Positions 1 through 64,000 of a stretch of DNA of 64,000 bases are shown in pieces. The first letter of the stretch is position 1. Each line of letters begins with the position of its first letter. Both the position numbers and the translations under genes were made by a program. Origin of the DNA: Nymphaea colorata (Eukaryota > Streptophyta > Magnoliopsida > Nymphaeales > Nymphaeaceae); NCBI RefSeq assembly GCF_008831285.2, contig NC_045138.2, positions 16,711,934 to 16,775,933 on the forward strand, read 5' to 3'. Under the pieces are notes generated by a model, which saw nothing but the letters and a program-made list of their open reading frames with translations, was not told the origin of the DNA and searched no databases.

Positions 1-1060
1 CAAATGGCTTTAGTGGGGACTTGTAACCAGGATGGAATGTAATCCCTTATTTTGATCAAATACTTCCTGACGTTATATAGAAATGCCTTAACTTTTCTCT
101 GTGGCACTTGTTTCTCAGATCTGTTGATATTACTGTGATTTTAGTGAGATGGTCTTTAATTTATTCTGGACAGGCTTCTCTTTTCGTTCTTCACTATATT
201 TTAACAAGATAGGCAAACTTCTCATTTGTCCTTGATTATATTTGACTTTTCTGATTTGAGATGGAATTACGCTAGAAACTGAACAATTGGCGCTTGGATC
301 TGTTAGTTCAAAAGCTTGCTTCGTCTTGGTCTGCCGGTCATGTTGAACCTAGTTGACCTTCGTTCCTCTAGGCGTTACGATCCCGAACCCGATATGCCTT
401 GTGCAAGCTTTTGTTCTATAGATGTAAACAAGCGATTGATTTGTCTTCGTATGGATATGTTTAGTATAATTTATTTTATTTGTATACCAGGTTAATCACT
501 TCATATGCACTGTTTGATTCACATTTTAATTCATTGAAAAAATTAATAGGAAACAAATTCATAGTTGTGGGGTATTTCTACATGGTGCAGAAAAACATTA
601 AGATTAAGCCTTCTTAGTGCATGAAAACAGCAAATGGATCACATTAGGGTTGCGGATTTCTTTCAAGTTTCGGTGCTACCATATCATAATGTTAGCCTCT
701 CTCGCTCTACGTATACCTGTTCTGCGGGCTAGAGCTGAACTTGTGTTTTATGATTCATTCTGATATCAATGTCCGTGTTCTTAATAATGTTGTTAGCTCT
801 CTCATGTATTGAGTTGGGATGGCCATTTGTCTTTCTCTCTCGTTGTAGATATAATATAGCATGGTTGCGTTATTTTGAACAACAAAAAGTGCTTGCTTTC
901 GGAAGCGGATTCTTTAGCTATTCTCCATCTCAACTGAGAAACAATCAGAGTCAGCAAGAAATAAAGTTGCAGAAGTAGATCTTCGATGTAACCTTTCTGG
1001 GGAATAGGTCCCCTTCTGTAGAGGCAAATCTGTACAAGAAAATTTTAACCAAATTACTTC
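1..1060. other. AT-rich flank, no gene recognised
   Basis: I see no convincing coding exon, RNA gene or complete repeat here. The only open stretch (769-978, plus) begins with ATG but has no recognisable domain. The sequence could be the transcribed flank or intron of a gene outside the window, but nothing decides this. Confidence 0.4.
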
Positions 1061-1381
1061 TTGTATGCAGAATCAAAATCTGTGATCAAATTCCTCGCCT
1101 CCTGTAGTGTGTGCATCTCCGCAGCTTCCAGATTGAGATACGAACAATTGTTAATAATCACATTACTCCGTGACCAGCGCTTGAAAATTCCGCTGGTGCA
1201 CAAAATAATCAGGTTTCTTCAATCAATCTACACGCCGACGCAAGGCCTGCAAGGGGTGCTCAACACCAGCCTGCAAGCAGGAGGAGGCAGGAAGAGGCTC
1301 TCATTGCTGCTGTATTTCTTCCTCCTCTTTGCACAACGATACTCAGGCTTCTCAAGGTCCTCAACACAATTAACGTCAGAA

Positions 1382-1965
1382 ATGCACGAAAAGGACTGCG
1401 ATCTACCCGAAAAATACTTGGAAAGCCCTCTTCTGCACAAAATCAAGGATGCCCATAATCAGAATCACAATCATGATCATAAAAAAAAATCACCCACCGA
1501 CACAACTCACGTCCAAACCAAGACCACCAAGAAACAGAAAAAGAAGAAAAGTATCGGCGCCATCAATTCTTACTTGCGGGGAAGGAAGGTCCTGAGTGAG
1601 CTCATGTCGAGGGCATCGGACTCCCCCCATGATCATCTTCATGATCAATCTGCAGGTGGTCTGCATGCGTCTCAGCGGCCATGGAGGTGGGAAAGGAATC
1701 GTATCTGTCCGTCCTGCTCTGAATGTTGGAAACTAGGAATACGGAAGCAGAGGTTGAGGAGAGAGTTCTTAAAGCTTGGGGATCAACCCGACGGTCGAGA
1801 ATCGAGGAGCTTTGGATAGGAACACACACGTCACAGGGATGTAGGCGAGCCGTGTTGGGGGATCAAGATTTGTGGGTGGAGTTGTTTTCCAGCCTCAAGA
1901 TTATCGAAAAGGACATGCCGTGGCTTCCATCCACATCCTCACCTAAACCTGCTCCGGCTCACTAG
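1382..1965 (+). CDS. Unassigned ORF pair, possible broken or spliced gene
   Basis: Two overlapping open frames lie in a patch that is more GC-rich than its surroundings. The first runs from an ATG at 1382 to 1819 and is open upstream to 1061 without an ATG at its start. It encodes a hydrophilic, basic segment with His/Asn/Asp-rich and Lys-rich stretches (for example TKKQKKKKSIGAINSYLRGR). The second frame (1723-1965) encodes an 80-residue acidic and Trp-containing segment ending in a Pro-rich tail (SSPKPAPAH). The two may be exons of one spliced gene or a frameshifted pseudogene. I recognise no family. The GC difference and length are the only reasons for listing it; a chance ORF is possible. 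Confidence 0.25.
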
Positions 1966-2477
1966 GTCAGCCTCTTCCAGATAGTCTCGGTTTTCGTATT
2001 GATTCGGTTTATCGACACGTATCGGTCAGAGATTTTTTTTTTTTAAAAAAAATTCTTACGCTTTAAAACATAATTATTAAATATCTCAAACTATTTAATC
2101 CTTAAATATAAATAATATCGTAAGATCTGGATCGGACGGGAATATGTGGGCTCGTAACCGAGACGGTGCGTATGCATCATCGGCACCGATATTTTTTTTT
2201 CACGTTCTTTTTGTGATATTTATCCTGAAACCGTTGCGGTCAATCAGGAACCAGGAGAATTTGCTGAGATCGCCATCGATTTGGTCTAAAAGAGAGGAGG
2301 GCCGTTAATCTGATCTACACTAAATGGCTTTTTCTTATCCATTCTTAGATGAACTCTGATAATCCATAATAGAGTTGGGGGTTGAAAGGGGAATTGATTT
2401 GCAATTCTGCCTTGTTTGAGTAAGTCGGCTGGAGGAATATTTCATCTTTAAAGAATGTTTAACAGACTCGTGTAGGC

Positions 2478-2700
2478 AACTGCCCACACCAGTCACCATG
2501 TGGCTATGCCATTGCGGTCGTAGAGTCCGAAATTAATTTTTGGTTGAAGGACACTAATGCAGCTTTAAATTTTAACCAATATGTAAATAAGTAAATCTCT
2601 AAATATGTATTAATATACAAATAAGAGATTTCTGTAGGATTGTATGGGCAATTGCCCACACAAGCCTACATGTACCTCCACTGCTGTAGCAGGGACAAAA
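2478..2700. repeat. Fragments of a CAGTGGCGGAGC-type TIR element
   Basis: The phrase GGGCAATTGCCCACAC, or its variant AGGCAACTGCCCACACC, is followed by a CACCATGTGGCT or CTACATGTACCTCC-like tail at about 2480-2520 and again at about 2640-2695. The same phrase occurs at 5380-5395 and 5703-5725 next to GGCGGAGC ends. These are degraded pieces of one small non-autonomous element family. Confidence 0.45.
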
Positions 2701-3734
2701 AGACTTTGGAACCACTTACTATGTGTTCTGGTGTCCTAGAGGAGATGTTAAAACCAAGAGAATCTTTGTAATAAACTTTGAAGAAATTCTTTTCCATGAA
2801 AAAAAAAGTCTAATTGCACTTATAATTCTTGTGAAGAAAAAGAAATGTGCAGAAAAATGTGCGTGGTCTTCCATTTATGGCAGACCACTTTTCTGATACA
2901 GTACTGTATGCAAAAACAGTAGACAAATCTTGGGCACCCACACTAATAAGGATATTAGGTCCTAAATGGTACCGTTTCTTTGTCATTTTTTAGGGAAATT
3001 CCCCATAGAAATGACGAAATATTATTTAGAAAATTCAGATGCTAATTATTTATATAATATAAAAGGAAATTATAGATTCAGCAATATTGCTTTCATGTAT
3101 ATACATTTTTATTAGTCACCTAATTCAAATTCAAACTTAAATTCAGATCACATGGGGAGTCAGATTATGGAACAATAATATGAATTTATCTTAATTTTTG
3201 AACAGATTCATGAGACACTCACAAATTATTTCTACTCTCAAACTTGTTTTTGAGAGACACTCACAAATTATTTCTACTCTCAACCAACCTTGTAAGGGAT
3301 GCACAACTGCCTCTCACCCAAAATTTCAGGCTATATTAGATCTTAGGTCCTTAATTTCTTTTTTATTTGAAAGTTGCATTGGTTACACCATAATTTTGCA
3401 ACCTTTTCAACCTAAAATTCATCCACCCCACCTTTTCCCAAACTTGAGATCCATGAACTCGAGATATAAAATCTTAAATCCATGTTTCTCAAATCTAAAT
3501 GGTCCCCTATGATAATCAAGCACTTCTTGATTTATTTATATCTTGTCAATATATTATTGAGGGTCCGGATGGGTCCACGTGCGTCACTAAAAAAAAAAAA
3601 ATTGGCCCAAAATTTCCAAAAGCGTCAAGATCACATCAACATGACCTGTTTCCACATAGGAAAATGGATTTGTGGCCCTTGATGTCCTTAAGTTTAAAAA
3701 AAAAAAAAAAAATTAGAGTCACTATACATATGCC

Positions 3735-3769
<35 letters not shown>

Positions 3770-5349
3770 GAGGAGAGAGAATAATCCAAATTCACGCTTA
3801 ATTGTCATAGGCAACCTAAAACAACATGTGGCTCCAAAGGAAGTCCACTTGGTATTGGTCCCAAGAAGAAAAGCAAAAGAATCAGCACAGCGTAATGTGG
3901 CTCAACCTCAATCATATAAATCCCTTCATCAGCACATTGGAATAATCCTTTGACATTATTGTGTTCTTCCTTGAAGATGCATCAAGGACACCTTGATAGT
4001 GTCACGCCAAATCCTCCCAAACACGGCCCCGAGTCCAGACCCGATTAAGAAAAACTCAAAATATTTAATTATAATTTGATTTTGGAGAATTTTGACTGTA
4101 AACCATGATCTGGACCTAGAAGCTGGATATTAGATCATTTTATTTAGGATGTATAGACACAAGGGCCCCAAAAAAAATGAACGGCTTAAAATTTCTGATT
4201 CTTTATAAGTTATAAATTTTTACCCAAATGCCTAAATTAAAAAAATATATATACAAGCTATCTGCTTAGTTGGGGCGCATGAATTTTCGTGGTTCAAAAC
4301 CGATAAATGGGTCGCAGATCAATATGGTTGGATTATAATCAAACCTTATTAATCTCCTATCTATATTTATTTACCGAGTTTTTGAACCATATATGCATCT
4401 ACGGTTGGAACTTAAAAAATAAAAAACAGCTTTTGGGATGAAATTGCAAAAAACTGACACAGATAAAGACATGCATGTGAGGCTGCAAAGAAGAAGAAAA
4501 TTTCGAATAATAGAGAGTATAATTCGTGTTCTTTTTGCTTGATCCCTGGCGTCTGCTTCCTCAAGGCATCTCCATTATTGTCACTGCTTTTGCAGGAGTG
4601 CACCGTGCGTCAGACTTGACAATGAAAATTTCTCTCTTCTTTTTTTATTTTTGGCAGAAAAATTGAAAAAAAAAGTTTTTTTAATGGGCAAAAAATAAAA
4701 TAAATCTAACAGATATAGACAAATATTCAACATCTCCTCTTCTCTATTCTTAGAAGTAACATATGTGTCTGTTGAGATCCTTAATGATCCACAAAATCAA
4801 ATTAAAAAAAAATTAGGCTTCAATGGAGAAGATTATGAAATTAGTTGGTAGCCTATTTATTATATGAAAAACATCACAAGCATGGAAAAATATTTTGGTG
4901 CTTCTTTGGTCCCTACTATGATTACAACCAGGCAATTAGGTACTGGATCCTGATACGGACCCAATTAATCTTGGATTTCACTGTCCAACTAAGAATACAG
5001 AGAATCCATATCCATATCATATTCCATCATAGGATTCAATTTAAATGAAATATACCGAACAAAGCTGTTGGTTATGTAAGCATTCGCATATTTTTTCAAT
5101 GGCTAGAGTAATGCTCAGATAGATAGCACCTCTGATTTCCACTTGAGGAAAGAACATAGTGACGCCGCCATCTTCACACTGTGGCCCACGCAGCAATTGG
5201 AATGAGATGCTTTTGCACCATATTCGTTTTGGAAGCTCAACTACTCTGTATGTGTGTGTGTGTTGGCAAATGTGCATGAATGCATGCAAAATACATTGTG
5301 GTAGTTTGTGTGAGCACACGCTTGCATGCACATAGGAACATGTGTGTGT

Positions 5350-5526
5350 CAGTGGCGGAGCTACATGATGACCGTTGTGGGCAGTTGCCCCACACGAGTC
5401 TCTTAAAAGTTTTTTATTTTTAACTGAGCATTTTAAACATTTATCCTTAAATATATATAAATGCCCCACCATGTGACTATTTTTAAACGAGCACCCCTCC
5501 AACCAATTTTTCTGGCTCCGCCACTT
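5350..5526. mobile_element. Small TIR element, ends AGTGGCGGAGC / GCTCCGCCACT
   Basis: The left end reads CAGTGGCGGAGC and the right end GGCTCCGCCAC, giving inverted termini about 177 bp apart with an AT-rich interior. Ends of this kind are common in plant hAT-like MITEs (established knowledge). I could not find a clean 8-bp duplication, because the flanks are GT-rich simple sequence. Confidence 0.5.
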
Positions 5527-5559
5527 TTTGTGTGCGTGTGTGTGTTAGGTTGGGGGGCG

Positions 5560-5745
5560 GAGGACACTATCGAAGCTAGAAACTTTTTTTGGAGGGGCAC
5601 TAATTCACATATTTTTATATTTGAAGGAGCACTTATATATATATAACAAAGTAAATATTAAAAGACCTTAATATAAAAACCAAAGAAAGTTGAGGGGCAG
5701 GTGTGGGCAGTTGCCCACACCAGTCTATATGTGGCTCTGCCGCTG
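5560..5745. mobile_element. Second, degraded copy of the CAGTGGCGGAGC element
   Basis: A GGGCGGAGGACAC-like left part is followed by AT-rich sequence, the phrase GTGGGCAGTTGCCCACACC and the right end GTGGCTCTGCCGCTGG. It resembles the copy at 5350-5526 and lies just downstream of it, with decayed ends. Confidence 0.4.
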
Positions 5746-6293
5746 GCGGGGGAGGTGTGCTGGAAATGGGCAAAGTTAACTATCAGATTTGACAGTGATG
5801 TTCTCGAGATGTTAAACTCTTGATCTCCAACAACCTGAAGATCTCAACTCCGACTCCATAGCCAAGTGAACGAGCTTAAGTAGATAGTTGTGCAGTTTAT
5901 GATAGTTGCTCATATCATTTTGGAAGAATGTCAACTCTAAAAGGCCGTTTGACAATAGTAAAAGTGTTGTTATTTCCATGTATCTCTTCAAAAAATGAGG
6001 CAGATTCATTGAACAAACATCATTAACCTCCTCTTCACCTTTTTTTTTTTTTTTTACTTTTATAATTGACAAAGTTACCAAGTTATTAGCCGTCAAGATC
6101 CAGCTTCTTATGTAGAATTTGTCAAAATCTATAAGAATTTAGAGTGCTAGAATCGTTTATGGCTCTGGATTAGAAGTTTGTTTATTACATGCAAAGAGAA
6201 GCGAAATATTGGTCAAAAGCTTGTTATTAATATTTCAGCTTCATCATTAATATCAACAATTTCCATCCTTTTAATCTTCCTACTTGTCACTGA

Positions 6294-9351
<3,058 letters not shown>

Positions 9352-11599
9352 ACTAACAATTTGTTAATTTGATCCGTTCTACAGCTGAAGAGAAAGTGAA
9401 AAGAGATACAAGGAGAAGGATCAACAGTGGCAGTTCAAAGGACGATATCTTTGCAACTGGCTAAGGGAAGAAGAAGGCAAAAACCAACAATTCTTTACCT
9501 CTTCTAACTTGATACAAAAAAGCTACTTGGTAGTGTCTAGAAGAGCTAGAAATCCTGATTTTTGAGTGTGAGGAGGAGGAGAGGAAGTGAGTAGAGCTGA
9601 GCGATGGCTGCCATTGAAGGGGAGGGCCATATAAAGGGGTGAAGGGAATCATGGAATGTTCTAATCTTCCATGGGAAGAAGGTGGCAGGCTTTTTCGCAT
9701 TTCATTTTGTTACAAGATGCTCTTTGCCTTTCCGACATGTCTTTTTCTCGCAAAAATGTTTGACATTTTGTTCTACATATATTAAAAAGAGATTAAGCCC
9801 GGGATTTGTTTTGGATTAAGCCCGAATTTCGGATTAATCCCGGACAAACAGAAGGGATCAGTCAAAGAGGCAACTAGCACAAAACATTCTCTGGTGTGAG
9901 TATCATCTCTAAGAATGTTTTTTTTCTTATCTTTCTTTTATGTCTCATTTTATCTTAAATTTTTTAAAAATGTCAATGTTTGGAACGCCATCAAGATGAC
10001 ACAGTGGTGGAGCCAGAAACTTTAATTGGTTGGATTAATAAGGGTAAACAATGGAATTTCATTCTCTAAGGGGTCATTTGCAATAGGGTCACTTTATAAT
10101 TGTCCCACAAATTTACCTCAAAAATTGGCCCAGTTTCATGAAACACTAGAGTTATTATTTCATAAATCTGTTCAAATTTTTAGGGCAAATTCATGAAACA
10201 TTCATATAGTGTTTTTCCTGTCAAACTATCTATAAAGAGCTATTTGACACCTACGACAAATTGTAACTATCTAATGATTCTGCTCCAACATTTGGATTAG
10301 ATTTATGAAACCATGAAACTATGTTTCAAGATTCTGCCCCAATTTTTAAGTCAGTTTCACTAGACAACAACAATTTTGTTACTGGTACCAAACGGTCTTT
10401 AGAAAATCGTTTGGCAGTTCAACAGTATGAGTGTTTTATGAATCTACCTTAAAGATTGAGACAAATCCATAAAATACTAGAAGGTACCCATAAATCTGCC
10501 CAAACTTTAGGACAAAGTTATAGAACACTCATAAATTGTTCCATTTGATTAACAACTTGGAATAGAAGAGAGACAAGTGGAACAAGTTATATGTTAACGG
10601 TCTTAGTTTGCCAACTTATTTCACTAATGCAGCTAAATTGGTTGGGAATCGGGCAATAAGATTAAAAAATCATTCCTACAAACGTAAATGGAAAAAAGTG
10701 TAAAATCTAATTACAAAATATTGTTTTTAAAATATTTTAGAAGAATATTCATAAGTTGACACTTGATGTTCTTGAATTTGACACTGAATTGAATGGGCTT
10801 GCCACCAAATTCGGGTTTATTCTTCATCTTAATATCTGGTTCAAAGAAGATATTCAATCTTATTTCTGTTTATGTATGTGCTTCAAATATTTCACTTATT
10901 TCGATTTATGTATTTGCTTCAAATATTTTGCCTTGGTTAGTCTATTGATGTGTTTAACCTAATTGACTTCCTTTTTTTCCAATCAACATGGGATGGTTGC
11001 TAGGTATTCAATTTTTATCCTTCTTTGCGTCATCAGCTCAGCCGGGTTCTTTACTGCGACCGGTGCATTCTATGGGTTTCAAATGGTACCATCGTAGCTC
11101 TGGACCTTATAGACAAGAAAAGTGAGAGAAATTTCATCTCTCACTTGAGCGGTGGAATACTCTTCTTACTCACCTAAAAATCATATTGTTTCATTGACAA
11201 AAAGACCAATGCTGAACATAACTCTTGCATATCAGAAAAGTAGTATTTTCTTTGATGAGTGTTGGGCATAGGGTCGTTTGACAATAGAAATGGTAATAAA
11301 CTCTTTCATGTCATGGAATATTATATTAAGTGTTCCATGAATGTACTTTATCTTTAATATACTTACGTGTAATAGTTTATTATTATTCTCATTATCAAAT
11401 GCCCTCATAGAAATGTAAACAGTTTGGACTCCCAGACCAAACTGAGAGCTTTCACAGACCAGTTTAGTCTCATATAATTGGAAACATGAACCTGCCATAA
11501 TTCTTATAATCTGCCTACAATTTGAATAAGATGCAACATTCATATGTAACTCCTGTAGTTGAACTCGAACTCATTGGCATACCAAATCCTACTTGCGAT

Positions 11600-12025
11600 T
11601 AGGGATGTCAACGGATCGGATTCAGATCAGATACATCTTTAATCATATCCGCTTTTTCGGATATTCATATATTCGGATTCTGATTCTGATTCGAATTCGA
11701 ATAAATCAAAGTCATATCCGAAATCCGATTTTACAATCCGAATCCGATTCGAATCTGATTTTTATATTTATATCCGAATCCGAATTTTGAACCGGATTTT
11801 GCCATTTTCTAAGTATTAGATAGAGGATATTTGTCTAAAACTGAATCAGATCCGAATCCGATCCGATATTCATGTATATCCGAATCCGAATCCGATCGGA
11901 TGTCATTTATTAAATCGGAATCCGATCCAATTTCTTAATCGGATATTAAATTTTTATCCATATTCGATTTTTTCAGATCGGATCGGTCGGATATCCTATT
12001 CAAATCGGATATATTGACATCCCTA
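11600..12025. mobile_element. TAGGG-type non-autonomous TIR element (hAT-like)
   Basis: The 426-bp element begins TAGGGATGTCAA and ends TTGACATCCCTA, which are exact inverted copies over 12 bp. It is flanked by CTTGCGAT (11592-11599) and CTTGCGAC (12026-12033), an 8-bp target duplication with one mismatch. The interior is filled with variants of GGATTCGGAT and its complement. TAGGG-like ends with 8-bp duplications are typical of plant hAT elements (established knowledge). There is no transposase ORF. Confidence 0.8.
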
Positions 12026-12701
12026 CTTGCGACCAATAGTTGGATCCTGTTTTCTTTATGAAAATCAAATAAGCACGTTTTAATTTTTGTTGACAATTGG
12101 ATAAATCCAATTCATTAACAAACAATTAAGCAGAGTTTGTGGCCATATGAAGTGTTGAATTTTAATTGACCTTTTTCAACTTACAGATCTTGTGTTCAAA
12201 GACTTGTAGCTTTGATAATATTTTTGTAAACATTATGACAAGATTGTTTCCCCACTTAAGAAACATTTTTGATGGTTGTGTTATCCAACTCTAATCATGT
12301 CACATCTTCAAAAGGTCTTGCTATAATGTGAAAAGAAAAGTATCTTTTTTAATATAAATATTACATTACATATGTAAGTAGTATGAATTAAGCACAAATC
12401 GAAAAGCAACGGTAGGAAAAAAATTTAAGTGTAAAGTTCAACAGCTAGAATCATGTCCCAACTTTCCTATTCTTATATATATATATATATATATATAACT
12501 TGATAGTTATTAGCGTTTTGGCTTGTTTGATTAAATGAAATGTGATTGTGACAACCCAACCTACTTATAAGTTAAATTTGAGTTTCCAGTTTAATAGATT
12601 TCCATTAGGATTGCGTATCGGGTCGAATGAGCAGATAAGAAGTTCGGCCCAGGCTGCACGGCCTGATTATAATATATTATATATAAAAATATAATTAACA
12701 T

Positions 12702-12750
12702 ATAAATATAATAAATGGTTATATTATATATAACCATTTATTATATTTAT
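12702..12750. repeat. Perfect AT-rich hairpin, 23-bp arms, 3-nt loop
   Basis: Positions 12702-12724 are the exact reverse complement of 12728-12750, with loop TAT. Flanking sequence is AT-rich and without genes. It could be the core of a small foldback element or a cruciform-forming site. Confidence 0.8.
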
Positions 12751-15052
12751 TTATTAGGCACCCAAATTTACAAGTCTTTTGATTAAACTTTATCGTATAC
12801 CACTAAACTAAATGCATTTTCCAAAGCACGATTCATATATGGATTTTGAGCATCAAACCCGTTAACGATTATATTAAAAAAAACCCTACATGTTGACTTA
12901 ATGTTGTTAGAAACGTACAACGACGCGAAACATTTATATTTATAAAGCTAAGGCTTGAAGAGACATAAGTTTCAAGTTATTATTGCATAAATTACGTAAA
13001 CAGAACAGCAAATATAAAGTAAGCAGCATCAAAGGTTTGTAAAATGCGACAAGTGGGAAGTAATGGCCGGTTTATATAACAAGCAAAGCATCGTTCCCAC
13101 TTGATTTCTTAATAAAGCGACATTAATTGATTTCAAGAGTCGCCGTGCTTACGTGAAGCCAAGGCAGGCGGGCGCTCAGGAGCGAAGCTGATGAGGTCGA
13201 ATTAATTTTTTGTAAGGAGGTCGAATTAAAGTTTTTAAATTTTGACAAGATTAAAATATTATTTTTTTAAATTTTTATATATAAAATAAATAATATTTTT
13301 TAAAATTTAGATGTGTGTTTTTTTTAAAAAAAAATTGAAGTAGTTTTGTCATCAACCATTGTGTGATATATTCACAAAATATTATCATAAGGTAAAAAGA
13401 ATAGTTTTTATTGCAAAAAAAAAAAAGTCCAATGACGTATAAAAAAATTAATAACACAAAAATACAACAAAATACAAAGATTTAAACTTTTTCTACAGTT
13501 TTTTGCACGTGAATGCTCCTTAAATAGATCTCGATAGGCACAAGGGGACAAGATATTTTAGTAAGAAAAGAAAGAAGGAAAGTATCTTGAAGTAGGGACG
13601 TAAATGTAAATGGGCATAAAAATCTAGTGAACTTGAATTGGTGTAGTCAAATTTGATAAAGAATTTTAGGCATCATATTAATTGGTCCGATTTGATATGC
13701 CCCTTAGATTTAAACATGATATCGGGCTCAAATCTAACACAGGTTGGACCCAATAACATATAAAAAAAATTGGATCTTATGCTAGTCAAATTTGAAATTA
13801 CTTTCACAAAGATCCAAATCATAATTGGTTACATAAGCTTTGACTCAGATCGAGTCCAATTGACAACGAACCATGTAAAGCATGAGTCTGCTCCATGGAT
13901 ACGGATCCAAGAGGGCAGGACTTGGATCCAGTTAGGCTGGCAGCCCTTGACCGAGTCAAAGATGATCTTCCAGACGATGAGGAAAAGGAGAAACGTGAGA
14001 CGAAAGTGGTAGGAGAAACCGGGTTCGCCCACGGTCCCACTCTGGGTTCGCCCACCGGTTACCCTTGGTCAACTCAGTGAGGGTTGACTTCATTACAGTG
14101 AGAACATTTCCAGTAATAGCCTTTCCATTTTTTTATTTTCCAAAAAATCCCTTCAGAGTAAATCGTCTTTTAACTTGAGGATTTGAGAGCCGGTCTCCCT
14201 CCTCTTCACCTTAATCAAATCTTAAATCCAAGTTTCGGATAGGAAGTTTAAGTTGCCTTTCATAGTTTTGGATCTTAGATTTGAAGTTGCATTAAAAAAA
14301 TGTGTTTTAAAATAAAATCTCAATAACATGTATCTAAAATTCACTTTATATGTTAAAAATCATGAATTTAAAATCGGATGAAGAAGATGGGTCAGAGCTC
14401 GGAGGCTATTATACACACACTTATAATATCCTGACTGATTTAAAGTGTCATAAGTCTGAATTGAACTCAATTATTTAAACAATTTCTGGACAGGCATGAA
14501 GCAAATTTTTAGATCCAGAAGATGAAGAAGAATGCCAGGTTATAGATCCACGGACGAGAGATTTCGGATCTTAATTTATTACAATAAAACCAACTTTTAA
14601 GTGGGTAATGAATTGAAAAAAAGTTGAAATTTCTTTGCATATAGATTTCAAAAAATAAAAGATTATAAAAAGTTGATTTTATATTTAGCTCTTAGATGTT
14701 AAGTTTTAACACAGATTTTCGTTGGTTAATATCATTGACCAAAACCGCGGCATTCTCCGGCGAGGGTATTACTGTCAAACAATAAAGTCAAGGCTCAAAA
14801 ATGTCTAATTTGCCGCGGACGATGCCTCTTCAGTCGCCGACCGACCTCTGTTCTGCAGGAACCGGAAATTCCCAGAAGGAGCGCCATTTTTTCTTTCCGG
14901 CTGAAGCCGTGTTTCTCTTTCCATTGCTGGGCACGTCCTCTTTTCTTCTCCTCAACAGCAACTGTGCAGCATCTCAACATCGTCCTCACCTCCTTCTTTA
15001 TTCTCTACAGCAGACAGAGGAAGGTGATTCTGACAGGTATGTGCCTCCTACC

Positions 15053-15076
15053 TCTCTCTCTCTCTCTCTCTCTCTC
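15053..15076. repeat. CT microsatellite upstream of ERO1
   Basis: A short run of CT dinucleotides in the upstream or leader region of ERO1. The poly-Ser/Leu ORFs that cross it are artefacts. Confidence 0.8.
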
Positions 15077-15364
15077 TGTGTTCCTCACTCTCGTTCACCC
15101 TGCGTATGTGCCCCCTTCCATAGCAGAGCAACACCAGATGTACGCTCTCTTCTCACTGCCTAGCATTCCTTTTGCTTGTTTATGTTTTCATTTCTTTTCC
15201 CCTCTTTGCTTGGCTGCGTATCGGGTTCTTCCAAATGTGATCGGCGTTACCATCTGCCATGGCTGCGAGAGGAAGGAGACAGAGTATAATCACGTAGAAA
15301 CGAAAAACCAGAAGGGGGGGGGGGATTTCTGAATTCTGATTTCCACATCGAAAGAGGGAGAGAA

Positions 15365-15368
<4 letters not shown>

Positions 15369-15414
<46 letters not shown>
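15369..15414. repeat. GA microsatellite in ERO1 promoter or leader
   Basis: About 23 GA units lie roughly 145 bp upstream of the ERO1 ATG. GA/CT-rich tracts are common in plant 5' leaders and core promoters and can bind GAGA-binding (BBR/BPC) proteins (established knowledge). Whether this one acts so is inference. Confidence 0.85.
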
Positions 15415-15420
<6 letters not shown>

Positions 15421-15556
15421 AAGCCAGCAATCTCTAAACTCTGAAACCGGCCCCGCACACGGATCCCACACCTACTTCTTCTTTCCTTACTAACAGGAAC
15501 TGCAGTAGCTATTTTCTCATTCCACGATTTCTGTAGTTTCTTCTATTGTCTTGGTG

Positions 15557-18500
15557 ATGGCGGAGGCAAGAACAGAGGGCGGCGGGGGAGACATGAGGCA
15601 GAGGAGGAGATGGAGTTGGCTTGTTGGGGCGTTCATTGCTGTGTTTCTTGCGGGTGTCGTCGCCTCCGGTAACGCTCCCAAGTTCTCTCTCTTTGGTCGC
15701 TTGAGCGAGAATTGCGGTTGCCCGGTACGCCTTTCTTGATACAGATTCTTCTTCTTCTTGTTTTTGTCGGTTTTCTTTGACGTGATTGCAATTCGTTCTG
15801 ATCCTAGCTCTGGTTTTGGAGTTTCTGTTGAATTAGACCGACTGCCCTGTTATCAGGGTCGGGCAGTCACAGAGTCGTGGGAGGGAGAGAATGGGGCTTT
15901 GTCTTTTTTACTTTGAGCCTTTCGATCATGTAATCCTTCTTGTCCTTATTACATCTGTTACCACCTTCACACCCGCAATTCCCTCTTCACAACTTGATCT
16001 GTGACTCTTCGTGATGGGGGTTAACTGGAGGACTTTGAACTGTGAAGCAAGTGTAAGTTCGGAGAGTGATGGAGTATGTGTTCCCCTGCTAGTACATGTT
16101 CCTACTTTTTCTGTTTTAAAAAAATCGTTGCTCATTTGACTAGCGGAGTTATTATTTGGGTTTCCCGTTGAGAATAATGTGAGGTTTGGAGAGGAACACA
16201 ACAATCTGGAAAAAGAAAAGGGGTTCTGGACTTGATAAACTTGTGGCTTATAGTTTCTTCTAACTCGTGGAGGAGTTATGACAAACTATCATAAGTGAAA
16301 GTTGGCTTTCGCTTTTACTTGATTTGTCTTTTTCCAAAAATTTTCACTAGTTGGGATTTGAAAACACTGTGTATTCGTATATTATTTCTTTTCATGAAAA
16401 AGAGCCAGTCTTGGAGAACAGAGTATCTTGAAAGCTGACTGAAATAAGAAGCAAAATATTATAAGAATAATATTGGGGGCATTAACAATCTTCTCCAACG
16501 GGGAATACAAAATGGTAGTAAAGATTAAGTTAAATTGGTAAAGCTTAGCATGTTTCATTTAAATCTTGATGAAGTATGAGTGATCAATGTAGATGAAGGG
16601 AAAACCAGGTAAATCCATATGTATTTGATTTAATAGAAAAGAAGAGAAATCTGACTGCCTTTGTTAAGACGAATCTAAAAGCAGAAACAAGCAAGCGAGT
16701 AGGACATTATTAAATCCTAAAAATTTTATCCAATGGTTTCCAAAACATAAGAACTTATTTAAGACGTTCCAAAAGGCTGCTGTTGGTAAACACATGGATA
16801 GATATAGATAATGCGATATAGGAGGTGAACTGCAAACTGATTTTCTTTCTTCTTCTTCTTCTTCTTTTTTTGTTGACATTGGCTTCTGAAGCTAGTTGGA
16901 ATCTTGGAGTGAATTCTATGTGGACTTAATAGAATTGATTGGTCAATTTGTATTTTCAATGGTGCAGAATGCTCGTAAATATACTGGGATGGTGGAGGAT
17001 TGTTGTTGTGATTATGAGACTGTTGACACACTTAACTCAGAAGTATTGCATCCTATCCTCCAAGAGCTTGTGAAGACACCATTCTTCCGATATTTCAAGG
17101 TTTGATAAAATTTTTTAGGTTATCTAAGTGCAAGTTTATTCATATGCATGATATTGATGAACTTTATACTGCCACTAAGTAAAAAAAAAATCTTCTGTAA
17201 GGATCTATTTCTCCATTTTTGTGTGTGTTTCTTTTTTTTTGTTATGTTTTATGTTTTTTTTTTTCTTTTTTCCCCTTCAAAAGAGGGGTTGGGGCTGGTA
17301 TTCATGTTGCTTTCCTCTCAAAAGATTTCTCTATTATGCTTCAAAAAATTGGAATATGGCAAATATCAAACTCATATAGATGAGGTCTTCCTGGCGCTTG
17401 ATGCTGCAGACAAGTTGGACATGGGCTGTTTGATTGGAGCCAGTTGTTGTGGCATTTTAGGTGATTATTAAACTGTGGACTGTTGCTTTTTCGGGATCTT
17501 AAAGCCTACGTACGTATGGTTGCTGAACATTCCATGTTGTGATCATTGAAAACTTAAAAAATACTTACTCTTATGATCTCAAGGTTGTTAATATGATCGA
17601 GATGTCTACACATGTGCACACAGGGCCATCCAATCTAAATTCATTTTAGCAATTTCACTTGTCTAGAGAATCATTATCTACTGTTATTATATTGTTATTT
17701 TTGGAGGCAACCCATGCTCATCCAAAGGTTGTTGTGCTAGAAACCTACTTCTTACGTTTGGATTTCGAATTTGCTAATTTTTAACTTTGCTGATGTGATC
17801 CATTGGCCCATGTAGTTTCCTTTTAGACTTTCAGGACTGCTATGATGGATTTCAAATGCTTAGTACTGTTTCGCTTTTTATCACACACACTTGAATAAAC
17901 CCATCCCTTAGGTTAGTGGCAAGCATCTGATCATATTCAAGAGTGTATGCAGAGTCTTGCCTCCTCATTGTGTTGTAGGACGTGTCCTTCTTGATTCAGT
18001 TATAGGCTAAGTCACATAGGTACTTCAGTAAGGTCCACGTACCCGTGTCGCCGTACCCGTACCCAAAATGAGTACTTTGACACTTGGGTACCTATAGATC
18101 CAAATTGCTTAATTTTACTTTGATTTAATTTTTACCACCTTACTTTTTATTCTATTCTTTGGATGTGAAAATTCTATTGATGTTCATATTTGACTAGGGG
18201 GCTGCTTGGTTGTCCATATGTTTAAAGTTTTTCATAGGTTTCTTAAACACACTGCTGCAAGAGCTGTTGATATATATTTTCTATGTTATTTATTTGTTTA
18301 TGTTGATGTATATTCTTTATTTTGATACATATTTTATAAGTATTTCTTATTGTTTATATATATATAGCCGTACCCCCGCACTCAAGTTTTTTGAAAATGG
18401 TTAGTACCGGTGTCTGCACCGGCACCCGTACCCGTACCCATGTGACATAGGTTATAGGGGCCATGATAGATTTTGTACAGTAGATGTGTTTTGTCTCCAA

Positions 18501-21500
18501 TATATAATTTTTCTCCAGTAATGCCAGAAAAAAAGAGTACAGAGTTTCTGAATGTGAGCTTTCATACTTGTCCTTTTGCAGTTGAGTTGATGCAGAAATA
18601 TTTTCGTTCCCATATTGCATTTTCTTTGTGGGTACAACCATATGTACTTTTTACAGTTTTCCAGTGTCAGATGTCATCCTGCATCTTTCATGCAAAACTA
18701 TTATGCTGGTTAATGATTGATGTCCAAAAAGTTTGTAATCATGTTTTTAGAACATAAGTTGTATAATCCAACTATTTTGTGAATTCCTTTAGTTATGTGC
18801 TATGTTATGTCATATCAAATAGCTTAAAGATGAAATGATTTGTTGGAACACTAGAAAAATAATTTGTTTAATGTATGGGCACACTAAACAATTATTCATG
18901 CACTGTTTTCTGATGCAATATTTGTCACCTTTTTTCAAATATATGTTCCTCTTGGGCTCATGAGAATGTAGTGATAAAAATTTTATTAGCAGATTAGAAG
19001 AACTGATCCCCATAGAAGGTGATAAATAGGGCTGAATACAAGCCATGACAGGGGCACTCAAATAGGCTCGCCCCTTAAATGACTTGGCTTGAGCTAAGTT
19101 CGAAGTTAAGTAGGGGCGAGATTGGCAAGTTGGCTCAACTGAGCTGAACAAGCCCCAGGATCACCTTGGTTCAGCTTTGGATAAGCCTGAGTTGAGATGA
19201 TTTACAAGAATTTTTTTTTTTGTTTCTGAGAACGATGTGCAGCGGGGCTGCATTGACAGGGTATTTTGAACTTGAAACTTCTTCAACAAAGGAGAGAAAA
19301 GCGACTGCTGCACAACAGCTTTGCCTTTCAAAATGTGTGCACAAAAATATGTATATATTAAAATTAACAAGCTTAGTTGAACTTATGCGAGTTTGCAAAG
19401 TACAGCTCAACGTTGGCTTGTTTTATTGAAGCTTAAAGTATTTGCTCAAACTCAACTCAACTTCAGCTGAGCTTAAATTGGTGGATCCTGAGCCCAGTTC
19501 GGGTTTACTCGATGCCTTGCCCACCCCTAGTGATAAATGATCCCCAAGGGTGCAACAGAAAGCAAGTACAAGTACTCAGGATATTCCTTGGTACATCATT
19601 ATTTGTTAGTGTTACTAGTTATTTATTGTTCTTTTGCTTTTGATAACCCCTCTCTTTTGCTGTGTGAACTTTTTGGACAATTCGAAGTCTTTTAAGCTTA
19701 GCCTTCTAATGCATTTTCTCCCCTGATTGTAATAGGTGAAGCTGTGGTGTGATTGTCCTTACTGGCCAGATGATGGGATGTGCCGCCTTCGTGATTGCAG
19801 TGTTTGTGAATGCCCAGATAACGAGTTTCCTGAAACATTTAAAGGGTCATTCCAAAGACTTTCTAGAGAAGATCTCATTTGTCAAGAGGGAAGACCTCAA
19901 GCAGCTGTTGACCGAACCCTTGATACCAAAGCATTTAGAGGATGGAAAGAAATTGACAATCCTTGGACATATGATGATGAAACTGATAATGGTATTGTTG
20001 GTTGCTGTAGATTTGCTTTGAATGGTATGCTAGACAAAAATTTTTCACATGCTACACTTTCTGCAGCTGAAATGACTTATGTTAATCTACAACTAAATCC
20101 TGAACGTTACACTGGCTATTCTGGACCATCTGCAAGAAGGATATGGGATGCTGTGTATAATGATAATATTAAAGGTAACAAAATGATCTTCATTTGCCAT
20201 GAGAAGCTTCTTTTCTATTGATTTCATGAGTTGTCACTTGGTATTGTTGGATCTTAGTTGTTGAGTGCCTAGTATCTGAAGTATGATTGGACTTCTTGCA
20301 TGCAGGCATTGTCTCACTCATTTTATTGTTTTGTATCTTTGTATTAGTGTTTTTTCCTTATTTATGTTTTTAATATTGAATTGCTTTTGTTTACCCTAGA
20401 AATATGGTGCTTTCAATAAATAAATACTGTCTAAAATATTTTTACTCTAATTTGTTTGATTTCAAGCATATGCTTTGTGAGATATGTTGCCCTTCCCCAT
20501 CCAATGCCTACTTTAGTGCCAAATGTGTGCTTCAAATGATGATAAACAGAGGCTGCACTCAAGTTTCATCATCATCATGCTAACTTAAACAGACAGAAAA
20601 ATTAAAGTGCAAAAGAAAATTATGTATAACCAACATCTACAAGCTTCTTCTTTGAAATTTTGACTGAAAGGAATTATGTATCACTGCAACGAAACAAAGA
20701 ATCATATTTATTTCACTTCTATTTTCTTGTAAATTGCAACTTATATTCTCACAAAGCGAGGAACCAGGGTGTGTTGCAGACTCAAGCCTTTAACAAGAGG
20801 CTGGATTTTGTCAAGTAGCACATCACTCTCCCTCTCTCTGGCATTATGAATCAGTTCTGTATAAAAAAATTTCCATAGAAGAACTAGTGATTATGAAAGG
20901 AAAGAAAGAAACAACACACCTGCAGGTTTTGTTTGTCTACTGACTGATTTTGTTTTTTGCTCACTTACAAAGCATGCAAAAGGCAGACGATTGGAAGAAA
21001 ACTCATATTCCATTCATAATGATAAGTTCCCGCAGAAGGCAGAGACAGGAACAGTGAGAATGAGAGAAGAAATCCCAAGATACTCACCATCATCATCGCC
21101 ATTTTGTATCTCCCCTTTTGAATGCTTAACTTCCAGTAAGGCAGGGCCTCTATATCGAGAGCTCCATCTCTGCTGGTCGCACATCTTACATACTGTAAAC
21201 ACTTATTACGTTGCAGTAACACTTTCCCCTTCAATAAGGCCACCCATGAAAAGTCTTATCTGCTTGGACACCAGAAAAGAAGGTCGAAACTTACAATTGG
21301 AGTGTGTCCCCCACATGTTGCATGTGCCAAATCCTTTTGTGAGTTATTTTGCATATGCACCTGGTTGCAACTCATAAGTTTGCCTTGGATCAACCAACAC
21401 AATCCTTTTGGCTCAGGTTTGATGTGTTAGGCCAGTCATGTTTCTTCTTTCTGAATTGTGGAACAACAAACTAAAGATGAGGTTAGAAAAAGATGCCAAA

Positions 21501-24500
21501 CGAATGTTGAAGTCAAAGTAAAGAATACGCTGGGACTTGCATTGATGGCTATAGTTGCTCTATTTCATAGCTAGAGAAAAGGAAATAAATAGCTACAGAT
21601 GAGAGAACTCCTTGAAAATAGGACAGGAAAGAGGGAGGGGGAGACTGAGAAAGCTTGTCTTACATTCTTTTTCCTTCAAAGATTACTAATGGAATGTTGT
21701 GCTTAAATGCAAGAAAAAATCACACCTTTTTCTTAATTTTTACTGTTTTGCGAGTCTCAATGGCCAACAGGTGCCTGAGGAAATGCCAGTTGTGTCTCAT
21801 ATGGGATCACAGTCTATGTGTTCTCGAGGAGTAATTTCATGTAACAACCCTGAAATGTTGTGGGATCATCTTCATTTGTGTCTCTAATGGATCGATGTAA
21901 GAAAAGTAGTTTTCAAACTTCAAAGCATAGTGGATTGTAGCAGAAGATATCTTTATCCAAGCAAATATGATAGTGGAAATTCATGTTTATATGGAGAAAA
22001 ATAATACATAAAGGCACCTGCAAAGTCAGAGGGTCAAAGAGTGCAATATAATGATTAGATTCCCCTAGTATTATGAGAACCTTCATTCTTACTGCTGAAG
22101 TGAATCAGGTAATATTAAATACCTAAGTGTAGCACGTTCAGGCACTTGTCATCTTTTTGCTCCTCTTCCTTGCAACAGAAGTGTTTCTTGTCGTTTGCTA
22201 CTTTTCATTCTTTTGGCATGTACATCATGACAACAATAGTCATTTGTGAAAGAGAGAGGCTTCTGCGCTCAAACAGACGGTGCTTTTTGTACAGAAGATT
22301 GCTATTAATGTAAGCTCGCTGAGTTTTACATGCCTGGAGAAATTTTTTTAGAGTAGACAATCTTTATTTTCTTTTAAAAATTTTGCTAAGTGTTTTCAGA
22401 GAAATTGAAAAACCCATGGCTGAAATTCTAAACCTTCCAATTGGATACTCTTTTTGGGCATGTATTAGGAACATCTTAGATCGACTTCCTCCCTGATTAG
22501 GGACTAGTACTGATTTCTTCTTCTTTACTTATCCTCTTTTTTAACTTCCCTCTCTAGACTTGCCATCTGATTCTTTTCAAGAGCGGAAGGTTCTATACAA
22601 GTTGGTGTCTGGGTTACATTCTTCCATTTCAGTTCATATTGCTGCTGAGTATCTCCTTGATGAAGCTACCAATCTGGTACTGTTCCTACTTTCCTCGTAG
22701 CATGTTTCTAATACATTAATACTGGTGTTTGTTAGTGCAAAATTCATGTACGTGTGATATTTTCTATATTACTTTTTATTGCATGCAGTGGGGACAAAAC
22801 CTTGAATTACTATATGACCGCGTGCTGAGATACCCAGAGCGTGTCAGGAATTTGTATTTCACTTTTCTGTTCGTCCTTCGGGCAGTAACGAAGGTAATGT
22901 TTTATTTGGTATACTTTTACTGGGGGTATGTGCTCTTGGTTTTTCATAACATCCTTTCACATTTTTTCACATGTTTCATGAATGTTTTGTTTATTCATCA
23001 GAAAAGCTTGTGAAAGTATTTTAAAATTTGATGGAGATAAATTTTCTTCTTTAAGTGCTTATTTTGGCCAACTTTGAGGAGTAAGGCAAAGATGAGTTAT
23101 AAATAAAGTATTGATGCCTATTTGGTTCAGGAAGAAAAAGTGATCATTCGATCACCTCTCTATTTGTAAATGTGCTGTGAAAGGTTATAAAAATGTGGGC
23201 AATAATGTTCTTATTATGGAAGATCCCTTATGCACCCTAAAAAGACTTAGTTCGTCACGCTAGCTCAAACCATACATGGACAGCAGTGACCTTTCCATAG
23301 ATTGTTTAGAATCTAATAAGGCCTACTGGTTTCATCTTTAACATAATTAGCATGATAGACAATGTGTTGTACGAGTCAGGTTTGTGTCCACGTTGGTCAA
23401 GCATATCCACATCATGAATGGTATTAAGAATGGTCATTGGTTAGCTATTCTGGTTGTAATAAATCAGAAGATTTTATAATAACAATTTGTGGCGACATCT
23501 TTGGCAATGTGATTCTTTCCTTATTTTGTGTAGTTTTAGTCCGGAGAAGTGTGGTGAAATTTACTATCTATTGTCATTAAGAATGTTTAGAACATCTTGG
23601 TACTAAGGCCTTCCCTTCCTATTACATAACCACAAGCAGTTCCGAGGACTTCATTTTTTTCTTTCTCAGCGCCATCTTATGGTCAAAATGTGTTATGTCT
23701 GCATGTGAAGGATATACTTAAATTATTATGCTCTCTTCTGTTGGTTAGGTCACTTACTATCAATGTGTGCTTGATGAAAATGACTGTAGCTTTTCGATGG
23801 CATTGTTTGTGAAGTCAATCTCCTTTGTGTGCTCCAGGCAGCTGATTATCTTGAGCAGGCTGAATATGACACTGGCAACGCTGCTGACGACCTCAAGACA
23901 CAGTCCCTTGTAAAGCAGCTGGTCTTCAACCCTAAGCTACAAGCTGCATGCCCACTACCTTTCGATGAAGGAAAGTTATGGAAGGGCCAGAACGGACCCA
24001 ACTTAAAGCATGAGATTCAAAAACAGTTTAGGAATATAAGGTTTTGCTTGAGACCTCTAGATTATTGAAGGCATATTATTTTCATTATGGTTTTTTTCAC
24101 CGCCTTCGTCCTTACAATGTGACTTTTTAACAGCTCAATTATGGATTGTGTTGGGTGTGAGAAATGTCGGCTCTGGGGAAAACTTCAAATTCTTGGGCTT
24201 GGTACAGCATTGAAGATCCTTTTCTCTGTTGATGGTGATGACCGCGTAGATCAGCCTGTAAGAGAATTGATGTACCATCATTGGGTTCAAGCTTTCGATG
24301 AATTCTCATATGTTTATAAATATGTCTGCCAGCTTCCTAATTGTTTTTATTTCTACCATGAACTAATTAACTGATCATGTTACATGCCACAGCTTCAGCT
24401 ACAGCGAAATGAAGTAATTGCTTTGCTGAACCTTCTCAATAGATTGTCAGAATCTGTTCAATGGGTAAAAGAGATGGGGCCTGCTGCTGAAAAAATCGTG

Positions 24501-24545
24501 GAGGGACATCGATCCTCAGCTAGTGTTGGTACGAGCAGTTTGTAG
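15557..24545 (+). CDS. ERO1: ER oxidoreductin 1 (nine exons)
   Basis: FAD-dependent oxidase of the ER lumen that re-oxidises protein disulfide isomerase with O2. Coding exons: 15557-15724, 16968-17099, 19736-19991, 20067-20174, 22558-22676, 22789-22893, 23838-24040, 24134-24257 and 24393-24545; GT-AG junctions and phases agree throughout, giving 455 residues, normal for plant ERO1. Residues about 19-37 form a hydrophobic signal or anchor after an Arg-rich stretch. The shuttle CX4C is Cys116-RLRD-Cys121; the active-site CXXCXXC is CVGCEKC at 369-375. Other conserved blocks are [34 protein letters not shown] and [18 protein letters not shown]. The start is the first ATG in frame, two codons into the open frame. 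Introns hold two TIR elements and an antisense spliced ORF. Intron 3 is only 75 nt, a multiple of three and free of stops. Confidence 0.95.
18007..18450. mobile_element. CTAWGTCAC-family TIR element, copy A (ERO1 intron 2)
   Basis: A 444-bp element starts CTAAGTCACATAGGTAC and ends GTACCCATGTGACATAG; the ends are inverted copies with 15 of 17 matches. Exact 8-bp flanking repeats GTTATAGG lie at 17999-18006 and 18451-18458. Arrays of CCGTACCC-like hexamers lie just inside both ends. There is no transposase ORF. The 8-bp duplication points to the hAT superfamily, though the terminal bases are not the usual hAT start. Confidence 0.8.
19027..19529. mobile_element. TAGGG-type TIR element in ERO1 intron 2
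   Basis: A 503-bp element begins TAGGGCTG and ends CCACCCCTA, which are imperfect inverted ends. It is flanked by exact 8-bp repeats GTGATAAA at 19019-19026 and 19530-19537. It lies about 200 bp before ERO1 exon 3. The interior is rich in CTTGGCTTGAGCT-like motifs and has no transposase frame. It is a hAT-like MITE by end sequence and duplication length. Confidence 0.75.
20741..21316 (-). CDS. Possible three-exon antisense gene inside ERO1 intron 4
   Basis: On the minus strand, exons 21316-21295, 21192-21088 and 20856-20741 join in consistent phases to an 80-residue product ending in a TAA. The donors are AATT/GTAAGT and GATG/GTGAGT, and the acceptors GTTTACAG and TTATACAG, all good matches to plant consensus. 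The product has a CKMC motif, a basic stretch [19 protein letters not shown], an acidic DDDE and a C-terminal amphipathic part ([12 protein letters not shown]). I do not recognise the family. The first exon is only 22 nt, so the true 5' end may lie further upstream. It could be a gene fragment carried into the intron, or a chance arrangement. Confidence 0.3.
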
Positions 24546-25067
24546 CCATTTTTGTGGTACTGGTATGATTTCTCACCCTCTGCTTTCTCTAGTCTCAGCT
24601 AGTGTCGTTATTATTAAATGTGGTTTCTTTTCTTGGGATTAGCAGCATGCTGGAGTTGTTTGTTATTCAAACCGCTGTTGAGTCAATTGCATCTATGGAT
24701 CATGAGAGCCTAAATTTATTAGTTCCCAGAGTTGGCAAATGCTGAACCTCAATTTTATCAAATTAGTGGAAGAATATGTGAACATTGAGATGGAGGACGT
24801 TCTAGAGTTTTTTCTTTTGTATCCGAAGGCACAGGGCATTTATGTCAGATTATGTGCAGAAAAATGAGAAAGTTGCCTTCTTGGCGTTGTATATTCTTAT
24901 TAATTGGAATACAATAATGTAACAAATTGTATTTCTTTTCTTCTCCTTGGAGAAACTACTTTTGCTTTTTGGCAGATAAAAAGAGTTTAGTCTTCGCACC
25001 TCTAGTTATATGACGCGACTTAAGTGCACAACGTGCACGCTTGCCAATCTCGATATATATCCACTAG

Positions 25068-25143
<76 letters not shown>

Positions 25144-28100
25144 CAGTGGATTTTTAATACGTCGACCATTGGAATGAATCTTTCATTTCCTATTATGAAA
25201 AATTTTGGATTTCTAATAATTGACGATTGGGATCTTAGCGTTTGGAAGACAAGCCTGTAATGGATGCTAGGCCAAGACTGTCCAGCCACCAGCCCTGCGA
25301 CCGCTACAAAGTTGAAGGGGGTTTTCATCCTCTGAATAAAAGTTTCAGGTTCCAAATACCGACACCTCGTGTCATTACTTGGAACTGTTGTTCCAAGCAT
25401 TTTATTTCACGTTTTGGATTTGCATGGAGCTACAATTCCATCTATTAACAAAACCCATTGATTGTAAAAGGGAAGAAAACATTGTACGAGCTTTTAAAAA
25501 AAAGTAACGGGCAGCAAAAAGTGCTCGACATTAAGGTCGTGTTTGGATGAATCATTTTAAAAAATGGTTTTTGCGAAAATCTGGTTTTTTAAAAATCATT
25601 TTTTAATGAGTTTTGAAACTTGGTTTTGGTTTTAGTGTTTGGGTAACATGACAAAAATCACAACGATATCCTACTGAAAATACAATAAAAAGTCACAGTA
25701 TTTTCAAACTGAGCAAGATTTTGAGAATGACATCATAGCTTCACAATGAGTGTGCTGTAAATAATTCACCACAAAGAAACATACGGGTCACTAAAACAAT
25801 GCGAACATATGTGAGTAAGGAATTCAGTTTCCTTTTTTTTTTGTCAGTTATATCTCCTATTCTCCTTGGACTTGCTTGATAAGGTACATCCAAACTCCAA
25901 AGAAAAGTTCAGCACTACCTTTACTCTGGGACAGGCTGCTAATTATTTTGTATGTCATTGCCATTTCAAACCAAAAACACATGAAAAGGGCTGCTTTCGG
26001 CTAAATTTATAGAAAATCATAGCTGCAAGGCTTATTTATGGCCAATGGTGAAGTATGGGTCCATCAACGCAACAGAGTAGCACCGGCATTTGAAGGAGAC
26101 AAAGCTCAAAGTAAGAAAAGAAGGGAAACAAAGTAGATTCTTCTCTTTAAAAAATTTCTTGGAATGAGGATGCCCCATTGATGGATCTGATTTTTTTTTT
26201 TCTTCTTTTTTTCATTATTGGAGTGGATTTCCAAAACTCATTGGGCATATGGATGTTGATCAGACAAGAACATGCTCAGTTTTTTTTTTATATATATTTG
26301 ATTTTTTTGTTTATATGTTTTTCAAAATTCTAGACATATAAATATGTCACCGCGGTAGGCCTGGAGTAGGCCGTTCAGGCTTGTTTTGTCTTTCTTTTAC
26401 TTCAACACAATTAAACTTAGTTTAAGTATATTAAAGTTTATCAAAAACAAGAAAGTTTCAAGATTCATTTGGATCCATATTGCTCTGGTGACCGTCCAAT
26501 ACTATGCCTGTCAGTTAATATATAAAACGATATTAGTAATAATAAAAAATGCACTAAAGGTCAATAAAGATCCCAAATACAAAGACCTGATCTACGACTC
26601 TCATTCCTTCTGAGGTTTTCGCTATCATAATGATAAAATAGTATTTTTAAGCATATTTTAGCACTTGGCATTTACTAAAAACTGGAAAAATTATTTCATA
26701 AACTTAAGCGTGCATTCGTAATTTCTCAAATTTATAAACAGAGGACTGATTTGTCAATAGGAATACCGTAGGCCTATATTTGCCATTTTCCTTCAAGTCC
26801 AGCGCCGGTTTGGAAAAACAACACTCAAGAAACCCCCCGCCCGCTGCCCTTCTGTAGTAGATGAGCCGGCGACCATGTCGTCGTCTGCCTCGGAGACGAA
26901 AAGATAATTTTTGTTTTTGGTGCGTTTTCGGTCGCGTGACGTTCAGAGAGCTACCTGACCTAGTCGGGCCTGGAGAAGTCAACTTTTCGAGTGTTCTTCA
27001 AGAGGTTGATCTTCCCCTCCACTTCTCCTTCCCCCCATTTTTTTTATGAAGTGTTGATTCCTAAAAATTTAGTCGAGTACTCGATCCTTTCTGCATTTGG
27101 GTGCGTGAGAGCTTGTTAGTTGGGAGAATTTTCTCTGTCTTATTTTTCTTTTGCCATCATATATGGTTGAATTTCTTGTAGTGGGAGTGTTGTGTAGTGG
27201 ACAGTAGATCGCTTCTGAACGCTGCGACTGAAGTTGCATAGCTGCATTAATCGACTTCATTGTCTAACAAAAGCAGGGTCTTGAAAAGAAATGGTGGGAA
27301 TTTAAAATAAACCAAAAAGAATATCATCTTCCAATGTCAACTGCCTTTAACTCATGTGTTTATAGATGAAAAATCATTTTCATGCTGTGTGGCAGGTACG
27401 TTAAGATTGTTTTGACGACTTTCTTGTCATGATATTGAACAAAATTAGAAACCCTCTTCTAGTTATCTAGTTTTCCTTTCGTCTTTCAATATTTCTATGA
27501 TACTTTTAGCACAGTACGTGGAATCTTCAAAATGCATGAGATCTTCTGGCAAACAAGTTTACAAAAGAATGCGTATAATCGAGCCCTTGAGGGCTTCGTC
27601 TTTGTTTCTCTTCTAGAATATAAGCCCTCAGTTTTTGTTCACGCTTGGTTGTTAGAACGATCCTTGGCAGTTCCATTTATAATGCGTTGTAGGAAATCAT
27701 CCAATATCCATCTCCAGATTGAGAAAGTCACTCAATCAAGGGGTTGGTTTTATGGTTTTAAAAGTATGTGCACGCTTCTGCTAATCTGTGAACGAGGAAA
27801 AAAGAAATATACCTCAAGGAGGCTGTACAAGGAGACTGTAGGAACTTCTTTGATGGATCTCCTTGATAGATAGCTTGCTTATATTCTTCTGAAGACTCCT
27901 CCATCTTTCCCCTTTGTACAGGTCGTGGGGCTCCTTGAGACACCTCTGCAGGCTGGGTCATGGTCCTAGTGAATTCCTTTTGGTTTTGCAAATGCAAACA
28001 CCTGATTGCCCTGGAGACTTAGAAACCATTCTCTGTTTATCTATGATCAAACTCTGAACATTTCTGAGCTGTCTAATGGGCACATGTAGCACCAAAGGAG

Positions 28101-28411
28101 TTCATGGCAGGGGATCCCATCATCGACATGCTGTGGAACTGGGCATTTTGGCTTGAACTGTGCACTTAATTAGCTATTGCCATGTGCTTCTCATCTATAT
28201 ACCTTAATCTCTGTGAAGCATTTTATGGAGCATTCACATAAGCTGGGTTTTGTTGACTCTTGCATTTTTGAATCGTCACAAAATCTGATCCATGATATGT
28301 TGTTCTACTTATTTTGAATTGGCATCATCACATCAAGCTTTCTTCTCCACATCCTGCAGCCCATGTTGATATTTGTAACTTGTGCATTAACAGAAGTTGG
28401 ATAGGCTTGCT
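24546..28411. other. ERO1 3' flank and PSMG4 5' region
   Basis: Besides the palindromic AT tract at 25061-25149, I see no coding gene. A GC-richer patch at about 26790-27020 may be the start of the PSMG4 transcription unit; the acceptor-like CAG at 28391-28393, just before the ATG-bearing exon, suggests an upstream non-coding exon. Open frames at 26861-27049 and 27532-27873 show no recognisable domain. Confidence 0.4.
25061..25149. repeat. Near-perfect palindrome centred on (AT)n
   Basis: The sequence begins CCACTAGCTG and ends CAGCAGTGG, with about 70 bases of pure AT repeat between. The flanks are inverted copies apart from one missing base, so the whole 89 bp can fold into one hairpin or cruciform. 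Confidence 0.85.
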
Positions 28412-31400
28412 ATGGCGCACAAGGAGAGTGTTGAAGACTGTAAGACTATTGCTGGTCAGTCAAGTGAGTCCTTAAGTAGTTCAATACAGCACAACATGCA
28501 AGTCACCACTTTTACAGAAGATCTGAAGGATATGACACTCCATTTTCAGATTATACAGTTACCTAGGCAGGTAACTTTCTTGAACATGTTGTCATATCTT
28601 TTGTTATTTTTTTTCTTATATATATTGTCAATAAAAATTTGAGAGATGGTCAAATAAATTGATGTTTGTTTCTTGTCATGATATCGTTCTAGCAATTTGG
28701 GCAAATTGGGTTGCATCTCAATTTTGAGGACCTTTTGCTGTTGAGTATAGCTTTTTGGACTTGGTAATTAAGTTGAAGAAAGGTAGTTGTTAGTAAATTC
28801 TGTATATTCGGGTGATTTTTTTGCAATAAAGACGAAGGATTCCAATTTTCCAAGGTATTGCCATATATGAAGTTTGGTAAGGGAAGCTAATTCAATTTAG
28901 GGCATATATATTTTGGTTGTATCTTATAAAATCTTTGCCTCCATGCAAACCATGTGAACATTCATGGGCTTGAAGAATATTTATTTTCATAAAGTTGTGT
29001 TGAAGAATCACATGGTATTCTATTTTTGTTTATCTTGTCGCTTTCTGTTCTTGTGCCATAGGATCATAAGAACCGCTAAAGGCTTGCAAAATCAGCAGGA
29101 TAAAAAACCAAAAAATTGTGCCTTTATAGTGTTAAATATTGTAAAAGAGGTTATGTTGATTAGCTTTCGTGAGACACCCCTTCATGGGCTACAAATAGGA
29201 ATATTATTCCCTCATATCCCTAATTCCTCTTTATCTTTCTCTCTATCAGCCATTTGACAACATTTGTGGACCGTACCATCAATTTAATGGGTTCCACAAT
29301 AACATTATTCCATGTGATCATTTGCATGGAGGACTCTGATGAGTTATGTGACAGGGGGGTCTTCATTGTGAACGGTGGGCACTTGCTATTGTTCATATCC
29401 TTTCCAATGACAATTCAGAATTGAAACTGTGTCTGTCCTCCTGAAGAATCTTTGGATTCAGAATGGTCAGTACCGGATTTAGAATGGTGAGTACCTTTAA
29501 TTAGTGAAGGAAGGTCCAACCCATAGTTACTAGTAAATTAAAAGGATGCAGGAAGCAGTACATGAAGCAAAGCTGGGAAACAAACATTTTGAAAAATATT
29601 ACACTAGCATAGATGATGGAATTCAGGAAAGTGTTGAAACAAAGGCAGATTAGTGAATTTTTAAAACCTAAAAAAGTGAAGCAGGTTTCCTGGTAACTAA
29701 GAGCTAACTAATTTTAGTTAATGTGCTAGAATTAATGTCCCTTATTAATGTTCACCTAAGTAAGATGGACTCTTCTAAAAGGTTGCCGCACCTGGGTCCT
29801 GTCAGATGCAGCTTGGATGCAGCTCGGGCGTGGCTCAACAACAAACAAATTGCTTTCTTTTCCACTGAATCATTGATAAAAATCATAGTTTGATTTAATT
29901 GTTATTTTTATTACTTATAAACAATTTTGTTGCTTTTATTGTTTGTAGATAATTCTATTATGTTCATAAATATATATAGATATATAAACGTACTTATCCT
30001 CAGAGCGGCTGCACCCATGTGTTTATGAAAAATAAAGCAGCTGCACCTGCACTTGCAACTGAATCACACACCTGTGCGACATAAATGTTCACTTAAATCC
30101 ACCTATGATCCAACACGTCTAATAACCAGTCCCCTGATCTAGCTTGGTTCTCTCTTTCCTCCCACTTCCCCATAACTCACGATGATATTCCCACATATTT
30201 TATACTAAACTTAGATGCAGTAACAATTAGTGTTGGTGGGGTTTGTTAAGCCAGTTTTTGGAAAAAGTAAAAAATGTCAGGATATTTAAAGTCATGTGAC
30301 CTGGCATCATATCAAGAACTGAATGTAGACAGAGAATGACCTTTAAGTTCCTTGGAGAACTTCTGTCAGGTTGGAGTTGAGGTTCTACACATAAAAAGCT
30401 GGATAGATAAGCTATGTAGTTAAAACTGCTACATGGCCATGGTCAGCATATGCCATAGGCCCATAAAAAAGGTGCATTCAGGCGGAACTAACAGATCGAG
30501 CCTGTACAAAGCAGTGAGAAAAAGAAGAAAAAAAAAAGGAAAAGAAATAGAAAAATAAGTGGCAATATGGGACATAGAAACCCTTTCACCTCAACCAACA
30601 CACTAAGAAGAGAAGTTAATTGCTTTTAAAATTACACTCTAATGGGCTGCTTTTATCTGGAATATGATGCATTCTCTTTTTATTGTTGAAATATTTCTTA
30701 GTTGCTTTTAAGATATCGGTTCCTCACGTTCCAAGAAACTTGATGAGGACCTAGACAATTACTAATTCCTTTTTCTCTGAATGGGTAGATTTATGTGTGG
30801 ATTGGCTGCAATTCTTCCAAACTTGGTCATTTATATGCTGCTGCACCAACACGCCCCGTAAGTAAAATGCATATGTGAGGCTTGTGTGTTTTGAGGCTTT
30901 ATACGTGTGTCATGTGTGCAAGCATGTGTATAATTTGTTGATTGATCTGATAAACAGTAATCTGGACTGTTGGACAGTCGGAAAGAAAATGGAGCACCTG
31001 AACAACCATTATGCTCCTCTGGATTCCTAAGTATGTTGTACTTTTGATATGGTTATTGTCTTATTGATGCTATTTTATGTTCTTATCCAGAGAAATGAGG
31101 TAACTGTTGCTTCAATACTAGGTGGGGCAGCTGACAATACTGGTCTTAGTATTTCTCGCCGCCTAGGTACGACCATGAATAAGCTGGTACGATCATGAAT
31201 AAGCTGGTATTTCTACCTCTTCTTGGGGTCATCTAATTCAGTTTGAATGTTCTACTTTCAGTCATAAAAACAGGCCTCAATATAGTGCTGGCTTGCAATA
31301 TTCCCAAGAATTGCCCAATGATTGAGGTTCTCTCTCTTTCTTTCTCTCTTTTGTTGCATGTTTGTGCAAATTCACATGCATGTGTAGTGAATGTCTATAA

Positions 31401-31517
31401 GCTGCGGTTAACACAAACTAGTTCGCAAACTCTGTTGAAAGAACAGCTTGACGGCCTTCTGTGACAACTCTCTCCACATGGCTGAACAAATTACTCATCT
31501 TTTGTGTAAAATGACTG

Positions 31518-31593
<76 letters not shown>

Positions 31594-31801
31594 AGTTTTT
31601 GCTGGGCTCCAACAAAGAAGTATCATTTCCATATTTTAAGTTCACATGCGGACGTCATCTTGGGTAGTTGTGTTGGTGCAACATGTTGCCATCCTAGTTC
31701 ATGATGTCCATGTTTTGCAGGCTGATGCAGAGAGATTGCTGCTCCAGAAGCTCAAAAGCCTAGGTTATATAAAGCCAAAATCTGGGAGTGTTGCTAGCTG
31801 A
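28412..31801 (+). CDS. PSMG4: Proteasome assembly chaperone 4-like protein (five coding exons)
   Basis: Small chaperone that, with its PAC3 partner, helps assemble the 20S proteasome alpha ring (family knowledge). Coding exons: 28412-28570, 30789-30857, 31091-31166, 31262-31326 and 31721-31801; all junctions are GT-AG and in phase, giving 149 residues, as usual for plant PAC4. Recognisable blocks are QVTTFTEDLKDMTLHFQII, IYVWIGCNSSKLGHLYAAAP, ASILGGAADNTGLSISRRL and KTGLNIVLACNIPKN, followed by a basic C-terminus with KLKSLGYIKPK. The ATG at 28412 is the first in the exon and in frame; the open frame begins 15 bases earlier at a TTG. Intron 1 contains a TIR element, intron 3 begins with a 20-bp tandem repeat that copies the splice donor, and intron 4 has a CT/TA microsatellite. 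Confidence 0.9.
29756..30084. mobile_element. CTAWGTCAC-family TIR element, copy B (PSMG4 intron 1)
   Basis: A 329-bp segment begins CTAAGTAAGATGG and ends CCTGTGCGACATAA. It is flanked by exact 8-bp repeats ATGTTCAC (29748-29755 and 30085-30092). The ends are diverged from copy A, but the interior carries GCACCT and GCAGCT-type short repeats near both ends, as in other family members. Confidence 0.55.
31167..31210 (+). repeat. 20-bp tandem repeat duplicating a PSMG4 splice donor
   Basis: The unit GGTACGACCATGAATAAGCT starts one base before the intron 3 donor GT and is repeated at once with one change; a third partial copy follows. GT dinucleotides in near-identical context therefore occur at 31167, 31187 and 31207. 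Only the first keeps the conserved reading frame. Confidence 0.8.
31519..31587. repeat. Compound (CT)n(TA)n microsatellite in PSMG4 intron 4
   Basis: About 34 bases of CT repeat run into about 35 bases of TA repeat. The same compound class occurs in PP2C intron 1 in opposite orientation. Confidence 0.9.
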
Positions 31802-32066
31802 CATGTAGCAACTAACCTTGTTGATGAGGCTTTTTGAGCTGGAATCCTTGTTATGATTGGTCCAGCTAAGTCATGTAGCCAACATTTGCAATTAGTAAGT
31901 ATTCTGGGCGGGCATGATCCTGATTACTTGTGCTGCCTTCTGCAGTCTTTGTAATTTGATTAGTATTGATACAACTGTTCTTACTTATACAAGATAGGTC
32001 GGTGATTTGATGAAGCCTAGCTTTTGTCTTAGCACCTTTCCTTGATTATGTATATAAGGCTTTCAG

Positions 32067-32805
32067 CTCTGGCACGGGTACGGGGACAGCATTTTTCAAA
32101 ATTTAGGATACGCGGACACGGTGAATATTATATTCAAAAAAATTAAAAATGATAATAAAAAAAAAACATGAGAATCTCATACAAAACATTGTTTTTTCAT
32201 CACCAATCTCATAAGTCATAACTCATAAAGAAAGAAAGTCCTACTACATTAAACATAATAAAAAGATGCAAAAAACATATAATGAACATAAAAATTATGA
32301 AATAAAACAATATAACAAACTGACAGTATAAACATGCAGTCCAGATTTATTTCTGAATAAATTTGCAAGAAAATATTGCACATAGGCAAAATCCCCAAAT
32401 CGGCCAAATCTAACAAACTAACAGTATAAACATGACAGTATAAATTGACAGTATAAAGAATGCAAACACGAAGGCAAAATCCCCAAATCAAACAAAAAAA
32501 AAATATCGCAAATAGCATGGAAGAATAAGATCATTAACCGTCCAATCTTCAAACGAAAATATTTTCAAATCAGCAAGGAAAACCATCGATCGCCGGAGCT
32601 CGCCGTCAATCGCTGGAGCTCGTTGCCATCGCCGTCGCCCGCCATTGCCGAATTGCTGTCGCTGCAAGTCGTCGAAGGTAAAGGGTAAGACGTAAGTCGT
32701 CGAGGGTTTAAACAGAAATCGGGTTATGAAAGGCCGTGTCGGAATGTCGGCATCCGCGTGTCGACACCGGTACTTGACCTAGATTGTCGTGTCCATGTCA
32801 CATAG
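32067..32805. mobile_element. CTAWGTCAC-family TIR element, degenerate copy C
   Basis: The left end CTCTGGCACGGGTACGG and right end CCATGTCACATAG resemble the family termini with a small gap. Flanking bases GCTTTCAG and GTCAGCAG agree at only five of eight positions, so the duplication is decayed or the boundary slightly off. GTGTCG/GACACGG repeats lie inside both ends. Confidence 0.45.
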
Positions 32806-33084
32806 GTCAGCAGTGTTATAGAACAGATGATGCATTAAGAAATAGCCTCTTTGTGTGGTTCTGTTTTGAATGATAAAGAAGTATTTAAAACGAAAGCGTG
32901 AAATAGCAGAGAGAATTAGATATGGTGCTGTTGCAACAATGGCAAACCTATGTCGAGATTTGGTTAATCAGCTGTAAAGGTTAGTCGGTGGACTTGGTAC
33001 TTTGAGTTTGAGGAACTCCTTTTCTTTCTTTACGTGAGTTGTATGGAACAAGTTGAAGATGGATTGATGGATTTTTAACTCAGA

Positions 33085-33245
33085 GGCGTTTGATTACACA
33101 ATGTTAGGCCTGAAATCAGCTGAGATTTGAGGATTGGACCCTCCGTTTGAAAGGTGTAAGAATCATACCATGGATTTGTAAACTTTGCAACGGGTCTTGT
33201 TAAATCAGACTTTCAGATCTAAGATCTAGAGTAATCAAACACCCC
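33085..33245. mobile_element. Small foldback element, ends GGCGTTTGATTAC
   Basis: The left part GGCGTTTGATTAC and right part GTAATCAAACACCC are inverted copies about 160 bp apart. No clear target duplication was found. MITEs with GTTTGATTAC-like termini are common in plants. Confidence 0.4.
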
Positions 33246-34011
33246 ATGGAATAAGAATGGAAGAATTATACTTGACGAACTTGGACAATCAGAAAGTGTA
33301 AATTCCCATCAAACAAGAAATTAAAAAAATGTGTAGTTTTTCTTATTTTCTGTCCTTGTTAAGGGGTCAACTGGAAAAAATTTGAAACTTTTTTCATGGT
33401 GGTTCTGATCGGAAGAAAATATTTTTTAAATATAAATATATATTTTTAATTATATAGCATATATTATTAATAAAATAAAAATAATATTTAAAAGTTATCG
33501 GACCGAATCGAGCTCCCATCAAACCGACTCTAGCCTGATCGGTTGGGTACTGGGTACTTGTTGGATACCTGGTGTGATGCCCAAGTCTAATCAAAATTGG
33601 GTTTGAAGAAAAAAAAAACAGTTTTTACAAAACCAGGTTTCGAATGGGTCGCCCAACCAAAAAAATCCGATGCAATCAAACATCGGGCCCAACCAAGTGT
33701 ACTATGCCTATCGGGGAAACCTTATTGTGAGTTTCTTCAAGAGCTTAAGCTTTTTGAGTCTAAATGGCTTAAGGCCATATTTGATAGACTAGGAGGTATT
33801 AATATTTTAAATTTTTAAGTTTACGGGGCACCTGTATATAACTTAGGAAAAAATAATAATAATGAGACATCAATGCATAAATAAGATGATAATTTCTATA
33901 AGCTGGCGTCCAAAATTGCAGATATTAGCCCCCATGTGAGTCCGCTAACTATAGATTTAAAGTTAGACACGGATCTCAAACTAATGATTGTAAAGTCCAC
34001 TGTTTGCTTAA

Positions 34012-34454
34012 GGGCATGTTTGGTATGAGGGAAATGGAAGGAAAGTGAGGGATTGAGCAATCTTCTTTTGTTTGGTTGGCTAATTAGAAATGAGGAAAAT
34101 GGACAAAATATGTTTGGCTGCAAGGGGAGGGAAATGAAAGGAAATGAAGGGATTGTTTAGTATAAATCCATTCCCTCCCAAATCGAACGGATTGGAAAGG
34201 AAATGAAAAAAAGGTAAGTGGAAGAGTTTTTTATTTCCACACTACCCCTCCTTTTATTTCTCTCCTTTCTAAATATATGTGCTATTTAGTTTTTTTTTTA
34301 ATTCTATTCCTTTCCTTTCCTTTTCTATCCAAACAAACTTTTTAATCAATTCTTTCTATTCCTTTCCATTCTATTCATTTCTCTTCCCTTCCTTTCCCTT
34401 TCCTTCCCATTCCCTTCCTTTCCATCCATTCCTTTCCCTCCAACCAAACAAAGC
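34012..34454. mobile_element. Foldback element rich in GGAAATGGAAGG
   Basis: The left end GGGCATGTTTGGTATGAGGG and right end CCCTCCAACCAAACAAAGC are imperfect inverted copies over about 25 bp. Purine-rich repeats inside the left half (GGAAATGGAAGG) are mirrored by CCTTTCCATTCC repeats in the right half, so much of the 440 bp can fold back. No clear target duplication. Confidence 0.5.
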
Positions 34455-34611
34455 AAAGTTGTGCGTTCTACCTAGTGCAGATTAAAGCAATTTGGAATAT
34501 AAAATCCGACGCAATCAAACATTGCCTAAAGGACGGCCCCTTGGATTTTGCACTTGAATTAGGCAGCGTCGAAACACTTTTGCTTTCTCACGTTTTTATA
34601 AAAAAGTTTAC

Positions 34612-35470
34612 CCTATGTCGCTGCGGTACGTCTCTTGGACCCACGTATCGGTATCAGTACGCTGGTAGGCGGTGGTATGTTTGGATCTGGTTTATGGTAG
34701 AAACCAAATGCAAACCAAGTTAATGTCCAAAAAAAATAAAACCTAAAATCGTTTGACGAGTCTCCACGTTCGGCGGTATGCGATGGTACGTTTGGATCTG
34801 GATATTGTTCTTTTTGTTTTTTTCGTTTAACCTTTTCTATTGTTTTGTGAGTTACCTGATTTTAAGATGTTTTCTATACCAATTAGTGATTCTTTGCCGA
34901 TATAACTTGTTTTTTTTTTATCATGGCTCTTCTAAAATAAAGTATATGAGATGACAAACACTACATCTGAGCCAGAAAATGTAATGCGATGTTGGTTTGT
35001 TGTAGATTTTGTTTTGGTGTTTTCACTTTTCTCTTTGAGATTGAGTTGCATGTTTGGGCATTATTTTCATGATTTTCTTCATTGGTAGAAAAAGTTAAAT
35101 GCTATTCGTAGTTGTGGTAATGGGGAACATAAGTATTATAGTCTCTGAAAAGAAAAGGGAAAAAAGTAAAAAGTAAATAGTAGATACTTTTACTTCTTCT
35201 GGCGGTTGATTTGAATTCCTTGAATTTTTATTTTTAATTGGAAGAAAGCACTAATTCCACCACATCTTAAAAGAAAATTGGCTATTCATCTCTTTTCAAA
35301 ACCAGTTTGCCAAAATTAGCAAAACCAGTTTATAATTTTTTTAATTAAAAAATTAACTTTATTGCATAAAATTTACACCATACACGTGTCATGAATTTCA
35401 AAAACGCTGTACCAATATTTATTTTCTCGTACCCGTACCAATACTTATACCAGTACCCAAGTGACATAGC
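34612..35470. mobile_element. CTAWGTCAC-family TIR element, degenerate copy D
   Basis: The left end CTATGTCGCTGCGGTACG and right end GTACCCAAGTGACATAG are family-like and inverted, with GGTACG and CGTACC hexamers inside. I found no matching 8-bp flanks, so this may be a composite or internally rearranged copy. It is longer than most members in the window. Confidence 0.4.
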
Positions 35471-38038
35471 ATATAATTAAACACAACGGTCAAATAGTTC
35501 ATTGCAAGGTCAAAAATTTTGTCCACAAATTTTTTTTTGTGTCCTCTAAACAAGAATGTTTTTTTTCAAAAATTATAGGCCATCAAACATGAACTAGATT
35601 TTTAAAAAAGTAAATTTTTCCTTACTATACAAAAGTAAATTTTTCCTTACTGTACACTTATGTTGCATTTTCTTCTTGGAAGAAACCTCCACATCAAACG
35701 GGGCCTAAGGAAGGATGATATGAGATTATCGGTAGATAATTGAGAATATAACTCGTTGATTCAACGTTTAACTCCAAAAGAGTGATGTACATTTGATTGG
35801 GCACCCGGCCAGGCCGCAGCAGGGTCGGCCCCGCCTTAATGTAAGCGTCGACGGTCCGAAAAGTCCGGCTAACTAAAAAAAAAAAAAGGTTAGGGTTTTT
35901 CATTGTTTCAACGACCGTCATTCTCGCTGCCTCGGCATCACCTTACTTCTGCTGACCTTGTCAAGGACAAGGATATTGCTGGTTCTCCTTCGCCTGCCGA
36001 TCAATCTCTTCCAATCCCTCGCTTCAAACCCCCTAAATCCACATCCTCTCCCTTGCTCCCCCTCTCGAAGCTTCCGCTCATTGCTCGATCAAAAATGTCC
36101 GGCGCCCGCTCCCTTTCTCTCCCTCTCAAACCCTCCCTTCCGTGCCTGATTGCCGACATATGCTGCCTGTGCCTTTTTTCATTAAAAATGAAGGTTCACG
36201 CCCAAACTTGCTGTAGTGGGGATAGCCCAGTGGCCTCCCATTCCATTAACATCAATGGTGAACGGCCGTCTGGCTCTCCAGCTTCCTACAAAGCAACACA
36301 TGAAGGAGGAAAAAGCACTTACCGGAGGAGTGCACGATCGCCCGAATCTGCCGCCGCCGATCCCTAATAGCCTCGGACACGGACAAGCAATGTTGGAAGC
36401 CTCTTGACAAGGCATGTAAAAAATTTTTGCAGCGCAGGAAAGAGAAACGAGTTGGGGAAGAAAATCCGCCAGTGGTGGGTGGTGGGTTGGAGGGCGTCCC
36501 GCGGGATTACAGCCCAAGCCCTATACTTCATCGGCCCGGCTCGATCTGGTTAGGGAACCGGCCAACGGGCTGGGTTTTTGTCATTTTTTTGGGGCCTAAT
36601 CTTGGTTTTAAAATTAAAATGAAATTGTGATTTTAAAATTTTAAATGACGAAATTGATGAAATAAAACATCATGGCATGAGTTTTCAAACGAAAAAAAAT
36701 TATAAAATTCTATAACCCTAATTCCACTCATTAATGAGTCCTAAAATGATTCATGAATTAACTATAATTATAGAATCAAAATTTTTTGTTTGATAATTAA
36801 AATGAAAATTTTAATTATGTAATTTCACAATTTTGACATCATCAAACACCCCTAAAAGTGCTTTATCATGTGATAGGGGAGCTTCCCACATGCAACCAAT
36901 TGAAAAAGGAAGGAATATCGAAGTGGCCACTATTTAGAATCCTAGGGTCATAGAAGGAAGCCAGCTTTCACACTCTCATCTCTTATCTTATGCCAACAAA
37001 AAGAAAAATTAATTTTGTACATCAATCAATAAATAAAAGCATGCGTTAATTTAGAAAAGGCAACCTCATTAATTAATTCCACCAATCTCGAGCATCCAAG
37101 TCTTTAAATTTAAATTCCAGTAGTATGATGAAATAATTTTCATCTTCAAAAGATAGAGCAATTTTTGTGATTATGCACAACTGAAGTCACGATATCTCAA
37201 CAATTTAACAACTTGCTACATTGCTGCTTATTTTAATATTTTTTTTCATTTTTATGAATAAAATCTTTGTATAATTTTACCTATTCAAAACCCATTAAAT
37301 TAAATTTGGTAACGATTGGCTGAATCAGCAGCTCATCATTTTTTTTTTAATAAAGTAGATATTGATCAAGAAAGGGTGTGGGATTTGATAATTTGATCAA
37401 TTATTTAATATTTAAGAGGAAACAACGCTGTCTACTTCAATTACCCATCTTCATGTACAAAGTTGCTCGATTAACTGGACTGACCTATTAATTAGCTAAA
37501 TAATTTATTTTTTTAAACAATTGTACATGGGTACCTTTGGCGTGTTTGGGAAACGCAATTTCCCACTTTCTTTAATAAAGTTTTTATTTCATCTTTAAAA
37601 CTTTCTGAATTCACATATGCAATTAAATGTCACTAAAAAAGTGCAGGACCTAAAGAATAGAGACACGTGGCTCCCATTAAAAAGGCAAGAATCAAAACAC
37701 GTGGCTTCCATTGAAAAGGCGGTTTAAAGCTTTATTTACGGCGTAACGCACGAAGAAACCGCCGTCTGCCGCTTCCTTAACAACGCAGTAAAAGAAAGAC
37801 AATCACGCCCTTTAACATCAAAAAATTTTCATTTTGCCATTCAGGTTGATTGATTACCGCTCTTCAGTCATTCTATCTTTCTGTCTCTCTCCTCTCTTCT
37901 AGGAGAATGATTAGAGACACCCGCTGCTGAAGAGGCCAGCCCCGGCGCTCTGTGGTCGACCACTAGGCGAAGAAAGGGAAGAGTCTGAAAGATGGGCGAT
38001 CCGTAGATAGCCTTTACGGGCATGGAGATCTGAAACTA

Positions 38039-38200
38039 ATGCTCTCCAAAGAGGGGGAAAAAGTGAACGGTGATTATCCATGCAAAACTGAGAAGAGAGA
38101 ACGGTGTGAAGTTTTGGCTAATGCTCTCCAAAGAGGGGGAAAAAATAAATGCTCATTATCCATGCAAAACTGAGAAGAGAGAGCGGTGCGAAGTTTGGCT
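38039..38200. repeat. Tandem duplication, about 82-bp unit
   Basis: The segment from ATGCTCTCCAAAGAGGGGG to GAAGTTTTGGCT recurs immediately, with ten or so differences. Shared phrases include TTATCCATGCAAAACTGAG. It has no coding meaning that I can see. Confidence 0.7.
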
Positions 38201-40789
38201 CTTGCATTGCATCGTTTGGCAAACAGGCTGGCAGTTGAGAAGATGTAGACTGTAGAGTTGGGTTCGGTAGAACGGAGTTTTTTTTTGGGGGGCACGTGTT
38301 AAAAGGTTAAAATGGTAATTTTTAGTGATTGGACGAACCTTTCCGTCTGTCGTCGTTACCGAAGTGCCGTTTAGGTATGTTTTTGGGCGCCAATAGGTAT
38401 CTAGAAATAGGGATTGGAGGCATTTTAGCGGAGGGTCGATGTTGGCCGTTAGGCTTCTCTTTTCATCATCGTCTTGAGTGACTGCGTTTATAAATTTGGA
38501 TGTAAAGGCTAAGAGGCAGGCAAAAGGCAGCAAGTTTAGAAGGGCGATTTTTGTAGGTTCTTTCATTTTGCTTCATCTTTTTTTTCTGTCTTTTTTGTTC
38601 TTGTATTTGTATTTAGGAAACTTTTTGTTCTCAAATTTTGTTATGGATTCCCACGTTATCTTATCTGCTTTGTGTATCTCTCTCTATCTTCTTCGCTCTC
38701 TTGTCAAGAGTTCTTTGGTTTGATTATTTGTTTTCTTTCACTTATTTATACCTATCATATTTTTTGTTAAACTCTTTTTTACGATAAAAGTGTTTGTGAC
38801 GTGTTTTTTAAGGATATGTTTTGGTTTTTGAAAATATTATTCATCAATCTACATGTCAATGTGTCTTGATTTTTATCTCATTTGAAAAAGTGTAACAAAA
38901 AATGATACACACTAATGAGGTATTTCAGATGTGTTTTGGCTACCATACGTGTAACATTTCAGAAATTTAATACAAAAGTTTATAAATGGGGGTCATTAAT
39001 GAGATGATTGTTCTGGTTCCTAGCCTTTTTGGGGTTGAAGCCGAAACTGCTAGGTAGCGGGTTGGGATCCGTCGAACCAGGGATCCGAGTCAAAGAGTGG
39101 GTCAGGTTGTTACAATATGTAAGTGTCCTAAGGCTATGCCAAATATGAAGTGTAACAAGAAAATAAGATGTATGGATAGGTTATCTTAGATGGGGTGTTG
39201 TTACTATTATTTATGAGTGCCATAAAACCACCTTAAAGGTTGTTAGGCAATAGGGACATTTTGTGAGTATCTCATAAATATGCTTTAATCCCAGATTTAT
39301 AGAACAATAGTTGTAGTTTAAGTGTTTTATGAATCTGATTCAAATTTTAGGATTTAGAGTAAGATTCATGAAACACTAACAAAGTGTTTTGTATACAAAC
39401 GACAATTATATGTTACTGAAAGGTAATGAAAAAAAGTTTGTTTATAGCATAATCTTTTGTCAATAGACCTTTTTCTCTAAACTTTGTTGTTGATGTATCA
39501 TGGTGTTCAATGATGGATGTGTGTGGATTCTTTTTGGCAAAAAATAAAGTAACCTTTGGAACTTGTATTAAAGGTAAGCTTTCTCTTATGTCTAAGTTAA
39601 CATTTATTTTGTTTAAGAAACATTGATCAACAATTTCACTTGTTCAAGAACAAGGGATTTTGGGATTTGACTAACGTGATTTTGTTGCCATCATAACCTA
39701 TAGTAGAATAGAATTGGAGATGTGTTTGAATTGTTTGAAAAAAATGTTACAAATGATTTTATTTCATGTTTACTCATAAGATGGTGCACACAAATTTTTT
39801 TGTTCAATTGTCTTCTTATACTTGGATGAAAAAATGATATTAAAAAATGAAAAGGAAAATAAAATGAAGGAAAAACGTGTCTCTTTTAAAACACATTTAT
39901 TTTATTCTCAACCTCATTATTTTTGGATGGATTGGAAATACGTAGTTTTTTTCTTTCATTTCTATATAAAAACAATTTTGTTTAATTTTTCCTTTCTTTC
40001 TTATATGATTTGACACCAAATGCAATCTACTTTATTTTTCCCTTTATTTTCTCTCTTTTGACTTTTCTCATTTATCCAAACATAATTAGAAACAAATGTT
40101 TTGTTCCTATTCTTGGTTGTAACTAAATTATAAGAAGAAATGTTTTTAAATACGTACAAGAAGAAGAAGAAGAAAGACGAGGAGTTGGGGAACTTTTTAA
40201 GAAGGGGAGAATAAAGCAAATAACATTAATAGTTACCGTTGTTATGGATTTATATTCCATTAAGAATAATGGTTGCTTTTTCGTTTTATATTATTTCAGG
40301 GTATCATGATCGTCCGAATAAAACTTTCTTGAAATTAATCGTTGTTCATCAAGTTCTCTTGCCCAATTTGTATTACTATAAAAAAACTATGTGCACTTTA
40401 CCTTGATGTATTTTGTTTGTGCAAAAGGCCATCCCAGTTGTTCACTTAGAATTCCTACATATCCTGTCAACAACTTGTGTATATCTTGGATGTGGCTCAT
40501 GTATGAACTAAGATAATTGGTTGAATATATTATTTTAAATCAAGTAAAGGCAAGGGGTTAGAATATAGCATCTAGGCAATATCTTATGGGTCTTTTACAA
40601 GTTTCTGTTGTGGGAAATTGATTTTTGATAAATATTGTTTAGAGTTTCCAAGGGTTTACAGTCGATTATACTTGCTTTTTGGGAATGTTGTGAGCACTTG
40701 TGTCATGTGAGAATCAACCTGTCTTTTTCTTTTCTTTTTTTTTTTCTTTGAACCTCACCTCTAATATGATAATGGGGTACAACTATTGT

Positions 40790-40808
40790 CACTACTAGAA
40801 AAAAAAAC
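40790..40808. mobile_element. CACTA-like terminus, single end
   Basis: CACTACTAGAAAAAAA matches the usual start of plant CACTA (En/Spm) elements (established knowledge). I could not find the opposite TAGTAGTG end in the neighbourhood, so this is either an orphan end or chance. Confidence 0.35.
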
Positions 40809-41149
40809 TCTAAAGTCAACCATGGGTAGTGAGCCTGAACTATGGAGTTCAGTGTATTTGTGGAGTTGGGCTGATGATCAAGGTTCAGTTCATAAAAAAT
40901 GACATTCTTCAATATCATGACATCTCTGCTTATATAAGTAGTAGCCCTTGTAATCTTTGCATATCTTACAAACCTGCTCTTCAAGTTCTTGTCTTGAATC
41001 TCATGTAGTAATGAATTATAAAATATGCACATAACAATGTACTCAAAGTCTCAAACACACAAAGTCCATAATATCAAGACAAACTCTAAAATGGTGTAAA
41101 ATAAAGAGATTTGTTCTCCAAAATAGTTGTGGGCAGCTTGTTTGGCTGT

Positions 41150-43110
41150 AGATTAGAAGGCCTTTGTTTGCATAGAAATAGGTAGATTAATATCATGCGT
41201 CATGCTTATTGCACTTTCAACAAATGCTTGCTTTTAGTAATCTCATTATGGTGGGGTATGCGAACAAACAACCATTTAAAGGATCCATATTTAATGAGGA
41301 TGTTGAAACTAGGGTTAGGATAAGATGAAATCAATCTAATTCATTATCCCTTAATTCCACAATATATATGGTTAGGGTAAGAAGGGCGGCAACCACTGTT
41401 ACAGTATAGTCCATAAAATGTTAAAAATGACAAAGAGAGACTCTTGGCACACGACTTTAAATATACTGTAAATGTTACTGTCATGCTCTGTTTGTTACAA
41501 TGAGTAGCAAACTTAATAATAGGCAATGATTTAGTTAACTGTGAACATATTATTTACTTGTTTCTCAGAAGTCACATGTGTGGAAAAAATGATCACAGAT
41601 TGTACCATCTCCCTAATATAGTGGCAATCTACCTCTATATGCTTTGTCCTCTCGTGAAACACCAGATTATTGGCTATGTGAGTGATTGCTTTGTTGTCAT
41701 AATACATCTTTATAAGCAAAGGGACAATCACTCTTAGGCTAATAAGTATGAATTTGATCCAAGTCATTTTTGCTGTAGTCTGAGCCATGAGCCATAATCC
41801 TGTACTTAGATTCAGCACTAGATCTGCCAACAACAGTTCGCTTCTTGTTTCTCCATGGTACTAAGTTCTCCAACAAAAACACATAAACCAAAGGTAGACT
41901 TTTTGTCTTCAACAAAATCTGCATCTATGAATGCCTCAACCTCGACGGAAGTTCTCCTCTTAAAAGTTAAGCCTTTCCCAGGTGAGAACAACTATAAAAG
42001 GTAAGATAATGTGTACTTTGAGACCTACAGGTAATTGGGGTAGGTTCCCCATTATGTTAGAACATAGAACTTATAATCTCAAAAGTCCTCCAAACCCTTT
42101 GATTAATAGAATTGGATTAAATCTAGGTTTAATGAGAATAACTATAAAAAATAGAATAATATATGCTTTGAGAAGAGGTAATTGGGGTAGGTGCCGTGTT
42201 AGAATTGGTAATATCAAAAGGCCTCCCGACTCTTTGATTAATAGACTTGATTTATACAACATGACTTTTACATAATTGATGGCTGAAACATTTTTGACAG
42301 TCCACAATCAAGCAAGTTATTCTTAGGGATGAGATAATTGGAACCAAGCTTTTCAATGAAATGGCTACTGCAATGTCTTAACCAACTATGCCAAAGATTT
42401 GACTTATCACATTTAAAGTCCCTAAGAGGACATTCAAAGAATGTTGGAGATTGGAGATTACTTTGACAAACTGGTAAAAGGTTTTGATTGATCAATCGAC
42501 TGAAGCATTGTAGAAGCACTTGACGGAAGTATGTCACTAGACAAACCAAGCACTGCTGCAGCAGTGTCAATGACCATAGAAGAAATACCCTTCTTGTTTA
42601 CGGCTCTTTACTGCACTGCTCATTCACACCACTTGTAGTGTCCAACTAGTATCAAACTCTACTTTGGCATTATGGAACGAAAGAGATGCTGGGTTGGTAA
42701 AGGCTTTGCAGTGAGACAAATATAATGAGGGCTTTAAATCTTTTTGAAACACATATATGTTTCTCTCATCTGAAGATCCTTGACATAAGATACAGGAGGT
42801 GTAAATTCGATTGAAACATCATTATCATCAATAAACTTGAAATAGAAACAATGTTTTCCTTAATATTAGGAAGGTGAACATTGGAGAGTTTGAAAGTGGA
42901 ATTTTGCATAGGAACAAGGAAATTTTCCATATGAGCAACAAGATGTCTCTAGTGGCTATACTATTTCTGCCATAATAAGTATTAGGATTTAGCAGCTTGC
43001 TAACATCACCTGCAACATGGGATATATAGCTGTATGAGCTGCACATTTCAATTGCAACAGTTAATTTCCTTCTATTTTGTGAATGAAATAGTTTGATTGA
43101 AATCTGCATG
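41150..43110 (-). pseudogene. Scrambled Ty1/copia relic
   Basis: On the minus strand, pieces related to the two copia elements further right can be read in several frames with stops. A protease-region piece (about 43070-42970, SHVAGD for HVTGD) and its downstream KFIDDNDVSIEFTP stretch (about 42840-42780) come first. A GAG-pre-integrase-like LWHSWLRHCSS follows (about 42400), then RNase H pieces (41924-41531, with YYDNKAITHIANN and RTKHIEVD). Last is an integrase piece (about 41275-41150, FVESAISMTHDINLP). Integrase thus lies downstream of RNase H, the reverse of copia order, so the relic is rearranged or is two nested remnants. No LTRs were found. Confidence 0.65.
41983..42250. repeat. Diverged tandem duplication inside the copia relic region
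   Basis: Two units of roughly 130-150 bp share GGTAATTGGGGTAGGT, the tail CTTTGATTAATAGA and the head CTATAAAA. They do not resemble the copia coding sequence on either side. Confidence 0.55.
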
Positions 43111-43406
43111 GTTTGTTCCTGTTTCTCTTTCACATGCATCATATTCGGGGAGGAGCTCTTTCTCTCTCTCTTTAGTAAGTGGCATGTATTACTTGCATGG
43201 GTATTTGACATCATTTTAAAATATTTATATGTTCCAAATCAAGGAAGTTTCTCTTTTTTTGGTTTTTCTTTATTATTGTGATTGAATGTCTCTGTGTTCT
43301 TGCAGATATTTTCTTTTGATTTTGTAGTACTATTATAATCGATATTTCTGAAAGTCCTATTCATGTATTGACAGGACCGTTATCTCGCTCCATCAATTTT
43401 GGCTTT

Positions 43407-46400
43407 ATGGGCTCATATCATGATCTTCCATTTGAAATTGGGCAGCTAGCAGAATCAAAGTCTTTCATGAAAGGATATCGTGGTGCATGGTTTCGTTGTC
43501 AGGTTGTTTTCATTTTAGGTCTTGCAAATTTTTATAATTGATCATTATATTGATGCCATATTGGCATGCATTAGTTGTAGTATCATGTCTCTGTGTTTCT
43601 TTGATACTAATAAAAAAATTGGTCTCTGAAAGCTGTATGTTTAGATTGGCATTAACTTTTTCTACTATTTATTTTTCCTTTTAACTTTCTTGTTCTTCAG
43701 ATCAAAGAGAGTGCTGAAAGACAAGGACATGCATCATATGCTATGGAGTATTTTGATTTCCCTGATGAGAGTATGTCTGGTTCCAACTTTTGGATTTTGT
43801 AGTTTTGGGTTCATCTATATTGACTTCAGTATCAACTTGGGTCTGGTAGTGAAAATAGTTTTTGGGCTATGTAATTTATCTTCTGCAATTCCAATGGGCA
43901 TAATGATTCTGTGATTATCTTTGATTGCCTTTTTCAAGTTTATGTTTGAAGTTATAATGTTATATATCTAATTGGTCTAATGTCTAGAGTGATTATGTGT
44001 GTTGGTGTTGCAGAGGTTGGTTGGATGAGACTATATCAAAAGCCTCACAAATCTAAGGGTGGTCTCCAACAAAACAAATTACAATTGATGATTCGACCAT
44101 GCTTCCCTAAATCTTATCTTGAAAGCGAAGCACCAAATCTGGATAATATTTCAGAAGTGGTGGTCGTTTATAGAGACACATGGAAAGTGGGAGATCATGT
44201 TGATTGGTGGTATGAAGGTTGTTATTGGACTGCTCGAATTACTGACTTGCTTGGGAGTGACAAAGTTAAGGTGCATGTCTAGTCATAATAACTTTGTGCA
44301 CGTTATTTATGGTGATCAAGCTGATTACAAGTGATTGAAGCACTTGCATGATTAAATGATCTTTTGGATTTGCCTGGCGAACCTTTTATTTGAGAATTTT
44401 ACCTCGCAAGACCAAAGGTTCAGTTGCTGAACATTTATGTCCACTTTAGAATTATGCTTTCCGTACATTAATGATCTGCCTATTTCAGTCAATGTTTAAT
44501 TAGACCATTTGAAAAACCTGTCATATGAATACCACAGCCTTTTTCTGCTTCAATCAAATTGAGTAACTCTTATTTCTAGGGTTGTGCACTCATGACAAGA
44601 TAAAAGGGGATTCAATCCAATAGATTAAGCAAGCAGATCTGCACTGAGTAATGTTTTATTGCCGAACAGATATTTTTTTTTATGACAACCAAAGGAGAGA
44701 CTGGGGCAGGAGCCAGGATGGCATCCGAGGGATGAAAATAAAGGTAAATCAACAGGATGAAACCAGAAGTAGGTGATGACCGTCATGTGAGCAGACAATA
44801 AATTAGGGCAAATGTGATGAATAGAAGAGACAACAACCAGATTGAGATTAAAGAACAAAAGTCAAGGGAGAAAGAAGATCAGAAAGAGTTACTGGAACTC
44901 CAAGGACACGCCTTTTAGATTCCAATTCAGTCCAAGGCCCATATGTGCTCTGAACAAATGTGAGAATCTCCAGAAATAATCACTGCAGAAAGACAGGGAG
45001 TAGGAACAGGATAAAGTTGACGAGCTGCATGTCACAGGCTTTCTTGGTGTGGGTAGGATGAATTATTTATATTCAAGGGAGACACACTTATGGACATCTT
45101 TACTAAATAGTAAATACCCATAAATATAGTGGGTATTTACAACCACGTATATACAATAAGAAAAACAGATTACGTCCAAATAAAGGATCCAGACCCAAAT
45201 TATAAGCTGATTCTAAGTGGCTTAGCTGTATTTTTCTTTTTCTCTTGTCCATTTAACATGGTCAAGTGTGATTTTTGTTGTTGTTTTCATTTTACATGGT
45301 AGGACTCTTGGATAGCGAATTATGGTCCCTCTAAGATGGACCGTTCATAAATTGTAGCTTTCCCTCCCTCTAAGATGGACCGTTCATAAATTGTAGCTTT
45401 CCCAGATGATTGATGTTAGGTACTTGCTTGTGCAGGATTGATGTTATGGTCCATGAAAGTGTAAAGTCTTCATGAGACCATGTTCCTATTTAGTAGGCAC
45501 TTGCGGTGCTTCACTTGTTTGTGTGAGTGTGGTGAGGCATGTGGTTGACGTGGTCAAGGGGGTTATTAGTGTGATATCTTTTATGATACCTGTTAATTTG
45601 CAAGCAACATTGAACATACAATCTGCAACTTCTTTGGTAAATAAAAGTGGGCTATAGATGAATTTAATAGTAGATCCTGCCTTTTTTCTCCCTTTACCTG
45701 AGGAAATTAAATTTTGCTGTTATATCGTAGTTTTTTTTACATTTATTTAATGCTATTTCATCTCTTAAGAATAAGAACAAGCTTTGACTGACATGCACAA
45801 ATTGAATTTTGTCCTTGGTTGCATTTGATTTTTTTAAATAGAAGGAATCACCATTTGGTTGCAAGTTACAATTATTCTGCAGTCACTACAATTGATTAGG
45901 TCATGTATATTTTGTCCCTTCGGCAGGTTGCTTTACTTGAATCTCCACTTGGAGAAGGCGGCTCATATGAAGCACTGTGCAAGGACTTGAGGCCTTCGTT
46001 AGATTGGTCTCCTGATGATGGCTGGACAGTGCCCAAAGCCAAAGTAAGCACGATATTTGGTTGAAGCATTAAATCAATATGTTTTCCCAATATTCTTTGC
46101 ATTTATTTTATTATTTTGAACATGCTTTCTAATCCTCTTTGTCTTTAGTCTGTTTTCAGTCACTCATCTTTGATTCCATTAGTTCTCTTAAATAATTATT
46201 TTTTGTGGATTCAAGATTCTTTTCACACACATGAGATCTATCTTTCACATTGTGATGCTTCTTGAAGCTAAAAAATCTAGAAGATTAGATTTTTCATTGT
46301 CCAACCATGAAAAACATTAGGAATTCCTTATATGACTTAAGAGTTTGGAGGTGATCTTGTAATGACTAAATCCGAAGCTAGCTCAAATTTGTGGTTTGGT

Positions 46401-49400
46401 AGATCTCAACCTTACCACAAGGACTTGCTTCATTCATGCTTCAAAGGCGATAAACTGAAATACCAGGCTTAAGTGCGCATAATGTCAGTCTTTCTCAAAA
46501 TGTATGTCGCACAGATACCTGTGATCTGCCAATTACACCTGTCGGTATGTGGGTACGACTGTATTTTAAAACTTAATTTTATATTTTTCAAGTTTATATT
46601 TTTTTTATTTAAGTTTGATTTTTCCTTTATTTTTTATTTCCCTTCTACCTAGATTCTATGTTTTCTTCTCATTTTTCTTTAATTTTGAGAATTTTTGGAT
46701 ATATTTGCATATTCTGTCGTACCCCGTAACTAGATTTTCTAAAAGCGCCAGACCTGGACCTGCTTTGCCGTACCTATACCCATACCCATGTGTCTTAGCT
46801 CAAAATCTTCAAGATGTGGCTTTTTTCAAATTTTCCTTTCTTTTTTATTTCCCTTCTACCTAGATTCTATGTTTTCTTCTCATTTTTCTTTCATTTTGAG
46901 AATTTTTGGATATATTTGCATACTCTGTCATACCCCGTAACTAGATTTTCTAAAATCGCCAGACCTGGACCTGCTTTGCCGTACCTGTACCCATACCCAT
47001 GTGTCTTAGCTCAAAATCTTCAAGATGTGGCTTTTTTCAAATTTTCCTTTCTTTTTTATTTCCCTTCTACCTAGATTCTATGTTTTCTTCTCATTTTTCT
47101 TTCATTTTGAGAATTTTTGGATATATTTGCATACTTTGTCGTACCCCGTAACTAGATTTTCTAAAATCGCCAGACCTGGACCTGCTTTGCCGTACCTGTA
47201 CCCATACCCATGTGTCTTAGCTCAAAATCTTCAAGATGTGGCTTTTCTCAAGTCATTTCCAAGTAATTCTAGATTCAATAGTTGAATGCTAAAAATGCTG
47301 TATCTGAGTCTTCCTGCTTGAGATGTGACATTTAAACATTAAATCTGGAAAAATCACCTGCCTTTTAAGCTTTTTTTCTTTTTGACTCTTAAGAGTGTTA
47401 TATACCGTGATGTAAATAGTGGTTTGGGTCAGACATTATATTAATTCATTATGGATGAGGTAGGTACAAGCGGATTCCCAGTCTGTGGATATATGTAATA
47501 AACCATTTAGAAACAAGTGTCTGTGCATTAAACATCAAATTTAAGAGTTGAATAGGGCTTGGCACCATTTGCAATAACACCTCTATTTAAATTTTAAACC
47601 AAATGACAGCATTGATTTGATAGATTGAAGTTTGCCCCATAAGCTGCTTTCGTTCAAAACCTGAAAAGATCCAGAACAAGGTAGTGGCATAGGTATTTTT
47701 GCAATCTATTTCCTACAAGTATAGTAGAGATAAGAATACTCTAATCTTGCATATAAATGATCAACTACGTTCTTTTCCTCTTAAAGAAAACACACATGTT
47801 GGACCTTAGGTAGGAACCTTCACAGGTTGCATGTTTGGTTGGACTTCAACTTCCTTGTGTTTGATCCAATTGTATTTGTTGTAGTCATGTTCTGACTCAA
47901 GATCAGGCTTGGAATGAAATTTTGAAAACCAATTCCAGGTCTAAGTACCTTAAGGTTCAAGTTTCTACATGTAGAATAGAGTAATCAGGTTGACTTTCTA
48001 TCAGTCTTTGTAGTTGGATTCAAAACTAATATGGATGCAATTAGTAGTTGATCTTATTTGTTTACTATAGCCCCCTAATTAATAATGAGTCAGTCGGATA
48101 TTGGATGAACCTGATCCAGTTGGCAGCCCCAACCCTAAGCATGCTTTGATACCATTTGTAACACCCATTCCAATACCATCTTTTGTACCTGGTTTGGTGA
48201 ACTCAAACCTATGTCTGCAGCTTCTTTTGATTGAGCATCAAAGGTTAACCTACATGTAAGACAGCAGTTAGATTCATATATGTATGCCTATGGATATCAT
48301 TCAGTACAGGGTATTTTCAAGTCATTGTCACATATATGTTATGAACAAATCCCTGTTAAGAATGCGCTCCTTTGCCTGTTGGGATCTAAATTCAAAACTG
48401 AAGATTGTTTCTTATCATATATGAACACTTGTCTTCAAGAGACGCGAGCATCCAGTCTGGCAGATCCCAACATTTGTAGCTTGCTTAAGTTTGGCTCCCA
48501 AAAGGAGTACAAACCAGAACCTAAGGCAGTTTATGTGTGGAAATTCATGGAGACCACTAGATCTTGCAGATGTGGAATTATTTCTGTTGTTCTCATGCAC
48601 AAGTTATTACTGATTAACTCTTCTTGAGACTTCATGCTCTTGCAGACCTTAAGTCTAGGAATTGGATATGCCTCTGTCTTGGATTTGAGGAGAACCATCC
48701 TAAAATGTTTTGGTGGGTCTGACCAGTGATATGGCTTGCTTTCATTTAACACCCAGAAGGACTTGAAATTAGAATGGAAGATAACTGTTAGGTTTTAAGT
48801 ACATGAGGATATCATCTATTGGGAATTTGCTAGATATGTGAAATTACTGCTAAGTCGTCTTCATATACAAAATGTTACACTTACATCCTCGGTCCTTTTT
48901 GAATATGCTTTCAATTACATATAGTGGCAGTAACTTTTACATATTTGATGTATCGTTTGAACTTTGAATTATTGACATAGTAATGATCTTTCGAATTTTG
49001 TATGTGGAACAAGTAAACTATTATCTCTGAAACTCGTCTATGAGACTAGGCAAGTTAGATGTCTTAGGAAATACTTGCACAATCTGCTCCATTCATTCAT
49101 TATCCATGGAGCAACTTCTCTGGAAAGTTGTCTCTAAAAACTAAAAAGCATATATAGCCCATTTTCAATAAAATGCTTCTCGGTTGTAATAATAACAAGA
49201 ATGGTAAATACTAATATTAGCCTGAAATTTTTTTTTTATTTGTGTTCTCTTCATTCGATGCTTTCAGCTTGGTTAATTTCTTTCTGAACTCATTTGTTGC
49301 CATTGTTGACTTTGGCCATCGTTTACTCTTGAATAGAACATCTCCACTTGCTTCCCATGATCATGCGAAAACCTTCCTTTCTCTTTTGTGTAAGAATCTT

Positions 49401-52400
49401 CACAAAGTACTCGTCTCTCCGTATGCAAAACAGATATGTTGAGAAGAGAGGATGAAAGAAGACGATGGAGGAAAGGGAGCAGCCGGCTTAACACAGCCCT
49501 GCGTTCCTTAATCTTTAATAAAAGAATAACCCTAATAGGTTACAACAGATTTGTACATAAAAGGATAAAAAATTACAAGAGAGCCACCGCCTAGTAACTT
49601 TAGGCGTGTGGATATAAGGAGAATGGATCGGGTCTGAACAGACCCGATCCCCATACGCTAACAGCTCCCCTCAAGTTGTGCATGAGATTTGATCATGCAC
49701 AACTTGTTCTTCAAATCCCAAAAATGCTGCCCTGTGAGACCTTTGGTAAAAAGATCAGCTATCTGTTCATTGGTAGATATATAAGTAGGCAAGATCTCGG
49801 CTTCTTCAACCTTCTGTCGAATGAAATGTTGATCAATCTCTATATGTTTGGTGCGATTATGCAAAATGGGATTGAAAGCAATTTTTATCGCACTTTGATT
49901 GTCACATAGTAATGATGACCGAACAATAGGAAGACTGAGCTCCCCAAGTAAATGACGTAACCATGACGCTTCAGCCGTCCCTGCAGCCATTGCTCTATAT
50001 TCTGCCTCAGTGCTAGATCGTGCAACAGCACGCTGCTTCTTACTGCTCCAACAAATGAGATTAGAATCAAGAAAGAGACAGAAACCTGAAACTGATCGTC
50101 GGTCATCGGGATCGCCTGCCCAGTCGGCATCAGTATATGTATATATGCTATGTCCAAGAGAAACATTGGAACATTTGGTGTAGACTAGTCCATCTCCAAG
50201 AGTAGCTTTGAGATACCGTAGGATCCGCTTAGCAGCATCCATATGTCCTTCAGTGGGTGCATGCATGAACTGAGAAATCTGATTTACAGCATATACTATG
50301 TCTGGGCGAGTAAAGGTAAGGTATTGTAACATACCAACAATGCTGCGATAGAATGTGGGATTGAAATATGCAGCAGTTCCATCAGATGCAGTCAATTTAG
50401 TATTCAGAACACTGGGGGTAGTGATGGGTTTGCAATTAGTCATACCTGCCCTATCCAAAACATCAAGGGTATACTTGTGCTGTGTAAGAGTCAAACTATC
50501 ATTTGTCCTGTCAAGTTCAACACCCAAAAAATATCGTAATTCTCCTAGATCCTTCATCTTGAACTCTTGCTTCAACATACCTTTAACATAAGATATATGT
50601 GAAGAAGAATTCCCAGTTATAACAATATCATCAACATAGATAAGTAACCAGGTGGTAGCTTCTCCAGTGCGATAGATAAACAAAGAGTGATCGAGAGAGC
50701 TTCGGAGAAAACCAATTTGTTGTATGTGATGAGAAAAACGATCAAACCATGACCTAGAAGCTTGCTTCAACCCATATAGAGACTTGTGTAATTTGCAAAC
50801 CCATTTTTGAGAATCATGAGTAGTGTAGCCAGGAGGTTGCTCCATGTATACCTCTTCCTTAAGAATTCCATGAAGAAAAGCATTTTTGACATCTAACTGA
50901 TAGAGAGGCCATCCATACGAGACTGCAAGAGAAATAATGACACGGATTGTTCCCATCTTGATGACTGGACTGAATGTTTCATCATAATCTTCCCCATATT
51001 GCTGAGTGAAACCGCGCGCCACAAGTCGTGCTTTATACCGATCAATGCTACCATCTGGTTTATATTTCAGTTTATAAACCCATTTGGATCCCACAACATT
51101 CTTATCAACTGGACGAGGGACAATCTGCCAAGTCTGACATTCATGCAAGGCTGCCATTTCCTCATTCATTGCTTCAACCCAACATTTTTCCTTACTCGCA
51201 TTGTGATAAGATGTTGGTTCCACCCTTTTGCTGACTTCTGTCATAAACAGCTGAAAATCCAAAGAAAAACTGTTATAGCTCACCCATCTATCAATAGGAT
51301 GTCGCACGCGTTGTGATTGGCGTGGAACTGCAGTAGGAACTGATCGCCTAGAATACACCAGGCCTGAGAACCGATTAAGCATAGGTGGCTCACTGGGCTG
51401 AGAAGATGAAGGCACGCTGTCCAAGGAAGTAGTGCTGCTCAAGGAACTACTTACAGATGTCTCGGGCTCATTAACAACTTTCTCATTGTGCTCAGTCAAC
51501 ATTGCTGCCCCTTGTCTTAAGATTTCAGCATGAAGCCAAGTATCATAAACTTCATTTTTGTCCTTGAGTGTCACAAAAGTAGCCTTGGGATCCTGTAACC
51601 TGTTCTCATCAAATACAACATGCCGTGAAATATGTACACGCCCAGTTTTAGGATTGTAACACCTATAACCCTTGTAATTTTCTGCATACCCTATAAATCT
51701 ACATAAAACAGCACGATCTTGAAATTTGTTTCGCAAGGAAACATCAACATGCACATAGCACACACATCCAAAAACACGCAACTCCTCATAACGTGGCTGC
51801 TCTTGGTGTAAAAGAAAAAATGGTGATTTTCCATCAAGCAAAGCCAATGGCAATCGATTTATAACATGTACAGCCGTATGGAAAGCCTCGGTCCACAATG
51901 TCATAGGTAAGTCTGTTTCATGCATCATGCTAAGTGCACTTTCAACAATATGCCTATGTTTCCTTTCAGCAATTCCGTTTTGCTGAGGTGTATGCGGACA
52001 TGAAATTTGTCTAGTGATCCCATTATCTAGTAAGTACTCAGTAAATTCATTAGAAATAAATTCACCACCACCATCACATTGAAAATGCACAATATTACTG
52101 GAATATTTATTTTGAACTAAGGCATGAAATTGAGTGAATAGGCGAAAAACTTCTGATTTGTGTTTCATGAAATGGATCCAAGTATATCGGGAATATGAGT
52201 CAACAAAAATGACATAGTATCTACTCCCAGAAGAAGAAGGAACTGGAGCAGGCCCCCAAACATCAGAATATATGGTGTCAAAAACCTTTGGAGCTCTTTT
52301 ATTTATTAATTGAAAAGGAAGGGCATGGCTCTTACAGATATGACAACTCGAGCACATGCTGGACTCACTGACAGAACTCAGACTGGACTTATCTAAGAGC

Positions 52401-55400
52401 CCGTCTGCAACAAGACTTCGAACAAAAGATTGACTACAATGAGCTAACCGACCATGCCAAATGGATGGTTTATTATACTCTGTGACATTGACTTCACTAT
52501 GACTTGGAAAACATGAATCGGAAGGGTGAGATTTTGACATCTGTGGAGCTCCTTCAAGGACATACATATCTCCTTTGCGAGTGCCCTCAGCGAATGTCTT
52601 CTTGGTTCGAGCATCCTTGACATAAACAGAAGAGGGTGTGAATTCAACAGAGGATTGAGTATCATCAATAAGCTTGGACACTGAAATAATATTTTTCTTG
52701 ACACTTGGAACAACAAGAACATTCTTTAATGGAATCGAAGAAGAGCCCATAGAAATTTGTACATTTCCAATGTGTGATATTGTGTGATGGGAACCATCTC
52801 CCGTGACAACTGAGCCTTTATCTAAATAAGGGAGAGCACTAGAGAGATTACCTGCGTCACCAGTAACATGGGCTGCTGCTCCAGAGTCCACATACCATTC
52901 TCCTTGCTCGTTTTGTTTCAAATGAAGCTTAGACAGGGCTGTCATGAGGAGTTGTTGTACGTCTGCTGAAACATTAGATCCAGATGATGATGAAGCTGAC
53001 CCTGCTGCTGCCTTGTTCTCACGTCTAATCTGATTATTTTTGTTCTGCGGGTTGTGCCAACATTCTGACTTTACATGCCCCCTCTTGTTGCAATAGAAAC
53101 AAGTCGGAACCCTTCTAGATGTGGCAGATGTAGTATTCATGCCCTGTGGTGTTGGGAGAATCCCTCTTCCCATTCCTGCCTGAGGAATCCATGTACGAGT
53201 GCGATTCCCTTGCAATGCATGTGTCCCTGTGATCAGTACATTGTGACTGTTGGAAGGAATCAAATTCTGTCGCTGAACACGACTAGCTTCGTGTTGGAAT
53301 AACTTAGCCTTGAGATCTTCGAAAGATGGAAGAATAGGTAGGACTTCCAAGGCTGTGCAAAAAAATATCAAAATCTGTTCCCAGTCCACTCAAGGCTTGT
53401 TGCACTTTGTCCTTGTCGCTGACGGGATGTCCAATGGCAGCAAGTTGATCACTTACACTTTTAATTTCATTCAAATACTCCAAAACAGTACGTGTCCCAC
53501 GCTTGATGTCCTGAAATTGCCTTCTTAACTGCAGAAAACGTGCTTCGGATACTTGAGAATACGTGGTGGCAAGGGTAGACCACAACTCTAGGGCTGTTAA
53601 ATCATCATCAATACCTCCTAATACTTCCTCTGACAAAGTAGAAGTAATATAGGCAACAAGAGACTGGTCGTGAGCCAGCCAAGCTTCATACTCAGGATTA
53701 TTTTCAGTAATGGTTTCATATTCAAATTTGATTTCACTCATAGCCGCAGCCCCAGCAGCTTGATCTCCCACTACGGTTTTCTTCACTTCACGATCAATAT
53801 ACATAGGAGGTGCTGGAGTGGTCCCATCGATATGCCCGTAGAGTCTATGACTTTTGATAAAAGGGACTATTTGACGTTTCCAAGTCAAATAGTTACTATG
53901 ATTCAGCTTTTGTGAAATAAGTTGGGAGAGAAAACTGGAAGATAGAAGAGAGGGGGTCGGCTGATCCATAATTGATTTAGGGCAACGACAAAAATTAGGG
54001 CAAAACGATGAGAAGATTAGGGCACAACGATTAGGGCAAATCAATTAGGGCAAATCACGCAAGATTTAGGGCAGAAACTGAAAAGAGGGATGATCACGGC
54101 AGAAAAGAAAGAATTTAGGGCAGATTAGGGGCTAATCACATCAAACTGAAATCACTCACCGGAGGACGATGCAACCTGGCTCTGATACCATGTAAGAATC
54201 TTCACAAAGTACTCGTCTCTCCGTATGCAAAACAGATATGTTGAGAAGAGAGGATGAAAGAAGACGATGGAGGAAAGGGAGCAGCCGGCTTAACACAGCC
54301 CTGCGTTCCTTAATCTTTAATAAAAGAATAACCCTAATAGGTTACAACAGATTTGTACATAAAAGGATAAAAAATTACAAGAGAGCCACCGCCTAGTAAC
54401 TTTAGGCGTGTGGATATAAGGAGAATGGATCGGGTCTGAACAGACCCGATCCCCATACGCTAACATTTTGAACTTTCAGTCATATAGCAGTCACTTCGTA
54501 TATCTTGTCTTCTCCATTTACATGTTGCATGTGTGGTTGAATTTTCTTTCTTTTATCTGTTGAATGAACAAGTGCATATCTCTCTCTCTCTCTCTCTCTC
54601 CTTCTTTCTTTCATATCAAATGGGTGGTTTTGTGTTGGGGGATGAGGTAAAAAATTTGCTTTATTATATGTGTGTAATTTCTCCAATTTGTACAGGAAGA
54701 AAATGAAGCCACTTCTCCCTGTGCTCGCTTGGTTATACCATTTAAGAAAGATAGCAAGGATGCTTCTAACAACATGCTTCAAATTCAAGGTAAAGAGAGT
54801 ATTGTTGTGATTTTTGTTGTGGATTGGTCATTTACTTACAAGTAGCCATCTTCCAAGGACCTCAACAGAGTCAATTATGTGAAAATTGAAAGCCAACGTT
54901 TTGTTAAGACTGATTTTTGGAAATGACTCTAGAAATGGCTTAAAAAAGCTATGTATTGTTGGAAACCCTCGTCTGACTGCATCCTATACACACACGTGTG
55001 TGCACACAAAGAGAGAGAGAGACAACTCATTAGGTCACCAACTATGTCACATGGGTACGCTAGATTTGCTTTGGGCACGTACATTAGTATGTGGGTTCAT
55101 CCACGTGGCTATGTGCCATGCCAATTGGTATGTATTGTTGGAAACTCTCGTCTGTCTACATCCTATACACACACGTGTGTGCACACAAAGAGAGAGAGAG
55201 AGACAACTTATTAGGTCACCAACTATGTCACATGGGTACGCTAGATTTGCTTTGGGTGCATCAGTATGTGGGTTCATCCACGTGGCTATGTGCCATGCCA
55301 ATTGGGTGCAGCTTAGATGGGGTTTGGGTTAGACCCAATCTAAACCGTAAAATGTAAGTTTCTTAAACTTTAAGAAAAGAAAAATCTTTGCCCACCATCT

Positions 55401-58400
55401 ATTCGGAGAACTGAAAGAAACGAAAGCAAGAGAGAGAGAGAGAAGTGAAACTTCCCCTATTTGCGTTGGCGCTTATACTAATACCCATGTGACAGGTCAC
55501 CAATGAAAATTGGCACTGGCCAGCGTATGCTTCCTACAAGTCCTGACCTATGGCACAATGAGAGAGAGAGAGAGGAACCTTGAAATGGGTGTAAGATTTT
55601 GAGATATTACGCCAAACCACTGGATGGAATCCTTTGTAGATGCGAGAGAAGAAGAGGAATTGACTGCACGTGCAATAGAGAGAGAGAAAAGAGAAGAGGG
55701 CAGCAACTGTGGCCCTTCCTCCTTGTCATTAATATAACCTAATGTATGTTACAAGTAAATATAGAAAACAAGTATTTACAAGTATGCCACCGCCCATTAT
55801 GTTTGGGTGTATGGGCAAGATGGATCGGGTCTAGGCAGACCTGATCCAATTCGTACAATCTTAACAGCCCCCCTCAAGTTGTGGATGAGGTTTGATCATG
55901 CACAACTTGTTCTTCAATTCCTATAAATGGTGCCCTGTGAGTCCCTTGGTAAAAAGATTAGTTACTTGTTAAGACGTGACTATATAAGTAGGAACAATCT
56001 CAGTTTCCTCGACCTTTTGACGAATGAAGTGTTGATCAATCTCTATATGTTTAGTGCGATTATGTAGAACAGGATTGAAAGCAATCTTGACCGCACTTTG
56101 GTTGTCACAGAATAAAGATGACTGAGCAATGAGAAGGGAAAGTTCCCCAAGCAGATGACGTAACCATGAGGCTTCAACTGTGCCTACAACCATTGCCCTA
56201 TATTCTGCCTCAGTGCTGGATCTGGCAACTGCACGCTGTTTCCTGTTATTCCAACAAATAAGATTGGAATCAAGGAAGAGACAATAACCTGAAATTGATC
56301 GTCTATCGTTTGGATGACCTGCCCAATCTGCATCAGTGTAGGTGGAAATGTTATGTCCATTCAAAATAATTGACTGTCTTGTGTAAACGAGTCCATCCCC
56401 AAGAGTAGCCTTAAGGTAACGAAAAATGTGTTTGGTAGCATCTATATGCCCTTCTGTGGGTGCATGCATAAACTGAGATACTTGATTCATTGCATACACT
56501 ATGTCTGGACGTGTAAAGGTGAGATATTGTAGCATGCCAGCTATACTCTGATAGAAACTAGGATTTGAGTATGCATCGCTCCCATCAGAGGCATTCAATT
56601 TTGTGTTGAGAACACTATGAGTATTTATGGGCTTGCAATTTGTTATACCTGCTCTATCCATAATATCAAGAGTATATTTATGCTGCGTAAGAGTTAATGT
56701 GTCACCGTTTCTATCAAGCTCAACACCTAAGAATACCGTAGTTCGCCGAGATCCTTCATCTTGAATTCTTGTTTCAATACCTCCTTAACATGAGATATAT
56801 GACATGGGGGTTGTTCCATGTATACCTCTTCAATTAGAAAGCCATGAAAGAAAACATTTTTAACATCCTACTGATATAAAGTCCATTCATGTGAGATTGC
56901 AAGAGAGATGATAACACGGATCGTTCTCATCTTGATGATTGGACTCAAAGTTTCATCGTAATCTTCTCCATACTGTTGAGTGAAGCCTCTAGTCACAAGA
57001 CGAGCCCTATATCTGTCAATGCTGCCATCGGGTTTGTACTTGAGTTTGGAAACCCATTTTGAGCCCGTTACATTCTTACCATTTGGACGAGGAACAATCT
57101 CCCAAGCTTGACATTCATTCAAGGCAGCCATTTCTTCGTTCATGGCCTCCACCCAATATTTGCTTTTGCATGCATGCTCATAGCATTTTGGCTTCACCTT
57201 TTTGCTCAATTCTGTCATTAAAAGTTGAAAAATCCAAAGAGAAATTATCATAACTTACCCATCTATCAATAGGGTGTCGCACACATTCCGATCTACGTGG
57301 ACAAGCAATGACAGTTTCTGGAGTAGTTGTTGGAACTGATCGTCGAGTATACACTACTCCTGAAAATCGAGTAGGTGAAGACATGTTGTTGGTCTGAGTA
57401 GATGAAGGTGTGCTGTCCAACTGAGTATCTGTGGCTATCTCAAACTCATCAATAATTCTGTCACTTTGTGCATGGAATGTATCAGCCCCTTGGCCTAATA
57501 TTTCAGCATTCAGCCATGAATCATATACATCATGTCTTACATTAAGTGTTTCCTGTGGCTCCTTTAAATCCTTCAACATGAGCTCATCAAAAACAACATG
57601 TCGTGAAATATACACGTTCCCAGTCTTTGGATTGTAACATCTATAGCCCTTATAATTTTTTGCATAACCCATAAATTTGCACATAACAACTCGATCTTGA
57701 AACTTATTTCTCAAGGAAACATCAACATGTACATAAGACACACCAAAAAACACGTAGTTCATTATAATTTGGTTGTTCTTGGTGTAAAATAAAGAAAGGG
57801 GATTTTCCTTCAAGTAGAGATAATGACAGTCGATTAATGACATGAACAGCAGTATGAAAAGCTTCAGTCGACAAATTCATGGGCAGATTTGTGTCATGCA
57901 TCATACTTAGTGCACTTTCAACTATGTGTCTATGCTTTCTTTCAGCAATGTCATTCTGTTGTGGTGTATGTGGACAGAAAATTTGTCTAGTGATCCCATG
58001 ATTTAGTAAAATACTCAGTAAAATCATTTGAAATAAACTCACCACCACCATCACATTGGAAATGCACGATATTGTAAGAGTATTTGTTTTGGACCAAGAC
58101 ATGGAATTGAGTGAACAAGCAGAAAACCTCTTATTTTCTTTTCATGAAATGAATCCAAGTGTAACAAGAATAAGAATCAATAAAAACAACATAATATCTA
58201 TTCTCGGAAGAAGAAGAAATAGGAGCAGACCCCCAAACAACAGAATATATGGAATCAAATAATTTTGAAGGTCGCTTATTTATTGATTGAAAAGGGAGAC
58301 CATGGCTCTTACAAATATGACAGCTTGAGCACATGCTAGACTCATTTACTGGACTTAGACTAGGCTTTTGCAACAAGACTTTGAATGAAAGACCGACTAC

Positions 58401-61400
58401 AATGTGCTAAATGACCATGCCAAATGAATGGCTTATCATACTTTGCTTTGACTTCACTATGACTGGAAAAAGATGAATATGAAAGACAAGACTTGGACAC
58501 CTTTGGAGCTTCTTCAATGACGTACATGTCTCCTTTACGAACATCCTCAACGAATGTCTTCTGGGTTCGAGCATCCTTATAAACAGAAGCAGGAGTAAAC
58601 TCAACAGAGGAATGAGTATCATCAATAAGCTTTGACACAGAAATGATATTTTTCTTGACGTTTGGAACAACATAAACATTCTTTAAAGGTATGGAGGAAT
58701 AAGCCATGGATATGTGTGTATTTTCAATATGTGATATTTTGTGATGGGAACCATCTCCTGTGACAACTGAGCCTTTAGCTAAATAAGGGAGAGCACTAGA
58801 AAGCTTACCTGCGTCACCGGTCACATGGGCTGTAGCACCAAAATCCACATACCATTCCTTCTTCATTTTGCTTAATATTGACTTTAGACAAGGTTGTCAT
58901 TAAAATCTATTGCACATCAGTAGGAATGATTGATGTTGCAATCGTGTTCGATACAACTGACCATGCTGCCTTATTGTCATGCCTGACTTGTTTTCCTTTG
59001 TTTTGAGGGTTATGCCAACATTCTGACTTCACATGACCTCTCTTATTGCAATAAAAGCAAGTAGGTATCCTTCTTGGTATATTTGCCTGAGCATTTGTAT
59101 TTGGCGTTGGAAGAATACTTCTCCCCATGTCTGCTTGTGAGTTCCAAACCCTAGGATGGCTTCCTTGCAAAGCATAGGTCCCAATGACTAACACATTGTG
59201 ACTGCCAGAATATATGACTTGCTTCATGTTGAATCAATTTTGCTTTCAGGTCTTCAAAAGAGGGAAGAACATGTAATACCTCTAAAGCAGTGCAGAAAAC
59301 ATTAAAATATGACCCCAAACCACTCAAAGCCTATTTTTGATTTCATGTATGTATTCCAAAACTAAACGTGTTCCTCGCTTGATATCCTGAAATTGCCTTT
59401 TGAGTTGTAGAAATCTTGCTTCTGATACTTGAGAATAAGTGGTAGTGAGTACATTCCACAACTCCAATACTGAAAGATCATCATCAACGCCCACCAGAAT
59501 TTGTTCTGACAATGTGGAGGTGATATATGCAACAAGGGATTGATCATGTGCCATCCACGTTTCATATTCAGGATTAATTTCAGCAACGGTTTCTTGAATT
59601 TTCCCTGCAACATTCTTCACCTCTTGCATGATCCAATCGGGTGGCGCAGGTGTGGTGCCATTGAGATGCCCATATAGACAGTGACTCTTGATGAAAGGGA
59701 CTATTTGACGTTTTCAAGTCAAATCGTTGGTGTGATTCAGCTTTTGGGAGATGAATTGAGAGAGAAAATTGGATGACAATATGGAAGAATTGCGGTTGTG
59801 ATGGTCCATGGTTGATTTTGAGGCTAAACGTATAAGGATGAAGGTTTACGGTAGGTACGAGGGTAGACGATAGCAACCAGAAAAACATGGAATTTTAGAT
59901 TAGGGCAGACGTCAAAAACAAGGGCAGAGATCACGGATTTGAGGGTTAGGTCAAAGATTTTAGGGTTAGGGTAGAAAAACAGTAATTAGGGTAGGGCAGA
60001 GATCAAGGATTTTAGGGTTAGGGCAGAAAAACAGAAATTAGGGCAGAGATTTTAGGGTTAGGGCAGAAAACAGAAATTAGGGCAGAGAATGAGACTTCTT
60101 ACCGGACAATCTCAGTGGCAACAACCTTGCTCTGATACCATGTAAGATTTTGAGATATTACGCCAAACCACTGGATGGAATCCTTCGTAGACGCGAGAGA
60201 AGAAGAGGAGGTGACTGCACGTGCAATAGAGAGAGAGAAAAGAAAAGAGGGCAGCAACCGTGGCCCTTCCTCCTTGTCATTAATATAACCTAATGTATGT
60301 TACAAGTAAATGCAGAAACAACAAGTATTTACAAGTATGCCACCACCCATTATGTTTGGGTGTATGGGCAAGAAGGATCGGGTCTAGGCAGACCTGATCC
60401 AATTCGTACAATCTTAACAATGGGAGGAAGAGGAACCTCGATTGCCATGGCGGTCTTGGAATGAGAGAGATCAGGGTTTGAGAGCCTTGAAGGTTCTCAA
60501 AATCCAGATTTAAGACCTTTGGATCTGAGATCCAAGCCCAGGGTTATCAAACATGGCAGAAGAGTGAGGTCATGACATAATGAGGAGTTCGTTAGGGTAC
60601 TTTTAGACTAAGTCACCATGGTGTGGCAAAAATGGACCCGCACCCGCGTCGACGCGATGTGGGTGCGGGTGCGATCGAGATTCGCACCCAAACCGCACCT
60701 GCTCAAGTGGTCGCACCCAAACCGCACTGGTAAGGATACAGGGCAGTAGGGAGAGAGAGAGTGTGGGGGAAAGGGCGGTAGGGAGAGGAGAGGGAGTGCG
60801 GGAGAGAGAGAGTGTGGGGGAAAGGGCGGTAGGGAGAGGAGAGGGAGTGCGGGAGAGAGAGAGCGTGGGGGAAAGGGCAGTAGGGAGAGGAGAGGGAGTG
60901 CGGGAGAGAGAGAGTGTGGGGGAAAGGGCGGTAGGGAGAGGAAAGGGAGTGCGGGAGAGAGGGCATGAGAGCTTGCCTGCGGGAGTGAAAGAGTGGATAG
61001 AAATGGGAAACAGACAGAGAGTTCAAGACAGGAAGAGGGATGACTCGAAAGCTCGGGACAGAGGGAGAGGGACGACACGCTTTGGGGGAACAAGGAGAGC
61101 AAGGGTGAGGGGGACTGAAGGCGAGACAAAGAGAAGGCGAGCGAGGAGCGTGGGAGGAAGAGAGTGCAGACAGAGAAGGCTCGGGCGAGACAGGGTGAGA
61201 AGGAAGGGGGAAACAAATGGGAGAGAAAAAAAAACCCTAGTTAGCCTAATCGCCGCTGCACTGCCACTGCCGCTGCTGCTCCTTCCTCCACCTTTCTTCT
61301 TCTCTGCATCGAATGCTCACCTGCATAATGAAAGGGCAACGAAAAGGGAGACAAAGAGGAAGAGGAATGAGAGGGCAACGAAAAGGGAAAAGGGAGACAA

Positions 61401-62760
61401 AGAGGAAGAGGAATGAGAGGCCAACGAAAAGGGAAAAGGGAGACAAAGAGGAAGAGGAATGAGAGGCCAACGAAAAGGGAAAAGGGAGACAAAGAGGAAG
61501 AGGAGAAGGGGAACCCATGTCGGGTCCTGGCCCCCTATCGGATATTACTTGTCCTTGCCCGATCCGGATCAGATATTGAGTCAAATATAAACTCCCTTGG
61601 ATCAAATGTTACTTATTAAAGCAGATATCTAAGATTGGATATTTGTCTGAATCTCAAATGATATTAATATATATTAAATATAATGTTTATAATTTTTGTC
61701 ATGTATATTTATATATATTATAATAATAAATTAATAATAATAATAAATACCGTCGCCGCACCGCCGCACCTAAATCTTTTGAGATGTGCCGCACCAGCAC
61801 TCGCACCCGCACCTCGCACCTAGGTGACATAGCTTTTAGATTGTCATCGGAAATCCAATAGTGTAAGGTCATTTTTTTTCACTCTAAGTTTTAATCACTT
61901 ATTTGATTTGGCATAAGTTTCCTTCAGGCCAGATTGCTAAGGGTTTGTTTAAGTTGATGCTTTTTGACTTTTATGTTTAGTTTATGGAAAAATTTGTTAT
62001 TTATTCGATAGATCACTATGAACATTGTCTACGGTTGGTGTGATGATTTTTTCTTTTGGTTGCAGGTGTTGACGGGCTAGAGGAAGATGAAAAAAAGAAA
62101 CAGCCTTGCACGATGAACATGACTGTTTCTTTGAGCCCTTCAGCTAAAATTGGGCCCCTCCATCAAATGCTCCAGGATAATCTTCGGAAGGTGGAGCCAT
62201 TAGAGCAAGCAAGCTACACTAAAGAAAATGTTGAAGAAAAACTTCTAGGAAAAGAAGGTGCACAAGCGAGATTCAAGGATGGTAAAATTGGTCATGATGT
62301 GGCTATCCCAACAGCTGGCCAGAAGATGGAGATAATTGACCATGATAAATTAATTCTACCAAAGAAACGAGTGAGAAATGGTATTTCAGAAATACCACAA
62401 GATCATACAACTAGTAAATCTAGTGTCATTGTTGGTCATCCTATTTTTCATGAAGAAAGAAGAGAAGCCAATGATGTTCCAGAAAAGGGTTCCTGTACAA
62501 AAGACAATTCTGATTTTAAAGATCTCTCAAGTAGATCTACAATATGGAGGACAGAAGAACTCAATCTTACAATATATCCTGACACTGTGGAGTCATCTAT
62601 GTTGGCTTTAGAGGAGCTCATCAACAAAATAAAATGGGTAAACCAAGTTTTGCAGTTTGGGGTGGAGAAAGCAAGCTCAAAGAAAGCATCTTGGCAATTT
62701 TTGGATAGCATTGATCTTTCTTGCTGGAATGATGCTTCCAGTAGGCAAGTACTTATATAA
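43407..62760 (+). CDS. Agenet (plant Tudor-like) domain protein, six exons over 19 kb
   Basis: Agenet domains belong to the Royal/Tudor superfamily and are linked to chromatin or RNA-related protein reading; the exact role here is unknown. Exons: 43375-43502 (ATG at 43407), 43701-43770, 44014-44270, 45927-46043, 54696-54789 and 62066-62760; all junctions are GT-AG and in phase, giving 442 residues from that ATG. The first Agenet unit spans about residues 9-85 (IGQLAESKSFMKGYRGAWFR, MEYFDFPDE, MIRPCFP). The second spans about 110-170 (WKVGDHVDWWYEGCYWTARI, then SYEALCKDLRPSLDWSPDDG). The last exon is hydrophilic and ends with a LEELINKIKWVNQVLQFG helix found at the C-terminus of this family. 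The open frame of exon 1 continues ten codons before the ATG, so an upstream exon may exist. Introns 4 (8.65 kb) and 5 (7.28 kb) are enlarged by transposons. Confidence 0.85.
44600..45926. other. Agenet intron 3, mostly featureless
   Basis: I see no gene or complete element. At 45326-45402 a 39-bp unit containing CCCTCTAAGATGGACCG is tandemly repeated twice with near identity. Open frames here are not supported. Confidence 0.5.
46502..46798. mobile_element. CTAWGTCAC-family TIR element, copy E (Agenet intron 4)
   Basis: A 297-bp segment begins GTATGTCGCACAGATACC and ends CATACCCATGTGTCTTAG. The ends are weakly inverted, but both flanks carry exact 8-bp CTCAAAAT (46494-46501 and 46799-46806). 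CCATACCC-type hexamers precede the right end. Its right half forms part of the 211-bp tandem repeat that follows. Confidence 0.55.
46630..47262. repeat. 211-bp tandem triplication including a TIR-element end
   Basis: The phrase CCCTTCTACCTAGATTC recurs at 46640, 46851 and 47062, a period of exactly 211. The unit covers the right half of TIR element copy E, its flanking CTCAAAAT and about 30 bases beyond. Copies 2 and 3 are almost identical; copy 1 differs at a handful of positions. The open frames through it (86 codons) exist only because the T-rich unit lacks stops. Confidence 0.9.
47263..49383. other. Agenet intron 4, unique part
   Basis: AT-rich intron sequence between the tandem repeat and the copia insertion. 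I see no exon, RNA gene or repeat that I can support; the open frame at 48280-48627 has no recognisable domain. Confidence 0.45.
49389..49663 (-). repeat. 3' LTR of Copia-1
   Basis: 275 bp; on the element's strand it begins TGTTAGCG and ends GATTCTTACA. It matches the 5' LTR without a difference that I can see. A perfect hairpin, GGATCGGGTCTG with its complement and a 2-nt loop, lies at 49625-49650, and a smaller CGCCTA/TAGGCG hairpin lies beside it. Confidence 0.95.
49658..53389 (-). CDS. Copia-1 Gag C-terminus and Pol polyprotein
   Basis: A single 1,243-codon frame, open from 53389 (first codon is not ATG). It carries a CCHC zinc knuckle CFYCNKRGHVKSEC (97-110) and protease active site VDSGAAAHVTG (about 167). 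A GAG-pre-integrase WHGRLAHCS and integrase follow, with D-D-E marks in SDVWGP, QCDGGGEF and HTPQQNGIAERKH. Next come reverse transcriptase (QLDVKNAFLHG, catalytic YVDD in LLIYVDDIVITG) and RNase H (YTDADWAGD, STEAEYRAM, LFTKGL). No stop interrupts it. The stop codon lies four bases into the 3' LTR, so the polypurine tract is translated. All catalytic motifs look intact. Confidence 0.95.
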   Translation of the reverse strand: MDWEQILIFFCTALEVLPILPSFEDLKAKLFQHEASRVQRQNLIPSNSHNVLITGTHALQGNRTRTWIPQAGMGRGILPTPQGMNTTSATSRRVPTCFYCNKRGHVKSECWHNPQNKNNQIRRENKAAAGSASSSSGSNVSADVQQLLMTALSKLHLKQNEQGEWYVDSGAAAHVTGDAGNLSSALPYLDKGSVVTGDGSHHTISHIGNVQISMGSSSIPLKNVLVVPSVKKNIISVSKLIDDTQSSVEFTPSSVYVKDARTKKTFAEGTRKGDMYVLEGAPQMSKSHPSDSCFPSHSEVNVTEYNKPSIWHGRLAHCSQSFVRSLVADGLLDKSSLSSVSESSMCSSCHICKSHALPFQLINKRAPKVFDTIYSDVWGPAPVPSSSGSRYYVIFVDSYSRYTWIHFMKHKSEVFRLFTQFHALVQNKYSSNIVHFQCDGGGEFISNEFTEYLLDNGITRQISCPHTPQQNGIAERKHRHIVESALSMMHETDLPMTLWTEAFHTAVHVINRLPLALLDGKSPFFLLHQEQPRYEELRVFGCVCYVHVDVSLRNKFQDRAVLCRFIGYAENYKGYRCYNPKTGRVHISRHVVFDENRLQDPKATFVTLKDKNEVYDTWLHAEILRQGAAMLTEHNEKVVNEPETSVSSSLSSTTSLDSVPSSSQPSEPPMLNRFSGLVYSRRSVPTAVPRQSQRVRHPIDRWVSYNSFSLDFQLFMTEVSKRVEPTSYHNASKEKCWVEAMNEEMAALHECQTWQIVPRPVDKNVVGSKWVYKLKYKPDGSIDRYKARLVARGFTQQYGEDYDETFSPVIKMGTIRVIISLAVSYGWPLYQLDVKNAFLHGILKEEVYMEQPPGYTTHDSQKWVCKLHKSLYGLKQASRSWFDRFSHHIQQIGFLRSSLDHSLFIYRTGEATTWLLIYVDDIVITGNSSSHISYVKGMLKQEFKMKDLGELRYFLGVELDRTNDSLTLTQHKYTLDVLDRAGMTNCKPITTPSVLNTKLTASDGTAAYFNPTFYRSIVGMLQYLTFTRPDIVYAVNQISQFMHAPTEGHMDAAKRILRYLKATLGDGLVYTKCSNVSLGHSIYTYTDADWAGDPDDRRSVSGFCLFLDSNLICWSSKKQRAVARSSTEAEYRAMAAGTAEASWLRHLLGELSLPIVRSSLLCDNQSAIKIAFNPILHNRTKHIEIDQHFIRQKVEEAEILPTYISTNEQIADLFTKGLTGQHFWDLKNKLCMIKSHAQLEGSC
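49664..49674 (-). other. Polypurine tract of Copia-1
   Basis: The element strand reads TTGAGGGGAGC directly before the 3' LTR, a typical plus-strand primer tract. It lies inside the end of the Pol frame. Confidence 0.8.
53304..53969 (-). CDS. Copia-1 Gag (N-terminal part)
   Basis: Capsid part of the copia polyprotein. The ATG at 53969 (MDQPTPS) is preferred, because the open frame upstream to 54044 begins at a TTG. The conserved Gag features LNHSNYLTWKRQ and the helical LQLRRQFQDIKRG are present. The frame ends at 53304 shortly after a T-run at about 53358-53364 where the reading frame shifts. The remainder of Gag, including the zinc knuckle, is in the Pol frame. Copia Gag and Pol are normally one frame, so this is a mutation, a sequencing error or, less likely, a programmed shift. 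Confidence 0.85.
   Translation of the reverse strand: MDQPTPSLLSSSFLSQLISQKLNHSNYLTWKRQIVPFIKSHRLYGHIDGTTPAPPMYIDREVKKTVVGDQAAGAAAMSEIKFEYETITENNPEYEAWLAHDQSLVAYITSTLSEEVLGGIDDDLTALELWSTLATTYSQVSEARFLQLRRQFQDIKRGTRTVLEYLNEIKSVSDQLAAIGHPVSDKDKVQQALSGLGTDFDIFLHSLGSPTYSSIFRRSQG
53975..54130 (-). repeat. TTAGGGCA-rich leader of Copia-1
   Basis: Between the primer site and Gag, the plus strand repeats TTAGGGCA about nine times with irregular spacers. The same motif fills the leader of Copia-2. It resembles the plant telomere unit TTTAGGG but is not a regular array. Confidence 0.7.
54173..54190 (-). other. Primer binding site of Copia-1
   Basis: Directly inside the 5' LTR the element strand reads TGGTATCAGAGCCAGGTT. 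TGGTATCAGAGC is complementary to the 3' end of plant initiator-Met tRNA, the usual primer for copia elements. Confidence 0.9.
54191..54465 (-). repeat. 5' LTR of Copia-1
   Basis: 275 bp, same sequence as 49389-49663. As the element reads leftwards, this right-hand copy is the 5' LTR and should hold the promoter. Confidence 0.95.
54578..54602. repeat. TC microsatellite before Agenet exon 5
   Basis: A run of TC dinucleotides about 95 bases upstream of the exon 5 acceptor, in Agenet intron 4. Confidence 0.8.
54950..55330. repeat. 181-bp tandem duplication in Agenet intron 5
   Basis: A unit running from TATTGTTGGAAA to CATGCCAATTGG is repeated with a period of 181. Each unit contains a CA/GT palindromic stretch (CACACACGTGTGTGCACAC), a GA run, the 8-bp site GTCACCAA and the left end of TIR element copy F. 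Confidence 0.85.
55223..55495. mobile_element. CTAWGTCAC-family TIR element, copy F (Agenet intron 5)
   Basis: The left end CTATGTCACATGGGTACG and right end CTAATACCCATGTGACAG are strongly inverted. Flanks are exact 8-bp GTCACCAA at 55215-55222 and 55496-55503. The duplicated left end at 55042, also preceded by GTCACCAA (55034-55041), shows that the 181-bp duplication arose after insertion. Confidence 0.8.
55590..55866 (-). repeat. 3' LTR of Copia-2
   Basis: 277 bp, element strand begins TGTTAAGATTG. Differences from the partner LTR are mostly transitions, as expected from decay of methylated cytosines. Confidence 0.93.
55969..59850 (-). pseudogene. Copia-2 gag-pol, broken
   Basis: Homologous to the Copia-1 polyprotein but split among many frames: Gag at about 59810-59240, zinc knuckle CFYCNKRGHVKSECW in 59227-58907, protease in 58866-58360, integrase in 58376-57722, RT in 57843-56868 and RNase H in 56661-55969. 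The protease active site reads VDFGATAH, so the usual Ser after the catalytic Asp is replaced by Phe. About 230 bases that hold YVDD in Copia-1 are missing at about 56800, where GDM-type sequence after the primer-grip side joins directly. The element cannot make a working RT. Confidence 0.9.
59930..60095 (-). repeat. TTTAGGG-containing minisatellite in Copia-2 leader
   Basis: Imperfect units of about 40 bases containing TTTTAGGGTTAGGGCAG and ACAGAAATTAGGGCAGAG are repeated three to four times. This is an expansion of the TTAGGGCA leader seen in Copia-1. Confidence 0.8.
60141..60419 (-). repeat. 5' LTR of Copia-2
   Basis: 279 bp, partner of 55590-55866. It carries a weaker version of the Copia-1 LTR hairpin, GGATCGGGTCT paired with AGACCTGATCC. 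Confidence 0.93.
60755..60962. repeat. 51-bp minisatellite, four copies
   Basis: GTGTGGGGGAAAGGGCGGTA recurs at 60761, 60812, 60863 (one change) and 60914, a period of 51. Being a multiple of three, it gives a 17-residue repeat in open frames. Confidence 0.9.
61335..61505. repeat. 46-bp minisatellite, about four copies
   Basis: AGACAAAGAGGAAGAGGA recurs at 61349, 61395, 61441 and 61487, a period of 46, separated by GGCAACGAAAAGGGAAAAGG. Confidence 0.9.
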
Positions 62761-64000
62761 GGCTTTATGAGTGGACCATTTATTTCATGATAGGTTACTT
62801 AATGCTATATGCTGGGATCATTACTTTCTTAGCCTTCTGTATAGTGTTTGTCCATGCATATTGTGCTTTTGTGATACGCTCCACACCTTACTTTACAGTT
62901 TACACTTAGTTATGTATTCCTTTTTTGGTACATAAAATTGTTAGTGCATTTTTTGTATTGCTAGCTGCTTACAAAAATTTTAAATTTTTAATGTTATTAT
63001 TGTGTTTGACTTTTTTTATCAAATAAAACAAAGAAACTATTATTTTCCTTCAGAAAATGCTTGATTTGGACGGATTGCTTCGGTCTAATATTTTGCCATA
63101 AGGACATTCAGACTTGTAGAAATTGGTTTAGCTTGAAATTGTTTGAGTGCTTTGATTTCAAGCATTTCTTCATGTAGCCGTGGGCTTTGGAAAGATGAGT
63201 ATATGTCTTTATGCATCTGTATTCTTTGGTCTAGTGTTTATTTCTTTTTCTAGCTTTGTATTTGTGTTTTTTTATTTTCCGTAATTTGTATAGCTTTCTT
63301 TAGCTCTTAGGATGTTCGAACAGCTAGATTCCTAGCTGTTGGTAGCTATAGCAGTGATGGGCTGCTCCTTGTGTGTGTGAGTGTATATAGATACAGGAAA
63401 GCTGAACCCTAACTCCATATTTACATGGAAATTAGGGGACACCAAATCTGATGGCTCAGATTGATTCTCTCTTTGCCTCTCTTCCTCCCTGACTGCTGGC
63501 GGCCCCATTGCCTCCACCTCCACCCACGATAGCTGAAGGGGAAGTCTCCACCTATCGTGGGTGGAGGGAAGAGGGGAGCAGCGGCGAGCTTCCCCTGCTG
63601 GCGGGTTCACGGGGGCTCTGCCGGGTCGGCGACGTAACGGGGAGAGATGCTGGACCTCCCCCTTCCTTCTGGCGGAGATCCGGCAGCCACCGATGGGGAG
63701 AAGAGCAAGATTTAAAAGAAAAAATTAAAATAAGGACCATGCATCTTTGTCTACATGGACGGTCCTGTTTTGATGTAAGATTTGAAATGGGCTTTGGAGT
63801 CACCATTCAGTCAATATACATATATATATGGAAACATGGGATTGCCGTCCCTTGTTTCATTTACTTCTTTTTGGAATATTTTTAAAACATTATTATTATT
63901 ATCAGTAAAAGTTGATTTTTCATCTCTTGGCAGTGCTCTTTTGCACATTGAGTGCGGAGCAGCTCTTATGAGCTTCGTGATTCTCCTACCTTAATCTCTT
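62761..64000. other. Agenet 3' flank
   Basis: This is AT-rich after the Agenet stop. A GC-rich patch at about 63480-63690 has open frames on both strands and a perfect hairpin (listed separately); it may mark the start of another transcription unit, but no domain is visible. Confidence 0.4.
63517..63567. repeat. Perfect 16-bp inverted repeat, 19-nt loop
   Basis: CCTCCACCCACGATAG (63517-63532) is the exact reverse complement of CTATCGTGGGTGGAGG (63552-63567). The arms are GC-rich, unlike the AT hairpins elsewhere, so a stable RNA hairpin is possible if the region is transcribed. Confidence 0.85.

Follow-up and report, generated by a model that had tools for sequence, protein, structure and literature searches.

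The window, the whole stretch of 64,000 nucleotides analysed here, carries short gene-less elements that are almost certainly hAT copies related to transposase-coding elements, with arrays of short words inside their ends that pair with the transposase subfamilies. We propose that these copies are non-autonomous (Ds-like or MITE-like) members of one plant hAT lineage. In this lineage, elements of 3.5-4.8 kb with ends of the same type encode a transposase with a DUF659 region, the C-terminal dimerisation domain of hAT proteins and a putative BED-like finger. In the proposed mechanism the transposase would recognise the terminal repeat and, most likely via the finger, the short-repeat array just inside it. 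It would excise the element and reinsert it at nTnnnnAn-like sites through cuts staggered by 8 bp, and it would act on elements without the gene as well. At least three subfamilies pair a transposase with an array: A with GCACC, B with GTATC and some GTGTC, and C with GTACC.

Seven copies in the window

The preliminary description listed five copies with exact and mutually different 8-bp flanking repeats, and direct reading of the window finds all five in place. The 444-bp element c1 (18007..18450, plus strand) has GTACCC arrays at both ends and lies between two copies of the target-site duplication GTTATAGG (17999..18006 and 18451..18458). The 329-bp element c2 (29756..30084, plus strand) has GCACC/GCAGC words and is flanked by ATGTTCAC (29748..29755 and 30085..30092). 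The 297-bp element c3 (46502..46798, plus strand) has few GTACC words, and its duplication CTCAAAAT is found at 46494..46501 on the left and first at 46799..46806 on the right, recurring after 47009 and 47220. The 273-bp element c4 (55223..55495, plus strand) has the 3’ end GTGACAG, without TA, and the duplication GTCACCAA (55215..55222 and 55496..55503). The largest of the five, c5 (1225 bp; 60608..61832, plus strand), has subfamily A ends with GCACCC arrays, a filler of GA-rich tandem repeats, and the duplication CTTTTAGA (60600..60607 and 61833..61840). Both c3 and c4 show tandem duplications that span an element end, the target-site duplication and the flank. At c3 a 211-bp unit consisting of the 3’ part, the duplication and the right flank is present in three copies (46620..47251), and at c4 a unit of about 179 bp consisting of the left flank, the duplication and the 5’ end is present in two (54950..55305).

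Two further copies had been described as degenerate. The first, c6 (32067..32805, minus strand), reads as a reversed, internally deleted derivative of the subfamily B element L049 with an eroded left end, so that its relation to a transposase-coding element is real, but neither c6 nor c7 (34613..35469, plus strand; an end pair with GTACC words and a 3’ end weakly like subfamily C) has a target-site duplication: an 8-bp repeat partner was sought at and near both ends of each, and none was found. The ends proposed for the family, CTAWGTCAC, hold exactly at both ends in c1 and c5 only; in c2 and c3 they are off by 1-2 bases per end. Terminal inverted repeats span 16-17 bp in c1, c5 and c7, where 2-3 positions mismatch; in c4 they consist of 13 identical bp past its 2-base gap, and they are poorer in c2, c3 and c6; short terminal inverted repeats of 5-27 bp are given for hAT elements (PMC3517528).

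We scanned the window for pairs of CTAWGTCAC ends with at most 2 mismatches each, 60-2500 bp apart and flanked by an exact 8-bp repeat. The scan gives 6 pairs, which amount to 4 loci, compared to 0 in 25 dinucleotide shuffles. The tandem repetition of its 3’ end makes c3 count three times, and c4 is missed because its 3’ end GTGACAG is without TA. Allowing 3 mismatches, there are 7 pairs compared to 0.88 on average in the shuffles (maximum 4); since shuffles at that setting give pairs too, looser scans are less telling. 3’ ends that read TGACAG in place of TGACATAG recur, at window position 55495 (c4) and in the loci L012 and L018, and are perhaps a subgroup rather than a chance loss of TA.

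Inside the ends the copies have little in common. Among the seven we find no common interior sequence at a blastn E of 1e-3. Of 10 ORFs within or overlapping c5, c6 and c7 none has a Pfam match at E 0.1 that would indicate a transposase, and an Rfam search of the window has no match at gathering score. The short words just inside the ends are concentrated there: of 145 GYACC/GGTRC words in the window, 39 fall inside the terminal 100 bp of the copies (14 end windows), where 3.2 are expected, and the interiors of the seven copies hold two. The elements c2, c3 and c4 have weak arrays. The suggestion that the hexamers of a copy vary in concert at its two ends agrees with permutation analysis, in which the ends of the same copy are more alike in their array words than ends of different copies. 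Across nine settings, P lies between 0.001 and 0.065 when all seven copies are used and between 0.008 and 0.05 for the five copies with duplications, base composition being uncontrolled in both.

The window includes other features. A Copia retrotransposon on the minus strand (49389-54465) has a 1243-aa frame and end repeats of 275 bp that are 100% identical, indicating a recent insertion, and a related element (55590-60419) has end repeats that are 95.7% identical over 279 aligned bases. An ERO1 gene (Pfam PF04137) is represented by three exons in 19736-24371, and c1 ends about 1.3 kb upstream of the first ERO1 exon found. A protein phosphatase 2C exon identified by Pfam lies on the minus strand at 6297-6644, with more exons, read by eye, to about 9239.

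Transposase-coding elements and their arrays

A long transposase-coding copy with family-type ends was looked for and found, and then others. The first, L043, comes from a random 10-kb stretch of the genome; it is a 4652-bp element (positions 2079-6730 of that stretch) with c5-like, subfamily A ends and exact copies of CATAAAAG on both sides. Compared to Pfam, its open frames match DUF659 (E 4e-44) and Dimer_Tnp_hAT (PF05699, E 5.9e-16), and the last of them matches the Hermes transposase with a phmmer E of about 4e-10. A second element, L049 (1876-5328), has an uninterrupted 670-aa transposase frame that matches DUF659 (E 2.9e-47), Dimer_Tnp_hAT (PF05699, E 3.8e-13) and Hermes (phmmer E 3e-6); in the alignment to Hermes, a SER of the query stands opposite SER of Hermes. 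L043 and L049 are the two transposases on which the Pfam and Hermes comparisons were made.

A search of the genome (407.8 Mb in 783 contigs) with the middle frame of L043 gives at least 109 matches. The uninterrupted 670-aa frame is present in 11 of the 109 matches listed, and five of those 11 score identically, which suggests recent copying. Ends were fetched for nine further transposase genes, picked mainly for long open frames. Nine of the 10 transposase-coding elements examined have an 8-bp duplication, exact in eight cases and with one mismatch in the other; for the gene at C1:18677928 no end pair is found in the fetched pieces. The nine elements with ends are 3453-4785 bp long. Three close relatives of L043 have the exact duplications GCCGAAAT, GCAGGAAC and ATGGGGAT. 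The L049 duplication, ATGTATAT, is also exact, but it lies inside an AT-rich repeat where other frames also fit. Four more distant elements have GTTATATA/GCTATATA (the one-mismatch case), GAGCGAAA, AGTAGAAG and GTTTTTAG. A genome search with the Pfam Dimer_Tnp_hAT domain gives at least 150 matches above cut-off (all 150 that were scored, of 1113 candidates), and most of these will be other hATs. In one locus, G000 C9:23387830-23392690, two transposase matches, and likewise their exact B-type ends, lie 2732 bp apart; this spacing is shorter than one L049 length, which makes a partial tandem copy likely, as at c3 and c4.

The transposases fall into three subfamilies, A, B and C, with 83-94% identity within and 52-60% between subfamilies, for a set of eight proteins in which L043 is represented by a partial frame. 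A pattern CxxC...H...C, read by eye as a finger, is seen in six of the eight aligned proteins; its start is absent in C_C11_L060, and in L043 it is outside the frame used. For the Pfam BED domain, L049 has no match, and the best match of the first L043 open frame is another family at E 0.083. Also by eye, the finger regions differ among the A, B and C transposases.

The arrays differ along the same lines. In the terminal 120 bp, each end of the four subfamily A elements holds 2-8 words of the GCACC type and no more than one GTACC. The two subfamily B elements have 5-11 GTATC-type words, 0-4 GTGTC, 0-3 GTACC and no GCACC. The three subfamily C elements have 3-9 GTACC, 0-2 GCACC and 0-2 GTATC. 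In each of the three subfamilies the leading word is identical at both ends. Matching 5’ to 3’ arrays across the three subfamilies, the true assignment comes out top among the 6 permutations, which is as high as it could stand but a weak result with so few; the C 5’ array is as close to the B 3’ array (0.38) as to its own (0.36).

The association extends to the larger set of transposases. Defining an A transposase as one of 74% identity or more, an exact A-type 3’ end is found 1.25-1.42 kb downstream of 13 of the 42 A transposases and none of the 63 others, with a displaced control of 0.035. Conversely, 17 of the 63 non-A transposases, and none of the 42 A transposases, have an exact B-type end 1.02-1.09 kb downstream, with a control of 0.03. 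These counts cover 105 of the 109 listed matches, after dropping two on C270 and two at C4:27497261-27498220, and use the 57 exact A ends listed (at least 218 in total with up to one mismatch) and 87 exact B ends (106 in all). We give no P value for the pairing of ends and transposases, because related copies are not independent. The observation that the array type goes with the transposase subfamily is supported both within the elements and downstream of the genes.

Several window copies can be related to these elements. Both ends of c5 match subfamily A (blastn E 2e-26 and 1e-10). Both ends of c6 match L049 of subfamily B (E 5e-39 and 4e-15), as does its interior, in reversed orientation, and its left end is without about 36 bp of the L049 end. 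The 3’ end of c1 matches C (E 1e-17) and also the B and A ends (E 8e-8 and 4e-6), and its 5’ end resembles the L072-L077 elements, which are relatives of 330-380 bp elsewhere in the genome. We take c5 by homology to derive from A, c6 from B and c1 from C. The assignment of c7 to C is weak, resting on its 3’ end (E 2e-5). For c2, c3 and c4 there is no clear transposase partner among the elements fetched; positions 91-133 of c4 are similar to the 5’ portion of a single B element (E 4e-9). In a k-mer comparison of the array words alone, c5 is the sole copy clearly placed.

By analogy with Ac and Hermes, the arrays may be transposase binding sites, and the gene-less copies may have been excised by a transposase and moved in trans. 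Given the subfamily pairing of transposase and array, each gene-less copy would probably depend on the transposase that matches its array. The alternative that survives best is that arrays vary by drift or slippage in each copy, and that the likeness between the two ends of a copy comes from base composition or descent and not from recognition by a transposase. The leading word common to both ends in all three subfamilies, the way array type tracks transposase type, and the near confinement of the words of the window copies to the vicinity of the ends all argue against this alternative, which draws strength from the small sample of seven copies, with permutation values that range by setting and leave composition uncontrolled, and from the fact that ends within one subfamily are alike by descent. 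We consider drift unlikely, while giving it a good deal more weight than any other alternative.

Ends, target sites and hAT membership

The preliminary description would have fallen had the genome lacked consistent ends and 8-bp duplications, and it has both. Allowing no more than one mismatch, we count the 17-base end CTAWGTCACATGGGTAC 1236 + 1196 = 2432 times genome-wide compared to 1 for the reversed control. Among 100 listed genome places we picked 6 pairs of exact 17-base ends, and 3 of the 6 preselected pairs are flanked by an exact 8-bp repeat: L073 by CTTTTGGC, L074 by ACTGCCAT and L075 by AATACCAC. Of the remaining three, L072 has the repeat of its neighbour, on the right side only, and the other two have 3 and 5 mismatches. 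L072 and L073 (G000 C1:2223961-2227744) are 3.4 kb apart, and the right flank of L072 being the 8-bp duplication of L073 suggests a copied or recombined segment.

The c2 sequence has at least 41 genome matches, c2 included (40 of 86 candidates scored). We fetched 20 c2-like loci, inspected in one pass over all 20 and another over 15 of the 20, and in four of them (L009, L016, L018 and L027) the end-like sequence is bordered by a duplication that is exact or has a single mismatch. L009 is 94% identical to c2 and has the same site as c2, and is probably a copied segment of the c2 locus. L027 is a c2-like element flanked by exact copies of GAGTTGGG. A 380-bp family member is nested inside it, and the repeats flanking that member, ATGCACCC/GTGAACCT, are degenerate, differing at 3 of 8 bases. 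Aligning the L027 flanks to three relatives with one nested repeat removed compared to both kept gives 82.0/78.0, 98.5/97.5 and 101.0/96.5, values that slightly and weakly favour the state with one repeat removed.

We also scanned a random sample of 20 stretches of 10 kb for end pairs with duplications. The strict exact scan finds 1 pair (control 0.0), allowing one mismatch finds 9 (control 3.5), and the loosest ends give 17 (control 11.2), so that the strict pairs alone are informative, since the looser controls also yield pairs. Three elements are recognised in this sample, L030, L035 (duplication with one mismatch, by eye) and L043, and by that measure the window seems richer in these elements than the genome average. 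In viral and prokaryote contigs the exact end pattern CTAWGTCACAYGGGTACNGGTA has 0 matches, as expected for a plant repeat.

For members of the hAT Ac group in general, target sites follow nTnnnnAn. We collected 22 duplications, from the 5 window copies, 9 transposase elements and 8 others, three of them with one mismatch. Position 2 is T in 13 and position 7 is A in 15 (binomial P 9.8e-6). Using exact duplications only and excluding L049, T2 is found in 9/18 and A7 in 13/18 (P 2e-4). The L027 duplication GAGTTGGG fits neither position and is counted among the 22. Left out of these statistics are L009, which shares the site of c2 and 94% of its sequence, L010 and L012 (2 mismatches each), the nested L027 insertion (3 mismatches), L072, and L076-L078. 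The central TA of the Buster target rule, nnnTAnnn (PMC3517528), is not enriched in the 22 (T4 plus A5, 13/44). The duplications follow nTnnnnAn, the target rule of Hermes (PMC10368747, PMC2803484), and not the Buster rule.

The proposal that the copies are hAT elements is borne out, because the transposase-coding elements share the ends and the 8-bp repeats; those elements carry hAT domains, and the duplications fit nTnnnnAn. The accompanying remark that the terminal bases are unusual is right for part of the lineage. The terminal bases of hAT elements are given as YARNG, that is [T/C]A[A/G]NG, and for plants as [T/C]AGNGNNG (PMC6027215). The window copies and most other ends read CTAWG, with T at position 2, and depart from that rule, but the CAATG found at the 5’ ends of all four A elements, and at the 3’ end of the C element C11:2786, fits it. 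Subfamily A elements start with CAATG and finish with CTATG. The terminal CT is a variant of the hAT end.

That CTAWG is not the usual YARNG, and that MITEs of both Mutator and hAT type are widespread in plants (PMC12550479), could be taken to mean that the copies belong to another superfamily with duplications of 8-9 bp (Mutator-like, P or Merlin) and that their likeness to hAT is superficial; we find this very improbable, given that ends of the same type and duplications occur on elements encoding the hAT dimerisation domain with a Hermes match, and that the duplications are of 8 bp and nTnnnnAn-like. Least credible of all is a chance origin, in which each window copy would be an accidental pairing of two end-like words next to simple repeats. 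The missing duplications of c6 and c7 and the shuffle pairs of the 3-mismatch scan might suggest this; the lack of any pair in the 25 shuffles when 2 mismatches are allowed, the genome-wide excess of ends, and the homology of c1, c2, c5 and c6 to elements elsewhere contradict it.

Beyond hAT membership, we put forward more tentatively, at somewhat less than even confidence, that this is one DUF659-hAT lineage with at least three subfamilies in which the finger and both arrays have changed together, and that the gene-less copies are mobilisation groups sorted by array. If so, the lineage would offer a natural set of protein-DNA specificities matched to one another, and would raise the question of how two arrays separated by 3-5 kb within an element come to change over together. 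The three natural transposase/array pairs offer material for reading the recognition code of the finger. Short anonymous plant repeats are tied here to a transposase source, and the range of hAT ends widens to include CTAWG beside CAATG within one lineage.

Comparison with known systems

Among the papers listed in a search of mainly open-access literature, using the end sequences and hAT, MITE and domain words, none is seen to name the family. The excerpts of PMC8227079 and PMC12550479 contain no such end. A matching short string appears in PMC3116503 and PMC2956540. We regard the family as probably new within a known hAT kind; it may already carry a name in a repeat library. A Solanaceae repeat begins CTATGTTGCTCGGACTCTTC. 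By likeness of letters it resembles the c2-like 5’ end CTAAGTAACAYGGACTCTTCAAAAAGG, which provides a lead. The first 18 bases of CTATGTTGCTCGGACTCTTC are contained in a tobacco 21-nt small RNA, AGCTATGTTGCTCGGACTCTC (PMC3237444).

Hermes, from the house fly, has subterminal repeats that are read by BED fingers (PMC10368747). The elements described here also have subterminal repeats, with a putative finger read by eye, and share with Hermes the nTnnnnAn target rule and the sequence match in the dimerisation domain. They differ in that Hermes is an insect element with other ends and another repeat word, and the alignment is confined to the C-terminal part. The plant hAT MITEs BniHAT-1 and BniHAT-2 are alike by description, being short, gene-less and present in many copies (PMC7385995).

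Another close comparison is with maize Ac/Ds. The Ac transposase binds subterminal AAACGG hexamers, and Ac has an 11-bp inverted repeat (PMC3260210). By reading, the ends here are CTAWGTCAC and not the Ac 11-bp repeat, and the leading array words are unlike AAACGG. The lineage differs from Ac/Ds also in its DUF659-containing transposase and in that its arrays are of several types, each paired with a transposase subfamily. The maize elements Ds-l3 and Ds-l4 keep the Ac ends and hexamers, are otherwise different, and where tested do not respond to Ac (PMC3260210), which indicates that possession of the ends and arrays may not be enough for an element to be mobilised. As in Ac/Ds (Ds1, Ds-l4), there are 8-bp duplications, short inverted ends and hexamer arrays near the ends, and as in Ds1 and Ds-l4, the gene-less copies are heterogeneous, with little in common beyond the ends. 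In structure, the family is of the Ds1/Ds-l4 kind, in which common ends and arrays enclose a variable filler (PMC3260210).
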